64,000 nucleotides of DNA from Arthrobacter sp. KBS0702. Its GTDB lineage: Bacteria; Actinomycetota; Actinomycetes; Actinomycetales; Micrococcaceae. The position numbers were made by a program, and so were the translations under genes. A model generated the notes under the pieces. That model was not told the origin of the DNA, ran no database searches, and saw nothing but the letters and a program-made list of their open reading frames with translations. Each line of letters opens with the position of its first letter. Positions within the stretch are counted from its first letter, which is position 1. Of this stretch, positions 1 through 64,000 are shown one piece after another. The stretch spans positions 3,224,001 to 3,288,000 of the forward strand of contig NZ_CP042172.1 in NCBI RefSeq assembly GCF_005937985.2, read 5' to 3'.

Positions 1-782
1 GCGTGCTGCTGGTGCCGGAATCCGTCGCCGAGAAGTGCAAGCAGCAGGTCGTTGCTCCAGAGTATGAGACGTCCGATCGTCCAGTCGACCCGCTCGGGAT
101 CGGGCAATTCGAGACCCCAGAGTGAGCGTGCAATCTCCCGCTTACCGGCCACGCCGGTGTACATGAGGATCGTCAGGTACCTCTCGGGGTCGACGATGCA
201 CAGAACCTTAGTCAGCAGCGACTCCTTGAACCCCTTCATCGAGAAGGGTGTGGTGTCCTTGATGAGGGCGGTGAGACGGTCCTCCAAATCGGCCGGCGAC
301 GTGCCCCGAAGCAGATACTCGACTGCCTTGCGGACCTGCGCCGCGCCGGTTTCGGCCCCCATTTCATTCCAAGCCTCATTAAAGACGGACATGTTACCTG
401 GGTTGGCGCCAACGTTAGAGTTGGCGAAGGCCTTGAGATCCAGAGGGTCCGCGTTCGGTAAGCCCTCGGCGCTGAACACCTGCTGGTACTTGGCCCAGTA
501 CGGGGCGACGTTCGGCTCAGGCTCGGGCTCCCGCTTGAGAAACTCAGACTTGAGTTCGTTGGCCCGTGCGAGCTTCACGGGATCGACGTCCCCGGGCTTC
601 GGGAACCGCTTCTTGATGTCCTCAAGTGTTGGCAAGGGGATCTTTTGCCGCTCCGGCTCGCCGCGGAGCCACTCAAATCCGCAGTGCTCGCACTTGAGCC
701 TCCGCTGCGTCCCCGACAGCATCTCGACGCGCACGACGTATTCGTCGGTAAGGCAGGTGGAACAATCGAGGTCAATTGCCAT
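1..782 (-). CDS. McrB-like zinc-ribbon protein, N-terminal part (runs off left edge)
   Basis: The reverse strand reads open from an ATG at 782 to the window edge, giving the first 260 residues; the rest lies outside. Two CxxC pairs (C7-C10 and C31-C34) form a likely zinc ribbon. After a charged linker comes a helical region (about residues 125-260) with a 'MKGFKESLLTKVLCIVDPER' stretch and a later 'TIGRLILWSND' stretch. These resemble the N-terminal specificity part of actinobacterial McrB-type AAA+ GTPases as I remember them. If so, a GTPase domain should follow outside the window, and the gene would belong to a modified-DNA restriction system. No ATPase or nuclease motif is visible in the part present, so the family call is tentative. 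The upstream neighbour is the unrelated sigma factor module. Confidence 0.5.
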   Translation of the reverse strand, partial: MAIDLDCSTCLTDEYVVRVEMLSGTQRRLKCEHCGFEWLRGEPERQKIPLPTLEDIKKRFPKPGDVDPVKLARANELKSEFLKREPEPEPNVAPYWAKYQQVFSAEGLPNADPLDLKAFANSNVGANPGNMSVFNEAWNEMGAETGAAQVRKAVEYLLRGTSPADLEDRLTALIKDTTPFSMKGFKESLLTKVLCIVDPERYLTILMYTGVAGKREIARSLWGLELPDPERVDWTIGRLILWSNDLLLALLGDGFRHQQH

Positions 783-889
783 GGGAGTTGCCTTCCGAGC
801 ACGCTGAATATGACCCGCAGTGGGCCACCCAAACGGTAACAGCCTCGGGGTAAATCCGGCTCAACTACCCAGCTGGTCCCGGCGGCGTT

Positions 890-2092
890 TTAGGGTGGCG
901 GCCTCGGCGGAGTTGCCCGCCAGCTCGATGGCCGTCTCATACGCCGCATCCGCGTCCGCTGTGCGGCCCGCCGCAACAGCTCGGCGCGGGTGGCGTAGTA
1001 GGCGTGGTAGCCGGCCAGGTCCGGCCCCAGCCGCTCGACGGCGGCCAGGGCCACGTGCGGCCCGTCAAGCTCGGCTACCGCGATGGCCCGGTTGAGCGCG
1101 ACGATCGGCGATGGGTCGAGGGCCACCAGTTGGTCGTAGAGCGCGACGATCTGCGACCAGTCGGTCTCGTGGATATCGCGGGCAGAGGTGTGCACGGCAT
1201 TGATGGCCGCGAGGAGCTGGTACGGCCCCGGCGCCTTCCCGGAGGCCAGCCGCTCCCGCACCAGGCGGTGGCCCTCGGCGATCAGCGTCCTGTCCCAGGC
1301 ACTCCGGTCCTGCTCATCTAGGGTGACGAGTTCGCCGCCTGCCGAGATCCGGGCGGCGCTGCGGGCCTCGGTGAGGAGCATCAGGGCCAGCAGGCCGGCC
1401 ACCTCGCCGTCGTCCGGCAAGAGGGCCCGGAGCTGGCGGGTGAGCCGGATGGCCTCGGCGGTCAGGTCGGTACGGACGGGGCCGGTGTCCGGGCCCGTGG
1501 CCAGATAGCCCTCGTTGAAGACCAGGTAGAGCACGGCGAGCACGCCGGAGATGCGCGCCGGGAGATCCTCCGCGGCCGGCACCCGATAGGGGATCCGGGC
1601 GGCCTTGATCTTGGCCTTCGCGCGGGTGATCCGCTGCCCCATGGTGGTTTCCTGTACGAGGAAGGCCCGGGCGATCTCGGGCACGGTCAGGCCGCCGACC
1701 ATGCGCAGGGTCAGGGCCACACGGGTTGGCAGCGCGAGGGCCGGGTGGCAGCAGGTGAAGATCAGCCGGAGCCGGTCGTCGTCGATGGTGCCGAGCGGTT
1801 CGGGAGGGTCGTCGTCGAAGACCAACTGGGCCTCCTGGTGTTTGGTGTTGCGTTTGTTTTCGCGCCGGAGCCGGTCGATGGCTTTTCGCTTGGCCGTGGT
1901 GGTCAGCCAGGCGCCGGGGTCGGGCGGGACACCGTCGGACGGCCAGCGTTCGACGGCGGTGGTGAACGCCTCGGCCGCCGCTTCCTCCGCGAGGTCGAGG
2001 TCCCCGAAACGGCGGGCCAGGGCGGCGACCACCCGGGCCCAGTTCTCCCGGTAGGCCTGGCTGACGGCGCCGCCGACGTCGGGTGCGTTCAC
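890..2092 (-). CDS. ECF42-type RNA polymerase sigma factor with C-terminal TPR-like extension (3' frameshift)
   Basis: Sigma-70 region 2 lies at about residues 10-80 and region 4 at about 110-170 ('VALTLRMVGGLTVPEIARAF'), followed by the long helical extension (DUF6596/TPR-like) typical of ECF42 factors. ECF42 genes are known to sit beside DGPF/YCII genes, and one overlaps this start by 4 bases. The extension carries the conserved 'GYHAYYATRAELLRR' stretch, but the frame then runs into Arg/Pro-rich sequence. The normal ending (AYETAIELAGNSAEAATLKR, then RRDQLGS) is encoded one frame over and stops at 861-863. One base therefore seems to be missing near 961-975. Whether this is a sequencing error or a real lesion cannot be told here. 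The sigma core is intact. Confidence 0.85.
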   Translation of the reverse strand: MNAPDVGGAVSQAYRENWARVVAALARRFGDLDLAEEAAAEAFTTAVERWPSDGVPPDPGAWLTTTAKRKAIDRLRRENKRNTKHQEAQLVFDDDPPEPLGTIDDDRLRLIFTCCHPALALPTRVALTLRMVGGLTVPEIARAFLVQETTMGQRITRAKAKIKAARIPYRVPAAEDLPARISGVLAVLYLVFNEGYLATGPDTGPVRTDLTAEAIRLTRQLRALLPDDGEVAGLLALMLLTEARSAARISAGGELVTLDEQDRSAWDRTLIAEGHRLVRERLASGKAPGPYQLLAAINAVHTSARDIHETDWSQIVALYDQLVALDPSPIVALNRAIAVAELDGPHVALAAVERLGPDLAGYHAYYATRAELLRRAAQRTRMRRMRRPSSWRATPPRPPP

Positions 2093-2412
2093 AGGAACGG
2101 CCGCACCTCGACCTTCCGGTTGCAGGCCTTCGATCCCTCGGCGGCGAGCTTCAGCGCCACGTCGAGGTCGGGCGCCTCGATGATCCAGAAGCCGGCGAGG
2201 TACTCCTTGGACTCCACGAAGGGCCCGTCGGTGACCACGGCGGACTCACCCCGGTTGTCGATGACGGTTGCCGTATCCGGGAATCCGAGGCCGCCGGCGA
2301 AAACCCAGTGGCCGTCGGCCCGGAGCCGGTCGTTGAACTCGTCGATGGCCGCCATCTCGTCCGACGGCGCGAGCTCAAGCTGGTCGTGAATCACGGACAG
2401 CAAATACTGCAT
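2089..2412 (-). CDS. DGPF/YCII-domain protein, ECF42 partner
   Basis: A 107-residue single-domain protein (PF03795 type) with the hallmark 'VTDGPFVESKEYLAGFWII' stretch near residues 60-80 and a C-terminal 'EVRPFL' typical of this family. Its stop overlaps the sigma factor start (ATGA), so the two are translationally coupled, and this gene comes first. DGPF proteins are a frequent genomic companion of ECF42 sigma factors, and their biochemical role is not settled. The length is normal and nothing looks damaged. Confidence 0.9.
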   Translation of the reverse strand: MQYLLSVIHDQLELAPSDEMAAIDEFNDRLRADGHWVFAGGLGFPDTATVIDNRGESAVVTDGPFVESKEYLAGFWIIEAPDLDVALKLAAEGSKACNRKVEVRPFL

Positions 2413-2523
2413 TTCGGGTCATCTCCTGCGGTTTGGGGCGCCCCTCCTGGGCGGCCGCTCACCTTTACTACGAACAACTCTGCCCCGGTTCGACGGGAAA
2501 CGCGCGGATATTTGAAAAGCAAC

Positions 2524-2561
2524 GTGGAGGCATGGGACCGCTAACGGTCCCACACCTCCAC
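2524..2561 (-). terminator. Intrinsic terminator hairpin after the MFS gene
   Basis: Outer stem GTGGAGG/CCTCCAC (2524-2530 with 2555-2561) and inner stem TGGGACCG/CGGTCCCA (2533-2540 with 2545-2552) around a CTAA loop, separated by one 2-nt mismatch. On the minus strand it is followed by a T-rich stretch (GTTGCTTTTC). It lies 20 bases past the MFS stop, so it should end the operon that begins at 7990. Confidence 0.8.
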
Positions 2562-2581
2562 ATCTGCGCCTTTCGGAGGGG

Positions 2582-3868
2582 TTAGCCGTGCGTAGGTACG
2601 CTTAGCTCCTCGTCGGCCGTAACGCGCACCGGCTCCTTGGTGAAGAAGAGCAGCGCCGCTGCGGCGATAACGCAGAGGACGGCCATGATGATGAACCCGC
2701 CCGTGTAGCTCCCGGATGCGGAAACGATGAAGCCCATGACGCTCGGGGCGATGATGCCGGAGAGCGCGAAGCAGGCGTCAGCAAAGCCGGCGGCGGTGCC
2801 CGGTTGCTTGGGCGCGGCGTCGATGGATGCCACCCACCAGATGCCCCCGGTGATGAACCCGAAGCCCACGCCCAGGGAGATGCAGACCAGGGCGAGCGTC
2901 AAGGTGACGGGCATGATCAGCAGCGGGACCAGTGAGGCTCCCGCGAGCAGCAGGGCGACGCCGATGATGGTGAAGCGGGAGCGGACCTGCTGGGTACGCT
3001 TGTAGATGCGGTCGACCAGCACACCGCCGACCAGGGCGCCCACGACGCCGGCCGCCCAGGGCGCCACGGAAAACGCGCCCACGGCCTTGAGGGACAGCCC
3101 GAACCCGGCCTGTAGGTACTGCGGGAGCCAATACATGAACGCCCAGAACATGAAGCCCCAGGCGAAGTAGCCCAGGCCTACGATCCACAGGTTCCGGTTG
3201 CGCAGGATCGGGCCCCACTCCATCTTTTCTTCCCGGCCGGTGTCCTCGCCTTCGGTCTGGCCGCTCTTGATGAAGGCGCGCTCCTCCTCCGAGCAGAAAG
3301 CCGCCTCACTGGGCGAATTCTTCAGGTACGGGACGGCGATGAGCACCCACAGCACGCCGGCGGCGGCGAGGATCCAGAACATGCCCATCCACCCGGTCAG
3401 GGATACCAGCTGGGTCAGGATGGGACCGCCGATCAGGAGGCTGCCGGAGACGGCCACGCCGCCCACCAGGGCGAGAGCCTTGCCGCGTTCCTGGGCGGGG
3501 AGCCACCGGCTGGCGATGCGGGTGGCCGCGGGGAAGCACGGTGCCTCGCCGGCACCGAGCACGATCCGGACCAGGATCAGCCCCATGAATCCGCCGGCCG
3601 CCGGGGTCAATGCGGAGGACACCGCCCAGACGAGCATGCCCCAGATCAGGACCTTGCGGGAGCCGAACCGGTCCACCAGGGGGCCGGAGAGCAGTGCGAA
3701 GATCATATAACCGACGGAGAACGCCGAACTGATGATGCCGTATTCGGCGGCGGAGATGCCGAATTGCTCCCGGATCGGCGTCGCTGCGAACGAGATGGCA
3801 CTGCGGTCAATGTAATTGACCAGCACCAGCCCAAGGACAATGCAGATCGTAAACCAACGCGTTTTCAT
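2582..3868 (-). CDS. MFS transporter, anion:cation symporter (sugar acid/carboxylate) type
   Basis: A 428-residue protein with about 12 hydrophobic segments and a central cytoplasmic loop near residues 195-215. The first helix reads 'VLVNYIDRSAISFAATPI', and loop 2-3 has 'GPLVDRFGSRKVLIWG', the MFS signature. These match the ACS family (glucarate/galactonate/tartrate/phthalate carriers). It is the last gene of the left arm of the IclR cluster, 14 bases after the CoA-transferase, and presumably imports the organic acid or amide that the cluster degrades. The exact substrate cannot be read from sequence. Confidence 0.88.
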   Translation of the reverse strand: MKTRWFTICIVLGLVLVNYIDRSAISFAATPIREQFGISAAEYGIISSAFSVGYMIFALLSGPLVDRFGSRKVLIWGMLVWAVSSALTPAAGGFMGLILVRIVLGAGEAPCFPAATRIASRWLPAQERGKALALVGGVAVSGSLLIGGPILTQLVSLTGWMGMFWILAAAGVLWVLIAVPYLKNSPSEAAFCSEEERAFIKSGQTEGEDTGREEKMEWGPILRNRNLWIVGLGYFAWGFMFWAFMYWLPQYLQAGFGLSLKAVGAFSVAPWAAGVVGALVGGVLVDRIYKRTQQVRSRFTIIGVALLLAGASLVPLLIMPVTLTLALVCISLGVGFGFITGGIWWVASIDAAPKQPGTAAGFADACFALSGIIAPSVMGFIVSASGSYTGGFIIMAVLCVIAAAALLFFTKEPVRVTADEELSVPTHG

Positions 3869-3882
3869 AGGATTCCTAGGGG

Positions 3883-5109
3883 TTAGATGACGCCGCGCTC
3901 ACGAAGATCGCGGAGTTCGGAGGGATCGTGTCCGAGGGCGGTCAGGACCTCGTCAGTGTCGGCACCGAGCGCTCGTCCGGTGTGCCGAATGGAGCCCGGG
4001 GATTTGGTCATCCGCCACATGACGTTTTGCATGCGGACCGATCCAAGGTCTGGGTCGGGGACTCGGGTGATCATCTCCGTGGCAACAATTTGTTCGTCTT
4101 CCAGCAGTTCGCTGGGCCGGTAGACAGGCGCCACTGCCGCCCCGGCCGCTTCAAATTCCTGGATCACTTCGTCGCGGGTGCGCTGTTCGACCCAGGTACC
4201 GACGTATTCGTCCAGCAACTCAGCGTGCTGGGCCCTCTGCCGGCCGGTCGCAAACCAGGGCTCGTCGAGCACTTCGGGGTGCCCCACCAGGCGCAGGACC
4301 CGTTCGGCGATGGCCTGGGCGCTGGTCGAAATCGCCACCCAGTGATCGTCCTTGGTCCGGTAGAGATTGCGGGGCGAGTTGTTCTGCGAGCGGTTGCCGG
4401 TGCGGTCCTGGTCGATCCCGAGCTGGTCGGCGTAGATCACGGCCGGCCCGACGGCGGTCATGATCGGGCTGAGCAGGTCCAGGTCGATGACCTGCCCCTC
4501 GCCCCCGTTGCGGTCCCGCTCCAGCAGGGCCATGGCGACGGCGGAGGAGCCGGCCACCCCGGCGATCGAGTCGGCCAGCCCGAAGGCCGGGAGCGTGGGC
4601 GGGCCGTCCGGTTCGCCGGTGAGGTGCGCGAAGCCGCTCATCGATTCGACCAGGGTTCCGAACGCGGGCCGGGAAGAGTACGGTCCGTGCTGGCCGAAGC
4701 CGCTGACCCGCAGCATCACCAGACCGGGGTTGTCCTTCGACAGGACGTCGTACCCCAGCCCCCAGCGCTCGAAGGTGCCCGGCCGGAAGTTTTCGACGAC
4801 GACGTCGGCCGTGGCGGCCAGCTCGCGAAAGATTTCCTGCCCGGCCTCGGTCCCGAGGTGCAGGGTAACGGTCCGCTTGTTGCGGCTGACCATCTTCCAC
4901 CACAACGGGATTCCGTCCTTGTCCAGCCCGTGGCCACGCATGCCGTCCGGCTTTGCGGGGTGCTCGATCTTGATGACGTTGGCGCCGAAGTCGCCCAGGA
5001 TCTGCGCGGCTAGAGGGCCGGCGAGGATGGTCGATGCATCAAGGACTTTGAGCCCGCGAAGCGGTCCGTGATTAGTCTCGGTGACGTCGCCGTACACGTT
5101 GCCGCTCAC
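3883..5109 (-). CDS. Family III CoA-transferase (CaiB/BaiF)
   Basis: 408 residues, normal family length. The N-terminal 'GLKVLDASTILAGPLAAQIL' and 'NVIKIEHP' stretches and the 'VVVENFRPGTFERWGLGYD' stretch (about residues 103-121) are diagnostic. The likely catalytic aspartate is Asp180 in 'LADSIAG'. Such enzymes move CoA from one acyl-CoA to a free carboxylate. Its start overlaps the amidohydrolase stop by 4 bases. Together with the CitE-like lyase on the other arm it suggests activation of a carboxylic acid to its CoA ester followed by cleavage, as in citramalate or itaconate breakdown. The actual acid is not known. Confidence 0.92.
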   Translation of the reverse strand: MSGNVYGDVTETNHGPLRGLKVLDASTILAGPLAAQILGDFGANVIKIEHPAKPDGMRGHGLDKDGIPLWWKMVSRNKRTVTLHLGTEAGQEIFRELAATADVVVENFRPGTFERWGLGYDVLSKDNPGLVMLRVSGFGQHGPYSSRPAFGTLVESMSGFAHLTGEPDGPPTLPAFGLADSIAGVAGSSAVAMALLERDRNGGEGQVIDLDLLSPIMTAVGPAVIYADQLGIDQDRTGNRSQNNSPRNLYRTKDDHWVAISTSAQAIAERVLRLVGHPEVLDEPWFATGRQRAQHAELLDEYVGTWVEQRTRDEVIQEFEAAGAAVAPVYRPSELLEDEQIVATEMITRVPDPDLGSVRMQNVMWRMTKSPGSIRHTGRALGADTDEVLTALGHDPSELRDLRERGVI

Positions 5110-6569
5110 AGGTACGGGCGCTGCAGGTAGCGGCCGACTGGTTCGCCGGTGATGACGCCGTCGGTCAGCACTCGGTGGCCGCGGACGAAGGTGTCCGTGA
5201 CCTTGGCACCAAGCTCGAAGCCCTCGAACGGCGTGTATTCCTGGGTGGATTCGGAGTCTTCCGCTCGGACGGTCCAGACGACGTCGGGGTCCACGATCGC
5301 GATGTCGGCGTCGGCGCCTTCCACCAGCCGGCCCTTGCCCGGCAGGCCGTAGCGGGCCGCCGGGTTCGCGGACGTCAGTTCGGCGATCCGCCGGAGAGAC
5401 AGCCCGCGCTTGCGTCCCTCGGTGATCAGTCCGGGCAGCAGGTACTCGGTACCGCCGAATCCTGACTTCGCGGCGAAGATGTCGTCGCGGTCGTCACCGA
5501 ACTTCTGCTCGTCCTTGCAGCAGGCGTGGTCGGAGACCACCCAGTCGATGTTGCCGGCAAGCATGTGCTCCCACAGGGCCTCGACGTCGTCGCGGGGACG
5601 CAGCGGCGGGTTGACCTTGCCGCCCAGGCCGTGGGCGGTGTCGATGTCAGCCAGCAGGTGCCCGATCGTCACCTCGCGGCGGAAGTCCACATGCGGGAAC
5701 GCTTCGGCCATCTTCATGGCGGCCTTCAGCGCCTTGGCCGAGCTCAGGTGCAGGAGGTTGATATTGGGCAGGCCGGTTTCGTCGGCCAGGAAGGACGCGA
5801 TGGTCACTGCGAGGCCCTCGGAGTGCTGCGGCCGGGACGCGCTGTAGGCGGCGAGCCCGGTGAGGGTGCCTTCCTCCTCCACCAGCTTGGTGTAGGCGCT
5901 CATGATCTCGGCGGTCTCGCAGTGCAGCGACAGCGAAATGTGCGGCGCCAGCTCGGGATACTTTTCCCGGGCCGCCTGGATGCCGCGCATCACGAACTCG
6001 AAGTGGGCCAGGTTGTAGTTCTCGTCCTCGGGAATCATGAGGAATTCGCTCTGCGAGGTGGAGCGTCCGTGGAGGCCGTGGCTGCCGTAGAACATGAAGA
6101 TCTTGAAGGAGGTCACCCCGTGGTCTTCGACGAGGGACGGGATCTCCTCGATGTGCTGCTTGGACATCGGGGCGAGGTGGAAGGCGTAGTCGATGTAGGC
6201 CTTGCCCTCGGAGGTGGCGAGCACCTCGGGGTAGAACTCGGAGTAGGGGCCGCCCTTGTTGAGGTAGTACTGGCCGGTACGCATGTAGGTGATTGCCGAG
6301 GTTACGCCGCCCTGGGCACTCGCCCGGGATTCGGTGACCGTGTCTTCACCCAGCGGGTTGTAGATGCCCCAGTGCTGGTGGGCGTCGACCACGCCGGGGA
6401 ACACCAGTTTGCCGGCGGCATCGATGACCTCCGCGTCGTCGGCGGAGAGGTCCGGCCCGATCTTGGTGATGGTGCCGTGGGTGACGAGAATGTCCAAATA
6501 TTCGCCGTCGGCGGGGGCGTTCTCCTCGGGCCGCACAACGGTGCCGTTTTTGATGAGGAAAGTACTCAC
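5106..6569 (-). CDS. Dihydropyrimidinase/hydantoinase-like cyclic amidohydrolase
   Basis: 487 residues. It has the amidohydrolase HxH metal motif (H64, H66 in 'VDAHQHWG'), a candidate carbamylated lysine (K156 in 'TSFKIFMFYG'), later metal ligands H216 ('SLHCETA') and H274 ('LLHLSSA'), and the catalytic D347 ('VSDHACC'). This order is that of hydantoinase, allantoinase and dihydroorotase, zinc enzymes that hydrolyse cyclic amides. It sits 53 bases downstream of the flavoprotein and overlaps the CoA-transferase start. Neighbouring pyrimidine genes (carbamoylase, DPD) are missing, so classical pyrimidine or hydantoin use is unlikely. A cyclic amide or imide intermediate of the cluster's own pathway is the more reasonable inference. 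Confidence 0.88.
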   Translation of the reverse strand: MSTFLIKNGTVVRPEENAPADGEYLDILVTHGTITKIGPDLSADDAEVIDAAGKLVFPGVVDAHQHWGIYNPLGEDTVTESRASAQGGVTSAITYMRTGQYYLNKGGPYSEFYPEVLATSEGKAYIDYAFHLAPMSKQHIEEIPSLVEDHGVTSFKIFMFYGSHGLHGRSTSQSEFLMIPEDENYNLAHFEFVMRGIQAAREKYPELAPHISLSLHCETAEIMSAYTKLVEEEGTLTGLAAYSASRPQHSEGLAVTIASFLADETGLPNINLLHLSSAKALKAAMKMAEAFPHVDFRREVTIGHLLADIDTAHGLGGKVNPPLRPRDDVEALWEHMLAGNIDWVVSDHACCKDEQKFGDDRDDIFAAKSGFGGTEYLLPGLITEGRKRGLSLRRIAELTSANPAARYGLPGKGRLVEGADADIAIVDPDVVWTVRAEDSESTQEYTPFEGFELGAKVTDTFVRGHRVLTDGVITGEPVGRYLQRPYL

Positions 6570-6622
6570 GAGGAACTCCTGATGATGTGTTGTTGGAAAG
6601 GTGTGGGGCGCCGGTGCGGCGG

Positions 6623-7990
6623 TCAGGCTCGGGGCCCGAGATGCTCCGCGGTCAGCCAGGCCAGGCCGAACGCGGTGAGTAGACCGTTGCCGGCCAGGTA
6701 CCCGGCGGCTCCGTGCCCGGAGATGCCGGATGCGGCGCCGCCGGAGGCGTAGAGACCCGGGATTGGTGTTTGGTCTTTCTGTGTGAGCACCCGGGCGTGC
6801 TCGTCAACCACCAGGCCGCCCTGGGTGTGGAAGAGGGCGGGAACAATACGGACCGCTGCGAAGGGGCCGTTCAACGGACGGCGTTCATCGCTGCGTCCCT
6901 GCCGGTCCTCCTCTTCGCCCCGCGCGGCCCGCCCTGCGGCTTCGACCTCGTCGATGAGCGTGTCCACAGGCACCCTGATGCGCTCGGCCAGGGCTGCCAG
7001 ATCGTCAGCCCGGAGCAGTGCGCCGCTCTCGGCAACCTGGCGGAAGTCCGTGAAGGCAAGGCACTGCTGTTCGATGCGCTCGTCGATGATGATCCAGCCG
7101 GTCTGGTCCGGCTGTGCGGCGAGGAGGGCTGCGAATTCGGAGTAGCCGGTGGTCTCGTCCGCGAAACGGCGTCCGTCCGCATTTACGATGAGGCCTCCGT
7201 GGAGGACGGTGGCCCAGCCGACCAAGGTCTGGCTGGAGGCCGATAAGGCTGCGTGGCCCTGATAGGCGTCGAGGTACGCCGTGCCGGCTCCCAGGGCCGT
7301 CCCGATGCGCAGGGCGTCTCCGCGGCTGTAAAAACCGCCGTGGTAGTGGACGCCCGCCATCTCCGGAATCCACTGCTTCACCAGCTCAGGGGCGCCGCCG
7401 TAACCATTGGTGGCCAGTAGCACCGCCGGCACTGCCAGGCGGTCGCGGGCACCGTCCGGGGTGGAGGCGACAAGGCCGGACACGGCTCCCCCGGTGACTT
7501 CGACTTCTTGGAGCGTCATTGGCGTGATGAGTTCGATGCGGTCATGCCGCCGGACGCGCTCGACGAGGTGGGCCAGCAGGGTTGACCCGTGGCGGCCCGT
7601 GATCGTGTGGCAACGGTCCGCGCTGTGGCCCGGATAGCGGAAGTCGGTCACCAGCTCCAGTGGCAGCTCCAGCGTATCCGCCATCCACGTGACCATTGGC
7701 GCACTCGCCCGGGTCAGAGCGTCAGCCAGCCGTTGGTCGGCGCTACCTTCCGTCTTGCGTTCAATGTCTTCGAGGAAGCGCCCGGGAGTGTCCTCCACAG
7801 CGGCCTCTTCCTGCCATCTGGTCCCGGCGGCCGGGATCATGGCGGTGCACATCGAGGTGTTGTTGCCGCGCAGGAATTGTTCGTCGGCGTCGATGACGAC
7901 GACGTTGTGGCCTAGCTCGGCGGCGCGCAGGGCGGCGATCAAGCCGCCGCCGGCGCCGGCCACGGCCAGATCGAAATCAAACTCGGACAT
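6623..7990 (-). CDS. FAD-dependent oxidoreductase, fumarate reductase/KstD-like
   Basis: 455 residues from the ATG at 7990, chosen because GGAGAGCGAGGTGAG lies directly before it; an in-frame start at 8047 would add 19 unconserved residues. The N-terminal dinucleotide fold 'LAVAGAGGGLIAALRAAELG' binds FAD. The C-terminal 'HTQGGLVVDEHARVL' and 'GLYASGGAASGISGHG' stretches are typical of FAD_binding_2 enzymes (fumarate reductase, 3-ketosteroid dehydrogenase, tricarballylate dehydrogenase). No signal peptide or haem domain is seen, so it is a cytoplasmic dehydrogenase or reductase acting on a C-C single or double bond. It is the first gene of the left arm, divergent from iclR. Confidence 0.9.
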   Translation of the reverse strand: MSEFDFDLAVAGAGGGLIAALRAAELGHNVVVIDADEQFLRGNNTSMCTAMIPAAGTRWQEEAAVEDTPGRFLEDIERKTEGSADQRLADALTRASAPMVTWMADTLELPLELVTDFRYPGHSADRCHTITGRHGSTLLAHLVERVRRHDRIELITPMTLQEVEVTGGAVSGLVASTPDGARDRLAVPAVLLATNGYGGAPELVKQWIPEMAGVHYHGGFYSRGDALRIGTALGAGTAYLDAYQGHAALSASSQTLVGWATVLHGGLIVNADGRRFADETTGYSEFAALLAAQPDQTGWIIIDERIEQQCLAFTDFRQVAESGALLRADDLAALAERIRVPVDTLIDEVEAAGRAARGEEEDRQGRSDERRPLNGPFAAVRIVPALFHTQGGLVVDEHARVLTQKDQTPIPGLYASGGAASGISGHGAAGYLAGNGLLTAFGLAWLTAEHLGPRA

Positions 7991-8005
7991 CTCACCTCGC
8001 TCTCC

Positions 8006-8022
8006 GTTCCGCCTGACGGAAC
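8006..8022. promoter_or_regulatory. Candidate IclR operator 1
   Basis: GTTCCGCCTGACGGAAC is a perfect 6-5-6 inverted repeat lying 16 bases before the flavoprotein start, in the leader of the left arm. A second copy with one changed base is at 8137-8153. Assignment to the adjacent IclR protein is inferred from position and symmetry. Confidence 0.55.
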
Positions 8023-8136
8023 ATCTTTGGTTTGTGTCGTGGAACACTCTGCCCCATCAATTTGCCGGACGCAAGGGTTTTTTGGATCAACCCAGCCGAT
8101 AGCCAGCGAAACTTATTGCTCATGGCCTCGACAAGC

Positions 8137-8153
8137 GTTCCGGTAGACGGTAC
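8137..8153. promoter_or_regulatory. Candidate IclR operator 2
   Basis: GTTCCGGTAGACGGTAC has the same GTTCCG-N5-CGGaAC layout as the site at 8006 with one mismatch in the right arm. It ends 53 bases before the iclR start, so it could serve autoregulation and control of the right arm. Confidence 0.5.
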
Positions 8154-8206
8154 AAATAGTGGAAGCAATCAGTCAGGACATACACTCCGTCAGCAGGGAG
8201 CCAACA

Positions 8207-9001
8207 ATGCAAACCACGTCCAGCGGGACCACCTCCGCGGCCCGGGCTGCAGACGTTCTGATGGCCTTTGGCCGAAGGAACAGCGCCTTGGGCATTTCGG
8301 AGATTGCCCGCTCGACGGGACTGTCCAAGGCCGTGGTGCACCGCATCGTGTCAACGTTTGTGGAGCGTGGCCTCCTCACGTACGAAGCCTCGACGCGCCG
8401 GTACCGGCTCGGGCCGGCCGCAGTCACCCTCGGCGCCCGGGCGCTGGACACGTCGCCGCTGCGGCGGGCCGCCCGGGAGGCGCTAGTCGAACTCCAGCGC
8501 CAGACCGGCGAAACCGCCACGGTGTCGGCCCGGGTCCCGGGAGGCCGGGTCTACCTCGACCAGGTTGAGAGTACGCAGGAAATCAAGATGACGGTCGAGA
8601 TCGGCCGCTGTTTCGACCTGCACAGCGGCAGTTCCGGCCGCGCCATCCTGGCGTTCCTGTCCGAGGAGGAGCAGGAAGACATCCTCGCCCGGCCGCTTCC
8701 CCGCCAGACGGCCGCCACCGTGACGGATCCGGACGCCCTGCGCGCGGCGCTGCGCGAAGCACGCGCCTTGGGCATGTGCCATTCGGAAGGAGAGCGTCAG
8801 GAGGGCGCGGCGTCGTTGGCCGCCCCAGTGTTCTCGGCAGACGGCGACGTCGTCGGCTCCGTCTCCGTCTGCGGACCGAGCTACCGGATGACGGAAGAAA
8901 AACGCGCCCGCTACGAGGAAGCACTCCTCGAAGCAGCGTCCCGGGTTTCCCGCAATCTCGGCTATAACGCCCCGGGCGCCGGCCGCGAGGCGGCCTCATG
9001 A
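8207..9001 (+). CDS. IclR-family transcriptional regulator
   Basis: 264 residues from the ATG at 8207, which has GGGAG six bases upstream; an in-frame start at 8159 is possible but lies inside the presumed operator/promoter region. The N-terminal winged helix spans about residues 10-70 ('LGISEIARSTGLSKAVVHRIVSTF'). The C-terminal effector domain carries 'SGSSGRAILAFL' and 'EGERQEGAASLAAPVF', standard for the family. It is divergent from the flavoprotein operon and overlaps the CitE-like gene by 4 bases, so it probably controls both arms, responding to a small carboxylic acid. Confidence 0.93.
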   Translation: MQTTSSGTTSAARAADVLMAFGRRNSALGISEIARSTGLSKAVVHRIVSTFVERGLLTYEASTRRYRLGPAAVTLGARALDTSPLRRAAREALVELQRQTGETATVSARVPGGRVYLDQVESTQEIKMTVEIGRCFDLHSGSSGRAILAFLSEEEQEDILARPLPRQTAATVTDPDALRAALREARALGMCHSEGERQEGAASLAAPVFSADGDVVGSVSVCGPSYRMTEEKRARYEEALLEAASRVSRNLGYNAPGAGREAAS

Positions 9002-9819
9002 TCCCGCGCAGCTGGCTGTACGTTCCGGGCCATCGGGAGGACCGGATTGCCAAGGCCCTGCGGTCGGACGCCGACGCGGTCATCATTGATCTGGAGGACG
9101 CGGTGCCCTCTCCGGCCAAGGCGACCGCCCTGCAGAACACGCTTCGGGCCCTGGAGGCTTCCGCGGCGGACCGGGAGGTATGGGTCCGCCTGAACCCGCT
9201 GGACTCCGTGTGGTCAGCGCAGGAGCTGGAAAGCCTGGGGTGGCAGGGCCGGAAGCCCGACGGGGTCCGCATCGCCAAGGCAGAGGACCCCGAAGCCATC
9301 GCCCGGGCTGCCGACATCCTGGACTGCGACATGCACCTCTTGATCGAATCAGCGTCCGCCCTGCGGGATGCCACGCAGCTTGCCGGAGCCCACCACCGAG
9401 TCACAGGATTGGCCCTGGGCGAAGCGGATCTGGCCGCCGACCTCCGGGTGTCGCCCGAAGGACTGGACTGGGCGCGCGGCTGGATTGTCACCGCTGCCCG
9501 CTCCCACGGCCTCGCCTCTCCGGTCCAAAGCGTCTACACGGACGTCGCCGATCTTGACGGCCTGCGCCGCAGCAGCCTCCAGGGACGGCGGCAGGGCTTC
9601 TTCGGACGCACCGTGATCCACCCCCGCCAGATCGACGTCGTCAATCACGCGTTCACTCCCACTCCGGAGGAAGTGTCGCGCGCCGAGGGCGTTGTGGCCT
9701 TGGCCCAAACGTCCGCAGAGGCCGGGGAGACGGCCGTTCTCGACCCCGACGGGCGCTTCATAGATCCCGCCGTTGTGGAGAACGCCCGGCTCATCCTCGA
9801 CCTCGCCATCCGCGACTAA
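8998..9819 (+). CDS. CitE-like HpcH/HpaI lyase (acyl-CoA lyase/citramalyl-CoA lyase type)
   Basis: 273 residues. 'SWLYVPGHREDRIAKAL', 'AVIIDLEDAVP' (Mg-binding Glu-Asp), 'EVWVRLNP' and 'LLIESASAL' follow the CitE/malyl-CoA lyase pattern of a TIM-barrel Mg2+ enzyme. No citrate lyase alpha (CitF) or ACP (CitD) gene is near, so it is a stand-alone lyase acting on a beta-hydroxyacyl-CoA rather than part of the citrate lyase complex. With the family III CoA-transferase on the other arm it could form an activate-and-cleave pair of the Ict/Ccl kind. Start overlaps the iclR stop (ATGA). Confidence 0.9.
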   Translation: MIPRSWLYVPGHREDRIAKALRSDADAVIIDLEDAVPSPAKATALQNTLRALEASAADREVWVRLNPLDSVWSAQELESLGWQGRKPDGVRIAKAEDPEAIARAADILDCDMHLLIESASALRDATQLAGAHHRVTGLALGEADLAADLRVSPEGLDWARGWIVTAARSHGLASPVQSVYTDVADLDGLRRSSLQGRRQGFFGRTVIHPRQIDVVNHAFTPTPEEVSRAEGVVALAQTSAEAGETAVLDPDGRFIDPAVVENARLILDLAIRD

Positions 9820-9837
9820 TCCCTTTTGAGGAGACCC

Positions 9838-10674
9838 ATGCAAAACCTCACCACTTCCACCACCGACGCCCTGCTGAACGCCGTCACCGGAAGCACCCAG
9901 GACGTTATCGAACTAGGTCACCCGCACTTCACCGGGATGCCCAGCTCCCCCAACCACCCAGGGTTCCGGATGACGCTGATCCGCAGGCACGGCGACATGG
10001 TCCGGCCCGACGGCGGGTCAGCCTCCAACGAAATCATCGTCACCGGTGGCCACGTCGGCACCCACGTCGATGCCCTCTCCCACGTCAGCCACGAGGGAAT
10101 GCTCCACGGCGGGGTCGACGCAGAGGAAGCGCAGCGCGGCGGAAAGTTCTCCCAGCTCGGGGCCGACAAGATCCCCTTCCTGCTCCGGCGCGGCCTGCTC
10201 CTGGACATCGCCAAACTTCACGGCGTGGACGCCCTCGATGCCGGCCAGGCAGTGACCGTGGATGATCTCAAGGATGCCGCGGCCGCCGCCGGAGTCACCC
10301 CCGGGGAGGGTGACGTGGTGCTGATCCGGACCGGATGGGCACGGCACTTCGACGACCCCGCACGCTATCTGGGACAAACGGACGGCGTGCCGGGGCCCGA
10401 TGTCGAAGCCGGCCGCTGGCTGGCCTCGGCCGGGATCGTCGCCGCCGGCGCCGACACCACCGCCTTCGAGCACATCCCCGCCGGTCAAGGCCACAGCGTG
10501 CTTCCCGTACACCGGGTGATGCTGGTGGAGAATGGCATCCACATCATCGAACACCTCAATCTTGAGGACGCCTCCCGGTACGGCCTGACTGAGTTCACCT
10601 TCGTCATGGCGCCGCTGCGGATCACCGGCGGAACGGGTTCGCCGATCCGCCCGGTCGCGGTGGTTTCCCGATGA
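9838..10674 (+). CDS. Cyclase-family metal-dependent hydrolase (kynurenine formamidase-like)
   Basis: 278 residues from the ATG at 9838, preceded by GAGGAG at the right distance; a TTG at 9826 would overlap that site. 'VTGGHVGTHVDALSHVSHEG' (about residues 66-85) is the HxGTHxD...H metal motif of PF04199. The 'DVVLIRTGW' and 'ADTTAFEH' stretches also fit. Members hydrolyse formamides, cyclic amides or lactones such as isatin and formylkynurenine. In this cluster a second ring- or amide-opening step beside the hydantoinase-like enzyme is plausible. The next gene overlaps by 4 bases. Confidence 0.9.
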   Translation: MQNLTTSTTDALLNAVTGSTQDVIELGHPHFTGMPSSPNHPGFRMTLIRRHGDMVRPDGGSASNEIIVTGGHVGTHVDALSHVSHEGMLHGGVDAEEAQRGGKFSQLGADKIPFLLRRGLLLDIAKLHGVDALDAGQAVTVDDLKDAAAAAGVTPGEGDVVLIRTGWARHFDDPARYLGQTDGVPGPDVEAGRWLASAGIVAAGADTTAFEHIPAGQGHSVLPVHRVMLVENGIHIIEHLNLEDASRYGLTEFTFVMAPLRITGGTGSPIRPVAVVSR

Positions 10675-12089
10675 GCCGCCACGACCTCACCGGCACCGTC
10701 GTCGGCCGGCTGGCCGCACTGGCGGACCATACCCGGCAGGACGGGCTGGGCCCGGAACTGCGCAAAGATGTCGCCCGCCGGGTTTTGGACCTCCTGGGCA
10801 ACTCGCTCGCGGCCCACGACCAGCCTTCCGCCGCCGCCGTCATCGGCGTCGCCAACGGTTGGGGCGGCAACCCGGATGCCACCGCGATCGGGACCGGCCG
10901 CCGTTTTCCCGCCGCGACCGCCGGCCTGGTCAACGGCACGTTGGCCCACTCCATGGACTCGGACGACACCCACCTCCCTTCGGTCCTGCACCCCTCTGCC
11001 TCCGTCATTCCTGCAGCCCTGGCGGTCGCAGAGGCCACCGGAGCCAGTGGCGCCGCGTTGCTGGACGCCGCCGGCGTCGGAATCGAGATCACGGTGCGGC
11101 TCGGCATGGGCGGCTACGACGAGGACCTGGGGAACTCGGAGTTTTTCGAGCGGGGCCAGCACGCCACCTCGATCTGCGGCGCGGTTGGCTCCGCGGCCGC
11201 GGCCGCGACGCTCTACGGGCTCGACGCCGAGGGCATCGCGGACGCCATGGGCATCGCGGCCAGTTTCGGTGCCGGACTTCTCGAGGCGAACCGGACCGGT
11301 GGCACCGTCAAGCGGGCCCACTGCGGGTGGGCGGCTCATTCCGGAATTACGGCCGCGGAGCTGGCCCGCCACGGACTGACAGGGCCACCGACGGTGATCG
11401 AGGGCCGTTTCGGCTTCCTGCACGCCTTCTGCGGCGACCGGGCAGACGCCGCCAAGGTGGTCGAAGGACTCGGTGAGCAATGGGAGCTGCCGGGGATCTT
11501 CTTCAAGCCGTATCCCTGCAACCACTTCACCCAGGCGGGCATCGACGCCGCTCGTGAGGTCCGTGCCCGCGGCATCAACCCGGATGACATTATCGATATT
11601 GAGTTGGGTGTTCCCGCCCCAGTGCTGCGCACCATCGCCGAACCCAGGGAATCCAAGGCGCGGCCCGAATCCGGGTACCACGCCGCCTTCTCCGGACCGT
11701 TCACTGTGGCCCGGGCGCTCCTCGGGGGTTCCGGCCTCGGCGTCGGGCACCACGACTTCACCGATGCCATGGCAAAGGACCCGGAGACGCTGCGGCTGGC
11801 CGCACTCGTCCGGTGCTCTGCCGACGAGCGCAGCGGAAAGATCTACCCGCATCAGTTCCCCGCCGTGCTGCGCGTCAACACCAAGGATGGGGAATGGCAC
11901 GAGGCCCGGGTGGAGTTCAACCGCGGCGGCCCGACTAACCCCCTGAGCGATGACGAACTGGCCGAGAAGTTCCGCCTCAACGTTGGCGACCGTCGGCCTG
12001 CCGAGGACGCGGACCGGGTCGCGGCGTTCGCCCTAGGCCTTGCGGACGCGTCGTCTGTCGCCGAGCTTATGGCCGCCGTCCGGGACTAA
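10671..12089 (+). CDS. MmgE/PrpD-family protein
   Basis: 472 residues, normal family length. The N-terminal helical region contains 'HSMDSDDTHLPSVLHPSASV' (about residues 90-110), the family's active-site segment with two histidines and the Asp cluster. 'FFKPYPCNHFTQAGIDAA' (about residues 278-295) is also typical. The family includes 2-methylcitrate dehydratase, cis-aconitate decarboxylase and iminodisuccinate epimerase, so the activity here could be dehydration, decarboxylation or epimerisation of a di- or tricarboxylate. It is the last gene of the right arm and is followed by a hairpin. Confidence 0.9.
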   Translation: MSRHDLTGTVVGRLAALADHTRQDGLGPELRKDVARRVLDLLGNSLAAHDQPSAAAVIGVANGWGGNPDATAIGTGRRFPAATAGLVNGTLAHSMDSDDTHLPSVLHPSASVIPAALAVAEATGASGAALLDAAGVGIEITVRLGMGGYDEDLGNSEFFERGQHATSICGAVGSAAAAATLYGLDAEGIADAMGIAASFGAGLLEANRTGGTVKRAHCGWAAHSGITAAELARHGLTGPPTVIEGRFGFLHAFCGDRADAAKVVEGLGEQWELPGIFFKPYPCNHFTQAGIDAAREVRARGINPDDIIDIELGVPAPVLRTIAEPRESKARPESGYHAAFSGPFTVARALLGGSGLGVGHHDFTDAMAKDPETLRLAALVRCSADERSGKIYPHQFPAVLRVNTKDGEWHEARVEFNRGGPTNPLSDDELAEKFRLNVGDRRPAEDADRVAAFALGLADASSVAELMAAVRD

Positions 12090-12105
12090 GCGGAGGCCGG
12101 CAAAC

Positions 12106-12138
12106 GCAGCGGCCCGCACCCTTGGGGGTGCGGGCTGC
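12106..12138 (+). terminator. Hairpin after the MmgE/PrpD gene
   Basis: GCCCGCACCC (12112-12121) pairs perfectly with GGGTGCGGGC (12126-12135) around TTGG, with GCA/TGC extending the stem. It starts 17 bases past the stop. There is no U-tract, as is common in actinobacterial terminators. Confidence 0.7.
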
Positions 12139-12179
12139 CGCCGTCGTCTGCAGCGACGTGGGTGTCGACCAGTTGTCAG

Positions 12180-13223
12180 TTACTTCAGGCCAATTACGCG
12201 CTTCAGCAGCCCCAGCCACCAAGGGGCAGACGCATCAGTTGAAGGTGTCACTGGCAAGACCCTTTCGCTGGCATTCGCGCCTCGCAGCAGCTGAAGGAAT
12301 TCTCGTTCTCCCAGGACGGTTATTTGCTGGCCAAGTGCCATGTAATCAAGGGCTTTGCGCTCCTTGCCGGTATTGCCTAAATCCCTGGCCGATGCCGAGT
12401 GCGTCGAATCTGATCGCCCGATGACGATGTATGTCGTCTTCTTGGTCACTCCCTGCCGGTTGACGGCACCGCATTCTGCAACCGCGGTCATCGCACCAAG
12501 CCGCGAGAAATTCTGCAGCTCGCCCGTGAAACAAAAAGTGTGACCAAAAAAGGGATGGGTTGGATCGGCGGCTGGATTGGGCTGAGGCAAGTCAGCTAGG
12601 CGAAGGGGCTGCGGATTATTGTCAGTCTGCGCGCCTGACAGAGGTCGCGCTTGAGCTGCCCGCGACGCTTTGTTGCTCTTCGCACCGATAGGCGCAGCCC
12701 ACATCTCGCCCAGAGACTGATGCCGCCGCATACGGGCAATGGCAAGCACAACACTGGCGCAGGCGAGCGCGTCCGCCCCGGCCTCGTGATGCTGAAAGCG
12801 CGGAAGTTCCAAATGTTCAGTAACGTCATTCAATTTGTGGCGCGGAAGCTCTAAGTGCCCACGGGCGAGCTCCAGCGCACAATAGAAATCATGCCGGGGC
12901 AGGTCAACTCCGGTCGCTTCAGAGGCAGCCCTCATGACGCTCGCATCGAAACTCGCGTTGTATGCAACGAAGTTGCCGCCAGCGGCGAATCTGAAGATGA
13001 GGGCGAGCGACTCCTCCCAACTCCGCGCAGTCGCAACGTCGTGTGGCCGGATGCCGTGAATGCCGACATTACGGGCGTCAAAGTGATCCAGACCCCTTGG
13101 GGGTTTGATCAGCCATGACGCCCGCTCGACTATCTCCCCGTTTTCGACCTTCGCCAAACCGACGGAGCAAACTGAACCCCGTTGACTGTTGGCCGTCTCA
13201 AAGTCGATGGCAGTGAAGCTCAT
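12180..13223 (-). CDS. DnaQ-like 3'-5' exonuclease with C-terminal BRCT domain
   Basis: 347 residues from the ATG at 13223 ('MSFTAIDFETAN'); the open frame extends to 13340 but the added residues look non-coding. The DEDDh exonuclease spans about residues 1-165: ExoI 'AIDFETA', ExoII 'VAYNASFDASVM', ExoIII 'HHEAGADALAC'. A variable linker leads to a BRCT domain (about 235-320) with 'GHTFCFTGEL' and 'GAVNRQGVTKKTTYIVIG', as at the end of NAD-dependent ligase. The combination suggests a repair or proofreading nuclease recruited to DNA ends or nicks. It stands alone, and no operon partner is evident. Confidence 0.88.
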   Translation of the reverse strand: MSFTAIDFETANSQRGSVCSVGLAKVENGEIVERASWLIKPPRGLDHFDARNVGIHGIRPHDVATARSWEESLALIFRFAAGGNFVAYNASFDASVMRAASEATGVDLPRHDFYCALELARGHLELPRHKLNDVTEHLELPRFQHHEAGADALACASVVLAIARMRRHQSLGEMWAAPIGAKSNKASRAAQARPLSGAQTDNNPQPLRLADLPQPNPAADPTHPFFGHTFCFTGELQNFSRLGAMTAVAECGAVNRQGVTKKTTYIVIGRSDSTHSASARDLGNTGKERKALDYMALGQQITVLGEREFLQLLRGANASERVLPVTPSTDASAPWWLGLLKRVIGLK

Positions 13224-13415
13224 TTCTCTCACGGACTGTCCCCTATCTTCCGCGTACCGCGACAAGGACGAAGAACAGCGTCCTCGCCAAGGCGACAGAC
13301 GGAGCAGGGCCGGGTGATAGGTCAAGCAAGGTTCCCCCAATGGTCAAATGACAGTTCTCGAACGGTACCAGCCCGCACCGACAAGACTTATTGCGGAGCT
13401 TCCGGAGCTCCTGCC

Positions 13416-15419
13416 CTATTTCGCCCAGTCGTCGTCGCCGTACGCCCGTCCGCGGAAGTGCGCACGGAGGTACTCCCCGACGACGGCGGCACCCAGGTCT
13501 CCGGCGTCGGGCGCCACCACCCGGCCGTCAATCCGGCGGGCCATCCGGGCGACGAACCGTTCCAGGCCCGGGTCGTTGCCGAGCCGGAAGAACGTGGCTT
13601 GGACGCCGGCGCGGCCCAGCCGGTCCAGCTCGGCGACGGTCACGCGGATGGTCTCCGGGTCCGGCGGATACGAGAACCAGGACTCGCCGTCGGCCTCCAG
13701 GTGCGCGGTGGGTTCGCCGTCGGTCACCACCAGCAGGACCGGCTGCATCGACGGGTGCTGGCGGAAGAACCTGCCCGCCAGCAGGAGCCCGTGGTGCAGG
13801 TTGGTGCCCTGTTCCCGCAGCGCGGGCAGGGCGGTGAGCTCGCCGATGTCCATGGTCTGTGCGTAGCGGCCGAACGTGATCAGCTGCAGCCGGTCGCCGC
13901 GGAACTTGGTGGACACGAGGTGGTGCAGGGCGAGCGCGGTGCGTTTCATCGGCACCCAGCGCCCCTCCGCGGCCATCGAGAAGGACACGTCCACCAACAG
14001 CGCGACGGCGGCCTGAGTGCGCGCCTCGGTTTCCGTGACCTCGATGTCGTCCACGGCCAGGCGCAGGCCGTGGCGCGGGTCCCCGCCGTCGGCGATGGTG
14101 CGGCGGATCGCGTTGGTGATGGTGCGGGTGACGTCCCACGGTTCGGCGTCGCCGAACTCCCACGGCCGGCTGGAGCCGGTCTGCTCCCCCGCCGCCCCGG
14201 CAACGCGCGTGTCCCGGCGACCCTGACGGCCGGAGAGCTGCTTGGCGGTGTCGCGCAGCAGCGACCGGCCCAGCCGGCGCATGGCCTGCGGGGAGAGCTT
14301 CAGGTCGCCGTCGGCGCCGCGCTGCAGGAAGCCGCCGTCGTGCATGGCCCGCTCAATCTCCGCCAGGGTGCGGGCGGACACCGCCGCGTCCTGCCCCAGC
14401 TGGCGGGCGAGGGCGTCCAGGTCCAGGTCGTCCAGGCGGGAGCCGTTGTAGGACTGCGAGAGCTGTTCGGCGAGTTCGTCCAGTTCGGCGAGGTCCTGCA
14501 GCACGCCGGTGCCGTCGCCGAGCCCCAGCCCCTCCTCGCCCTCGAAGCGTTCGGAGCCGGACCAGTCCTCCCCCGGGCGCAGCGCCTGCAGGTTGGCATC
14601 GAGTTGGCCCAGCTGTGCCATAAGCTCCGGCGAGCCGAACGCCTGGGCGGAGAGGCGCATCAGTTCCTCGCGCTGCTCGGCGGACATGGACTGCATGAGC
14701 CGCTGGGCGGCAGCCGCGCGCTGGGCGAGCGCGTCGATCAGCTCCTCGACCGACTGCGGGTTCTCCGGGAAGAACTGGCCGTGCTTGGCCATGAACTCAT
14801 GGAAGTCCGCATCCGTGTCCTCGCCGCGGCGGTGCTTGTCGAGCAGCTCGTTGAGGTCGGCCAGCATCTCGGCCACGGCGGCGCGGTCCTCTTCCGTGGC
14901 GCCCTCGAGCGCCTCCTTCATCCCGGCGAACCGCTGGTCCAGGATTTCGCGGCCCAGCAGGTCCTTGATCTGCTCGTAGGCCTCGCGGGCGGTGCTGGAC
15001 TGCCAGTCGTAGGAGGCGAGCTCCTTGACCGCGGCCGCCGTGGATTTGGGCAGGTTCTGCAGCTGCATCTCCCGGAAGGCGCGGTCCGTGTCGTCCATCC
15101 GGACGTCGCGGGCCAGCTGTTTGCGCTCCTCCAGCACCGCGGTCTCCAGCAGTTTCTGCACCTCGTTGAGGGTGCCGTCCAGCTTGTGCTGGCCCAGCAG
15201 GTCCTTGCGCCGCTGCTGGACCCGGCCGGCGAGGTCGTCGAGTCCTTCCCGGTTCCGGCCGCCGCGGCGCAGGTACTCCTGCAGGGCATGCCGGGGCGAG
15301 TAGCCGGCCATCACGTCCTCGGCGACGGCGTCCAGCGCCTCCGCCAGGTCCACCGGCGGCGCGAGCGGATCCGGCCCGCCCGCGTAGCGGCTGTAGCGGG
15401 ACCGGTGGTGAGCGGTCAT
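13416..15419 (-). CDS. VWA-domain protein of the MoxR-associated (CoxE/BatA-like) type
   Basis: 667 residues. A long acidic, helical N-terminal half (about 1-460) is followed by a von Willebrand A domain (about 460-650) with a MIDAS motif 'LLVDVSFSM' (DxSxS). A conserved 'LITFGRYA' strand and a 'VLLVVTDGEPTAH' strand follow. It starts 18 bases after the MoxR-like ATPase on the same strand. Such pairs act as chaperone-like machines that insert metals or remodel target proteins; the target here is not known. No signal peptide is present, so it is cytoplasmic. Confidence 0.88.
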   Translation of the reverse strand: MTAHHRSRYSRYAGGPDPLAPPVDLAEALDAVAEDVMAGYSPRHALQEYLRRGGRNREGLDDLAGRVQQRRKDLLGQHKLDGTLNEVQKLLETAVLEERKQLARDVRMDDTDRAFREMQLQNLPKSTAAAVKELASYDWQSSTAREAYEQIKDLLGREILDQRFAGMKEALEGATEEDRAAVAEMLADLNELLDKHRRGEDTDADFHEFMAKHGQFFPENPQSVEELIDALAQRAAAAQRLMQSMSAEQREELMRLSAQAFGSPELMAQLGQLDANLQALRPGEDWSGSERFEGEEGLGLGDGTGVLQDLAELDELAEQLSQSYNGSRLDDLDLDALARQLGQDAAVSARTLAEIERAMHDGGFLQRGADGDLKLSPQAMRRLGRSLLRDTAKQLSGRQGRRDTRVAGAAGEQTGSSRPWEFGDAEPWDVTRTITNAIRRTIADGGDPRHGLRLAVDDIEVTETEARTQAAVALLVDVSFSMAAEGRWVPMKRTALALHHLVSTKFRGDRLQLITFGRYAQTMDIGELTALPALREQGTNLHHGLLLAGRFFRQHPSMQPVLLVVTDGEPTAHLEADGESWFSYPPDPETIRVTVAELDRLGRAGVQATFFRLGNDPGLERFVARMARRIDGRVVAPDAGDLGAAVVGEYLRAHFRGRAYGDDDWAK

Positions 15420-15437
15420 GGGCCCTCCTTGGCTGCG

Positions 15438-16826
15438 TTACCCGTAGACGGTCGCCTCGTCGTCGGAATCCTTGGAGATCCGCCGGGCGAGGTAGAGGCC
15501 TTCCAGGGCCAGTTCGACGGCGGCGGCGAGCTGCCCGTCGTTTTCCGCGCCGAGGCGCTCCCCGATGTCGTCGTAGAGGCTGGACCCGTTAAGCGACGGG
15601 AGGTTGTCGAGGAACTCCCGCGCCGTGACCAGTTCCCCGGTGGTGACAGTGGTGTGGCCGTCGAGGGCGGCGACGAGGTCGCCCATGTCGAGGCCGTGGA
15701 AGTGCGCCCTGACGGCTTCGGCGGTGGCCATCCGCAGCAGGTGGTCCAGGATGTCCTGTTCCCGGCCTTCCTCGCCGGATTCGAACTCGATCTTCCCGGC
15801 AAGTACTTCCACGGCGGCGTCCAGGTCGATGATGCGGGCGACGGCCTCATCCTCGCCGCGCACGCTGGCCCGGCGCAGGGCCGCCGCGGCGACCGTTTCG
15901 GCGCCGGCGATCGCGAACCGCGCGGACACCCCGGAGGTCTGGTTGATCGCCGGGGACTGCCGCAGCGCCCGGGTGTAGCGGGCCAGGATCTCGAGGATGA
16001 CGGGCGGGACGCCGGCCACCAGGTGGCCTTCCTGCCGGATGACCGCCACCTCGTCGTCGAGCTCGATCGGGTAATGGGTGCGGATCTCGGCGCCGAAGCG
16101 GTCCCTCAGCGGCGTGATGATCCGGCCCCGGTTCGTGTAGTCCTCCGGGTTGGCGGACGCGACCACCAGGACGTCCAGCGGCAGCCGCAGCACGTAGCCG
16201 CGGATCTGGATGTCGCGTTCCTCCATCACGTTGAGCATGGAGACCTGGATCCGCTCGGCGAGGTCGGGGAGTTCATTGATGGCGATGATGCCGCGGTTGG
16301 AGCGCGGGACCAGGCCGTAGTGGATGGTTTCCGGATCACCCAGACGGCGGCCCTCGGCCACCCGCATCGGGTCGACGTCGCCGATCAAGTCCGCGACGGA
16401 GGTGTCCGGCGTCGCGAGCTTTTCGACGTAGCGTTCGGAGCGGTGCCGCCACGCCACCCGCAGCCGGTCCCCCTCGGTGAGGGCGCGGGCGCGGGAGTGC
16501 TCGGTGAGGGGTTCGTAGGGGTGTTCGTTCAGTTCCGAGTCCTCGATCACCGGCGACCACTCGTCCAGCAGCCCGGCCAGGGTCCGCAGCAGCCGGGTCT
16601 TGCCTTGGCCGCGTTCGCCGAGCAGGACGACGTCGTGCCCGGCAAGCAGGGCGCGTTCGAGCTGGGGCAGAACGGTGCGGCTGAAGCCGAACATCCCGGG
16701 CCAGGGGTCGCGGCCGGCGGCGAGCGCGGCGAGCAGATTGTCGCGGATTTCGCCGCGCAGGTCCTTGTGAACGTGGCCGGAGGCACGCAGTTCACCAACA
16801 GTGAAGATTTCGGGGCGATCACTCAC
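15438..16826 (-). CDS. MoxR/ChlI-type AAA+ ATPase
   Basis: About 462 residues. Walker A 'LLGERGQGKTRLLRTL', a Walker B-region 'NRGIIAINELPDL' and 'SMLNVMEERDIQIRGY' are characteristic of magnesium-chelatase-like AAA+ proteins. The start is uncertain. GTG at 16826 begins 'SDRPEIFTVGELRASGHVH', where homology is expected, but GGAGG sits only one base before it. An ATG at 16880 is the alternative and would leave 37 bases to the divergent phosphatase start. The gene is coupled to the VWA gene downstream and probably works with it. Confidence 0.88.
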   Translation of the reverse strand: MSDRPEIFTVGELRASGHVHKDLRGEIRDNLLAALAAGRDPWPGMFGFSRTVLPQLERALLAGHDVVLLGERGQGKTRLLRTLAGLLDEWSPVIEDSELNEHPYEPLTEHSRARALTEGDRLRVAWRHRSERYVEKLATPDTSVADLIGDVDPMRVAEGRRLGDPETIHYGLVPRSNRGIIAINELPDLAERIQVSMLNVMEERDIQIRGYVLRLPLDVLVVASANPEDYTNRGRIITPLRDRFGAEIRTHYPIELDDEVAVIRQEGHLVAGVPPVILEILARYTRALRQSPAINQTSGVSARFAIAGAETVAAAALRRASVRGEDEAVARIIDLDAAVEVLAGKIEFESGEEGREQDILDHLLRMATAEAVRAHFHGLDMGDLVAALDGHTTVTTGELVTAREFLDNLPSLNGSSLYDDIGERLGAENDGQLAAAVELALEGLYLARRISKDSDDEATVYG

Positions 16827-16917
16827 TCCTCCACCGTAGACCTCGGCTGTGGGGGAATCGAGGGATTTCTTGAGATTCATGCGCACTGGGCGTCTGGGCG
16901 GCCTACGCTGGATTCTG

Positions 16918-17583
16918 ATGACTGCAGCAACGTCCGGACCTCCGGCGGAGCCCTCTCGGCAGGGCACGCTCCTGCTTCTGGTGCGCCACGGAGAGACCCC
17001 GACGACGGGCATGGTCCTGCCGGGCCGGGCACCCGGACTGCACCTGTCCGACAGGGGCCGGGCCCAGGCGGAGCGGGTTTCCGAACGGCTCTCTTGCCTG
17101 CCGGTGGATGCCCTCTATTCCTCCCCGCTGGAGCGCGCCTGCGAGACGGCGGAGCCGACGGCGGCGCGCACCGGACTGGCAGTGAAGCACGACGACGGGC
17201 TGCTCGAGTGTGATTTCGGCGAGTGGACCGGTTCCGCGATCGCGGACCTGGCGGCCCTGCCGGAGTGGCAGACCGTACAGCACAGCCCGTCCGCGTTCCG
17301 CTTCCCGAATGGTGAGAGCTTCCCGGAAATGCAGGCGCGGATCGTCGGGGCGATGGAGGCACTGTGCTCCGCGCATGCCGGGGGCGTGGTGGTGTGCTTC
17401 TCGCACGCCGACCCCATCAAGGCCGCGGTGGCCCATGCCCTCGGCACGCCGCTGGACCTGTTCCAGCGGATTGTGATTAGCCCGGGCTCGGTGTCGGCCA
17501 TTTCGTTCGTGGAGGGCCAGGATCCCGCGGTGCACATGGTGAATTCGACCGCGGAACCGCTGAGTGGGCTGAGGGCATCGTGA
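16918..17583 (+). CDS. Histidine phosphatase family protein (phosphoglycerate-mutase-like, actinobacterial MSMEG_4193 type)
   Basis: 221 residues from the ATG at 16918. 'LLLVRHGETPTTGMVLPGRA' carries the catalytic RHG motif near residue 23. 'YSSPLERACETA', 'FPNGESFPEM' and 'VVCFSHADPIKAAV' (the second catalytic His) complete the active site. In actinobacteria this type commonly sits next to the SCO1664-family gene that follows here. The substrate is unknown. The ORF can extend upstream to 16849 but would then overlap the divergent ATPase start region. Confidence 0.88.
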   Translation: MTAATSGPPAEPSRQGTLLLLVRHGETPTTGMVLPGRAPGLHLSDRGRAQAERVSERLSCLPVDALYSSPLERACETAEPTAARTGLAVKHDDGLLECDFGEWTGSAIADLAALPEWQTVQHSPSAFRFPNGESFPEMQARIVGAMEALCSAHAGGVVVCFSHADPIKAAVAHALGTPLDLFQRIVISPGSVSAISFVEGQDPAVHMVNSTAEPLSGLRAS

Positions 17584-17596
17584 ACCGGAGTTGCTG

Positions 17597-18298
17597 GTGT
17601 ACGGCCGGGAGCTGACCCTGCTGACGGAGGGCAGCATCGAGCTGCTGGGCCTCATCCCGCGCAGCAGCAACCAGACGTTCCTCGTCCAGGTGACCTGTGG
17701 CGAGGACATCGGATACGCGGTCTACAAGCCGGAGTCCGGCGAACGGCCACTGTCCGATTTCGAACCCGGGCTCTACAAGCGCGAACGCGCCGCCTACCTG
17801 CTCAGCGAATCGCTGGGCTGGGGCTTCGTGCCCTTGACCGTCATTCGGGAGGACGCGCCTCTGGGCGTCGGCTCGCTGCAGTGGTTCATCGAGTGCGACT
17901 TCCGGGAGCACTACTTCACCCTGTACGAGGACGCCCCGGAAACCCACCGCGAGCTGGCCCGGATCGCCCTGTTCGACTTCGTCGCCAACAACACCGACCG
18001 CAAGAGCGGCCACGTCCTGCGCGGCGACGACGGCCGCATCTGGGGCATCGACCACGGGCTCTGCTTCTCGGCAGCGTTCAAGCTACGCACCGTGATCTGG
18101 GACTTCGCGGGCGACCCCATCCCGACTGCCTTGCTCGAGGACATCGCCCCGCTCGCCGAGGCCGTCCCCGCCGAGCTGGCGGAGCTGCTCGACGACGACG
18201 AGGTCACCGCCTTCCAGCGCCGAGTCCAGCGGATGCTGGTCGCGGGAGCGCTGCCGGTGGACCGGACGGGTATGCGGTATCCCTGGCCGCTGGTCTAA
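17597..18298 (+). CDS. SCO1664-family (PI3/4-kinase-like) protein
   Basis: 233 residues from GTG at 17597, which has CCGGAG six bases upstream; TTG at 17591 is also in frame and is bounded by a TGA at 17570. 'NQTFLVQV...YAVYKPESGERPL' resembles a kinase glycine-loop/lysine region. 'VANNTDRKSGHVLRGDDGRIWGIDHGL' resembles the catalytic and metal-binding segments of lipid-kinase-like folds (HipA/PI kinase superfamily). Function in actinobacteria is not established. The pairing with the histidine phosphatase gene is commonly seen. The gap to that gene is 13 bases. Confidence 0.85.
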   Translation: MYGRELTLLTEGSIELLGLIPRSSNQTFLVQVTCGEDIGYAVYKPESGERPLSDFEPGLYKRERAAYLLSESLGWGFVPLTVIREDAPLGVGSLQWFIECDFREHYFTLYEDAPETHRELARIALFDFVANNTDRKSGHVLRGDDGRIWGIDHGLCFSAAFKLRTVIWDFAGDPIPTALLEDIAPLAEAVPAELAELLDDDEVTAFQRRVQRMLVAGALPVDRTGMRYPWPLV

Positions 18299-18402
18299 CG
18301 GCGCAAGACCGTCGGCCTCCCATAGAGGCTGCCGGTAGGGTTAGAGCTACCCTTGAGAGCGGGCCGGAAGAGGTGCTTGCGTGAACGGGGCCGACTCAAC
18401 AA

Positions 18403-19596
18403 TCAGGAAGAGGGCGTCGAAGTAGGCGACGGCGTGTAAAGGATTTCCCTCTTACCGGGAATGCTAAGCCGGGCGACCGCATCAATTACCGTGAATGTCT
18501 GTGACGGGCATGCTCGGCTCGGAATTGTCGAGACGACGTATGGGTCTACGGTTGATCCTTTTCCTGACGCAACGATGACGGCGATCCTCGAGATGTTCAC
18601 GTCCGCCTGGCACCGGCCTAAGCCAAGCTCTTCCCACAGCGCCCTACTGGGAGCAGAGTCATTGCCAATCAACTCACCAACAACGACGGCCGTGGGCTCA
18701 GCTGCTTTCTCATTTGCCGGTTTGTCAGGTGTGGCGAGGGCAAGCTGATATCCAATCCCGCCAACGGCCGCAACAAGTGCCGCCGCGACCATCAGACCCC
18801 CATCTCGATCTAAAGCGGTGCTGGTGTGCCAATATTCAGCCTTGTTGAGCAGACCGGAGCGCACCGCATTCATCGCATTAAAACTTCGGCGGGTTTTGAC
18901 AACAATATCCTCCCACCACTCCAGCTCTTCTTCTGCATTTTTTATGAGCTTTGCGTTAGTCGGGCTAATCTCTTTCGCCTTTTGGAGCGCTCTACTGGCC
19001 TTGTCTCGACTATCCGTAGCGCTGACGACACTACGGCGGGCAGTACCATTCGCGGCCTTAAATTCCTCGAAATTGGCAATACCTTTGGGGAGATATGTGT
19101 TGGGGTCCTTGTTTACCAGCTCCAAAAACTCGGGGAGGCTGGTGCTGAGATCGTGCAGATCATAGACTGCGGGGCGGAGGATGCGTACAGCCTTATACAG
19201 GAAGTACCCGATACCCAAAAGCCCAAGCACACCTAAGACGCCGGCACACAGCAACTGCACGCCGTCTTCTTGCCAACTTAACTTGGGGGTGGCAACAAAA
19301 CCCTTTGCGAACATCAACGCTCCAACCACAGCGAACGCAGCCACCAGCCATTTGACGGTTGTACGTACCGCTTCAGCGGCATCTCGCCAAGCGGGAGGCT
19401 CGACAGCTGGTTCATCTGAAGGCTCCGCTTGGCCCTCGGTTGCCCTCGCAACCGAAGGCTTCACTATTAACTGCCACCCGTGCTCTGTCGGCTCAGCCTT
19501 CTGACCGCCAACACCGGCTTGCCCTCCCGGGCTCCCCCGAAGCTGGTCGAATCTCTTCCTAATCCACGCGATAGATATGCCGGAAAGACTGCCCAT
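18403..19596 (-). CDS. Hypothetical membrane protein, unknown function
   Basis: About 397 residues. It is soluble to about residue 95, then two close hydrophobic segments ('WLVAAFAVVGALMFAKGFVA' and 'VLGVLGLLGIGYFLYKAV'), a long charged and helical cytoplasmic-type domain (about 165-280, many Lys/Glu), and a third segment ('VAAALVAAVGGIGYQLAL'). A mostly soluble C-terminal domain of about 110 residues ends it. I recognise no family. The ATG at 19596 was chosen; a GTG at 19614 is also possible. Base composition is visibly more AT-rich than the neighbours. A 49-residue gene sits 49 bases upstream on the same strand, and together they look like a small acquired module. Confidence 0.65.
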   Translation of the reverse strand: MGSLSGISIAWIRKRFDQLRGSPGGQAGVGGQKAEPTEHGWQLIVKPSVARATEGQAEPSDEPAVEPPAWRDAAEAVRTTVKWLVAAFAVVGALMFAKGFVATPKLSWQEDGVQLLCAGVLGVLGLLGIGYFLYKAVRILRPAVYDLHDLSTSLPEFLELVNKDPNTYLPKGIANFEEFKAANGTARRSVVSATDSRDKASRALQKAKEISPTNAKLIKNAEEELEWWEDIVVKTRRSFNAMNAVRSGLLNKAEYWHTSTALDRDGGLMVAAALVAAVGGIGYQLALATPDKPANEKAAEPTAVVVGELIGNDSAPSRALWEELGLGRCQADVNISRIAVIVASGKGSTVDPYVVSTIPSRACPSQTFTVIDAVARLSIPGKREILYTPSPTSTPSS

Positions 19597-19645
19597 TATT
19601 GACTCGCCCCTCACCTCGGCCGCTCAAAGGAGGTCAGATACGCTT

Positions 19646-19795
19646 TCATTCCCGAAATTTATCTTCGGGTCGCGGAGCACGCTCCACATCAGGTCGTTTA
19701 TATGGGGCGTAAGGCTCCCACTTACCCGGGGGATCACGATAAATCTCAGCCTTGCCCTGCGCATTCCTTCTCAGGTCACCGTCAGTGGGGCTCAT
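19646..19795 (-). CDS. Small hypothetical protein, 49 residues
   Basis: ATG at 19795 is preceded by GAGAGGACGGCT, a good ribosome binding site. The protein is very hydrophilic (starts MSPTDGDLRRNAQGKAEIYR, ends EDKFRE) with a 'DPPGKWEPYAPYKRP' segment. It reads without interruption to the stop at 19646. It lies just upstream of the membrane-protein gene on the same strand, which supports a two-gene operon. No family is recognised. The binding site, spacing and amino-acid composition argue that it is real. Confidence 0.55.
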   Translation of the reverse strand: MSPTDGDLRRNAQGKAEIYRDPPGKWEPYAPYKRPDVERAPRPEDKFRE

Positions 19796-20069
19796 AGCCG
19801 TCCTCTCGCATTCACGACCTGCCGGTTGGTTGACGAGGCCTAAAGACCGCGCATGACGCCACTATAAACCCTCACCTGGTTGGAATGAAGCACTAAATCT
19901 GTATGCATCCGCTTCGTTTGTGGACGGCCCGCAGTTAGTCAGTTCGATTCCCGACCGTATAGTCGGTCGATGCGTCAAGCCGATTCTCCGCCTAACCCAA
20001 ATCACTGATAGCCGACGATACGCAGAACATGGAAGATCCACGACGGATCGGTCACCCTGCACACCTCTA

Positions 20070-20420
20070 AACGCCCGCCGCCGGCCGCGCAAACTGAGCC
20101 GCAGCGGCGCCGCATACGCCCCGCCAGCCGCCAGTAATGAAGCATGCGTCCATCACCAGGATGAGGTCGGCGTCGCGCGGATGGTGGAGGGCCGGGGGAC
20201 CCTGCGGCAGGGGCTGCACGAACCGGTCCACGTGCGTGGCCTTCGCAGCCCCGAGCATTTCCTCTCGGTTGCAGAGCGGCGGCCGCAGACGATTTTGTCC
20301 CGCATGGTCCCGTCGAACAGCCACCTATCCTGCAGCGCTGCTCACCCGCGAGCGCGGCTCGGGCCGGGACATCTCGGCGACGTCCTCGCCGTTCCGCCTG
20401 GCGTCGAGCTCGTAGAACTA
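20070..20420 (-). pseudogene. Decayed copy 1 of an ABC-exporter ATPase domain
   Basis: The strand matches the 3' part of the intact exporter gene at 54254-56311 in order: the C-terminal Ala-rich end (about 20070-20145), the 'ATCACCAGGATGAGGTCGG' segment near 20153, then after a large deletion the stretches near 20200-20240, 20300-20330 and 20365-20420. The parts equivalent to about 54410-54610 are missing, and many substitutions and frame breaks are present. It is the most degraded of the three copies. It is not expressible. Confidence 0.7.
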
Positions 20421-20604
20421 CCCGAATGCCGTGCCGGCAGAGCGACACCGACAAGAACGATGGAGGGTCTCTTCCTCCATCGCCCTTTGCTTCTCCACCT
20501 CTGCGTCGGCTGGACGTGACGGAACCCCGACTTCGCCGTCGCAATGGCTGGCAGTAGGGCCGAACAACTCTCCGCGGCGCGCAGCCGGGCCGCCGCCATT
20601 TCCT

Positions 20605-20830
20605 AAACACTGGCTTCTGCGAGCTCCCTGGCACAGCGCAAGTCTTTAGAAGCGGTGAACTCGTCGGCCGGCGCGATTTCCTGGTATTCGACGTCGCGTA
20701 GAAGTACTCGCGTCGCGAGTTCACCAGGTTGACCCGCTGGCCGACGAAGTGCTGGCGGAGCATGGTTTCGATGCCCACTGCGTCTTTCGAGGAGAAGAAT
20801 GCGTGCACGTCCAAGAGGAAAGGAACGGAA
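20605..20830 (-). pseudogene. Fragment of a T5orf172/DUF4041-like protein, frameshifted
   Basis: The minus strand encodes '[20 protein letters not shown]' followed by '[15 protein letters not shown]', resembling the C-terminal half of GIY-YIG-related T5orf172 (DUF4041) domains. Near 20702 the reading continues in another frame ('[20 protein letters not shown]') to a TAG at about 20605. The upstream part of the gene is gone, and at about 20830-20860 the sequence changes abruptly to ABC-transporter DNA. Family assignment is from memory of the motif only. Confidence 0.4.
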
Positions 20831-20861
20831 GCGTCTCGAGTTCGCGCACACGATCCATGCG

Positions 20862-21345
20862 CGATGACAAACGACGTCCGGCCTGACCGCAGCGCGCTCA
20901 TGGCCTTCTGCACCAGCACCTCGGTCCGCGTATCCACGGACGATGTCGCCTCGTCCAGGATCAGTACCGACGGACGGGCCAGGAACGCCGGTTAGCAGCT
21001 GCTTCTCCCCCGCCGAGACGTTGGCGCCCTCGTCGTCGAGTACTGTGTCGTAGCCCTGCGGCAGGGACTTCACGAACCGGTCCACGTACGTCGCCTTCGC
21101 CGCCTCGCCTCGGTGGCACCGAGCCAGCCGTAGGCGATGTTGTCCCGGATGGTCCCGCCGAACAGCCAGGTGTCCTGCAGCACCATGCCCATCCGCGAGC
21201 GCAGCTCGTGCCGGGACATCGCGGCCACGTCCACGCCGTCCAGCGTGATCCGCCCGGCGTCGAGCTCGTAGAAGCGCATCATCAGGTTCACCAGCGTGGT
21301 CTTGCCGGCCCCGGTCGGGCCAACGATCGCCACGGTCTGCCGTCG
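20862..21345 (-). pseudogene. Decayed copy 2 of an ABC-exporter ATPase domain
   Basis: About 480 bases closely matching 54408-54905 of the intact exporter gene, in the same orientation. It encodes the Walker A region '[18 protein letters not shown]', the Q-loop '[20 protein letters not shown]', the D-loop region and '[16 protein letters not shown]'. Small deletions (near 20990 and 21105) break the frame, and the transmembrane half and C-terminus are missing. At about 21345 similarity ends and the promoter region of the glycerol-type operon begins. Clearly a duplicate fragment and not a gene. Confidence 0.85.
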
Positions 21346-21432
21346 AGACCCACGCCGGTCACGGACGGAGCGATTGCTGAGGGAGAACAGTTCCTAGTCG
21401 TCGCCCACTAGGAAAATTCAAAAAAACGACTG

Positions 21433-21465
21433 TTGCAATCCTCATCAGATGTGACTAGAGTCACG
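21433..21465 (+). promoter_or_regulatory. Promoter overlapped by a CRP/GlxR-like palindrome
   Basis: TTGCAA (21433-21438) and TAGAGT (21456-21461) are 17 bases apart, a good -35/-10 pair. TGTGACTAGAGTCACG (21450-21465) is a near-perfect match to the CRP-family pattern TGTGA-N6-TCACA and covers the -10. A protein bound there would block transcription, so repression rather than activation is the simplest reading. Function is inferred. Confidence 0.55.
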
Positions 21466-21483
21466 TGGGTCAGGGTAAGAATT

Positions 21484-21521
21484 GGAGACCTCCTGTTGGA
21501 GGCTCCATTCTGCCCTTTTTT
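21484..21521 (+). promoter_or_regulatory. Leader hairpin plus T-tract, possible GlpP antitermination target
   Basis: TGGAG-A-CCTCC pairs with GGAGG-CTCCA around a TGTT loop (about 21483-21507). Nine bases later comes a run of six T (21516-21521), all before the start codon at 21575. The operon encodes a GlpP antiterminator, which in Bacillus acts on such leader terminators. The spacer between stem and T-tract is longer than usual, so this is a candidate only. Confidence 0.4.
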
Positions 21522-21574
21522 GTACCCAGAAAAGACCTCTGACAGAAGGGTTTCCCGACAGAGAGGTCGGGCAG

Positions 21575-23008
21575 TTGAGTAACTTGGTAATTCGCGGCGT
21601 GCAGGACGTGGTCGCCTACATCGATGATCGTCCCAAAATTTCCGGCAGAGCCGGCTTGATCTGGTGGCTGGCCCTTGGCGGCCTGTTCCTGGATGCTTTT
21701 TCCAACTCGGCCTTGAGCGCCGGGCTTGGCCCAATGACAAAAGATCTTCATCTGAGCGCAGCCCAGGTTGCACTCCTCACTTCGCTCGCGTCCTGGGTCG
21801 CAATCGCCTTCAATCCCATCGGCGGCTGGATGGCGGACCGCTGGGGCCGGATCGCACCGCTTATTCTCGCTAAAGCCCTTGCCCTCATCGGCGCAGCTGC
21901 AGCCGCGTTCGCCCCGAACTTCGAGCTAGTGCTGACGGGCCGTTTCTTCGTTGGAGCCGCCTACGGCATCGACTTCGCGATCGCCATGGCTCTTCTGGCT
22001 GAATTTACTCCGGCAAAGTTTCGGAGTCGCCTGAATACCTGGCAGGGCATCTGGTACGTGGCGGTGAGCACCAACCTCGTGCTCGCCATCCTGTTCTACA
22101 ACATGGGCACCGGCGCAGCCATCTGGCGCTACGCAGTAGGCTCAGCCGGCGTCGTTGCGCTGATTCTGCTGGTTGCCCAGCTGCGCTACCTGGTCGAAAG
22201 CCCCACTTGGGCTGCCCGCAAGGGACTCCTAGAGCGCGCCGCAACATCCATGACCAAGATCTATGGCCAAACGTTCACTGCAGCCCCAGAAGCCGACCGG
22301 CTTCCCATCTTGAACCAGGCCACGCGAGGCGTGGCGAATGTGGCACTCATCTTCAGGGGAAGCTACCTGCCGCGCACCATTCTGGCCGGAACGGTTCAGA
22401 TGGCGCAGTCCATTCAGTACTTCGCAGTCGGGTGGTACCTGCCGATCATCAGCTTGACGCTCTTCGGCCAAGACTTCGTGGTGGCCACATTTGGCGCCCT
22501 CGTCTTCAACCTGTTCGGCATTGTGGGAGGGTTCCTCTCCCCGAAGATCGGCAATCGTCTGGGCCTCCGAAAGGCCTCAGCCCTTGGATTTGGCGCCGTC
22601 TTCATCATGCTGGTGGTGATGGGCCTCTTCTACCAAAGTATGCCGATCTTCCTGGCATTCTTGGTGCCTTCGTTGTTCATCCTGTTCCACTCAGGCGGCC
22701 CCGGCGCGAACGGCAAGAGCCTGTCGACACTTTCGTTCCGGAGCGAGCTTCGCGCAGGGGCAAATGGCATCATTGGGGCCATCGGAAGCGCCGGCGCGGC
22801 CCTCGGTCTGCTGGTGTTCCCACTTCTCAAGGAAGGGCTGGGCCTCGGACCGACCTTCCTGATCCTCTCCGTCGTTCCACTCATCGCCTGCATCGTGTGC
22901 TCGGTTATCAAGTGGGAGCCGACGCGAGCACTCCTCAGCCCGGACGAGGAACTGGACGCCCCGCAGTTCAAGAGCGACCTCGCCCGCATCGCGGTCCCCA
23001 CCAGCTAG
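21575..23008 (+). CDS. MFS transporter (sugar/polyol porter type)
   Basis: About 477 residues from TTG at 21575, with GAGAGG eight bases upstream; the frame is open from 21482 but those residues would fall on the leader hairpin. There are 12 hydrophobic segments. Loop 2-3 'GGWMADRWGRIAPLILAKAL' is the MFS signature, with a second copy-like 'SPKIGNRLGLRKA' after the central loop. It is first in an operon with glycerol-kinase-like and GlpD genes and takes the position usually held by the GlpF facilitator. It may import glycerol, glycerol 3-phosphate or a related polyol. The substrate is not determined by sequence. Confidence 0.85.
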   Translation: MSNLVIRGVQDVVAYIDDRPKISGRAGLIWWLALGGLFLDAFSNSALSAGLGPMTKDLHLSAAQVALLTSLASWVAIAFNPIGGWMADRWGRIAPLILAKALALIGAAAAAFAPNFELVLTGRFFVGAAYGIDFAIAMALLAEFTPAKFRSRLNTWQGIWYVAVSTNLVLAILFYNMGTGAAIWRYAVGSAGVVALILLVAQLRYLVESPTWAARKGLLERAATSMTKIYGQTFTAAPEADRLPILNQATRGVANVALIFRGSYLPRTILAGTVQMAQSIQYFAVGWYLPIISLTLFGQDFVVATFGALVFNLFGIVGGFLSPKIGNRLGLRKASALGFGAVFIMLVVMGLFYQSMPIFLAFLVPSLFILFHSGGPGANGKSLSTLSFRSELRAGANGIIGAIGSAGAALGLLVFPLLKEGLGLGPTFLILSVVPLIACIVCSVIKWEPTRALLSPDEELDAPQFKSDLARIAVPTS

Positions 23009-23024
23009 CCCGACGGAGCGATCA

Positions 23025-24530
23025 ATGAAAGTGCCGGCCATCTTGTCCATAGACGAAGGGACTACAGGCACGCGCGCTGCCTGGGTCACGGCCGACGGCG
23101 GCGTGCACTCTCTCGAGTACCGCCACCTCACCGTGAACAGTCCACGAGCCGGGGTAGTGGAACAGGACGCAAACGAAATCCTGGCCAAGACTATCGATGC
23201 CTGCCGCTCCGTGGTTGCAGCCGCCGCTGCGGCCGGTGTCCAGCTGCAGGCCTTGGCCATCGCCACGCAGCGATCAACGGCGGTGTTGTGGGATACCCGC
23301 AGCGGCCGCGCTCTGGTCCCTGCAATGGTCTGGCAGGACAGCCGCTATGCCGAGGAACTGGCCGAGCTCGGCGGCAGCTGGAACGAACGCCTCGTCGCCG
23401 CCGTGGGACGTCCCACCGGAGTGCGTTCACCCTACCTGTGGGCCGCACACCACCTCCGGGAGAGCCCGGAAGTGGCTGCGGCCCACGGGGAAGGGCGGTT
23501 AGGCTTCGGCACCGTCGAAACCTGGCTGCTCTGGAACCTGACCGTCGAGCGGAGCTACGTCGCCACCGCCACCAACGCCACCTCGGCCGGGGCCTACGTG
23601 CTGGCGGAGCATGCGTATGAAACGGCTTGGATTCAGGCGCTGGGCTTTCCCTTGGACCTGCTCCCGGAGTTGCGTCAAGACGTGGACGTGTTCGGCCATA
23701 CGGACGCGTCCAAGATCGGCATTTCAGTGCCGGTGCTCGCCGCTTTGGGAGACCAGCACGCCGGGACCGTGGGGCTGGGGTGCATCAGACCTGGCCAGGC
23801 GATGTGCGTCCACGGCACGGGCAGCTTCGTTGACCTCGTCACAGGCGACACCCTGCCGCAGAAGCCCGGCTTGTATCCCGGGACCCTGACCCTCACGGGC
23901 TGGCGGCGGGAGCACCAATCGGTGTACGCGGTTGAAACTTTCACCGCCACTACCGGATCAGCCATCGACTGGGTCTGCAACACCCTGGGATGGTTCAGCT
24001 CCGCCCAGAAGGTCAGCGAGCTCGCCGGGACAGTTGACGGGTCCGGCGGGGTCATGTTCGTTCCGGCCCTGACCGGGCTCAGGACACCCGTGGTGGAACC
24101 AAAGGCGCGCGCCTCCCTCACCGGGTTCTCCCTCGCGTCGACCAAAGCCGAAGTGGCTTATGCCGTACTGGAAGGCATCGCCCACTCCGTCGCCACCAGC
24201 ACGGAAGCCAACGCCGAAGTCGCCGGAATGGACGCAGACGAGATCGTCGTCGGCGGCGGCCTGTCCGGCAGCAATCCGCTTATCCAGATGCAGGCCGACC
24301 TGGTAGGCATCCCAATGCGGCGTCTGCCCGCCTCAGAAGCGGCAACGCTGCGGGGGGCCGCCTTCCTGGCCGGAGCGAATGGCCTGCTGTGGGACACGCT
24401 GTACGAAGCCGTTTCAGTGCTGGGCGACGGCGAAATTTTCCTTCCCCGACTTTCTGAGACGCAACGAGCCGAACGACGCCTGAGATGGGCGGCCCGTATT
24501 TCGGCCGAACTCGAACTGGCGCGCATTTAG
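23025..24530 (+). CDS. glpK: FGGY-family kinase, glycerol-kinase-like
   Basis: 501 residues. 'ILSIDEGTTGTRAAW' (about residues 6-20) is the phosphate-binding loop of glycerol kinases, and 'PAMVWQDSRYAEEL' the substrate region. 'CVHGTGSFVDLVTGD' and the C-terminal 'EIVVGGGLSGSNPLIQMQAD' form the ATP site. The gene is 17 bases after the MFS gene and followed by glpD, so glycerol to glycerol 3-phosphate is the likely reaction. True GlpK usually reads WQDRRT where this has WQDSRY, so a related polyol is possible. Confidence 0.82.
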   Translation: MKVPAILSIDEGTTGTRAAWVTADGGVHSLEYRHLTVNSPRAGVVEQDANEILAKTIDACRSVVAAAAAAGVQLQALAIATQRSTAVLWDTRSGRALVPAMVWQDSRYAEELAELGGSWNERLVAAVGRPTGVRSPYLWAAHHLRESPEVAAAHGEGRLGFGTVETWLLWNLTVERSYVATATNATSAGAYVLAEHAYETAWIQALGFPLDLLPELRQDVDVFGHTDASKIGISVPVLAALGDQHAGTVGLGCIRPGQAMCVHGTGSFVDLVTGDTLPQKPGLYPGTLTLTGWRREHQSVYAVETFTATTGSAIDWVCNTLGWFSSAQKVSELAGTVDGSGGVMFVPALTGLRTPVVEPKARASLTGFSLASTKAEVAYAVLEGIAHSVATSTEANAEVAGMDADEIVVGGGLSGSNPLIQMQADLVGIPMRRLPASEAATLRGAAFLAGANGLLWDTLYEAVSVLGDGEIFLPRLSETQRAERRLRWAARISAELELARI

Positions 24531-24616
24531 GGCGGTACGCCCGCCTCAGCCCGCGCCACCAAACGTAAAGCCACAGATCAGACAGATCAGCAGGCGCACA
24601 TAGAGAGACATAATCC

Positions 24617-26293
24617 ATGATTTCCATGCCTTCACGTAAACCTCGGGTGGACCGCGCCCGGATGGTCTCCGATACGCCGCTCAGAATAGACCGTGCGGAA
24701 CAGATCGGCAGCCTTGACAGTGGACGATTCGACATCGTCGTCGTGGGCGGCGGCGTGACCGGTGCCTACACAGCGATGGACGCGGCTCAACGCGGCTACC
24801 GGGTGGCCCTGTTAGAGAAAAACGATTTTGCCTCCGGTACTTCCTCCAAGTCATCCAAGATGATCCACGGCGGCCTGCGCTACATCGAACAAGGCAATCT
24901 GCCGCTCGTGCGTCACTCACTACTGGAGCGTCAACGGCTGCGCAAGAACGCCCAACACCTCGTACAACGCTTGCCGTTCCTGTTTCCCATCCTGTCCAAG
25001 GACGGCGTTTTCGACCGAAGACTGGCGGCCGGTTTCGAAAGCCTGTTGTGGACGTACGATCTGGCCGGGGGCTGGCGCGAAGGTGTAATGCACCAGAAGC
25101 TGACAAAGAACGAGGTGCTCTCCCACTGCCCCACCTTCAAGGCGGATCACTTAGAGTCCGGCCTCATGTATTACGATGCGCGGGCGGACGACGCCCGACT
25201 CACGCTGGCCCTCGCCCGGACGGCTGCCTTCCACGGCGCCACCGTTCTCAATGGCGCCAAAGTCAGCGACGTGACGCGTCAGGGGGGGAAGGTGAACGGC
25301 GTCGTGGTCGAAGTCGATGGCCGGGAGATCCGTGCTGAAGCCGGCGTCGTCGTGGTTGCTACCGGCGTGTGGCTCCGCGACTGGACGGGCGCGGGCTCAG
25401 GCGTTGATGCACCCAACATCCGCCCGGCAAAGGGCGTTCACGTCGCCGTGCCCTGGCTGAAAGTCCGCAACGACTGCACCGTCACCATCCCGATTCCCGG
25501 ACGTAACCGCCGCGCCACGATCACGCGTTGGGGAGACACGTCCTACCTCGGCACCACAGACGACGACTATGACGGCGACTTGGACGACGTCAACTGCACC
25601 CGCGAGGAACTGGACTTCCTGCTGGATGGCGCCCGCACCGCCCTGAACATCGATATCGAACCGGAGGACGTCCTAGGCAGCATCGGCGGCTGCCGCCCGC
25701 TGGTGGCCCCGCCGGGAGGGAAAACCCTTGAGGTCAAACGCAACCACGAGATCCGAACGGACCCGGACGGTCTGGTCACGGTGGTCGGAGGGAAACTGAC
25801 GACGTCCCGCCACATGGCGGAACAGACTGTCGACGCCGCTCAAGCAGTCCTCGGTCTGCGGCGCCCCTGCAGGACCAAGAACAGCTACCTTTTGGGAGCG
25901 GCGGGCTACGACGCCGAAGCGATCACAGCCACAGGAGGGCTGGCCTCACACCTAGGAGAGCGGTATGGCACGGAGGCCCGATTCGTGACAGATATTCTCT
26001 CGGAAGACCCAGCGCTGAACGTCCCGTTGGTCGAGGGCCTGCCCTACCTTGAGGCGGAGGTGATCTACTCCGCGCGCTACGAAATGGCCCGCAACGTGGA
26101 TGACATACTCTCGCGGCGCACCCGTTCGCGCATCATGTCCCGGGATGCCTCCGCCGCTTCTGCGGCACGCGTGGGCGAACTGCTGATGAAAGAACTCGAC
26201 CTGCCAGCAACCGAAGTCGAGGCCCAGGTGGCCTCCTACCGAAGCCAAATTGCGCACGAACGTGCAGTCCTGATGGGAGAGAACCAGAAATGA
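24617..26293 (+). CDS. glpD: Glycerol-3-phosphate dehydrogenase (FAD)
   Basis: 558 residues. 'FDIVVVGGGVTGAYTAMDAA' (about residues 35-55) binds FAD. 'FASGTSSKSSKMIHGGLRYI' (about 74-93) is the GlpD signature, and 'DTSYLGTTDDDYDGD' is the substrate-domain segment. The C-terminal helical DAO_C domain is present (about 420-550). It oxidises glycerol 3-phosphate to DHAP and feeds electrons to quinone at the membrane. The start is uncertain over the first 30 residues (several Met: 1, 4, 16). The next gene overlaps by 4 bases. Confidence 0.93.
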   Translation: MISMPSRKPRVDRARMVSDTPLRIDRAEQIGSLDSGRFDIVVVGGGVTGAYTAMDAAQRGYRVALLEKNDFASGTSSKSSKMIHGGLRYIEQGNLPLVRHSLLERQRLRKNAQHLVQRLPFLFPILSKDGVFDRRLAAGFESLLWTYDLAGGWREGVMHQKLTKNEVLSHCPTFKADHLESGLMYYDARADDARLTLALARTAAFHGATVLNGAKVSDVTRQGGKVNGVVVEVDGREIRAEAGVVVVATGVWLRDWTGAGSGVDAPNIRPAKGVHVAVPWLKVRNDCTVTIPIPGRNRRATITRWGDTSYLGTTDDDYDGDLDDVNCTREELDFLLDGARTALNIDIEPEDVLGSIGGCRPLVAPPGGKTLEVKRNHEIRTDPDGLVTVVGGKLTTSRHMAEQTVDAAQAVLGLRRPCRTKNSYLLGAAGYDAEAITATGGLASHLGERYGTEARFVTDILSEDPALNVPLVEGLPYLEAEVIYSARYEMARNVDDILSRRTRSRIMSRDASAASAARVGELLMKELDLPATEVEAQVASYRSQIAHERAVLMGENQK

Positions 26294-27813
26294 TTAGCAA
26301 AGAAGCGGTTAAGCGTGGCTACAACCGCGGGAACTACACCGTGGGCGCACCAACCCAGCCTCGCTTCGCCCAGAGCGTCGGCGACGTAGCCGGCGAACCG
26401 GCCTTCTCAATCAACCCCGTAACCGTTCCGAAGGAGACTGTCGAACGCCTCCGGGCCGCAGCAGACCAGGTCATTACCGACCCCGCCCTCGTAAGGGAGG
26501 GCACCCGAGACTGGTGGGCCGGGACCATGATCGCCGAAACGGGCGGCCGCCCGACAACCCCCGAAGCGGTGATTGTGCGCGTGTCCAGTACCGAACAGGT
26601 GCAAGAGGTCATGCGGATCGCGTACGCGGATAACCTCCCGGTCACTGTGTCCGCCGGTCGGAGCAACGTCACCGGATCAGCTTTGCCAGTCAGCGGCGGT
26701 ATCGTTCTGGATGTCTGCGGTCTTAACAAGTTCACCGCCTATGACGAGGAAAGCCAGCTCGTTGAGGTGGAGGCCGGTGTTTTCGGCGACATCTTCGAGG
26801 AGCAGATCCAGTCGGAGTATGGCATGACGCTGGGGCACTGGCCCTCCTCCTACGCCATCAGCACCGTGGGCGGCTGGGTCGCGTGCCGAGGCGCTGGTCA
26901 GCTCTCCACCCGGTACGGCAAGATCGAGGACATGGTCCACGGACTCGACGTCGTCCTGGCCAACGGTGACCTCGTTAGCCTCGGTAACGGCACTCGGGCT
27001 GCCGTCGGGCCCGATCTTTTGCAGCTTTTCATCGGTTCCGAGGGCACGCTCGGCGTCATCACGAGAATCCGTTTCAAGTTGCATCGGTTGCCGGAGCACG
27101 GGCGGGCGATCGCCTACGGGTTCAATACTTTCGCTGAGGGCCTGGAGGCGTGCCGGCAGATCATGCAGCAGGGTGCCACGCCTGCAGCCCTGCGGCTATA
27201 TGACGAGCTTGAAAGCGGCCTGCAGTTCGGTCTTCCCGACACGAACGTTCTGCTCGTCGCGGATGAGGGCGAGAAGGAGGTAGTTGAGGCCGGTCTGACC
27301 GTGAGCGAATCGGTCTGCGCTGGAAATGCCGTGAAACTCGACGGCGATGCCATCTTCGAACGGTGGTTGGACACCCGTTACCTGACAGGCAAGAGCGCGG
27401 AGGGGTTCAAACCCAGCCCAGGTCTCGTGGCGGACACCTTGGAGATGATCGGAAACTGGAGGGACCTGCCGGCCATTTACGACGAGGTCGTGGCGGCAAT
27501 CAACGCCGTGCCCGGTACCTTGGCTGGTTCCGCTCACCAGTCGCACGCTTATGTTGACGGCGCCTGCCTGTACTTCTCGCTGCGCGGAGAGGTACCGGTC
27601 GGCGACAGGGCGGGCTGGTATCGTGCGGCATGGGACGCGGCCAACGAGGTGATTCTCCGGTATGGAGCCACCCTCAGCCATCATCACGGCGTCGGCCTCC
27701 TGCGCGCGCCGTATATGGCGGAGTCGCTGGGTAGCGGATTTGAAGTACTCCGCGCCGTCAAGACCGCGCTGGATCCCAAGAACCTGCTCAACCCGGGCAA
27801 GCTGGGACTGTAA
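26290..27813 (+). CDS. FAD-linked oxidase, alkyl-DHAP-synthase-like
   Basis: 507 residues. The PCMH-type FAD domain spans about residues 95-275 ('PVTVSAGRSNVTGSALPVSG', 'LGHWPSSYAISTVGGWVACR', 'FIGSEGTLGVIT'). The C-terminal cap ends with 'LSHHHGVGLLRAPYMAESLG', the HHH motif associated with AGPS, and 'ALDPKNLLNPGKL'. AGPS swaps the acyl group of acyl-DHAP for an alkyl chain; relatives oxidise D-2-hydroxy acids. The position between glpD (which makes DHAP) and glpP suggests a DHAP- or G3P-linked substrate. The precise reaction is unknown. ATGA overlap with glpD shows coupling. Confidence 0.85.
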   Translation: MISKEAVKRGYNRGNYTVGAPTQPRFAQSVGDVAGEPAFSINPVTVPKETVERLRAAADQVITDPALVREGTRDWWAGTMIAETGGRPTTPEAVIVRVSSTEQVQEVMRIAYADNLPVTVSAGRSNVTGSALPVSGGIVLDVCGLNKFTAYDEESQLVEVEAGVFGDIFEEQIQSEYGMTLGHWPSSYAISTVGGWVACRGAGQLSTRYGKIEDMVHGLDVVLANGDLVSLGNGTRAAVGPDLLQLFIGSEGTLGVITRIRFKLHRLPEHGRAIAYGFNTFAEGLEACRQIMQQGATPAALRLYDELESGLQFGLPDTNVLLVADEGEKEVVEAGLTVSESVCAGNAVKLDGDAIFERWLDTRYLTGKSAEGFKPSPGLVADTLEMIGNWRDLPAIYDEVVAAINAVPGTLAGSAHQSHAYVDGACLYFSLRGEVPVGDRAGWYRAAWDAANEVILRYGATLSHHHGVGLLRAPYMAESLGSGFEVLRAVKTALDPKNLLNPGKLGL

Positions 27814-27874
27814 TTTCACTACGGTTGATCCATTGTCCGCTTGCGTCCCTTGATCACGAGATGAGACCTCAAGA

Positions 27875-28456
27875 ATGATTGATTTTCCCGAAGATCTGGA
27901 CGCAAAGCTGACCAGGAACCCGGTGATTGCCTCCGTCTTCGGTGCGGAGTCCGTTGCCGGGTTCCTGAACTCCGACTGCCAACTCTGCATCCTGGCCAAC
28001 GTTTCCCTCCACGAGTTGGAGGGACTGCTGCAGCTGCTGGACCGAGCCGGAAAATTCACCTTCGTCAACATGGATGCCTGCTCCGGGCTGGGACAGGACC
28101 GTGGCGCAGTCGAGTACCTGAAAAAGATAGGGACCCAAGGCATTGTCAGCACTAAGACGGCCATGATCCAGCGTGCCAACAGCCTGAGCATGGTGACCAT
28201 GCAAAAGGTCTTCGTAACGGACCGGTCCAACCTGCCCCGCAGCGCGGCCGCGCTGGAGCAAAGCAAACCTCACCTGGTGCAGGTCATGCCCTGGCCCGTG
28301 ATCTCACACCTGACAGAGGGTGAGAAGCGCAGCCTCTCACCCTTCGTCGCTGCCGGCTTCGTCCGTACCGGGGCCGACGTGGCCACGGCGCTGAGAGCGG
28401 GCGCAAAGGGCGTCTCCACCAGCGCCAAGGAGCTGTGGGATCAAGCTGGCCGTTAG
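27875..28456 (+). CDS. glpP: Glycerol-3-phosphate-responsive antiterminator, GlpP family
   Basis: 193 residues, normal for GlpP. Family stretches include 'FLNSDCQLCILANVSLHELE', 'FTFVNMDACSGLGQD', 'GIVSTKTAMIQRANSLSMVT' and 'VQVMPWPVISHL', the last forming part of the phosphate site. The C-terminal 'GFVRTGADVATALRAGAKGVSTS' is the TIM-barrel phosphate-binding end. In Bacillus subtilis GlpP with G3P prevents termination in glp leaders. Here it sits inside the operon it may control, whose leader has a candidate hairpin. GlpP is best known from Firmicutes. Confidence 0.9.
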   Translation: MIDFPEDLDAKLTRNPVIASVFGAESVAGFLNSDCQLCILANVSLHELEGLLQLLDRAGKFTFVNMDACSGLGQDRGAVEYLKKIGTQGIVSTKTAMIQRANSLSMVTMQKVFVTDRSNLPRSAAALEQSKPHLVQVMPWPVISHLTEGEKRSLSPFVAAGFVRTGADVATALRAGAKGVSTSAKELWDQAGR

Positions 28457-28492
28457 CCAAGTTAATCGACTATCCACGAAGGAGAACCGCTA

Positions 28493-28792
28493 GTGGCAGA
28501 GAAGTATCTTCAGGTGATCGCCCACTACCGCGCGAAGGCAGACGAGGTGGAAGCGGTCGCCTACCTCCTCGAAGACCTTTCGGCGGCCAGCCGTGCAGAG
28601 GAAGCCAATATCTCCTACGACTACTTCCAAGGAGTCCACGACAAAGCGCATTTCGTCATTCTCGAGCGCTATCGGGATGCGGAAGGATTCGCCGCTCATC
28701 GTGACCAGGAGCATTTCAAAACCATCGGCATCGGGCAGATCATACCGAGGCTCGAAAGCCGGCTGGTTGAGTCGTATGAGGGGAGCCTATAA
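28493..28792 (+). CDS. Antibiotic-biosynthesis-monooxygenase (ABM) domain protein
   Basis: 99 residues from GTG at 28493, with AAGGAGA upstream. 'YLQVIAHYRAKADEVEAVAY', 'ISYDYFQGVHDKAHFVILER' and 'FAAHRDQEHFKTIG' give the ABM dimeric alpha/beta-barrel fold (YgiN/LsrG-like). Members act as cofactor-free quinol monooxygenases or isomerases of small sugar derivatives. It is the last gene of the glycerol-type operon; its role there is unknown. Confidence 0.82.
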   Translation: MAEKYLQVIAHYRAKADEVEAVAYLLEDLSAASRAEEANISYDYFQGVHDKAHFVILERYRDAEGFAAHRDQEHFKTIGIGQIIPRLESRLVESYEGSL

Positions 28793-28913
28793 GGGTGACT
28801 AGCTAGGCGGTCTACTGGGACGAAAAATTGCGGACCCTCGAAGGATGGGCGAATGCTGTGTATCGACCTGCCACAACAGAGGCAAGCTACCTGTCATACC
28901 CGAGCCGGAGACC

Positions 28914-29684
28914 TCACACAGGTTTACTGCTGAACGCATAGCGGTAGTAATCCGCGAGAGAAAGCTGGCTCGCGGCTTCCTCGTCGACGACAACGGTCGC
29001 CCTCGGGTGCAGTTGCAGCAAGGACGCGGGGCACATGCTTGATAGCGGACCTTCAATTGCCGCAGCGAGGGCGCGTGCTTTGCCCTTTCCCTGCGCGACA
29101 AGAATAAGCTGCCCAGCCTCAAGAATTGTGCCCAGTCCCTGGGTGATGCAGTGCCTCGGGACTTCAGCGGCGGTGTTGAAGAATCGCGCATTGTCCGCCC
29201 TGGTTTGCTCGGTCAGCGTCTTGATCCGGGTGCGAGACGTCAGCGACGACGTGGGTTCGTTGAAGCCGATGTGGCCGTTGGTGCCGATACCGAGGAGCTG
29301 GACATCAATTCCGCCTGAGTCACTGATTGCAGCCTCGAATTCTCTGCAGGCCTGCTCGTGATCGGGTCTCCCGCCGTCGGGAACTGTCACGTTCTCGAAC
29401 ATCATGCCGAGCGGCTCCGCGATTTCGCGTTGCACGACGGCAGCGTAGCTGGCCGGGTGCCCGGGGGCGAGACCGACGTACTCGTCGAGGGCGAAGCCCC
29501 GTGTCGCAGCCAGGTCAATTTCGGTGGCGTGACGCATCCTGGCGAGTTCTGCATAGACAACCATGGGCGAACTCCCCGTGGCGAGGCCAAGGACGGCATC
29601 CGGTTTTATGCGAACCGTCTCGGCGATGATTCGTGCGGCGATGCGCCCGACTGCGTCCGGCGTTTCAGCAATGATGACTTCCAT
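28914..29684 (-). CDS. nagB: Glucosamine-6-phosphate deaminase
   Basis: 256 residues from the ATG at 29684 with GGAGAAC just upstream; the frame runs open to 29753 but overlaps the regulator's end. 'VLGLATGSSPMVVYAEL' is the phosphate site. 'FALDEYVGL' holds the catalytic Asp and 'GTNGHIGFNEP' (about residues 133-143) the active-site His and Glu. It converts glucosamine 6-phosphate to fructose 6-phosphate and ammonia, the last step of the muramate route encoded divergently. It is slightly shorter than E. coli NagB at the C-terminus, as in Gram-positive forms lacking the allosteric extension. It follows the RpiR-type regulator by 40 bases. Confidence 0.95.
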   Translation of the reverse strand: MEVIIAETPDAVGRIAARIIAETVRIKPDAVLGLATGSSPMVVYAELARMRHATEIDLAATRGFALDEYVGLAPGHPASYAAVVQREIAEPLGMMFENVTVPDGGRPDHEQACREFEAAISDSGGIDVQLLGIGTNGHIGFNEPTSSLTSRTRIKTLTEQTRADNARFFNTAAEVPRHCITQGLGTILEAGQLILVAQGKGKARALAAAIEGPLSSMCPASLLQLHPRATVVVDEEAASQLSLADYYRYAFSSKPV

Positions 29685-29724
29685 TGTTCTCCAATTCGTA
29701 GACGCCCCCGGCGGTGTTCCGGCG

Positions 29725-30627
29725 CTACCGCGCCCCGCCTTGGCTCCGGTCATGGACGACCCGATAGGTGTTGCGCAGCGCCTCCATGGATGCGTCGTAG
29801 GAGGCCTGGGCCACCGCGGTGAAGAGGCAGTCGACGACCATGAGCTGGGCGATGCGGCTGCCGAGCGCGCCTGAACGGAACGCGCTCTCTCTGGCCGAAG
29901 TGGTTAGAACAACGTCGGCCGCCGCGGCCACCGGAGAACTGTCAAAGTTGGTGATGGCTATGGTGGCCGCCCCGGATTGGCGAGCGACGGCAAGGAAGTC
30001 CACAGTGTCGCGGGTGCGGCCGGAATGCGATATGGCGATGGCCACGCAGGATGAGTCCAGCGTTGCGGCAGCCGTCCACGCCGAATGAGGGTCAGGCCAG
30101 TTGATCACCGTTCGGCCGACGCGCGAAAGTTTTTGTTGCAGGTCGAGGCCGACGAGCGAACCGGCGCCCATACCGAAGGTGTCGATCCGGCGGGATCCGG
30201 TTAGTAGCCGGACCGCTTGTCCCAGGGCCTTGGTATCCAGTGCCCGTGCGGTATCTGAGATGGACAGCGTCTCATTGATGGCTACTTTGGCCACAATGTC
30301 CTCCAGGGAATCGTTGCGGCCAATGTCGCCGGAGAGCGGCGGGAGGCTCGAAGTAGCCATTTCTTGGCGCATCGCTTCCCGGGTGAGGTCCATCAGCAGG
30401 TCCTTGTAATGGGAGTACCCCATCCGTTTGTAGAAACGCACCACCGATGTGGTGGATGTTTCACAACGGTCGGCAAGTTCGGCCACTGACAGCGTGGCCC
30501 CCTCCGCGGGGCTGTCCACGAACACTTGGGCGATGCGTCTCTCAGAGGGTCGCAGCGACGGCAAAGCTGCCCGGATGCGGATCAGCACTGCTTCAGACTC
30601 CGCCGCCTCTACTGCACCCTTCGCCAT
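29725..30627 (-). CDS. RpiR/MurR-family transcriptional regulator
   Basis: 300 residues. The N-terminal HTH_6 domain (about 10-85) contains 'LSVAELADRCETSTTSVVRF' and 'YKRMGYSHYKDLLMDL'. The C-terminal SIS sugar-phosphate domain (about 125-260) carries 'RIDTFGMGAGSLVGLDLQQK' and 'AIAISHSGRTRDTVDFL'. E. coli MurR binds MurNAc 6-phosphate, the MurQ substrate, and the divergent operon encodes MurQ and AnmK, so the same effector is the natural guess. It is transcribed with nagB and away from the importer operon. Confidence 0.92.
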   Translation of the reverse strand: MAKGAVEAAESEAVLIRIRAALPSLRPSERRIAQVFVDSPAEGATLSVAELADRCETSTTSVVRFYKRMGYSHYKDLLMDLTREAMRQEMATSSLPPLSGDIGRNDSLEDIVAKVAINETLSISDTARALDTKALGQAVRLLTGSRRIDTFGMGAGSLVGLDLQQKLSRVGRTVINWPDPHSAWTAAATLDSSCVAIAISHSGRTRDTVDFLAVARQSGAATIAITNFDSSPVAAAADVVLTTSARESAFRSGALGSRIAQLMVVDCLFTAVAQASYDASMEALRNTYRVVHDRSQGGAR

Positions 30628-30688
30628 TCTGTTCCCTCTCCACCGCGCCGCCGACGTCGGACGTCAAAGTCTCCGTGTGATCGGCCTC

Positions 30689-30715
30689 GTAAAACTCTTT
30701 AGGGAATATCTTTAC
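30689..30715. promoter_or_regulatory. AT-rich inverted repeat in the divergent regulator/importer promoter region
   Basis: GTAAA (30689-30693) and TTTAC (30711-30715) bound an AT-rich block in otherwise GC-rich sequence, between the RpiR-type regulator start (30627) and the importer start (30836). RpiR-type operators are often AT-rich dyads. The repeat is short and the assignment is weak. Confidence 0.3.
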
Positions 30716-30835
30716 ATGATTCAGGTCACATGGGTAAGTTAATGACCAACCCGGATCATCGATGCTCTCTGGGGGACCTGCGACAGCCGGTGCGGCAGGG
30801 CAGGAGGCATCACTTGTCACTGAGGAGACCAAACC

Positions 30836-32389
30836 ATGCAAAGCGGTTCCCGATTCATCCGTGGCACGCTTTCGGCATTCGCAATAGCCGCAGCAGTGTC
30901 CGTCACCATTACTGGCTGCGGAGCCCAGTCCGCCCAACCGGCTGCGACGGCCGGCAAGGCCGGTGGCAACCTGGTCGTGGGTATTACCACCGATCCCGAT
31001 ACCCTCCTCCCGTGGAAGGCCACCCAGTTCCAGGCCGTCTCCGTTCTGCAGAACATCTACGGAACGCTGACAGAGTTCGACAAGGATTTGGCAGTCGTTC
31101 CCGGCCTGGCGAAGTCCTGGGAGGCTTCCGATGGCGGAAAGACACTAACCTTCAAGCTTCGTGAGGGCGTCAAGTTCAGCGACGGCAGCGCCTTTGACTC
31201 CAAGGACGTCAAGTTCTCCCTGGACAAGATCAAAGCGGAAGCTACAGGCGCTGTGGCCCGCACTTCGCTCGCAGCCGTGACGGCTGTGGAAGCCCCGGAC
31301 CCTGCCACTGTTGTCCTGCGGCTGTCCGCTCCGGACGCGGCCCTGCCATCCAACCTTGCTGTCGTGAACATGGCAATTCTTTCCTCGGACGACACGGAGC
31401 AGTCGCTGATGAAGACTCCCAACGGAACGGGCCCCTTCGCGTTGAAGGAACGAGTCGCCAGTCAGTCGCTGAAGCTGGCCCGTAACGATTCCTACTGGGG
31501 AGATAAGGCCAAACTCGATACTGTCGAGATGCGCGTCATTCCGGACGAAAACTCCATCGTTTCGGCCATGCAGTCCGGAAACGTGAATTTCGCCGTGTTC
31601 AACAGCCCCCTGGTGGCCAAAACCGCTGCAGGACCGAACATGTCCGTTGCCAAGACGCCCCAACTCAGCTACCACGCCCTGCAGTTGAACGCGCAACGCG
31701 GGGACCTAAAGGACGTCAACGTCCGCCTGGCAATCCAGTGCGCCGTGGACCGGCAGCAGGTGCTCGATACAGCGGCACTCGGCGAGGGTGAGGTCACCGG
31801 GCCTGTAACCTCCCCAGCGTTTAAGTCGAACGCGGACGACCGCCCGTGCCCCAAACGGGATCTCTCTAAGGCCGCTGACTACCTCAGCAAGGCCGGCAAA
31901 AAAGATGGCGTAACGCTCTCAACGATCGTCTCCCAGGGAGAGTACGCCACCTCAGTGGATGAGGCCCAGAATCTGAAGTCCCAGCTCGCCGAAGCGAAAA
32001 TCACCCTCAATGTTGAGGTACTGGAGTCAGGCGCTTTCGTTACGCGGTGGAAGGCTGGCGACTTCGACGCAGCCGTGGCCCTCAATGGCGGCCGGCCGGA
32101 TCCCGATGGGATGTACGGGCGCTACTTCACCAGCACGGGCAACCTCAACAAGGTAGCGGGCTACAGTTCTCCGGCCCTTGATGCACTCTTCGCCGAGGGC
32201 AAAGCCAGCACCGACCCGCAGAAGCGGAAGGACATTTACGCGAAGGTCTCCAAGGAACTTGAGAACAACGCTGCCTGGGTGTGGCTGTTCACCAGCTTCA
32301 CGTACACCACCACCACTTCCTCGGTCCAGGGCTTTGTCCCGATGGCCAACGGCTCGCTGCAATACCTGCGGACCACAACCATCAACTAG
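30836..32389 (+). CDS. ABC importer substrate-binding lipoprotein, oligopeptide (SBP_bac_5) family
   Basis: 517 residues from ATG at 30836 with GAGGAG nine bases upstream. There is a signal peptide with lipobox 'TITGC' (Cys about 28), then a disordered Ala/Thr linker. 'NLVVGITTDPDTLLPWKATQ', 'LAKSWEASDGGKTLTFKLRE' and 'FSDGSAFDSKDVKFSLDKI' are classical DppA/OppA segments. It is first gene of a ten-gene operon of muramate recycling enzymes, so it probably binds muropeptides or (anhydro)MurNAc derivatives outside the membrane. Confidence 0.92.
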   Translation: MQSGSRFIRGTLSAFAIAAAVSVTITGCGAQSAQPAATAGKAGGNLVVGITTDPDTLLPWKATQFQAVSVLQNIYGTLTEFDKDLAVVPGLAKSWEASDGGKTLTFKLREGVKFSDGSAFDSKDVKFSLDKIKAEATGAVARTSLAAVTAVEAPDPATVVLRLSAPDAALPSNLAVVNMAILSSDDTEQSLMKTPNGTGPFALKERVASQSLKLARNDSYWGDKAKLDTVEMRVIPDENSIVSAMQSGNVNFAVFNSPLVAKTAAGPNMSVAKTPQLSYHALQLNAQRGDLKDVNVRLAIQCAVDRQQVLDTAALGEGEVTGPVTSPAFKSNADDRPCPKRDLSKAADYLSKAGKKDGVTLSTIVSQGEYATSVDEAQNLKSQLAEAKITLNVEVLESGAFVTRWKAGDFDAAVALNGGRPDPDGMYGRYFTSTGNLNKVAGYSSPALDALFAEGKASTDPQKRKDIYAKVSKELENNAAWVWLFTSFTYTTTTSSVQGFVPMANGSLQYLRTTTIN

Positions 32390-32448
32390 CCGTCGTCAGC
32401 GGGGTCCTGGTCCGCCAGGGCCCCGCGACTGGCGAGAAATCCAGGCAT

Positions 32449-33420
32449 ATGTTTCAGACTCTTGTTCACAACCCCGTTCTTCGCCGCGTCGGGGGCGCCG
32501 CCGGCACTCTTCTAGGCGTGGCGATCTTCGTATTCATCATGCTCCGGGCCATCCCGGGTGACCAGATAACCGCCGGCCTCGGCACGGAAGCTGCCGCCCT
32601 GACGCCCTCACAGCAGGCCGCCCTGGAACGGTACTACGGACTGGATCAGCCACTCATCGTTCAGTTCTTCTCCTGGCTGGGAAACCTCTTTACGGGAAAC
32701 CTTGGTTTTTCCTCGCGGTCGCAGCAGAGCGTCCTGGACCTTACGGTGCGGTCCCTGCCGGTGACCTTTGAATTGGCCGTTCTCGCCATCATTCTTGCGT
32801 TGATCATCGGCGTTCCTCTGGGCATGCTCGGGGCCTCCCGCCCTGATTCCCCACGTGACGCTGTATCGCAAGCCGTCAGCCTGGCCGGGCTTTCCGTCCC
32901 GGCGTTCCTCCTGGCCACGACCCTGCTGTCGGTCTTCGCAGCGTCATACGGTTTCAATCCCAACGGTCGGGGATTCGCGGCCCTGACAGCGGACCCGCTG
33001 CTGAACCTGCAACAGATGCTGTTGCCGTCCATCGTCCTCGGATTCGGAATTGCAGCACCCATCATCAGGACCACCCGCACGGCGGTGCTTGAGATCCGTT
33101 CCAACGACTTCATCCGCACCGCGCGCGCCAAGGGGGTTCCGGAAAGGCGGCTGCAGTTCAGGCACGTCCTGCGAAACTCCCTGGTCCCGATCACCACCAT
33201 GACCGGGCTTCAGTTCGGCTACCTGCTCGGGGGAGCGGTGGTGGTTGAGCAAATTTTTTCCATCCCAGGAATCGGGCGTCAGGTGCTGCTGGGAATCCAG
33301 CAGAAGGAATACGCCCTCGTGCAGAGCACAGTCCTGGTCATCGCCTTGAGCTTTGTCATCGTCAATCTGCTTACCGACCTCCTTTACAGGGTCATCGATC
33401 CCCGGGTGCGTGCCTCATGA
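32449..33420 (+). CDS. ABC importer permease, DppB type
   Basis: 323 residues from the ATG at 32449, the true start within a longer open frame that overlaps the binding-protein gene. There are six transmembrane segments. 'HNPVLRRVGGAAGTLLGVAI', 'IPGDQITAGLG' and the EAA loop 'IRTARAKGVPERRLQFRHVL' (about residues 220-240) are typical. It ends in 'IDPRVRAS'. The start of the second permease overlaps by 4 bases. Confidence 0.92.
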   Translation: MFQTLVHNPVLRRVGGAAGTLLGVAIFVFIMLRAIPGDQITAGLGTEAAALTPSQQAALERYYGLDQPLIVQFFSWLGNLFTGNLGFSSRSQQSVLDLTVRSLPVTFELAVLAIILALIIGVPLGMLGASRPDSPRDAVSQAVSLAGLSVPAFLLATTLLSVFAASYGFNPNGRGFAALTADPLLNLQQMLLPSIVLGFGIAAPIIRTTRTAVLEIRSNDFIRTARAKGVPERRLQFRHVLRNSLVPITTMTGLQFGYLLGGAVVVEQIFSIPGIGRQVLLGIQQKEYALVQSTVLVIALSFVIVNLLTDLLYRVIDPRVRAS

Positions 33421-34304
33421 CAGAGAACACCGTGATCGCTGAGCCGCAGGCTGTGCTGCCCAAGCCGGCACGCATGGGCGCGGCTCTGTGGAAGAGCCCT
33501 ACTGGCTTGACAGGTCTGAGCATTATCGGATTGCTCGTGCTTCTTTCGGCCTTGTCCTTGTTCCATGCCCTCCCCTACGATGCCATCGCCCAAAATGCTC
33601 CCTCGCGGCTGCTCCCACCATCGGCGACGCACTGGTTCGGTACCGACCAGTTCGGACGCGATGTCTTCGCACGCGTAGCCGCTGGAGTTTCCAACTCGGC
33701 CGTCATCGCCGTGACTGCTGTTGCCTTCGCGACTGTCATCGGTACACTCGGCGGGCTTTTTGCCGGCTTCTACCGTGGAGTGCCGGACGGCGTGATCGGC
33801 GGCATCACGAACGTCCTCTTCGCTTTCCCACCCCTGCTCCTGGCCCTTGCGCTGGCCTCAGTGTTCGAACGCAACTGGTTCACCATCGCCGTGGCCATCG
33901 CAATCGTCTATGTGCCGATCTTTGTTCGGGTCACTCGCGGACCCGTGTTGTCCCTGCGGGAGATTGAGTACGTCAGGGCCGCGACCAGCACGGGTCAGAG
34001 CCGTCTAATGATCATGCTGCGCCACGTCCTGCCAAACATCACGTCCATCATTGTGGTGCAGGTTGCGTTGTCCCTTTCATGGGCGGTCCTGACCGAAGCA
34101 TCCCTTAGCTTCCTCGGACTTGGCACTCCCCCGCCCGCGCCGTCGCTGGGATCCATGATCTTCGAAGCGCGCACGCTTGTTTACGCGGCACCTTGGACCA
34201 TGGTTGCCCCAGGCGCGGTTGTCGTTCTCCTCGTCGTCGGCCTGAATTTGCTTGGCGACGGGCTGCGCGACCTCCTAGACCCCCGAAAACGAGGCAACCG
34301 ATGA
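33417..34304 (+). CDS. ABC importer permease, DppC type
   Basis: 295 residues. 'HWFGTDQFGRDVFARVAAGV' (about residues 72-91) is the DppC signature, and the EAA loop reads 'EYVRAATSTGQSRLMIMLRH'. There are six transmembrane segments. It ends 'LGDGLRDLLDPRKRGNR', normal for the family. It forms the heterodimeric channel with the preceding permease. Its stop overlaps the murQ start (ATGA), tying transport directly to MurNAc-6P metabolism. Confidence 0.92.
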   Translation: MTENTVIAEPQAVLPKPARMGAALWKSPTGLTGLSIIGLLVLLSALSLFHALPYDAIAQNAPSRLLPPSATHWFGTDQFGRDVFARVAAGVSNSAVIAVTAVAFATVIGTLGGLFAGFYRGVPDGVIGGITNVLFAFPPLLLALALASVFERNWFTIAVAIAIVYVPIFVRVTRGPVLSLREIEYVRAATSTGQSRLMIMLRHVLPNITSIIVVQVALSLSWAVLTEASLSFLGLGTPPPAPSLGSMIFEARTLVYAAPWTMVAPGAVVVLLVVGLNLLGDGLRDLLDPRKRGNR

Positions 34305-35224
34305 CATTGAACCCAACGGAGATCGCCAGACTCACCCGTCTCGAAACGGAGGGCACTGATTCACGCTACGCCGACATAGACAAAATGTCGGTCGGGGAAC
34401 TCGCCGCGACCATGAACACCGCCGACGCTTCCGTGCCGGAAGCAGTCAGGCGCGCCCTCCCCCAGATAACGTCCGCAATTGAGGCCGCCGTGTCCCGTAT
34501 GAAGAGAGGAGGGAGAATGATCTACGTGGGTGCAGGGACACCCGGGCGGATCGGCGTCCTCGACGCATCAGAATGTCCGCCGACTTTCGGCACCCCCCCG
34601 GAACAGGTGTTCGCCGTCATGGCCGGGGGTCCGCGCGCGATCGTTTCGCCAAGCGAAGGCGCAGAAGACGACACGGAGGCAGGAACGACCGCGATGGACG
34701 CGGCAGGGGTAGGGGCGCTGGATACCGTTATTGGCGTCGCGTCCAGTGGCCGGACACCGTACGTCGTCGCTGCTTTGGAGCGTGCCCGTGCCAACGGAGC
34801 CCTCACTATCGCTCTGACCTGCAATGCGGGGACACCATTGTCGGCCGCGGCGGAACATCGGATCGAGGTTCTCGTCGGCCCGGAAGTAATCGCAGGCTCC
34901 ACCCGCCTGAAGGCCGGCACAGCCCAAAAACTCGTGCTGAACATGTTTTCCACCATCGTGATGGTCCAACTGGGCAAAACCTACGGAAATCTCATGGTCG
35001 ATGTGAAGCCCACGAATGCCAAGTTGCGCGAACGGTCCCTCCGGATTATCCAAACCGTCACGGGAGCCGGGAGAACCACGGCAGCCGAGGCCCTGGCCGC
35101 GAACAACCATTCGGTCAAGCAAGCAATTGTCGCCATCCGGCTGAATCTCGGACCGGAGGACGCCGCTGCTCAAATTACACAGAACGGCGGGCGGCTCCGT
35201 GCCGCCCTTGGGGAGCACGCATGA
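34301..35224 (+). CDS. murQ: N-acetylmuramic acid 6-phosphate etherase
   Basis: 307 residues from ATG at 34301; the open frame upstream belongs to the permease region. 'LTRLETEGTDSRYADIDKMS' at the N-terminus, 'RMIYVGAGTPGRIGVLDASE' (about 68-87) and 'PSEGAEDD' contain the two catalytic glutamates. 'IGVASSGRTPYVVAAL' is the SIS phosphate loop, and 'TYGNLMVDVKPTNAKL' is a MurQ hallmark. It removes D-lactate from MurNAc 6-phosphate to give GlcNAc 6-phosphate for NagA. It overlaps both neighbours by 4 bases. Confidence 0.96.
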   Translation: MTLNPTEIARLTRLETEGTDSRYADIDKMSVGELAATMNTADASVPEAVRRALPQITSAIEAAVSRMKRGGRMIYVGAGTPGRIGVLDASECPPTFGTPPEQVFAVMAGGPRAIVSPSEGAEDDTEAGTTAMDAAGVGALDTVIGVASSGRTPYVVAALERARANGALTIALTCNAGTPLSAAAEHRIEVLVGPEVIAGSTRLKAGTAQKLVLNMFSTIVMVQLGKTYGNLMVDVKPTNAKLRERSLRIIQTVTGAGRTTAAEALAANNHSVKQAIVAIRLNLGPEDAAAQITQNGGRLRAALGEHA

Positions 35225-36390
35225 AAATCTTGGGCATGATTTCAGGAACGTCGCACGACGGGATCGATGCTGCCGTCGTGGAATTCAGCGAACAGGACGG
35301 GCACCTCACCGGCAGGGTGCTCCAGACCGCGAGCACACCATACCCACCATCCCTCAGAGCCCGCATCCTCCGCGCTCTTCCTCCTGCGGCCACCACACTT
35401 GCGGAGATTTGTGAGCTCGATACGCTCGTGGGACAAAGTTTCGCTGAGTCAGCCGTCGACATCCTTAGAGGTACAGGCCCGGTTGACCTAGTCGTCTCCC
35501 ATGGCCAGACAGTCTTCCACTGGGTGGAGGAAGGACGGGCCCGCGGAACACTCCAGATCGGCCAGCCCGCCTGGATCGCGGAAGCTACCGGGGCGCCGGT
35601 GCTTTCCGACGTCCGGATCCGGGACATCACCGCCGGCGGTCACGGTGCCCCGTTGGTCTCGTACCTGGACGCCCTCCTGCTGGCGGGCCACGCTGGCACG
35701 GCAGCGGCGCTCAACCTCGGCGGCATCGCCAACATGACGGTCGTCTTCGGAAGCGCGGACCTCCTCGCCTACGACATCGGACCCGCCAATGCCCTCATCG
35801 ATGCCGTCATCGCCGACCGCAATCTCCACCCCGACGGTTACGACGCCGACGGACGGATCGCCGCGACCGGCGCCGTCGACGGTATCCTCCTCGAAGCGCT
35901 GATGGCCGATGAGTATTTCGACCTGCCCATTCCCAAATCCACGGGCAAAGAGCATTTTCATCTCGCCTACGTACAAGAAATGCTGCAGACGACGGGGCGG
36001 ACGCCCAGTGATGCCGATCTGGTCGCCACGTTAACCGAACTGACGATCCGAACGGTTGCCAGAGAAGCGCAGAACCACGGAGTCGACCTCCTTGTCGCTT
36101 CCGGCGGCGGATGCCGCAACCAGGTTCTGATGAACGGGCTGCGACGAGCCCTCCCGGACGTGGCAATTAAATTTTCCGACGACTACGGCGCCCCGGCTGA
36201 CGACAAGGAAGCAATCGCATTTGCGCTCATCGGGTGGTGTACCGCCCACGGTCTGCCCGGCACGGTACCGGCCGGAACCGGGGCGCGGGAGAGCCGAATT
36301 CTCGGCACAATCACCCCAGGCCACGGGCCGTTGAACCTTCCGACACCCAAGCGAACCGCGCCCCGGACACTCGCGCTCGTGCGCCCCTGA
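35221..36390 (+). CDS. anmK: Anhydro-N-acetylmuramic acid kinase
   Basis: 389 residues from ATG at 35221. 'MISGTSHDGIDAAVVEF' is the ATP-binding start (most homologues read GTSMDGID). 'SHGQTVFHW', 'LNLGGIANMTV', 'YDIGPANALIDAVI' and 'LLVASGGGCRNQVLMNGLRR' follow the AnmK order. It opens the 1,6-anhydro ring of anhMurNAc while phosphorylating it, giving MurNAc 6-phosphate for MurQ next door. Its presence implies that the imported material comes from lytic transglycosylases. A much longer open frame upstream (from 34573) is the murQ shadow. Confidence 0.95.
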   Translation: MKILGMISGTSHDGIDAAVVEFSEQDGHLTGRVLQTASTPYPPSLRARILRALPPAATTLAEICELDTLVGQSFAESAVDILRGTGPVDLVVSHGQTVFHWVEEGRARGTLQIGQPAWIAEATGAPVLSDVRIRDITAGGHGAPLVSYLDALLLAGHAGTAAALNLGGIANMTVVFGSADLLAYDIGPANALIDAVIADRNLHPDGYDADGRIAATGAVDGILLEALMADEYFDLPIPKSTGKEHFHLAYVQEMLQTTGRTPSDADLVATLTELTIRTVAREAQNHGVDLLVASGGGCRNQVLMNGLRRALPDVAIKFSDDYGAPADDKEAIAFALIGWCTAHGLPGTVPAGTGARESRILGTITPGHGPLNLPTPKRTAPRTLALVRP

Positions 36391-36404
36391 ATCGAAAAAT
36401 CACC

Positions 36405-36968
36405 ATGACCCACACCATGCGCTGCGCGACGGCCAAGGACATTGAAGCGATCGTAGGAGTCTTCCTCGCCTGCTGGCGCGGCCCCTACGCGCATGTCCTT
36501 CCCGCGAGCGCCGTCCAGCAGATGACTGACGAACGTGCCCTCCGGTTGTGGAGTGAAGCGTTTGCAGACCGGGTAGAGCCGGACGAAATCATGGTCGCGA
36601 GCGGTGGCGAGGAAAGCGCTGCCTGCGGGGTTGTACGTTACGGTCTCGCCGGCGACGGGGACCGGGGGACCATCTGGTCGCTCTACGTCGACCCATCCGC
36701 CCAGGGCGCCGGTTTGGGCTCCCGGCTCCTCCGGACTGCGGAGGAGGCTTTGACGAGGAAAGGAGCAAAATCGGCGAGCCTATATGTGTTCGCCCGAAAC
36801 GCACCATCCATTGCCTTCTACTGTCATCACGGGTGGAAGGCCGCTCACCAGAACGGTGAGACCCGCTATGACTTCGGCGAACCGGTGTTGACGCTGACGA
36901 AGACGCTCTCCCCCGCGGCTGGGCCGCTTGCAGCGGTTTCCGAGCCTGACGAAGGACCCACGCCATGA
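36405..36968 (+). CDS. GNAT-family N-acetyltransferase
   Basis: 187 residues from ATG at 36405. 'TIWSLYVDPSAQGAGLGSRL' (about 88-107) contains the Q/RxxGxG/A acetyl-CoA loop, and 'ASLYVFARNAPSIAFYCHHG' the conserved C-terminal motif B. It lies between anmK (14 bases) and the AmiE-like gene (4-base overlap), so it is co-transcribed with muropeptide recycling genes. An acetyl acceptor such as an amino sugar, diaminopimelate or peptide amine is possible. No established recycling role is known to me. Confidence 0.85.
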   Translation: MTHTMRCATAKDIEAIVGVFLACWRGPYAHVLPASAVQQMTDERALRLWSEAFADRVEPDEIMVASGGEESAACGVVRYGLAGDGDRGTIWSLYVDPSAQGAGLGSRLLRTAEEALTRKGAKSASLYVFARNAPSIAFYCHHGWKAAHQNGETRYDFGEPVLTLTKTLSPAAGPLAAVSEPDEGPTP

Positions 36969-38110
36969 CGGACATGATGCAGGCTGCAAGCCGCATGGTC
37001 ACATCGGCGCTTGATGCGTCTCCGGGCGCGCAGTCCCCTGTCGGGGTCACCTTGGGAGTGCAGAACGCCCGATTTTCCACCATTGTTTCGGCAGGCTTTC
37101 GAACAGCCACGTGGATTGATGGCGTGCGGCTGGGAGTTGACCCCATGACCGTAGACACCCACCACGACATGGCCTCAGTCAGCAAGGTGCTGGCGACGAC
37201 CGCCTGTCTGATCCGGCTGGTGTCCGACGGGCTCGTTCGCCTCGAGGACCCGGTAAAACGCTATCTCCCAGGATTCGCCGGCGGCGGCCGGGAGACTGTC
37301 ACCATACGCGACCTGCTCCTCCATCGGGGCGGGCTGAAGGAGTGGTACCCGCTGTACGCGGTGACTACTGACCCCGAAGAAGCTCACCGCCTCGTCGAGA
37401 CACTCCCACTGCGGTTCAAACCGGGCGCCGCCCGCCACTACTCCGATCTGGGCTTCATACTTCTCGGACGCATCGTGGCCAGAGCCGCGGGTTTGGATCT
37501 CGCGTCAGCTGCTGAGGAACTCATCCACCGGCCGCTCCGGCTCACCTCAACGCAATACGCGCGACCGGCTGGCGCGGACGTGGCGACCGGTGCCCGGGAC
37601 GACCGGATCGAAGCGACCATGATCGATTCGAACGTTCCCTACGAGGTCCCTTTCCACAGCACCGACTTCGCGGGCTGGCGGCTCCGGCCGGTACACGGCG
37701 AGGTCGCTGACGGCAACGCCCACCACGCGTTCGGCGGAGTATCCGGACACGCGGGCTTGTTCTCCACGGTCCCGGACCTGCTCCGTTTCGGTGCCGCGTT
37801 GGCCGCCTACGAGGACCATGAAACATTGTGGCGCGCATCCGTCGTCGCAGAGTTCTTTGCGCCCGGACCCGACGCCGGACAGTCCCTGGGATTCCGCCGA
37901 TACCAGATGCAGGTCGGCGATGAGTCATACACGGTGCTTGGCCATCCAGGTTACGTCGGGTGCGCCGTCGGCTTTGTTCCTGAACGAGGCATAGCACTGG
38001 CGCTGGCAAGTAACCGCCTCCTCGTGAATGACACTCCCGTCGCGACAGACGTGTTGTGGACAGAACTCCTCCAAACGGCAGGCGAAGAGATTGAGCGACT
38101 GAGCCCATGA
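36965..38110 (+). CDS. Beta-lactamase-fold serine hydrolase, AmiE-like candidate muramyl amidase
   Basis: 381 residues. The serine-hydrolase motifs of class C/PBP-like folds are present: S71-x-x-K74 ('MASVSKVLATT'), Y159-S-D ('RHYSDLGFILLGRI') and a late 'GHPGYVGC' in place of KTG. In Bacillus subtilis a protein of this fold (AmiE/YbbE) is encoded beside murQ and cleaves N-acetylmuramyl-L-alanine, so the same role is a reasoned inference here. Unlike the Bacillus protein, no signal peptide is visible, which would place it in the cytoplasm after uptake. An esterase or D-peptidase role cannot be excluded. Confidence 0.82.
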   Translation: MTDMMQAASRMVTSALDASPGAQSPVGVTLGVQNARFSTIVSAGFRTATWIDGVRLGVDPMTVDTHHDMASVSKVLATTACLIRLVSDGLVRLEDPVKRYLPGFAGGGRETVTIRDLLLHRGGLKEWYPLYAVTTDPEEAHRLVETLPLRFKPGAARHYSDLGFILLGRIVARAAGLDLASAAEELIHRPLRLTSTQYARPAGADVATGARDDRIEATMIDSNVPYEVPFHSTDFAGWRLRPVHGEVADGNAHHAFGGVSGHAGLFSTVPDLLRFGAALAAYEDHETLWRASVVAEFFAPGPDAGQSLGFRRYQMQVGDESYTVLGHPGYVGCAVGFVPERGIALALASNRLLVNDTPVATDVLWTELLQTAGEEIERLSP

Positions 38111-39825
38111 AGGCCCGCACAGCGTCAAACTCCGCCCCGAGCTTCCCGCAGCCCAGCAACAGAGAGAAACAGGCTATGTCTGCCCCTTCCCCGGTCCTTT
38201 CCATAAAGAATCTTTCGGTCGCATTCGGCACAAGAGCACGGCGCCAGACAGTGGTCCGCGACGTGTCCCTGGACGTCTTCCCAGGACAAACCGTCGCCGT
38301 CGTTGGCGAATCCGGGTCGGGAAAGTCCACGACCGCAGCAGCCGTCAACCGGCTGCTTCCCTCCAACGGGCAGATAACCGGGGGCGACATCTACTTCGAC
38401 GGCGCGAACCTCGCCGACGCCTCCCCCCGGGAAATGTTGGCGATCCGCGGGGCCAAAATCGGGTTCGTTCCCCAGGACCCGATGTCCAATCTGAATCCGC
38501 TCATGCGAATCGGAGACCAGATTGCAGAGGCGCTGGAAGTCCACGGCCGCCCCCTGGGCACCGGCGGGCGGGAGGAAGTCATCGAGCTCCTCAACATGGT
38601 CGGCATCCCGCAGCCGGAGCGCAGGCTGAGCCAATACCCGCACGAATTCTCCGGCGGCATGCGCCAGCGGGTCCTGATAGCAATCGGGCTGGCCTGCCGT
38701 CCTCGGCTCCTGATTGCCGACGAGCCGACTTCAGCACTTGACGTTACGGTGCAGAGACGCATCCTCGACCGGCTTGGAGAGCTGACAGCCCAGATGGACA
38801 CGGCCGTATTGCTCATCACCCACGACCTCGCACTGGCCGCCGAACGCGCGGACTCCATCGTGGTCATGCGGCAGGGACAGATCGTCGAATCGGGCCCCGC
38901 AACCAACATCCTGAACAACCCCCAGGATGACTACACCAAACGCCTTCTCCAGGCTGCGCCCAGCCTGACTTCCCGGAGCCTCGTCATGGAAACCCCGGCG
39001 GGCGGCGCCGTGCGCACGACCGAAGAAGCCGAGGACACCATTGTCGACGTCCGCAACCTAAGCAAGACCTTCACCATCCGTGGTTCCAGTGGCAAGACGG
39101 GCACAGCGTTCACCGCGGTCGACGACATCAGCTTCAGCATCCCACGTGGCAAAACTGTCTCGATTGTCGGGGAGTCAGGATCCGGGAAATCGACAACTGC
39201 GAACCTCATGCTCGGCCTTGAGGACATCAGCGCTGGGCAGATCCTCTTTGACGGAACCGACGTAGCAACCCTGGGCAGACGGGAGCTCTTCGCTTTCCGC
39301 CGCCGGGTCCAGCCGGTATTTCAAAACCCCTACGCTTCCCTTGACCCTCGCTACACCATCGCTGAATCAATTACCGAGCCCCTTCGCGTGCACCGCGTCG
39401 GCACCAAGGGCGCACGCCGTAAGCGGTGCCTTGAGCTGCTGGACCAAGTCGCCCTGCCGGCAGCTCATGCGGAGCGACTGCCCCACGAGCTCTCCGGAGG
39501 TCAGAGGCAACGCGTTGCGATCGCCCGCGCCTTGGCGCTCTCCCCCGAACTCGTCGTGCTCGATGAGGCTGTCTCCGCTTTGGATGTTCTCGTCCAAGCC
39601 CAAACGCTGGACCTGCTCGCGGAGCTGCAAAGAGAGCTGAACGTAAGCTACCTCTTCATCAGTCACGACCTCGCCGTCGTCCGGATGATTTCCCACGCCG
39701 TCCACGTCATGCAGCACGGCAAAATCGTTGAAAGCGGCAGCCCATCGGACATCTTCGACCGCCCCCAAGCTGACTACACCCGGGAACTCCTCGCCGCGAT
39801 CCCTGCTGTCAAGGCCGGCACATAA
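38107..39825 (+). CDS. Fused ABC importer ATPase (DppD-DppF type, two nucleotide-binding domains)
   Basis: 572 residues with two complete ATPase domains. Domain 1 (about 30-280) has Walker A 'VVGESGSGKSTTAAAV', signature 'FSGGMRQRVLIAIGLA' and Walker B 'LLIADEPTSALD'. Domain 2 (about 315-560) has Walker A 'IVGESGSGKSTTANLM', signature 'LSGGQRQRVAIARALA' and 'LVVLDEAVSALD'. The first ATG overlaps the AmiE-like stop by 4 bases. An internal ATG at 38176 closer to domain 1 may be the main start. It powers the importer encoded at 30836-34304. Gene order separates it from its permeases by four enzyme genes. Confidence 0.92.
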   Translation: MKARTASNSAPSFPQPSNREKQAMSAPSPVLSIKNLSVAFGTRARRQTVVRDVSLDVFPGQTVAVVGESGSGKSTTAAAVNRLLPSNGQITGGDIYFDGANLADASPREMLAIRGAKIGFVPQDPMSNLNPLMRIGDQIAEALEVHGRPLGTGGREEVIELLNMVGIPQPERRLSQYPHEFSGGMRQRVLIAIGLACRPRLLIADEPTSALDVTVQRRILDRLGELTAQMDTAVLLITHDLALAAERADSIVVMRQGQIVESGPATNILNNPQDDYTKRLLQAAPSLTSRSLVMETPAGGAVRTTEEAEDTIVDVRNLSKTFTIRGSSGKTGTAFTAVDDISFSIPRGKTVSIVGESGSGKSTTANLMLGLEDISAGQILFDGTDVATLGRRELFAFRRRVQPVFQNPYASLDPRYTIAESITEPLRVHRVGTKGARRKRCLELLDQVALPAAHAERLPHELSGGQRQRVAIARALALSPELVVLDEAVSALDVLVQAQTLDLLAELQRELNVSYLFISHDLAVVRMISHAVHVMQHGKIVESGSPSDIFDRPQADYTRELLAAIPAVKAGT

Positions 39826-39843
39826 ACGGAAGGCCCTACTGCA

Positions 39844-41124
39844 ATGGTCCACAGTAAACCTGGCGACGACGCACTTCGGGCGCGCGTTCCAAAGGCAAAG
39901 GGACTGAGCCTCAACTCGGGGAGGCCGCCACAGTGGACGTCCAGTGTAGGGCTGTTCACTGCCTTCGCGGGCCTGGGCGGCACTGCCTCCGTAATCCCAG
40001 CGATCATTCCCCTTACCGCCCACAACTCCAACGCATCGTTATCGGAATACCTTGGCGTCGCTCCTGCACTCTTCTTCGGGCTGATGGCAGGGGTGCTGCT
40101 CTCCGCAATACTGCTGAGGGCAACTTCCGCGCGAGCCGTCCTCTGCGCCGGATCGGTCCTTCAAGCCGCCGCTCTCATTGCCATCGCCCTCGCACCAGAC
40201 AGGTCTGCCTTCGGTATGTGGGCGTCGGCCGCCGGAGTCGGATTCGGTTTGTGCGAAGCCAGTGGCAGCGTGCTGGCCCGTGTCGTTGCCGGCGACAGGG
40301 CAGCGCGATTGTTGTCAGCCCTCACCGGGACCGTTGCCCTCGTCGCCGCCGCCGGACCGCTGTTTATCGTCTCCGGCATACTCGGTGCGAGCCCTGCCCC
40401 TCTGTTGGCCTCGACTGCGCTTGTCCACGTGGCTACGGTCCTCTTTCAGTTCCTCGGGCCAAAACGACATCTCGGAGAGCATGCGGACCGTGGCATCCGC
40501 ACCCGAGCCCCGGCGCCGGCCCCCTCAATTTCCTGGGTCCTTCTGCTGGCTCCCGTAGCGGCAGCCCTCTTCATTTATGTCGGAATCGAAACAATATTCG
40601 CTGGCTGGTCAGCAGTGATCGCGGCGGAAGCCCTGGCTTTGGACCCCCGCACGGCTGCGGCAGGCACTTCCGTTTTTTGGGTGCTGATGGCCGCTGGCCG
40701 CTACGCGGCGTGGTTCACACTCAAGTCATCAGTGACGCCGTCAGCGCTCCTTGCCTTCACGTGCACCCTGGCTGCCGTGTGTTTTGCTGGAGCGGGAATT
40801 CTCAGGCAGGAACAACCGGCGGTGGCGTTGGTCGCGACAGGCGTGGCCATCGCAGGGCTCGGCCCTACGTACTCACTGGTTCTCGGAATCGGGCTCTCCC
40901 GGATAGAGGTCCACGACGCAAAGAAGGCGGTGGGGCTGCTGGTCGCCTGCGGCGCGGCAGGCGGGGCAGGCATACCGGCGGCGCTCCTCACTGTCACCCC
41001 GCACCCCGGAGCCCCCTGGGTCCTAGTGACGTCTGCCCTTCTGACGGCCCTTATTGCACCCCTGATATTCCATAAAACGCCCCGACCGCCGGAACGACCG
41101 GCAGAAAATAAGGCACGTCAATGA
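39844..41124 (+). CDS. MFS transporter of unknown substrate
   Basis: 426 residues, about 12 hydrophobic segments after a 35-residue hydrophilic start. 'VGLFTAFAGLGGTASVIPAI' opens the first helix. It is fairly divergent and has no clear A-motif that I can name. It lies 18 bases after the importer ATPase and overlaps nagA by 4 bases, so it belongs to the muramate operon. It might carry a second form of the substrate (free amino sugar, anhydro sugar) or export a by-product. It is not recognisably AmpG. Confidence 0.75.
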   Translation: MVHSKPGDDALRARVPKAKGLSLNSGRPPQWTSSVGLFTAFAGLGGTASVIPAIIPLTAHNSNASLSEYLGVAPALFFGLMAGVLLSAILLRATSARAVLCAGSVLQAAALIAIALAPDRSAFGMWASAAGVGFGLCEASGSVLARVVAGDRAARLLSALTGTVALVAAAGPLFIVSGILGASPAPLLASTALVHVATVLFQFLGPKRHLGEHADRGIRTRAPAPAPSISWVLLLAPVAAALFIYVGIETIFAGWSAVIAAEALALDPRTAAAGTSVFWVLMAAGRYAAWFTLKSSVTPSALLAFTCTLAAVCFAGAGILRQEQPAVALVATGVAIAGLGPTYSLVLGIGLSRIEVHDAKKAVGLLVACGAAGGAGIPAALLTVTPHPGAPWVLVTSALLTALIAPLIFHKTPRPPERPAENKARQ

Positions 41125-42299
41125 AAGATGGACCTTCCCGCAGCGACGACGGACCCTTCGTCATCCACAACATCACGGCCATCGACGCCACAAAAACCAT
41201 TGAGAACGCGTGGATTAGCGTGGTCTCAGGCCGAATTCAGGACATGGGTCAGGGCTCTTCATGGCAGGCTGCCTCTGTCCCGTGGAAGGCCGTGGTGGAT
41301 GGGCGGGGCGGCTACGTCACGCCCGGCTTTATCGACGTCCATTTTCACGGAGGCGGCACGCACAGCAATGAACACGGGCCACAGGCCATCATGGCTGCCT
41401 TGGCAGCCCACCATGCCCACGGGACCACGCGCGCCGTCGTGAGTTTTGTGGCCAACCCCGTACCCGAGCTCATGACCAACCTCAAGGTGGTTGCTGAACT
41501 CGCAGATACCTCGCCGCTGGTTCTGGGCAGCCACTTGGAAGGGCCGTTTCTTGCCAGGGGGCGGAGAGGCGCCCATAACGCGCAACATCTGGTTGCACCG
41601 GCCGACAGCAACATCAGCCAGCTCATCGAGGTCGCCCGTGGAACACTGCGGCAGGTCACCATTGATCCGGACCAGCCGGGAGCTTTCGAGGCGATCAGAG
41701 AGTTTTCGCGGGCCGGTGTCAGCGTCTCGATCGGACACACCGAGGCAAGCTACGAAACGTCCCTGGCGGCTTTCGAGGCCGGCGCGACGATGCTGACCCA
41801 CACCTTCAACGCCATGCCCGGGATCCACCACCGAGAACCGGGTCCCATTATCGCTGCCCTGGATCAAAGCGCATATATGGAACTCATCCTGGACGGAATC
41901 CATGTCCATCCCCGAGTGGCCGCCATGGTGTTCCGGCTCGCACCCGGACGCGTGATGCTCATTTCCGACGCCATGGCAGCAGCAGGCGCACCGGATGGAT
42001 CCTATGAACTCGGCGATCTGAGGGTCGAAGCCGGCGATGGCAGGGCTGTGCTGGCAGGAACAAACACGCTGGCCGGTTCTATGCTCACGCTCGATAAGGC
42101 GCTGCGGCTAGCGATTGGCAACGACATTGACCCGAATGTCGTAGTTGAGGCGTTGACTCTTACTCCAGCCCGGATGCTAAACCTGCAGGACAAACTGGGT
42201 CTACTGTCGCCGGGATACGAAGCCGACCTTGCTCTCTTCGACCCCGACTGGAATGTCACGGCCACGTTCGCCGCAGGCCGCTGCCTTTTTGGTCGGTGA
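41121..42299 (+). CDS. nagA: N-acetylglucosamine-6-phosphate deacetylase
   Basis: 392 residues. '[17 protein letters not shown]' is the metal-region HxH. '[19 protein letters not shown]' holds the metal Glu, '[12 protein letters not shown]' and '[16 protein letters not shown]' add His ligands, and the catalytic Asp is in '[11 protein letters not shown]'. It makes glucosamine 6-phosphate from the MurQ product; NagB is encoded at the other end of the cluster. The C-terminus ([19 protein letters not shown]) looks complete, yet within about 15 bases of its stop the DNA turns into a truncated ABC-transporter copy. Confidence 0.95.
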
Positions 42300-42311
42300 T
42301 CCGCCGGCAAG

Positions 42312-42584
42312 CGGTGCTCCACGATCTGGCCGGCCTCCATCACCAGGATGAGGTCGGCGTCGCGGATGGTGGAGAGCCGGTGCGCGATCACGAAGGACGT
42401 CCGGTCCGAGCGCAGCGCGCTCACCGCCTTCTGCACCAGCACCTCGGTCCGGGTATCCACGGAGGACGTTGCCTCGTCCAGGATCTCCGTCTCGGAAGCA
42501 TCCGGCCGGCCGTAGGCGATGTTGTCCCGGATGGTCCCGCCGAACAGCCACGTGTCCTGCAGCACGCACCATGCCCATCCGTGG
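42312..42584 (-). pseudogene. Truncated copy 3 of an ABC-exporter ATPase domain
   Basis: It matches the intact exporter gene over about 54340-54760, same orientation. It encodes '[20 protein letters not shown]' then jumps to '[20 protein letters not shown]' and '[20 protein letters not shown]'. A 159-base segment is missing exactly between two copies of TCCAGGATC (54504-54512 and 54663-54671 in the intact gene), leaving one copy at 42477-42485. Walker A, the signature motif and the membrane domain are absent. It is not functional. Confidence 0.85.
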
Positions 42585-42610
42585 CCATCTGGGAGCCGTC
42601 ACAGCAACGA

Positions 42611-44056
42611 CTACATAATGCCGGTCGGTACCAGCAGTCCCCAGGCAAGCGCCGGGCCGACCAGCACGACTGCGCCGGCGTAGGCCATGAGCTGGCGGTA
42701 GACGCGCTGCCGGTCGCTCTCGCTTGCGTTGGCCACCACGAGCGCACCGTCAGTGGAGAACGGGGAGACATCCACAACTGTGGCAGCAATAGCCAGCGCC
42801 GCGACTGTTCCGGAAGCACTCAACGAACTGCTGGCCAGGAGGGGACCGGCGAGGGGGATGAACGCTGTCAGCAGCGCCGTGGAGGAGGCGAAGGCCGAGC
42901 CGACACCGATCACGTAGCAGAGGACAAGTGCCACGAGCAGTGGCGCGCCCAGGGCCAAGGCCTGTTTGGCAAGCGTGTCGATGACGCCCACGTGCTGGAG
43001 CAGGGAGACATAGGTGATCATGCCAGCCACGAGTAGGACCGTGGACCAGGAGATGCCGCCGATGAACGTCTGGTGTTCCTTGATGTTGACCAAGGCCAGC
43101 AGGAGGCCGGCAGAAAGGGCGACAAAGCCGATCGGCAAGTGGAACCCAAGGGTGCACACCAGAATGATGGCGATCAGCACGAGGGTAAGGATCTGCTGGC
43201 CGTGGGGCCGGCCGGTACGGGTTGTGTCGAGATCCGCATGTTGGCCGTTCTCACCGTCGCGCAGCCTGCCCAGGAGGGCGAACACGGCAATGGTGAGGAC
43301 GGAGAGAATGAGGTTGAGGGCGAAGCTCGCCGTGAAGAGTGCCCCTTGGGAAATAGGGAAGCCGTTCTTCAGCGCGACGTCGTGTACCAACACACCGGCC
43401 ACGGACAACGGGGAAAAGCCGCCAGCATGGGCTCCGTTGATGACGAACGCGCCCATCAGCACGGGATGGACGCGCGATTCGTAGGCAAAACCCAGGGCCG
43501 CCGGTGCCAGTAGCGCGACAGCGGCGGGAGAAAAAGTACCCAGCGACGTCAACGCGGCAGCAATAAGAAAAAACACCCACGGCAAGAGCATGGTCTTGCC
43601 CCGGACGAGGCGCACGCAGGATTGCACGATGATGTCGATGGTGCCGTTCCGCTGGGCCATGCTGAAGAAATAGGTCACCCCGATGATGGTCAGGACAATG
43701 CTGGCGGGGAACTCCGCCAGGATCTCCTTGTCGGTCATGCCGAGCATGAAGTACCCGACGCCGAACGATGCGACCAGCCCCATGACGCCGATGTTCAACG
43801 GCCACTTAGTAGCGACGACAAACATCACGACGAGGATGACGAGGGGAATGATCTGGACCGCGGTCATGGTCCCCTCCGGTGTCACGGCGGACGCAGGCTG
43901 GAAGTCGCCTCCGCCGAGCACGAGGAAAACCAGAGCCAAGACAGCGAGCGCGCTCGCAGCCATCAGCAGGATAAGACGGCGGGGGGCAGTACGCTGCGGA
44001 CGTTTGCCGGAGGCGTCGCCCACAGGAGCAGCAGTGCGCTGCGCGGTCTTAGTCAC
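42611..44056 (-). CDS. Dicarboxylate carrier, MatC-like (SLC13/CitMHS-type permease)
   Basis: 481 residues from GTG at 44056, with GGAGGAG upstream. About 12 hydrophobic segments follow a 28-residue basic N-terminus. 'VATKWPLNIGVMGLVASFGV', 'GFSPLSVAGVLVHDVALKNG' and 'ATVVDVSPFSTDGALVVANA' resemble MatC and related ion-transporter-superfamily carriers of malonate and other di- or tricarboxylates. Same strand as the ABC/PrpF operon but separated from it by about 300 bases with a hairpin, so probably its own transcript. Context suggests di- or tricarboxylate uptake. Confidence 0.82.
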   Translation of the reverse strand: MTKTAQRTAAPVGDASGKRPQRTAPRRLILLMAASALAVLALVFLVLGGGDFQPASAVTPEGTMTAVQIIPLVILVVMFVVATKWPLNIGVMGLVASFGVGYFMLGMTDKEILAEFPASIVLTIIGVTYFFSMAQRNGTIDIIVQSCVRLVRGKTMLLPWVFFLIAAALTSLGTFSPAAVALLAPAALGFAYESRVHPVLMGAFVINGAHAGGFSPLSVAGVLVHDVALKNGFPISQGALFTASFALNLILSVLTIAVFALLGRLRDGENGQHADLDTTRTGRPHGQQILTLVLIAIILVCTLGFHLPIGFVALSAGLLLALVNIKEHQTFIGGISWSTVLLVAGMITYVSLLQHVGVIDTLAKQALALGAPLLVALVLCYVIGVGSAFASSTALLTAFIPLAGPLLASSSLSASGTVAALAIAATVVDVSPFSTDGALVVANASESDRQRVYRQLMAYAGAVVLVGPALAWGLLVPTGIM

Positions 44057-44257
44057 CTTGGTCTCCTCCTTGAGAACGGCTACTGCGAGACAGTCATTTA
44101 CTGCGCTATCGTCGGCCGGCCCACGCAGGGGCGGACCCGAAGCCCTTGCTCGGCGACGGAGCGTGACTGCAGCGGCTTGGTAGAGCTTATCCGGCGCGGG
44201 AGTTTGTGGGGATTAGTTACGGGGTTTGAGCCGGACGCTCGCGGATCGGGTTGGTGC

Positions 44258-44318
44258 AGCGGGGCGGCGCACGTTGCGAATAGGCGATGGTCCCGGTGAC
44301 CATCATTCGCCGCCCCAC
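44258..44318 (-). terminator. Nested hairpin after the Fe3+-type ABC operon
   Basis: The 306-base gap 44057-44362 holds a nested dyad: GGGGCG (44261-44266) with CGCCCC (44311-44316), GCGAAT (44276-44281) with ATTCGC (44305-44310), and GATGGTC (44286-44292) with GACCATC (44298-44304). It lies about 45 bases past the binding-protein stop on the minus strand and probably ends that transcript. I see no gene in the rest of the gap, which must also contain the promoter of the MatC-like gene. Confidence 0.65.
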
Positions 44319-44362
44319 TGCGGTCCGTTGCCCGGGCCCTCAGGGCACGGGCAGCTTGCGGG

Positions 44363-45478
44363 TTACTTGCTGTAGCCGAAGACCTTGTTCCACTTGGCCA
44401 GGTCGTCCTTGCCGAACGTGGTCGCGTCGGAGTTCGCCATCCGATAGACCTTGCCGGAGTCGGCGGCCGGCAGCTTGATGCCCATGATGGTGGGCGGCTC
44501 AACGTCGGTGCGGGCCGGGTATTCGCCCAGCTGTGCGAAAACCTTCTGGCCCTGCTTGGACAGGTTGTAGTTCATGAACACCTTGGCCGCCTCAACGTTC
44601 GTGGCGGACCCGGCCATGCCGAGGTAGTAGTCGTAGGCCACGAGTCCCTCGTCCGGAACAATGAACTTCACCGGGGCCTTGTCCTGCACGGCGGAGATGT
44701 TGGTGCCGCTGATGGTCACGGTTCCCACCGCCACCTCGCCGCGGGCCAGCGCGGTGGCCTCGGCGCCAAGGGAGTCATAGATGGTGGGCTTCTGCGCCGC
44801 GTACTTGGCGAAGTAGTCCTGGCCCATCTTCGACTCCATGAACCGGCTCAAGGAGGCGGTGCTGCCGCCGGAGCCGCCCTGGACGATGCCCAGCTTGCCC
44901 TGCCATTTGCCGCTGACGGCATCGGCCCACGACTTCGGGGCGTCCGCTTCCTTGACCAGCTGGGTGTTGTAGCCCAGCGTGTAGACGGAGTTGAACATGC
45001 GGGTGAACTGGCCGCCGTCGATCGAGACGTCCTTGAACTGCGAGGCGCCCGGCACGTCGTAGGCCTTCCAGACCTTCGCGTCCTCCAAGGTCTTGGCGAT
45101 CCGGTAGTCGGAGGTGCGGATGACGTCCGCCCCCAGCTTGCCGGCTCCCTGCTCGGACTGGACGCGCTCGGCGAGCTTGTTCGGCGTCAGGCGCACCACG
45201 TTGACCTTAATACCCGTGTCCTTGGTGAAGGCCGCCACCAGGGCGCTCTCGGAGGATTCGGTGTAGCCGGAGTACAGGCTCAGGGTCTGGGTCTTGGCCT
45301 TGTCATAGGTGGCCTTGTCCGCGATGTTTTCGCCGTTGATGACCAGGCCGTCGTCGGTCTTCACCTCCGCCGTGGCGGTGACCACGCTGTTGCCCTGGGC
45401 GGAGCCGCCGCAGGCGGCCATGCTCAGCGAGAGAACGACGCCGAGGCCGAGCAGGGGGATTTTGGACGCTAACTTCAT
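44363..45478 (-). CDS. ABC importer binding lipoprotein, Fe3+/2-aminoethylphosphonate (SBP_bac_6/8) type
   Basis: 371 residues. Signal peptide with lipobox 'SMAACGG' (Cys about 23). 'LSLYSGYTESSESALVAAFT' and 'DTGIKVNVVRLTPNKLAERV' match the iron(III)/AEP-binding family. 'GKWQGKLGIVQGGSGGSTAS' and 'YYLGMAGSATNVEAAKVFMN' also fit. The pair of Tyr that ligates Fe3+ in FbpA is not obvious, so an organic anion ligand is quite possible. It is the last gene of the operon PrpF-ATPase-permease-binding protein, which points to a tricarboxylate or its ferric complex. Confidence 0.85.
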   Translation of the reverse strand: MKLASKIPLLGLGVVLSLSMAACGGSAQGNSVVTATAEVKTDDGLVINGENIADKATYDKAKTQTLSLYSGYTESSESALVAAFTKDTGIKVNVVRLTPNKLAERVQSEQGAGKLGADVIRTSDYRIAKTLEDAKVWKAYDVPGASQFKDVSIDGGQFTRMFNSVYTLGYNTQLVKEADAPKSWADAVSGKWQGKLGIVQGGSGGSTASLSRFMESKMGQDYFAKYAAQKPTIYDSLGAEATALARGEVAVGTVTISGTNISAVQDKAPVKFIVPDEGLVAYDYYLGMAGSATNVEAAKVFMNYNLSKQGQKVFAQLGEYPARTDVEPPTIMGIKLPAADSGKVYRMANSDATTFGKDDLAKWNKVFGYSK

Positions 45479-45515
45479 TGTTTAGACCCTTTCAAATGGT
45501 GTGGTTTGGGAAGCG

Positions 45516-47291
45516 TTACTTGGCGCCGAGCTTGCGGTCGGCGCCCACCTTCTGGGCGATCACCGCCAGCACGGCGATCACGACGATGTACAGAACACTG
45601 ACGGCCGCAGCCGCCTGGCTCTGCCCGTTGTCGAAGTTGTCGAACACCAGGATCGAGAGGATGCGGGTGTTGGAGGTGAAGAGGAAAATCGAGGCGCTGA
45701 GCTCCCTCATCGAGAGCATGAGGAACAGCAGGAACGAGGACGTGATGCCGACGCGCATCAGCGGGAGGGTGACCGAGACGATCGCCTTGGCCCGCCGGGC
45801 GCCGAGCATGACGGCGCTGTCCTCCAGGTCCTGGTCCATCTGTAGCATCGACGCCGAGATGCCCCGGTAACCCTGCGGCAGGAAGACCGCCACGCAGGCG
45901 ATCGCCAGGATCGCCAGCGTTCCGTAGACCGGAACCGGCAGCAGCAGCCAGGTCCACAGCAGGCCGATGCCCATAACGATCGCGGGAACCGCCAGCGGCG
46001 TCATCGCGATCAGCTCGATCAGCTGGCCGAGGCGCGACTTGGTCCGGTAGCGGACGTAGGAGGCGATGAAGCTGAGCGTGGTGCCCGCGATCGCGGCCAG
46101 GAGGGCCACCATCACGCTGTTGCGCAGTGCGAGCTGGAAATCGTGGGATCCGAGCACGTCGGCGAGCTTGGCGAAGCTCATCGCCCCTGTCTCGAAGAGC
46201 TGGGAGATGGAGGCCACGAACGGGGTGGCCTGCATGGACGCTGCGAGCAGCGCAAGCATCGGGAGGACGACGGCGACTGCGAAGTAGGCGAGGGCGATGA
46301 TGGTGAACGGCCAGCGCAGCTTCCGCAGCGGGACCTGGCGCGGCCGGTTGCCCTTGCCCGTCACCGTGGTGAACTTGCGCTTGTTGATGATGCGCTGCTG
46401 GACCACGGTGATGATCAGCAGGGCAGCCGTCAGGACGATGGCGATGCTGGCCGCCTGGTTGCTCTTGGCCGGCGTCGAGCTCATCAGGCGGTAAATGTAG
46501 GTGGGAAGGGTGTCGATGCCGGCCGGGTTGCCGATCACCTGGGCCACCGGGAAGTTCTCCATGGTCAGGGCGAAGACGAGGATCGCGGACCCGAGGACGG
46601 CCGGAAGTGCCAGCGGCAGCGTGACGGTGCGCAGCATGGTCTTCAGGGTGGCCCCGTGGACGGTGGCGGCCTCCTCGAGGTCCGCGTTCATCATGGACAG
46701 CGAGCTGTGCATCAGCAGGAACGCGTAAGGGGCGTAGAAGATCCCGAGTACGAAGATCAGCCCCGGCAGGCTGTAGATGTTGATGATGAAGTCGATGCCG
46801 AGGTCACGGAGCAGGATGTTCAGGTAGCCGGCGCTCGGGGAGGACAGCAGCGACCAGGCCAGGGCACCGACGAGCGCCGGGATGAACATCGGGGCCATGC
46901 CGATGAAGAAGATGAACTTCCGCAGCGGCGCGTCGGTGCGGGCACAGACGAAGGCCAGGAACGCCCCGATGACCAGTGCCACCACGGCCGACCCGGCGCC
47001 CACCATGAGCGAGTTGCCCAGCGCCCCCAGGGCTTCCGGGCTGGCCAGAAGGATCAGGTTGTCCAGCGTCAGCCCGCCCAGGGAGATGTTGCCCGGGCGG
47101 GGAACGGCGTCGGAGAACGCCGCCAGCAGCACCAGGGCCAGCGGCAGGAGCACCAGGACGGCCAGGATCGCGATGATGATCATGGCGGGGGTGCTCTTGC
47201 GCAGGTTCCCCAGCGCCTTGGTGCCGCGTGAGGCGACGGGGGCGGGGCTGGCCGTGACGACGGGGTCCGCCAGCGGCGTCTTGAGACTCAT
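45516..47291 (-). CDS. Fused ABC importer permease, FbpB/PotBC type
   Basis: 591 residues with two permease halves of about six transmembrane segments each, the second starting near residue 330. EAA-like loops are 'LEEAATVHGATLKTMLRTV' in half 1 and 'LEDSAVMLGARRAKAIVSV' in half 2. This single-chain design is usual for iron- and AEP-type importers. The start overlaps the ATPase stop by 4 bases, and the binding-protein gene follows 37 bases later. Confidence 0.9.
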   Translation of the reverse strand: MSLKTPLADPVVTASPAPVASRGTKALGNLRKSTPAMIIIAILAVLVLLPLALVLLAAFSDAVPRPGNISLGGLTLDNLILLASPEALGALGNSLMVGAGSAVVALVIGAFLAFVCARTDAPLRKFIFFIGMAPMFIPALVGALAWSLLSSPSAGYLNILLRDLGIDFIINIYSLPGLIFVLGIFYAPYAFLLMHSSLSMMNADLEEAATVHGATLKTMLRTVTLPLALPAVLGSAILVFALTMENFPVAQVIGNPAGIDTLPTYIYRLMSSTPAKSNQAASIAIVLTAALLIITVVQQRIINKRKFTTVTGKGNRPRQVPLRKLRWPFTIIALAYFAVAVVLPMLALLAASMQATPFVASISQLFETGAMSFAKLADVLGSHDFQLALRNSVMVALLAAIAGTTLSFIASYVRYRTKSRLGQLIELIAMTPLAVPAIVMGIGLLWTWLLLPVPVYGTLAILAIACVAVFLPQGYRGISASMLQMDQDLEDSAVMLGARRAKAIVSVTLPLMRVGITSSFLLFLMLSMRELSASIFLFTSNTRILSILVFDNFDNGQSQAAAAVSVLYIVVIAVLAVIAQKVGADRKLGAK

Positions 47292-48385
47292 ACGAGCACC
47301 TCCGCCGGGAGGATCTGGACCTGCGACGGGTCGATGCTGACCCAGACCGAGTCCCCGACCTCGTGCTGTTCGCCCCGCTTGATGGTGCCGAGGGCGTCCA
47401 GTTCCAGGCCGCCCTCCAGTTCGACGGCGTAGCGCACGTCGTTGCCCTGGAAGCCGGCCACCATGACTTTCCCCTGCCAGGCGTTGGTCGCCGTCGTGGG
47501 CCGGGAGCTGATCTGGAGGTCTTCGGCGCGCATGCAGACCTTCATCTGCTGCGGCGCCGCGGCAGCGCGCTGGGCGGAGTGGATGGTGAGGCCGTGGCCG
47601 GCAACCTTGGCGGTGGCTGAGCCGTCCGGGGCGGGCACCGATTCACAGTCCATGACGTTGGAGACACCCAGGAAGTGGGCGATCGAGGCGCTGGCCGGGG
47701 TCTCGTACATTTCCCGCGGGCCGCCGATCTGGACGATCTTTCCGCCCTGGAGCAGGGCGATGCGGTCCGCCAGGGCGAAGGCCTCGTGCTGGTCGTGGGT
47801 GACGTAAACGCAGGTCAGGCCGAGGCGCAGCTGGATTTCACGGAGTTCCACGCGGAGGCGGTCGCGGAGCCGGGCGTCCAGGTTGGAGAGCGGTTCGTCG
47901 AGCATCAGGACGCTGGGGCGCATCACCAGGCTGCGGGCCAGGGCCACGCGCTGCATCTGGCCGCCGCTGAGGAGGCTGGCGCCGCGGTCCGCGAACTTTT
48001 CCAGGCCCACCATAGTGAGCACTTCCATCACCCGGTCCTGCGTTTCGGCCTTGGAGAGCCGCTGCAGCTTCAGGGAGTACGCGACGTTCTGGAAGACCGT
48101 CATGTGCGGCCACACTGCGTAGGACTGGAAGACCATGCCGACGTTGCGCTTGTTCGGCGGCAGGTTGATGCCCTTTTCCGAATCGAACACCACGACGTCG
48201 TCGATGATGATCCGGCCGGAGCTGGGTTCTTCCAGGCCGGCAAGGCAGCGCATGGTGCTGGTCTTGCCGCAGCCGGACTGGCCTAGGAGAACCAGGGCCT
48301 CGCCGTCGCCGATGTCTAGGTTGAGGTTCTCGATGGCGACGAAGTCGCCGTACTTGAGCTGCAAATTCTGGATGCTGATTTTCAT
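47288..48385 (-). CDS. ABC importer ATPase, FbpC/PotA type
   Basis: 365 residues from ATG at 48385 ('MKISIQNLQLKYGD'); the open frame upstream to 48523 runs into the prpF-like gene and is not coding. Walker A 'LLGQSGCGKTSTMRCLAG', Q-loop 'VFQSYAVWPHMTVFQN', signature 'LSGGQMQRVALARSL' and Walker B 'VLMLDEPLSNLD' are intact. The C-terminal TOBE domain spans about residues 265-360. It starts 34 bases after the PrpF-family gene. Confidence 0.92.
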   Translation of the reverse strand: MKISIQNLQLKYGDFVAIENLNLDIGDGEALVLLGQSGCGKTSTMRCLAGLEEPSSGRIIIDDVVVFDSEKGINLPPNKRNVGMVFQSYAVWPHMTVFQNVAYSLKLQRLSKAETQDRVMEVLTMVGLEKFADRGASLLSGGQMQRVALARSLVMRPSVLMLDEPLSNLDARLRDRLRVELREIQLRLGLTCVYVTHDQHEAFALADRIALLQGGKIVQIGGPREMYETPASASIAHFLGVSNVMDCESVPAPDGSATAKVAGHGLTIHSAQRAAAAPQQMKVCMRAEDLQISSRPTTATNAWQGKVMVAGFQGNDVRYAVELEGGLELDALGTIKRGEQHEVGDSVWVSIDPSQVQILPAEVLV

Positions 48386-48419
48386 GACACGTCCTTGTGA
48401 ATGTAAGCCTGCCGCCCGG

Positions 48420-49547
48420 TCAGTCGCCGGGGACGAGCACTGTTCCTTCGCTGATGACCCTGGCGGACCGTTGGAATGCGACTTTGGTGGGAACCGCTGC
48501 GTCCAGTGCCGTCCTGGTGGCACCGTTCAGGAGATGGATCGCCAAGGTGTCGCCGCCGTCGTGGCCTGTGCTTTCGGTGTTACTCACCGCAGCGTTCGCG
48601 ACGACGGAACCGGCGCGTCCGTAGGCGGCGGCGATGGCGACGGCGCTGGTCAGGCCGATGGCCGGGTGCAGGGCGCCCATCGAGATCATCCGTGCGGAGA
48701 CGCCCTTCTCCCCCGCCGGCGGCGGGCCCACAATGCCCACCTTCGGGATGGAGGTCAGGTGGCTGGGGATGCCCATGACCTTGGCGGCGGCGGCCCGCAG
48801 TGCCGGGGCCAGATCGACCAATTGCTCGAGTTCTTCCGCGCTTTCCTGGCCGGTGAAGCCGAAGTCGCGGGGATCGAAAAGCGCCGCCGGCGCTCCGGCG
48901 TCGATCAGGGTGGCGTGGAAGGTGCGGCCCTGGACGGTGACCTCGTCGATGGGGTTGCCGGTGGGCATCTCCGCCTCAAAGCTGGTCCAGCTGCTGCTCT
49001 CGAAGATGATGTCCACCGGCACTCCCGGGTAGTACTGCCCCGGGATCTGCCGCGCGCCGTAGGTGGGGACTTCCCGTCCGGGGGTGGGAACCTCGCAGAC
49101 CAGGCTGAGCCCGGTGACCGTATTGACGATCGTGACCCGGGAGACGCCGTCGGCCGGTGCCACCAACCGGGCGTGCAGCGCGTACAGGCCCAGGCCGGTG
49201 GCGCAGTTGCCGCAGTTGCTGTCCCACTCCACCGAAGGGTTGTCGATCGCCACCTGGGCGAAGCGGTAGTTCACAACGCCGTCCGCCGCCGCCAGGTCGT
49301 CCACGATGATCGCCTTGCTGGTGGTGGAGGACGCGCCGCCGACGCCGTCGATCTGGCGCAGGTCGGGTGAGCCGAAGGTACGGATCAGGAGCCGTTCAAC
49401 GTCCGCGGTTTCCGCCGGCAGGTCGCTCTGGCGGAAGATCCAGCACTTGCTGGTCCCGCCGCGAACCAGGGCCGCCGGCACCTGGGTTACCGATGCGAGG
49501 GGGGATTCCGGTTCCCCCAATTGGACCGTGCCGGTAGGGCTGGTCAT
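48420..49547 (-). CDS. PrpF-family isomerase (aconitate isomerase/4-oxalomesaconate tautomerase type)
   Basis: 375 residues. 'VPAALVRGGTSKCWIFRQSD' (about residues 24-43; the conserved Lys is in GGTSK) and 'IDGVGGASSTTSKAIIV' are the PrpF active-site segments. 'SNCGNCATGLGLYAL' carries the catalytic Cys region. The family isomerises the double bond of aconitate-like acids without cofactor. Placed first in an ABC importer operon and near tcuA, conversion between trans- and cis-aconitate or a related acid is the likely job. Divergent from the GntR gene, with two shared motif sites between them. Confidence 0.88.
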   Translation of the reverse strand: MTSPTGTVQLGEPESPLASVTQVPAALVRGGTSKCWIFRQSDLPAETADVERLLIRTFGSPDLRQIDGVGGASSTTSKAIIVDDLAAADGVVNYRFAQVAIDNPSVEWDSNCGNCATGLGLYALHARLVAPADGVSRVTIVNTVTGLSLVCEVPTPGREVPTYGARQIPGQYYPGVPVDIIFESSSWTSFEAEMPTGNPIDEVTVQGRTFHATLIDAGAPAALFDPRDFGFTGQESAEELEQLVDLAPALRAAAAKVMGIPSHLTSIPKVGIVGPPPAGEKGVSARMISMGALHPAIGLTSAVAIAAAYGRAGSVVANAAVSNTESTGHDGGDTLAIHLLNGATRTALDAAVPTKVAFQRSARVISEGTVLVPGD

Positions 49548-49644
49548 GGTGTCTCCTCAATACTGACTGCGTACCGTCATTGGTACCGGTCGATCGTTGC
49601 ATGACTTTCGGTACAGTTTCAAGAAATTGTCCGCGCTTTTGCTC

Positions 49645-49655
49645 GAATGTATACC
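49645..49655 (+). promoter_or_regulatory. CGAATGTATAC motif, site 1 (candidate GntR/FCD operator)
   Basis: CGAATGTATACC centred on GTATAC (49649-49654), in the 313-base region between prpF-like and gntR genes (49548-49860). Apart from this and site 2 I see no gene in that region. Confidence 0.5.
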
Positions 49656-49759
49656 GTTTGCTGGAAATGATCAACAAAGATGTGGGCTGGCACACACTCG
49701 TTACCGAACCGTGACATTTGCCCCACGCCGCCCCTCGACCGATGTTTACTGAACGCGGC

Positions 49760-49770
49760 GAATGTATACC
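49760..49770 (+). promoter_or_regulatory. CGAATGTATAC motif, site 2
   Basis: CGAATGTATACC again, GTATAC at 49764-49769, about 90 bases before the GntR start. The identical 12-base match to site 1 in the same intergenic region supports a shared regulator. Confidence 0.5.
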
Positions 49771-49860
49771 GTGTGTTAAAATGGTCATCGACTGTATGGT
49801 GAGTTCAATCAGGACCGCCTGATGTTCACAACTTTGGCTGCCACGAGGAGAAGACCAGCG

Positions 49861-50520
49861 ATGAGCAATCCGGCACTCATGAGTCCGTACCTGATGATTC
49901 GCAACGCGATCATTGCCCAGGAGCTCCCGCCGAAGGCCCAGCTGGTGGAGACCGCGCTCGCCAAGAAGTACAACGTGTCCCGCACCCCTATCCGGGAAGC
50001 CCTGCGCCGCCTGGAAACCGAGGGCCTCGTGGAGCGGATCGGCTCCCGAATGCAGGTCCGTGAGTACCGGCCCGAGGAGATGCTGGACCTCTACGAGGTG
50101 CGATCTTTCCTGGAGGAAGCCGCCGCCAAGACGGCAGCCCTCCGGCACACGGACATGGACCTGATGCTGATCGAGCGCGCCCATCAGAGCATGGTGGACC
50201 TGAAGTTCGAGGAGGCCACCGCGGCCCAGCTGGCCGCCGTGAACCGCACCTTCCACGAGCGCATCTGGGCAGCGAGCCACAGCGCCGCGCTGCTGGATCT
50301 GCTCGACCGCATCCTGGTCCACTTCATCCGCTACCCCGGCACCACCCTGGCCACGCCGGCCCGCTGGAACCAGGTCCTGAAGGAACACGAGGAACTGGTG
50401 GCCGCCATCCGCGACCGCGATGCAGAGCGGGCCGGCAAGATCGCCAGTGCCCACCTGGAAGTTGCCAAGAACATCCGGATCGAGATGTACATCGACGCAC
50501 AGGAGATCCCTGCGCCGTAA
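49861..50520 (+). CDS. GntR-family regulator with FCD domain
   Basis: 219 residues from ATG at 49861 with GAGGAGAAG upstream. Winged helix at about 10-75 ('KKYNVSRTPIREALRRLETE'), FCD all-helical effector domain at about 80-205 with 'DLYEVRSFLEEAAAKTAA' and metal-ligand region 'NRTFHERIWAASHS'. FCD domains bind carboxylates with a metal ion. It is divergent from the PrpF/ABC operon and likely its regulator. About 46% of residues look shared by eye with the FCD regulator at 53577, so the two may be paralogues. Confidence 0.9.
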   Translation: MSNPALMSPYLMIRNAIIAQELPPKAQLVETALAKKYNVSRTPIREALRRLETEGLVERIGSRMQVREYRPEEMLDLYEVRSFLEEAAAKTAALRHTDMDLMLIERAHQSMVDLKFEEATAAQLAAVNRTFHERIWAASHSAALLDLLDRILVHFIRYPGTTLATPARWNQVLKEHEELVAAIRDRDAERAGKIASAHLEVAKNIRIEMYIDAQEIPAP

Positions 50521-50595
50521 ACCCCTGCAGGTCACCCGGTGCCCGCGGGGCATCCGGGAGCACCGCCATGAGTGACTAAAGAAGGAGTTCGACCA

Positions 50596-51018
50596 GTGTC
50601 AGGCATCGTCATCGTCGGCGTCGACGGATCAGAAACAGCCATGCGGGCCGCGCGTACCGCTGCGGACCTGGCCTCGGCCATGGGCGCAACCCTCAATGTC
50701 GTCACGGCGTACGCGAGCGACAAGACCGAAGTAGTGGAAATCGCGGGCGAGGACTGGACCGTCTCCGACTCCGAGCAGGCGACTAAAGTGGCGCAGCGCG
50801 TGGCATTGCTGCTGGGCGCATCGGGCGTCTCCACCACGTACACCGCCGCGCACGGGAAGCCCCACGAGGTCCTCGTCAGCGAGGCCGAACGCCTCGAAGC
50901 GAAGATCATCGTCGTGGGAAACCGCCGAATGCAGGGTCTGGGAAGGGTTCTGGGCAGCGTGGCCAACACGGTCGCCCACAACGCACCGTGCGACGTCTTC
51001 ATCGCCAAAACCAACTGA
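50596..51018 (+). CDS. Universal stress protein (UspA family)
   Basis: 140 residues from GTG at 50596, with AAGGAG eight bases upstream. 'IVIVGVDGSETAMRAARTAA' opens the fold. The C-terminal 'IIVVGNRRMQGLGRVLGSVA' and 'HNAPCDVFIAK' hold the G-x2-G-x9-G-S/T-type ATP-binding pattern. It follows the GntR gene in the same direction and is closed by a strong hairpin. Its link to the carboxylate genes is unclear. Confidence 0.92.
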   Translation: MSGIVIVGVDGSETAMRAARTAADLASAMGATLNVVTAYASDKTEVVEIAGEDWTVSDSEQATKVAQRVALLLGASGVSTTYTAAHGKPHEVLVSEAERLEAKIIVVGNRRMQGLGRVLGSVANTVAHNAPCDVFIAKTN

Positions 51019-51052
51019 CCACAGCGCGCCCATAGCGGCGGCGCGACTGGAT

Positions 51053-51097
51053 CAGCAGGGAGCTCGGCCGGATACGGTCGAGCTCCCTGCTGCGTTT
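51053..51097 (+). terminator. Intrinsic terminator after the universal stress gene
   Basis: A perfect 14-base stem, CAGCAGGGAGCTCG (51053-51066) with CGAGCTCCCTGCTG (51079-51092), 12-base loop, then CGTTT. It separates the stress gene from tcuA. Confidence 0.85.
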
Positions 51098-51161
51098 ACA
51101 GAACGCTCAAGGCGCCGTTCGCGTCATCTTCCAGCACCCTCTTGTCACTTTGCATTCTATT

Positions 51162-51172
51162 GTATACATTCG
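51162..51172 (-). promoter_or_regulatory. CGAATGTATAC motif, site 3, before tcuA
   Basis: The minus strand reads CGAATGTATACAAT, with GTATAC at 51162-51167, 29-39 bases before the tcuA start. It is the same 11-base word as at 49645 and 49760, here part of the near-palindrome ATTGTATACATT. Confidence 0.5.
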
Positions 51173-51200
51173 TATCCATTCATAGACAGGAGCTAAAACA

Positions 51201-52667
51201 ATGATCGCGAACGTCGACGTTCTGGTGGTAGGCGGCGGCAACGCCGGATTCACGGCGGCACTGGCCGCGGCCGAAAACGGCCGCTCGGTGCTGCTGCTGG
51301 AGAAGGCGGAGAAGGACCGCGCCGGCGGCAACAGCTATTACACCGCGGGCGCCACCCGCATCCCGCACGGCGGGCTGGAAGACCTGGCCGACGTCGTCGA
51401 ACCCGACGAGCGGCACACCGTCACCGAGGTCCCGCCGTACACGCAGGAGGACTACCTGGCGGACCTGGACAAAGTCTCGGGCGGACGTAACGATCCCGAG
51501 CTTTCCCGGGTGCTGGTGGAGGAGAGCCACGGGACCCTGCGCTGGCTGCAGCGGCAGGGGCTGAAGTACCGGCTGATGTACGAACGCCAGGCCTACAGCC
51601 GGCCGGACGGATCGTTCCTGTTCTGGGGCGGCCTGCACATCGGCAACGTCGGCGGCGGCAAGGGCCTGATGGAGGACCACGCGGCGGCGGCCGAACGCGC
51701 CGGCGTCGGCGTCCGCTACGGCCACGCCGCGACGGGGCTGATCGTCGAGGATGAGCGCGTTGTGGGCGCGAGGTTCCGCGACGGCGACGGCGTGGAGAAA
51801 GAGGTGCGGGCCGGTTCCGTCATCCTGGCCTCCGGCGGCTTCGAGGCCAACCCCGAGATGCGGCGCCGCTACCTTGGCGAGGGCTGGCAGAACGCGAAGG
51901 TCCGCGGCGCCCCGGGGAACACCGGCGAGATGATCCGCTCGGCCCTGGACGCGGGCGCGGCGCAGGGCGGGGACTGGTCCACCTGCCACAGCGTGGCCTG
52001 GGACGCCGGGTTCGCGGAGAACGAGAGCAACTATGAGCTGACCAACCAGCTCACCCGCGGCGGATACCCGCTGGGCATCGTGGTGAACCAGGCGGGCGAG
52101 CGCTTCGTGGACGAGGGCGCCGACTTCCGCAACTACACCTACGCCCGTTACGGCCGGGACATTCTGCAGCAGCCCGGAGCCGTGGCGTACCAGCTGTTCG
52201 ACGCCACCACCCGGCCCATGCTCCGCGCCGAGGAGTACGAGATGCCCGGCGTCTCGGTCATCGTCTCCGATGACCTGGCCACCCTGGCCGAGCGTGCGGG
52301 CATCGACCCGGCGGGGCTGGAACGCACGGTTGCCGGCTACAACGCCGCCATCGATACCGGACGGGCGTTCGACCCCAACGTCAAGGACAGGAGGGCGGCG
52401 GCCGTGGTGCCGCCCAAGAGCAACTGGGCGTTGGCGCTGGAGACGGCTCCGTTTTACGCCTTCCCCGTCACGTGCGGGGTGACCTTCACGTTCGGCGGGC
52501 TGAAGACGGACACCTTCGGGCGCGTCTTGAACAACGACGGCGCCCCCGTCCCGGGCTTGCTGGCCTGCGGCGAAGCGCTGGGCGGGTTGTTCAGCGGCAA
52601 CTACCCGGGCGGCAGCGGCCTCGCGGCCGGCGCGGTGTTCGGCAGGAGGGCCGGCTCAGTCGCCTGA
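51201..52667 (+). CDS. tcuA: FAD-dependent tricarballylate dehydrogenase
   Basis: 488 residues. 'VDVLVVGGGNAGFTAALAAA' (about 5-24) is the FAD fold. 'DRAGGNSYYTAGATRIPHGG' (about 45-64) is characteristic of TcuA. 'SVILASGGFEANPEMRRRYL', 'FVDEGADFRNYTYARYGRDI' and 'GNYPGGSGLAAGAVFGRRAG' complete the fumarate-reductase-like pattern. TcuA oxidises tricarballylate to cis-aconitate in Salmonella, with TcuB reoxidising the flavin; no tcuB is seen here, so another acceptor is needed. Preceded by motif site 3. It is convergent with the esterase-like gene 27 bases beyond. Confidence 0.88.
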   Translation: MIANVDVLVVGGGNAGFTAALAAAENGRSVLLLEKAEKDRAGGNSYYTAGATRIPHGGLEDLADVVEPDERHTVTEVPPYTQEDYLADLDKVSGGRNDPELSRVLVEESHGTLRWLQRQGLKYRLMYERQAYSRPDGSFLFWGGLHIGNVGGGKGLMEDHAAAAERAGVGVRYGHAATGLIVEDERVVGARFRDGDGVEKEVRAGSVILASGGFEANPEMRRRYLGEGWQNAKVRGAPGNTGEMIRSALDAGAAQGGDWSTCHSVAWDAGFAENESNYELTNQLTRGGYPLGIVVNQAGERFVDEGADFRNYTYARYGRDILQQPGAVAYQLFDATTRPMLRAEEYEMPGVSVIVSDDLATLAERAGIDPAGLERTVAGYNAAIDTGRAFDPNVKDRRAAAVVPPKSNWALALETAPFYAFPVTCGVTFTFGGLKTDTFGRVLNNDGAPVPGLLACGEALGGLFSGNYPGGSGLAAGAVFGRRAGSVA

Positions 52668-52694
52668 GCCGTTGCCGTCACCGCCGTCGGGTGC

Positions 52695-53435
52695 CTAGTT
52701 TCGGTACCCGGCGGCGACGTCGTGGAGGGCTGCCGCGGCGACCTTCGGGTTGGTCAGCATGGCGCAGTGGTCGCCGCTGATGGTGACCAGCCGGGTGGCG
52801 GCAGGGAGGTTGGACAGGGACATGCGCATTCGCCGTTCGGTGTTTTGCCGGTCCTCCTCGGGCCAGAGGTAGGTCACGGGGACGCCGTCCAGGGCGCCGG
52901 CGGTCAGGGTCCATGGTTCGAAGAGCGGCCCGGCGGGCTGCGGGGTGAGCCGAGATCGGATGGCCCGGACCGCGGGGTCCTCCCGGTCCAGCGAGGAGAG
53001 CCAGCGGGAGGCCACCACTGTTTCGGGAACTACGTAACTGCCGTCCCCCCGCGCCGCGGCTTCCCGCTCGTAGGTCTCGCGGATGGCGGGGTCCAGGGTG
53101 TCCGCCCAGGACTGGCCGGGTTTGCGGGCCTGGGCGCTGAAATAGACCAGGTGCCGGACCTTGTCCGGGCGCTTCACGGCCGCGGCCGCGATCGGGTACC
53201 CGGCCATGCTGTGCCCGGCGAGGACCACGGGTCCCGGGGCAGCGTCCAGGCGCTCGACGACGGCGGCAACGTAGTCGGCCACGGTCACCGAGCCGCGCGG
53301 GGTTTCGTCATTTCCGTGGCCGGGAAGGTCAAACGCGGCAGCCTCCGTGCCCAGGGCGGCGAGCTCGGCGATGGTCTCCTCCCAGCACCATGCGCCGAGC
53401 ATGCTTCCGTGGACCAGCAGGATCTCGGCGGGCAT
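52695..53435 (-). CDS. Alpha/beta-hydrolase, methyl-esterase (hydroxynitrile-lyase-like) type
   Basis: 246 residues. 'ILLVHGSMLGAWCWEETIAE' (oxyanion HG), nucleophile elbow 'VVLAGHSMAGYPIA' (Ser near residue 76) and a late 'TISGDHCAMLTNPKV' with the catalytic His fit the plant MES/salicylate-esterase-like bacterial family. The catalytic acid lies in between. It could deesterify the carboxylate feeding this cluster, but that is inferred. Divergent from the second GntR gene, with motif site 4 in between. Confidence 0.88.
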   Translation of the reverse strand: MPAEILLVHGSMLGAWCWEETIAELAALGTEAAAFDLPGHGNDETPRGSVTVADYVAAVVERLDAAPGPVVLAGHSMAGYPIAAAAVKRPDKVRHLVYFSAQARKPGQSWADTLDPAIRETYEREAAARGDGSYVVPETVVASRWLSSLDREDPAVRAIRSRLTPQPAGPLFEPWTLTAGALDGVPVTYLWPEEDRQNTERRMRMSLSNLPAATRLVTISGDHCAMLTNPKVAAAALHDVAAGYRN

Positions 53436-53494
53436 GGATGCTCCTTCGGTGGTGCTGAGCGCGGTCGCCGGGGCTCCGGCGCCGCGATTGAATG

Positions 53495-53505
53495 CAAATG
53501 TATAC
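53495..53505 (+). promoter_or_regulatory. AAATGTATAC motif, site 4
   Basis: CAAATGTATAC, with GTATAC at 53500-53505, in the divergent region between the esterase-like gene and the second GntR gene. One or two bases differ from the CGAATGTATAC word upstream. Confidence 0.4.
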
Positions 53506-53576
53506 TGCGAGCTGGGTGATGAAAACCCGGATGGTTGCCCGTGGATGTCAGATCCGGGCCCCGATGAGGAGCGTGC

Positions 53577-54218
53577 GTGGTGTTGGAGAAGTCGGTCTAC
53601 AGCCGCCTGCGGGAGGACATCCTGAGTTCGGCGATCACGCCGGAGGAGACCCTCACCGAGGTCAAGCTAACGGAGCGGTACGGCGCGTCCCGCACTCCCG
53701 TCCGCGAGGCGTTGCAGCGGCTGGAGCAGGATGGCCTGCTGGAGCGGCGCGGCAAGGTCCTGGCGGTCCGCACCCACACGGCCGAGGAAATCGTCGACAT
53801 TTATGAGTCGCGGATCGTGCTGGAAGAAGCGGCCGCGGCTAAGGCGGCGCGCAAGCGGACGGACCTGGACGTCCGGCTGCTGCGGGCCAAGTACCAGAGC
53901 ATGCGGGCGTTGGACCCGGCCGACGGGCCAGCCTTGGCCGAGGCAAACCGGGAGTTCCACGGCCTGATCTGGGCCGCGGCCCACAGCCCGTCCCTCATGC
54001 GGCTGCTGACAGGCCTGGACCAGCAGGTCCGCCGTTATACCCTGACCACCCTCACCCACCCGGGCCGTTGGGACGCAGTCCTGGCCGACTACGAGGCCCT
54101 GGTTGCCGCGATCGAGGCCGGCGACGCAACGACGGCCTGCGACATCGCCGCCCGCCATATGACCGAGGCCTTGGAAATCCGCCTGCAGATGTACGCCGAG
54201 GATCCGAACCGGCTGTAG
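53577..54218 (+). CDS. Second GntR-family regulator with FCD domain
   Basis: 213 residues from GTG at 53577 with GAGGAG upstream. Winged helix at about 5-70 ('TERYGASRTPVREALQRLEQ'), FCD domain at about 75-205 with 'IYESRIVLEEAAAAKAA' and 'NREFHGLIWAAAHSPSL'. Similar in length and in many motifs to the regulator at 49861. The shared operator-like words before both genes suggest overlapping regulons. It faces the exporter operon tail-to-tail. Confidence 0.9.
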   Translation: MVLEKSVYSRLREDILSSAITPEETLTEVKLTERYGASRTPVREALQRLEQDGLLERRGKVLAVRTHTAEEIVDIYESRIVLEEAAAAKAARKRTDLDVRLLRAKYQSMRALDPADGPALAEANREFHGLIWAAAHSPSLMRLLTGLDQQVRRYTLTTLTHPGRWDAVLADYEALVAAIEAGDATTACDIAARHMTEALEIRLQMYAEDPNRL

Positions 54219-54253
54219 GGGTGTGCCTTCTGCGGCTGCGGGGAGCCCCTTCC

Positions 54254-56311
54254 TCAAACCTCCGCCACCGGCGCCGCGAACTGCGCCGCGTACAGCGCCG
54301 CATACGCCCCGCCGGCCTCCAGCAGTGAAGCATGCGTCCCCTGTTCCACGATCTGGCCGGCTTCCATCACCAGAATGAGGTCGGCGTCGCGGATGGTGGA
54401 GAGCCGGTGCGCAATGACAAACGACGTCCGGTCGCTCCGTAGCGCGCTCATCGCCTTCTGCACCAGCACCTCGGTGCGGGTGTCGACAGAAGAAGTCGCC
54501 TCGTCCAGGATCAGCACCGACGGCCGCGCCAGGAACGCCCGGGCAATCGTCAGCAGCTGCTTCTCCCCCGCCGAAACGTTGGAACCCTCATCGTCGAGCA
54601 CGGTGTCGTAGCCCTGCGGCAGGGACTTCACGAACCGGTCCACGTAGGTAGCCTTCGCCGCCTCCAGGATCTCCGCCTCGGAAGCATCCGGCCGGCCGTA
54701 GGCAATGTTGTCCCGGATGGTCCCGCCGAACAGCCAGGTGTCCTGCAGCACCATGCCCATCCGCGAGCGCAGCTCGTGCCGGGACATCGCGGCGACGTCC
54801 ACGCCGTCCAGCGTGATCCGCCCGGCGTCGAGTTCGTAGAAGCGCATCATCAGGTTCACCAGCGTGGTCTTGCCCGCCCCGGTGGGTCCCACGATCGCCA
54901 CGGTCTGCCCCGGCTCCGCCACCAGGCTCAAGTTGGAAATCAGCGGCTTGTCCGGCGAGTAGGCAAAGGACACGTCCTCGAACACCAGCCGCCCCCGGCC
55001 CCCAGAAGGAGCCTCAGCCGGCACCGGGTCCGCTGACTGCTCCTCGGTGTCCAGCAGCTCGAACACCCGCTCGGCCGAGGCCACCCCGGACTGCAGCAGG
55101 TTCGCCATCGAGCCCAGCTGGGCCAGCGGCTGGGTGAACTGCCGGGAGTACTGGATGAACGCCTGCACGTCGCCGAGCTGCATCGCCCCGGACGCCACCT
55201 GGAGGCCGCCCACCACGGCGATTCCCACATAGACCAGGTTCCCGATGAACGTCATGGCCGGCATGATCAGCCCGGAAATGAACTGGGCGCCGAAGCTCGC
55301 CTGGTACAGCTCGGCGTTCTTCTGCCGGAACGTATCCTCCACCTCGCGCTGCCGGCCGAACACCTTCACCAGTGCGTGCCCGGTGTAGGTCTCCTCGATC
55401 TGGCCGTTCAGCTCGCCGGTGTTCTTCCACTGCGCCACGAACAGCTTCTGCGAGCGCTTGGCTATCACCGCCGTCGTCACCAGGGTCAGCGGGATGGTGA
55501 CCAGGGCGATGATGGCCAGCGTCGGCGAGAGGATCACCATCATCACCAGCACCCCGGCCACGGTCAGCAGGGAGGTCACCGCCTGGCTGATGGACTGCTG
55601 CAGGCTCTGGGAGATGTTGTCCACGTCGTTGGTGACCCGGCTGAGCAGCTCGCCGCGCTGAACGGTGTCGAAGTAGCGCAGCGGAAGCCGGTTGATCTTC
55701 GCCTCGATCCGCTCGCGCAGCCGGTACACGGTGCGCTGCACCACGCCGTTGAGGATATATGCCTGCATCCACATAAACGACGACGCCAGCACATACAGCA
55801 CCAGCGCCCACAGCAGCACGGAGGACAGCGCGGCGAAGTCGATCCCGGTCCCGGGCGTCAGCGCCATGGCGCCCAGCATGTCCGCCTTTTGGTTCTCCCC
55901 CGCGGCCCGCAGCTGCGCGATCAGCTGGGCCTTGCTCACCCCGGCGGGCAGCTGCTTGGACACGACGCCGGCGAAGATCAGGTTGGTGCCCTCGCCCAAC
56001 AGCCGCGGCCCGATCACGGACAGTGTCACGCTTACGACGGCGAGAGCCAGTACCAGCGTCAGCCAGATCCGCTCGGGGCGGAGTTCGCCCAGCAGCCGCT
56101 TCGCGGACGGGCCAAAGTTCATCGCCTTCTCCGCCGGGATGTTCATGCCGGCGAAGGGGCCCCCGTGGCCGGGGCCGCCGCGCGGGCGCGGGATCCGCAG
56201 CGGGGCCTCCTGGGCGGCGCCGGCCGACGGCTTCCCGCCAGCACCGCCGGCACCGCCACCCGAACCGCCGGCGGCGCCGGAAGCAGAAGTCCGTGACTCG
56301 ACCTTGCTCAT
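54254..56311 (-). CDS. ABC exporter half-transporter (MsbA/MdlB type), intact homologue of the three fragments
   Basis: 685 residues. A Gly/Pro-rich N-terminus (1-65), a six-helix membrane domain (about 80-400), then an ATPase with Walker A '[16 protein letters not shown]', Q-loop '[15 protein letters not shown]', signature '[16 protein letters not shown]', Walker B '[12 protein letters not shown]' and H-loop 'VIAHRLSTI'. Signature SAGEK differs from the usual SGGQ. It overlaps the partner gene by 4 bases, so they probably form a heterodimeric exporter of drugs or lipids. Three truncated copies of its ATPase region lie at 20070-20420, 20862-21345 and 42312-42584. Confidence 0.94.
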   Translation of the reverse strand: MSKVESRTSASGAAGGSGGGAGGAGGKPSAGAAQEAPLRIPRPRGGPGHGGPFAGMNIPAEKAMNFGPSAKRLLGELRPERIWLTLVLALAVVSVTLSVIGPRLLGEGTNLIFAGVVSKQLPAGVSKAQLIAQLRAAGENQKADMLGAMALTPGTGIDFAALSSVLLWALVLYVLASSFMWMQAYILNGVVQRTVYRLRERIEAKINRLPLRYFDTVQRGELLSRVTNDVDNISQSLQQSISQAVTSLLTVAGVLVMMVILSPTLAIIALVTIPLTLVTTAVIAKRSQKLFVAQWKNTGELNGQIEETYTGHALVKVFGRQREVEDTFRQKNAELYQASFGAQFISGLIMPAMTFIGNLVYVGIAVVGGLQVASGAMQLGDVQAFIQYSRQFTQPLAQLGSMANLLQSGVASAERVFELLDTEEQSADPVPAEAPSGGRGRLVFEDVSFAYSPDKPLISNLSLVAEPGQTVAIVGPTGAGKTTLVNLMMRFYELDAGRITLDGVDVAAMSRHELRSRMGMVLQDTWLFGGTIRDNIAYGRPDASEAEILEAAKATYVDRFVKSLPQGYDTVLDDEGSNVSAGEKQLLTIARAFLARPSVLILDEATSSVDTRTEVLVQKAMSALRSDRTSFVIAHRLSTIRDADLILVMEAGQIVEQGTHASLLEAGGAYAALYAAQFAAPVAEV

Positions 56312-58044
56312 ACCGCCTCCTCCGCCGCGAGCTGGGAATTCACAATCTCGTTGTACGTCGGCGAGGTCTCCAGCAGTTCCTCGTGCGTGCCGTGCGCGAC
56401 GATCCTGCCGTCGTCGAGCACCAAAATCTGGTCCGCGTCCACGATGCTGGACACCCGCTGGGCGATGATCACCAGCGTCGCTCCGGCGGTGTGCTGCCGG
56501 AGCGCCTGCCGCAGCCGGGCGTCCGTGGCGGTGTCCAGCGAGGAGAACGAGTCGTCAAAGATGTAGAGCTCGGGCCGTTTCACCAGCGCCCGGGCAATCG
56601 CGATCCGCTGCCGCTGCCCGCCGGAGACGTTGGTGCCGCCCTGCGAGATCGGCGCGTCCAGCCCGCCCTCCATCTCGCGGACAAAATCCTCGGCCTGCGC
56701 GATGGACAGCGCCCGCCAGAGCTCGTCCTCGGTGGCGTCGGGCTTGCCGTAGAGCAGATTGCTGCGGACCGTGCCGGAGAACAGGTAGGGCTTCTGCGGG
56801 ACCAGGCCGATGTGGCCCCAGAGCAGGTCCGGGTGCAGCTCGCGGACGTCCACGCCGTCGATCCGCACCGACCCGGAGGTGGCGTCGAAGAGCCGCGGCA
56901 TCAGGTTCACCAGGGTGGTCTTGCCGGACCCTGTGGAGCCGATGATCGCCGTCGTCTGCCCGGCGCGGGCGGTGAAGTCCACGTCCGAGAGGACCGGTGC
57001 CTCGGCACCCGGGTAGGCGAATCCGACGTCGCGCATTTCCAGCTCGCCGCGGGCTGCACCGGCGAGGCTGACCGGGTGCTCCGGCGGCCGGACGCTGGAT
57101 TCGGTGCCCAGCACCGCGCCGATCCGGTCCGCGGAGACGGCGGCGCGCGGGATCATGATCGCCATGAACGTGGCCATCATGACGGACATCAGGATCTGCA
57201 TCAGGTAGCTCAGGAACGCGATCATGGTCCCCACCTGCATGGAGCCGTCCTCGATCCGGAACGCGCCGAACCAGATCACGGCCACGGAGGAGACGTTGAG
57301 CACCAGCATCACGGTGGGGAACGCGAGCGCCATCAGCCGGCCGGCGCGCAGCGCGGTGTCCGTGACGTCCTCGTTGGCGCGGCCAAAGCGGGCGGTCTCG
57401 ATGTCCTCCCGGACGAAGGCGCGGACCACGCGGATGCCGGTGAGCTGTTCGCGCAGCACCCGGTTGACCGTGTCGATCCGGGTCTGCATCAGCCGGAACA
57501 GCGGCACCATCCGGGTGACGATCAGGCCCACGGCGATGAGCAGCACCGGGACGCTGACCGCGATCAGCCAAGACAGCTGCACGTCCTGCCGCACCGCCAT
57601 GATGACCCCGCCGATGCTCAGCATGGGCGCGGTCACCATCAGTGTGGCGGACATCAGCACCAGCTGCTGGACCTGCTGGACGTCGTTGGTGGAGCGGGTG
57701 ATCAGGCTGGGCGCGCCGAACCGGGTCACTTCCTGCTCGGAAAACTCGGCCACCCGGGTGAAGATCGCCCCGCGCACGTCCCGGCCCAGCGCCATCGCGG
57801 CCTTCGCGCCGAAGTAGACGGCGGCGATGGTGCAGGCGATCTGCAGCAGGGTGACCATCAGCATCACGCCGCCGACGCGCATGATGTAGTCCGTGTCCCC
57901 GCGCGCCACACCCTGGTCGATGATGTCCGCGTTCAGGGTGGGCAGGTACAGCGAGGCGATGGAGGCCGCCAGCTGGAAGACGACGACGGCGAGCAGCAGC
58001 CGCCGCTGCGGCCTCAGGTATTCGACGAGCAGTTTCCAGAGCAT
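56308..58044 (-). CDS. ABC exporter half-transporter, partner subunit
   Basis: 578 residues. Six-helix membrane domain at about 15-310, ATPase at about 335-570 with Walker A '[16 protein letters not shown]', Q-loop 'GLVPQKPYLFSGTVRS', signature 'NVSGGQRQRIAIARAL' and 'IFDDSFSSLDTATDARL'. Walker B ends in Asp ('YIFDDSFSS') in place of the catalytic Glu, the usual sign of the degenerate ATP site of heterodimeric exporters, while the downstream subunit keeps Glu. It is the first gene of the pair. Confidence 0.94.
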   Translation of the reverse strand: MLWKLLVEYLRPQRRLLLAVVVFQLAASIASLYLPTLNADIIDQGVARGDTDYIMRVGGVMLMVTLLQIACTIAAVYFGAKAAMALGRDVRGAIFTRVAEFSEQEVTRFGAPSLITRSTNDVQQVQQLVLMSATLMVTAPMLSIGGVIMAVRQDVQLSWLIAVSVPVLLIAVGLIVTRMVPLFRLMQTRIDTVNRVLREQLTGIRVVRAFVREDIETARFGRANEDVTDTALRAGRLMALAFPTVMLVLNVSSVAVIWFGAFRIEDGSMQVGTMIAFLSYLMQILMSVMMATFMAIMIPRAAVSADRIGAVLGTESSVRPPEHPVSLAGAARGELEMRDVGFAYPGAEAPVLSDVDFTARAGQTTAIIGSTGSGKTTLVNLMPRLFDATSGSVRIDGVDVRELHPDLLWGHIGLVPQKPYLFSGTVRSNLLYGKPDATEDELWRALSIAQAEDFVREMEGGLDAPISQGGTNVSGGQRQRIAIARALVKRPELYIFDDSFSSLDTATDARLRQALRQHTAGATLVIIAQRVSSIVDADQILVLDDGRIVAHGTHEELLETSPTYNEIVNSQLAAEEAV

Positions 58045-58160
58045 CCGGTCTCCACGGTCCCTAGTTCACGCACGGTTCACGCACGGTGATTCGAACGCCA
58101 GTTTACGTCCGGAGGCTGGGAGTGGAACCGGTTCCTCTCAGGGCGAATCCGGGGCGTGCC

Positions 58161-59150
58161 TCAGCCGTCGACGGTGGTGCGGACGTCGTCGTCCGTGTGT
58201 CCGCTGTCCTTCTTGCCGACCGGCAGGACTTTGAGCAGCGGCTGCAGGATCGCCATCACGACGAGGCCCCAGCCGAGCCCAAGGACGGTCGAGCACAGGG
58301 TGTTCACGAGCCAGGCCAGGAAGCCGCCCGCCACCGGTATCCCGGCGACGGGGTGTTCGAGGGCGTGCACCAGGTCATAGGGCAGGTGCCAGCCGAGGTC
58401 GTGGGCGCCTTGCAGCATGATGTGCCCGCCCACCCACAGCATGGCGCCCGTCCCGACCACGGTGATCGTGGTCAGCACGGCGGGCATCCCCCTGACGAGC
58501 AGCTCGCCGAAGCGCTGGGAGCCCGCGGACTCCCTGGTGGTCAGGTGCAGGCCAATGTCGTCCATCTTGACGATGAGCGCGACGGCGCCGTACACGGCCG
58601 CCGTGATCGCGAGCGCCACTGCGACCAGGATGGAGGCCCGGACCCACAGAGATTCGGCCGCCACCTCGTTCATCGCGATGACCATGATCTCGCAGGAGAG
58701 GATGAAGTCGGTGGTGATGGCGCCCTTGGTGACCTTGGCTTCCGCCTCCGGCCCACGGTCGACCGCCGGGGTGTCTTCTTCGGCCTCGTGGTGGCCGCGG
58801 AGTTTGTGCCAGATCTTCTCGGCACCCTCGTAGCAGAGGTAGGTGCCACCCGCCATGAGGATGAACGGAATGACCCCCGGGATGAAGGCGCTGATGAGCA
58901 GCAGCGCCGGCAGGATGATCAGGAGTTTGTTCCGCAGCGAGCCCCAGAAGATCTTCTTGATCATCGGCAGTTCGCGTGATGGGTCCGCCCCGGAAACGTA
59001 CTGAGGGGTGACGGCGGCGTCGTCAATAACCACGCCCGCCGCCTTGGCCCCGGCTTTGGCTGCTCCCGCGGCGACGTCGTCCACCGATGCGGCGGCGATC
59101 TTGGCCAGGGCTGCGATGTCGTCCAGCAGGGCGACCAGGCCGCCGCTCAC
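58161..59150 (-). CDS. DUF808 (YedI-like) membrane protein
   Basis: 329 residues from GTG at 59150 ('VSGGLVALLDDIAALAKIAA'); the open frame continues upstream to 59507 but that part is non-coding by content and would overlap the divergent VOC gene. 'GAAKAGAKAAGVVIDDAAVT', 'LPMIKKIFWGSLRNKLLIIL', 'GGTYLCYEGAEKIWH' and several hydrophobic segments match DUF808. The family's function is unknown. Confidence 0.88.
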   Translation of the reverse strand: MSGGLVALLDDIAALAKIAAASVDDVAAGAAKAGAKAAGVVIDDAAVTPQYVSGADPSRELPMIKKIFWGSLRNKLLIILPALLLISAFIPGVIPFILMAGGTYLCYEGAEKIWHKLRGHHEAEEDTPAVDRGPEAEAKVTKGAITTDFILSCEIMVIAMNEVAAESLWVRASILVAVALAITAAVYGAVALIVKMDDIGLHLTTRESAGSQRFGELLVRGMPAVLTTITVVGTGAMLWVGGHIMLQGAHDLGWHLPYDLVHALEHPVAGIPVAGGFLAWLVNTLCSTVLGLGWGLVVMAILQPLLKVLPVGKKDSGHTDDDVRTTVDG

Positions 59151-59309
59151 AGTCCGCGTCCGTCCTGTTTGGGGGCGGACGGCTGGACGGAGGTGCCCTG
59201 GTCGGGGTGCGTGATCGGCATGCTCAATTATATGGTGGCGCGCAGTCCGCCAACCCGAGCGGTCAGGCGGCCGGTGCGCCCGTCCGCCGGCCGGGTGTAG
59301 CTTGGCCAG

Positions 59310-59699
59310 ATGCTGAGCATAGGTTCGATCGTGATCCGGGTGGACAACCTCGAACGACAGATGGTCTTCTGGCAGGCCGCGCTGGGCTACGAGCCGCGGC
59401 ACGAGCCCGTCGACGACTTTGTCATCCTGCAGCCGCCGAGCGGTGACGGCACCTGCATCTCGCTCGACCGCGTTCCCGCTCCCATTCAGATCCCGCCGCG
59501 CCTGCACCTGGACCTGTATACCGACGAACAGGACGCCGAAGTGCAGCGGCTCCTAGGCTTGGGCGCCACTCGGGTCGAGTGGAGCAAGCGGCCGGCGGAC
59601 GCGGACTACGTGATCCTGGCCGACCCGGAAGGCAACCGGTTCTGCGTGGTGGACACCGCCGGGCCCGGCAACTCGCCGTCGTCCCCTGCGGAGGGCTGA
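59310..59699 (+). CDS. VOC-family (glyoxalase-like) protein
   Basis: 129 residues with one pair of beta-alpha-beta-beta-beta units. 'SIVIRVDNLERQMVFWQAAL' and 'RLHLDLYTDEQDAEVQRLLG' then 'YVILADPEGNRFCVVD' are standard. Related short VOC proteins bind a metal and small ligands, and their functions vary. No operon partner is evident. Confidence 0.88.
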   Translation: MLSIGSIVIRVDNLERQMVFWQAALGYEPRHEPVDDFVILQPPSGDGTCISLDRVPAPIQIPPRLHLDLYTDEQDAEVQRLLGLGATRVEWSKRPADADYVILADPEGNRFCVVDTAGPGNSPSSPAEG

Positions 59700-59774
59700 A
59701 CATCTGAGTGCTTGCGCTCCACTCCCGGCCCGGAATACCGTCCCAAGCAGCAAACCACAAGCGGAAGGCATCCC

Positions 59775-60614
59775 ATGCTGAAGCAAGTCGCCGAGGGCGT
59801 TCTGGTCCATGAGAGCGAACTCCTCCAGAGCAACTCCGTTGTCGTGCAGGGCCGGGACGGAGTGTTGCTCATCGACCCCGGCATCACGCGCAGCGAAATG
59901 GCCGGTCTCGCGAACGACCTTCGAGGCCTGGGCCGGCCCGTCGTCGCAGGCTTCGCCACGCATCCCCATTGGGACCACGTCCTCTGGCACGAGGCGTTCG
60001 GCGACGCGCCCCGATACGGCACAGCCCGCTGCGCGGCGTCGATGCAGGCGCTACTGTCGACCTCGGGCTGGCAGGACCGCGTAGCCGGGGTGCTACCGCC
60101 GGAGTTCGCCGGGGATATCCCGCTGGAACTGTTCGGGCTCATTACCGGCCTGCCCGCCGAAGCGGCGCACGTCCCCTGGGATGGCCCCTCGGTCCGCATC
60201 ATCGAGCATCAGGCCCACACCGCAGGCCATGCCGCGCTGCTGATCGAGGAGCGTGGCATCCTCGTCGCGGGCGACATGCTCTCCGATGCCCTGATGCCGT
60301 TCCTCGACCTCGACGCCGCGGATCCGCTCGAGGACTACCTCGCATCGCTGCGGCTGTTCGAGCGCGTGGCGGACGACGTCGATGCCGTGATCCCCGGCCA
60401 CGGCTCGGTCGGCGGAGTCGAGCAACTGCGGTCACGGATCAAACTGGACCGCGCTTACGTACACGCCCTGCGCGACGGCGCCGAGCCCGACGACCCGCGG
60501 CTCGGTCCGTCGGCCCCGTTGGGGTGGCTGCCCGACGTACACCAATGGCAGGTACAACGGCTCGCCCAAAGACAACAGGACGAGACGCGCGACGAAAAGC
60601 CCGGGCTGACCTAG
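59775..60614 (+). CDS. MBL-fold metallohydrolase
   Basis: 279 residues from ATG at 59775 with GGAAGG upstream. 'FATHPHWDHVLWHEAF' gives HxHxDH, 'HTAGHAALLIEE' the third-site His, 'ILVAGDMLSDALMPFLD' the bridging Asp and 'AVIPGHGSVGG' the final His. This is a two-zinc hydrolase with unknown substrate. Its TAG stop overlaps the stop of the convergent dehydrogenase within a CTAG palindrome. Confidence 0.9.
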   Translation: MLKQVAEGVLVHESELLQSNSVVVQGRDGVLLIDPGITRSEMAGLANDLRGLGRPVVAGFATHPHWDHVLWHEAFGDAPRYGTARCAASMQALLSTSGWQDRVAGVLPPEFAGDIPLELFGLITGLPAEAAHVPWDGPSVRIIEHQAHTAGHAALLIEERGILVAGDMLSDALMPFLDLDAADPLEDYLASLRLFERVADDVDAVIPGHGSVGGVEQLRSRIKLDRAYVHALRDGAEPDDPRLGPSAPLGWLPDVHQWQVQRLAQRQQDETRDEKPGLT

Positions 60615-61531
60615 CCGCCCAGCACCACGTTCACCGGCGGTTCGCCCGCGAGCATGAGCTCGATCTGCCGCTGGACAAGCTTTCCCATCCGCGGGCGCAT
60701 GGCCGCGCTCGCCCCGCCCACGTGCGGGCTGATGATGACGCCGGGGATCCCCCACAGCGGGTGGCCTTCGGGGAGCGGTTCGGGATCAGTGACGTCCAGG
60801 GCGGCGCGGATCCGGCCGGACGAGGTGTGCTTGACCAGCGCCTCGGTGTCCGCGACCGGGCCGCGGGCCACGTTGACCAGGAGCGCGCCGTCGGGCATTG
60901 CCGCGAGGAAGGCGTCGTTGATGAGGTGGCGGGTGGAGTCGCTGAGCGGTACCCCCACAATCACGATGTCGTGCTCCGGCAGCAGCCCGGGGAGCTCGTC
61001 GATGCCGTGGACGTGGCCGCGGCCATCGGTCCGTGCCCGGCTGGCCACCCGGGTGACCGTGGTTTCGAACGGCAGCAACCGGTCCTCGATCGCCTTGCCG
61101 ACGCCGCCGTAGCCGACGATCAGCACGCGCTGGTCGGCGAGGCTGGCGGTGGGGCGGCTCTCCCAGCGGCCCTCACGCTGGTTCTGCAGCACGCGCGGGA
61201 GCTCGCGCTGGCTGGCCAGAATCAGGGCCAGGGCCAGCTCGGCGGTGGACGTTTCGTGGACGCTGGCGGCGTTGGCGAACGTCCGGCCGGCCGGCAGGAA
61301 CTCCTCCACGCCGTCGTAGCCGATCGACTGGCTCTGCACCAGCCCGGTCTCCACGCCCTCCAGCCCACGCAGGACCTTGGTACCGCCCATGTACGGCGGC
61401 ACCACGATGTCCAGACGGGGCTGCGGCGGTTCACCGGACAGATCCCACTCGAGGACGGTGACGTCCGGGTGGGGCTGGAGGTATTCACGCAGGGTCGCGT
61501 CGGGCAGGCTGACAGTTATTTTCCTGGGCAT
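60611..61531 (-). CDS. D-isomer-specific 2-hydroxyacid dehydrogenase
   Basis: 306 residues from ATG at 61531; the open frame upstream to 61756 overlaps the Cys-rich gene and is not coding. Rossmann motif 'VLIVGYGGVGKAIEDRLLPF' (about residues 135-154), catalytic Arg in 'ALLVNVARGPVADTEAL', Glu in 'DVTDPEPLPEGHPLW' and His in 'VIISPHVGGAS' are intact. NAD(P)H-dependent reduction of a 2-oxo acid is expected; relatives include glyoxylate and hydroxypyruvate reductases. Confidence 0.93.
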   Translation of the reverse strand: MPRKITVSLPDATLREYLQPHPDVTVLEWDLSGEPPQPRLDIVVPPYMGGTKVLRGLEGVETGLVQSQSIGYDGVEEFLPAGRTFANAASVHETSTAELALALILASQRELPRVLQNQREGRWESRPTASLADQRVLIVGYGGVGKAIEDRLLPFETTVTRVASRARTDGRGHVHGIDELPGLLPEHDIVIVGVPLSDSTRHLINDAFLAAMPDGALLVNVARGPVADTEALVKHTSSGRIRAALDVTDPEPLPEGHPLWGIPGVIISPHVGGASAAMRPRMGKLVQRQIELMLAGEPPVNVVLGG

Positions 61532-61607
61532 GGTTGCCAGCCTAATAGGCCAACGCCGACGACGGCGGAAGGTGACGGCCGCCGTCGTCGTTCCGGGCCG
61601 GGAGTGC

Positions 61608-62770
<1,163 letters not shown>

Positions 62771-62790
62771 CCGCCTTTCCGCGCCGACAT

Positions 62791-62828
62791 CGGACAGGCG
62801 CACCCCGGGCCCGGGGTGCGCCTGTCCG
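62791..62828 (+). terminator. 38-base perfect palindrome followed by TTT, terminator
   Basis: Starting CGGACAGGCGCACCCC and mirrored exactly through a CCCGGGCCCGGG centre, 20 bases past the hydrolase stop and followed by TTTCC. It would make a very stable hairpin. The rest of 62771-63074 contains no gene that I can see and presumably holds the promoter of the secreted protein. Confidence 0.85.
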
Positions 62829-63074
62829 TTTCCGTGGCGCTTTTCCGAAAGGGCCGCGGGGCTGGCGGATGGGGACCGGCAGGCGCACGATTAAGGTATC
62901 GGGTGACGTGGAGGCCAACGAGCACACGCCGGCCCGGCCCGCCGTTAGCGCGGGAAAAATCATCACAAGTGGACGGGAACGCCGCCGCGATTGCGGTGCC
63001 ACCGCGGCGTGATCGTGCCGGCACGCACCGTCCGACCTTATTGAACCGCATCCTCCAGCAGGAGCACCGACGAA

Positions 63075-63551
63075 ATGTCTATTACCCCATCAACCAAAAC
63101 ACCCCGGCCCCGGACGTCCAGGTTCGCCCTCGTCTCGGCCGTCACCCTGGGCCTGCTGGGCGGCCCTGTGGCCCTGGCCGCACCGGCCGACGCCTCCGCC
63201 TCCCTGCGCGGCTGTACCGTGGAGGCGCTGAAGCCCAGCTTGCGCGACCACCAGATCGACTTCCGCATCAAGGTGGACTGCAACGGGAACAAGACCGTGC
63301 AGATCAAACAACTGCGCTTCGAGGACGAACGCGGCCGCCGGCACGACGACCTCACCGGCGTTTCCTGGTTCTGGAGGTCCCTCGACCGCCACGACGACTC
63401 GGTGACCATCCACAACTACGTCGACCGCCACCGCAGCCAGCGCGTCTACCAGCTGGTGTCCTTCCGCGTACGCAGCGGCAACAGCGACAACTGGTCCGAT
63501 TGGAGCAGCTGGGACAAGAGCGAGGTGCTGTCAGTCTGGCAGTGGCGCTGA
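63075..63551 (+). CDS. Secreted hypothetical protein
   Basis: 158 residues. N-terminal signal peptide: basic 'KTPRPRTSRF', hydrophobic 'ALVSAVTLGLLGGPVALA', probable cleavage after 'APADASA'. The mature part of about 115 residues is rich in charged residues and Trp, with two Cys (in 'LRGCTVEAL' and 'KVDCNGNKT') that may form a disulfide. A repeated 'SDNWSDWSSWDKS' type ending is notable. No family is recognised; a small extracellular beta-sandwich is possible. Confidence 0.75.
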   Translation: MSITPSTKTPRPRTSRFALVSAVTLGLLGGPVALAAPADASASLRGCTVEALKPSLRDHQIDFRIKVDCNGNKTVQIKQLRFEDERGRRHDDLTGVSWFWRSLDRHDDSVTIHNYVDRHRSQRVYQLVSFRVRSGNSDNWSDWSSWDKSEVLSVWQWR

Positions 63552-63635
63552 CGATTCACTGACGTCCCCGGACGGCGCCGGCAGCGACGAGGGCGCCTGG
63601 CCGCGGGGCCCCTAGGAGCCCCCAGAACCGCGGCC

Positions 63636-64000
63636 CTAGAACAAGGTGTCCGCCACGGCCTGCGTCACTTGATGGATGACTTCCGTCCGTTCGGGGACAC
63701 TGCCCAGGTCATCGCCCTTGGTATAGACGACAAGGGCGTAGGCGCGGCCGTCCTCGGCGAGGATGGCGGCGTCGTGCAACTCTCCGCCCAGCAGCCCGTA
63801 CTTGTGGAAGACGGCGACGCCGGCCGGTACGGCGGCCGGGATGAGCGTTTCATAGTTGGTGTTCTGCATGAAGGCCAGCAACTGGGCGGTGTCCGCGGGT
63901 TTCAGCAGCGTTCCGGTGTAGAGGCCGGCCAGGATGCGGGCCATGTCCGCGGGTGTCAGCGTGTTGCTTTCGGGGCTGTAGTCCACGCCGATCGAGGCCG
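63636..64000 (-). CDS. Class A beta-lactamase-like serine hydrolase, C-terminal part (runs off right edge)
   Basis: The frame is open from the window edge (minus strand) to the stop at 63636, about 121 residues. 'NTLTPADMARILAGLYTGTL' and 'LLAFMQNTNYETLIPAAVPA' followed by 'VFHKYGLLGGELHDAAIL' (KYG at the KTG position) match the end of PF13354-type serine hydrolases. The SxxK and SDN motifs lie outside. True beta-lactamases usually have KTG/KSG, so this may be a non-lactamase relative. Confidence 0.82.
   Translation of the reverse strand, partial: ASIGVDYSPESNTLTPADMARILAGLYTGTLLKPADTAQLLAFMQNTNYETLIPAAVPAGVAVFHKYGLLGGELHDAAILAEDGRAYALVVYTKGDDLGSVPERTEVIHQVTQAVADTLF

Follow-up and report, generated by a model that had tools for sequence, protein, structure and literature searches.

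We analyzed a 64-kb stretch of the Arthrobacter sp. KBS0702 chromosome, referred to below as the window, in which a pair of ABC exporter genes (abcA and abcB) is followed by a series of catabolic and transport genes interspersed with truncated exporter sequence. The intact abcB encodes a transmembrane and an ATPase domain; it is the source of the displaced pieces and serves as the near anchor of the site. The features are, in order along the window:

13415-18298: conserved far flank, containing VWA and AAA genes and one further gene
18299-20068: ~1.8-kb stretch, its outer part of low G+C content (~56%); probably decayed cargo
20069-20417, minus strand: scar F1, pieces of the abcB 3' end (BLASTN), the most decayed of the three
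20636-20857: remnant of part of a DUF4041/T5orf172 gene (78-81% similarity)
20858-21341, minus strand: scar F2, abcB 3' piece covering 154-655 from the stop codon (BLASTN)
21482-28456, plus strand: glycerol-type module with an MFS transporter, an FGGY kinase, a GlpD-like oxidase, a GlcD-like oxidase and a G3P-responsive antiterminator
28914-42299: muramate module, nagB to nagA (profile matches)
42315-42581, minus strand: scar F3, abcB 3' piece (BLASTN)
42611-53435: cargo 1, with a MatC-type carrier, a binding-protein transporter and others
54254-56311, minus strand: abcB, intact ABC exporter half (Pfam ABC_membrane and ABC_tran; alignments)
56308-58044, minus strand: abcA, the partner exporter half, upstream of abcB (Pfam)

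Between nagB and nagA, the muramate module encodes an RpiR regulator, a solute-binding protein, OppB, OppC, an AnmK with an extra N-terminal part, a GNAT protein, a beta-lactamase family protein, fused ABC ATPases and an MFS transporter. Similarity of the glycerol-type module to relatives extends to ~28755. The stretch at 18299-20068 had no match among the 183 loci compared. The DUF4041/T5orf172 gene that the remnant at 20636-20857 resembles in part lies in the same site of genome G198, and similar stretches are present in G014, G020 and G021.

A sequence-only reading of the window had proposed that three same-orientation exporter ATPase fragments are homologous to 54254-56311 and bracket one block of catabolic genes. 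We aligned the intact abcB to the window with BLASTN, measuring the position of each piece as its distance from the abcB stop codon, and found the three fragments as proposed, all on the same strand, on the 3' side of the gene and with E-values from 0 to 5e-19. F1 consists of 20069-20195 (2-153 from the stop) and 20200-20417 (358-587), which are 71% and 79% identical to abcB with gaps counted and ~87% and 83% without. F2 is 88% identical (92% without gaps). F3 consists of 42315-42485 (88-258) and 42471-42581 (403-509), at 88% and 92% identity, with an internal deletion located at a 9-base repeat. All three derive from the ATPase-domain end of abcB, and none includes the transmembrane half. F2 takes up at 154, directly after position 153 where the first piece of F1 stops, and the remnant of another gene separates the two; F1 and F2 may therefore be a single scar complex.

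Other ABC exporter genes are present in the genome, but the alignments to abcB rule out unrelated exporters as the origin of the pieces. The partner gene abcA scores far below abcB on them (91 versus 652 bits for F2), indicating that they derive from abcB. We saw no displaced pieces of abcA itself, the matches being weak cross-matches to the abcB pieces.

Consistent with the proposed layout, the segment between F2 and F3 comprises the glycerol-type and muramate genes, and abcB similarity restarts ~15 bases past the nagA stop (estimated earlier as about 13). Comparison with relatives did not support the idea of a single unit between two matching brackets. Of 198 genomes, two contain the full-length muramate module, that of the window and G018 (85% identity over 13.4 kb), and in G018 it stands alone between the intact abcB and a single displaced 3' piece. 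The glycerol-type module is distributed differently: 3 further genomes of the 198 carry relatives of it at 71-73%. F3 goes with cargo 1, which the sister genome G211 shares at 94% identity in the same site, between its intact abcB and a piece, where the 21.4-42.3 kb block is absent. Given the differing distributions, we rejected acquisition of the whole block as one unit and read it as two modules, with F3, the bracket on the right, belonging to another arrival. A plasmid carrying the block was also rejected, as the 8 matching records reached a best coverage of 12%. The absence of the block from G211 could reflect either its loss or its never having been there.

Simpler states of the site were found as well. 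In G031 the site is nearly empty, and one uninterrupted abcB adjoins the same far flank as in the window, the arrangement that the sequence-only reading had suggested looking for in relatives; in G024 the site holds an abcB piece only. The interval between the conserved flanking genes is hypervariable, and the earlier suggestion of a repeated landing site is supported for the end of the gene.

We surveyed 57 genomes picked for contiguity among the matches listed for the abcB position, a set that includes part of the contiguous genomes and leans towards abcB genes similar to the window's. Displaced pieces within 17 kb were present in 14 of these (43 had none) and in 26 of 71 genomes overall, several of which carry two or more scars. 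All 42 near pieces in the 71 genomes are on the same strand as abcB, none on the opposite strand, and all lie within 1048 bp of its stop codon. As a control, we used masked 1.1-kb tiles (n = 1051) from the 71 regions, 21 of which had a partial duplicate nearby, with 11 same-strand and 12 opposite-strand matches. Set against these mixed-strand matches, the 42 same-strand pieces exclude chance, or general repeat richness, as their cause. An earlier control (27 of 71 abcB ends, 74 of 1051 other tiles) was discarded because its tiles contain scars and its abcB matches may include the abcA end.

The same counts bear on another possible origin of the pieces, namely decay of complete tandem copies of the exporter operon that have nothing to do with the cargo. 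The obvious decay of the pieces and the further ABC exporter genes of this genome fit such an origin; however, neither the 5' half nor the first kilobase of abcB is present in any of the 42 near pieces, these lie on one side and one strand, and in G018 and G211 the modules end where pieces lie. We regard such an origin as very improbable. No relative in the regions examined had a complete second abcAB where a scar lies, and among the matches listed for 120 genomes of the family, 6 of them of the genus, there was no close pair of matches outside the genus.

In some species the far anchor is metH, whose 5' part is fused to abcB pieces. In G115, G192 and G021, a metH piece ending at nt 743-746 is joined to an abcB piece that begins 1036-1048 bp from the stop; G004 has two such junctions, and G013 and G187 have shorter fusions of a similar kind. 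The junction near 746/1048 seems to have arisen once and then been inherited or spread, rather than many times over. The 1048-bp boundary likewise looks like one shared junction and not a sequence-specific limit, which the far scar of G029, at ~1.23 kb, exceeds. At the outer joints of the window's own clade we saw no anchor-gene fragment, the matches being the known metH start in G154 and otherwise weak ones. With a query of ~2 kb of metH and neighboring cargo, metH was found at E <= 1e-40 in none of 8 genomes of the window's clade or related to it, the genome that supplied the query not being counted.

The shared fusion invites a different account, in which one old tandem duplication from the abcB 3' end to the metH 5' part created two slots divided by a scar; cargo would then turn over by ordinary replacement, extra scars would be local duplications, and arrivals would make no scars. 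The recurrence of the fusion in several genomes, the confinement of the 42 near pieces to 1048 bp, and the presence in three genomes of scars near metH even with the intact abcB 284-335 kb away all agree with this account. It is nonetheless rather unlikely: more than one scar is present in several genomes, G018 and G211 hold different modules each exactly between the intact abcB and a displaced piece, the far scar of G029 extends beyond 1048 bp, and the 26 scars form no single group in a tree with the 71 intact ends (judged on topology alone), although exchange with gene ends could blur such a group.

Such exchange is apparent in one pair of genomes. Over six consecutive 60-base windows, ~740-380 bp from the stop, the intact gene of G192 is 100% identical to the scar of G115, a sequence from which the intact gene in G115 deviates. 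This clearly points, at the sequence level, to homologous exchange between gene end and scar. If the scar were simply the native end and the intact end the import, the scar should be closer to the nearest relative; in 22 of 25 scars the intact end is the closer one, against this expectation, although scar decay, which the comparison leaves uncorrected, could produce the same pattern.

Together, these observations suggest, with a probability of about 0.6, that the 3' side of abcB is a genus-wide acquisition site at which homologous recombination in abcB adds cargo and displaces the old 3' ends as scars. Incoming DNA would consist of a donor abcB 3' end and adjacent cargo and would recombine in the resident abcB, which would remain intact as a hybrid. 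Its second end would be joined without homology, as in one-sided, homology-facilitated illegitimate recombination (named in PMC2884548); alternatively, the incoming DNA would be circular and insert in the Campbell manner. The old 3' end would be moved outward, left truncated as a scar, and decay, and repeated rounds would stack modules with the newest adjoining abcB. The most parsimonious history of the window would have the muramate module arrive first (leaving the F2/F1 complex) and cargo 1 later (leaving F3). In G211, the block was probably lost through a deletion that also cut the flank and the piece. The glycerol-type module has no scar of its own, and its arrival is not placed in this order.

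More tentatively, the site could be a self-multiplying landing pad, as each arrival would add a direct-orientation copy of the abcB 3' end and hence fresh homology for the next. If so, cargo would be releasable as a circle, and host recombination enzymes would suffice for a stackable array of mobile modules.

A dedicated recombinase could in principle produce a similar arrangement. A site-specific integrative element might target the abcB 3' end and restore it with its own copy, the integrase having since been lost from most copies; the intact gene, the direct-orientation displaced 3' ends and their stacking are all as this predicts. However, the tyrosine and serine recombinase profiles (PF00589 and PF00239), whose linked presence marks site-specific elements (ICE, IME, genomic island), gave no match within the site in any of the 12 genomes scanned, and no such recombinase was found among 30 cargo proteins. 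The 18 inner scar edges compared fall at several, widely varying positions with no constant short core, and the pieces reach 1 kb. We consider an element of this kind improbable. A match to PF00665 was found inside the site in one genome (G192) and in none of the other 11. In the 64-kb window, the Phage_integrase, rve and Resolvase profiles had no match, in agreement with the earlier remark that no transposase or integrase is visible. A composite transposon would have insertion sequences at both ends; the edges of the block are exporter pieces.

ICE- and IME-type integrative elements accrete at gene 3' ends, and the abcB site resembles such accretion in its tandem stacking, its direct-orientation displaced 3' ends and its intact target gene. 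It differs in that no integrase or constant core was found and in its variable pieces of up to ~1 kb. Homology-facilitated illegitimate recombination and Campbell-type circle insertion have been described in laboratory transformation and at single loci. The proposed mechanism shares with these a homologous joint at one end, a non-homologous or circular one at the other, and the fusion of far and near anchors; unlike them, it is proposed from genome comparison and would act at a repeatedly used site.

Hotspots without mobile elements are common, and the addition of cargo, as opposed to its replacement, usually leaves no trace. At the abcB site, the displaced gene ends would form a layered record from which the order and mechanism of arrivals could be read across the genus and directly tested, and the site is a place to search for uncharacterized defense genes. 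PMC5635113 describes gene-transfer hotspots that lack mobile elements, with recombination in flanking core genes, and models replacement through double homologous recombination. Like those hotspots, the abcB site is a hypervariable interval beside conserved genes with defense and metabolic cargo; tyrosine and serine recombinase matches were absent in the 12 genomes checked, and the pair G115/G192 points to homologous exchange involving the flanking gene. Unlike the hotspots as described there, the abcB site appears to add cargo, and its displaced gene ends persist as scars.

The three truncated ABC-exporter fragments and one intact homologue described by the sequence-only reading were all recovered by BLASTN. 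The intact gene, abcB, encodes an exporter half with Pfam ABC_membrane and ABC_tran domains, and all three fragments (F1, F2 and F3) derive from its 3' (ATPase) part and lie on the gene's 3' side. From the 3' end of abcB toward lower coordinates, the site is ordered as follows, with abcB positions counted in bp from the gene's own stop (abcB is on the minus strand):

54254-56311, minus strand: intact abcB
42611-53435: cargo 1, carrier and transport genes
42315-42581, same strand as abcB: F3, abcB 88-258 plus 403-509 from stop
28914-42299: muramate module, named after the families found; function predicted
21482-28456: glycerol-type module, likewise named; function predicted
20858-21341, same strand as abcB: F2, abcB 154-655 from stop
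20636-20857: remnant resembling part of a DUF4041/T5orf172 gene, wedged between F2 and F1
20069-20417, same strand as abcB: F1, abcB 2-153 and 358-587 from stop
about 1.8 kb beyond F1: no recognised genes
13415-18298: conserved flank

When positions 19600-21482 were compared with the window's own genome, the only matches of at least 80% over at least 80 bases were the query itself, abcB and F3; the remaining matches of such length were at 65-78% (19 matches in all). G+C across the two modules is 59-66% in 1-kb windows. The last gene of the glycerol-type set (27875-28456) is a glycerol-3-phosphate-responsive antiterminator (G3P_antiterm). Within the muramate module, the 605-residue frame at 34573-36390 matches the AnmK family over residues 218-582 only; its first 216 residues match no family, yet are also aligned by relatives (e.g. 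G018, Cryobacterium, locus L019). A DUF4041/T5orf172 gene resembling the remnant occurs at the same site in the same-genus genome G198.

Displaced 3' pieces of abcB ('scars') recur across the genus. We compared the regions downstream of abcB in 71 genomes. Contiguity was the criterion for 57 of them; the remaining 14 are the window, three selected for carrying two copies, and 10 of an initial fetch, most of which had been included because a second copy was already known. Counting pieces of 50 bp or more and 60 bits or more within 17 kb of abcB, 14 of the 57 and 12 of the 14 have at least one. These amount to 42 pieces, every one on the abcB strand and none reaching farther than 1048 bp from the stop; under a looser limit, one weak match (43 bits, G035) lies on the opposite strand, outside the abcB 3' part. 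As a control, abcB-like and metH-like sequence was masked in these regions; of 1051 tiles of 1.1 kb taken from them, 21 had a partial duplicate (11 matches same-strand, 12 opposite-strand). The presence of pieces exceeds chance, and the initial observation of three fragments is sound.

Arrangements in relatives bear on how the site was filled. The site is nearly empty in G031, where only 1.36 kb, free of modules and pieces, separates abcB from the flank. In G024, abcB is followed by 0.86 kb, a piece (0-554 from stop), ~4.7 kb and the flank. In G018, cargo 1 and the glycerol module are missing from the site, and intact abcB is followed by the muramate module (85% over 13.4 kb), a single piece (1-631 from stop), ~5 kb and the flank. 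G211, whose abcB end is the closest to the window's among the matches listed, has abcB, cargo 1 (94%), a piece (511-638 from stop) and a shortened flank; the block of two modules is absent. Thus a piece borders the muramate module on its outer side in G018 and the window alike, and F3 goes with cargo 1. The proposal that the gene is a repeated landing site is supported and extends to the genus; that of a single block having moved between a matching pair of brackets is not supported. In G126, cargo 1 (89%) lies ~8 kb farther from abcB than in the window, with no abcB piece of at least 50 bp and 60 bits between them. Across 198 genomes, the full-length muramate module occurs in two (the window's own and G018), with partial stretches at 65-71% in 38 more; the glycerol module occurs in the window's own and, at 71-73%, in three others.

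At four-fold sites, the window and G211 diverge by 0.10-0.16 in four cargo 1 genes and by 0.12-0.18 in flank and exporter genes – a similarity suggesting that cargo 1 probably predates their split. Between the window and G018, ten muramate genes differ at 725 of 2189 four-fold sites (0.33), and four flank and exporter genes at 300 of 1399 (0.21); the muramate modules of the two genomes may stem from one arrival or from separate ones.

Some sequence of metH, the far anchor of the site in some species, lies downstream of abcB in 29 of the 71 regions. Where a metH piece adjoins an abcB piece, it is a 5' part in the same orientation; a tandem duplication or the addition of a circle would join the start of the far anchor to the end of the near one in this way. 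The metH piece ends at nucleotide 743-746 in G115, G192, G021 and twice in G004, with adjoining abcB starting 1036-1048 bp from the stop; this 746/1048 joint looks like one event, inherited or spread. In other joints the metH piece ends at 731 (G013) and 699 (G187), where abcB starts 882 and 720 bp from the stop. Middle or 3' metH pieces occur in G010, G076, G095, G148 and G174, and one small piece is inverted in G004. The chief rival reading, that the scars go back to a single old duplication, we consider unlikely; when 26 scars and 71 intact ends were placed in one FastTree tree, the scars did not cluster as a single group (by topology alone).

Among the matches listed, G001, G029, G006 and G017 have a second abcB match at 284-335 kb from the intact copy, and G134 has one on another contig. 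All five are abcB 3' pieces (loci L182, L184, L185, L186 and L187, respectively); those of G001, G029 and G006 lie at most ~7 kb from metH. These far scars are likely the footprint of an earlier neighbourhood. Because the far G029 piece reaches ~1.23 kb, 1048 bp is not an absolute limit.

We favour, at roughly 60%, additive homologous recombination at the abcB end, in which the outer joint would be non-homologous or circular. A stretch of 11.4 kb of cargo is common to G115 and G192 (96.9%), and identity between their intact abcB genes is 92-99% over the first ten 120-base windows and 83-98% over the last seven; intact abcB of G192 is 100% identical to the G115 scar over six consecutive 60-base windows (~740-380 bp from the stop), and the scar of G192 itself belongs to a third type. 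Homologous exchange involving scar and gene end has therefore occurred in this pair. The model's prediction of native scars and imported gene ends found no general support: with the nearest relative chosen by the abcB 5' half, the scar was closer to it in three of 25 cases, against 22 for the intact end. This weighs against the model in its simple form. Scar decay could cause this result.

Phage_integrase, rve and Resolvase matches in 12 genomes were set against site coordinates by eye. No PF00589 or PF00239 match fell inside the site; one rve match did (G192:C1:2436400, locus L171), between two scar halves, and is probably an insertion sequence that split the scar. The positions of these halves overlap by ~10 bp. 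A Pfam scan of thirty chosen cargo proteins from ten genomes – a sample and no census – found no integrase. Cargo between abcB and the scar includes catabolic, transport and regulatory families (Rieske oxygenase, glycosyl hydrolase 15, amino acid permease, LysR) and, in G074, endonuclease VII and HSDR_N. Beyond the scar, the sampled proteins include several that are defence-like by family: Shedu SduA, together with an NYN protein (G085, L145), PRTase-CE, ORC-CDC6-like and CARF proteins (G145, L129), KAP/PifA-like (G098, L140), SLFN (G198, L162) and an OLD/Gabija-like ATPase (G080, L137). Many of the thirty match no family, and several such unmatched proteins adjoin the defence-like genes.

We found no published description of displaced gene-end scars at abcB in a search of mainly open literature and few subscription journals. 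Homology-assisted illegitimate recombination is discussed in PMC2884548.
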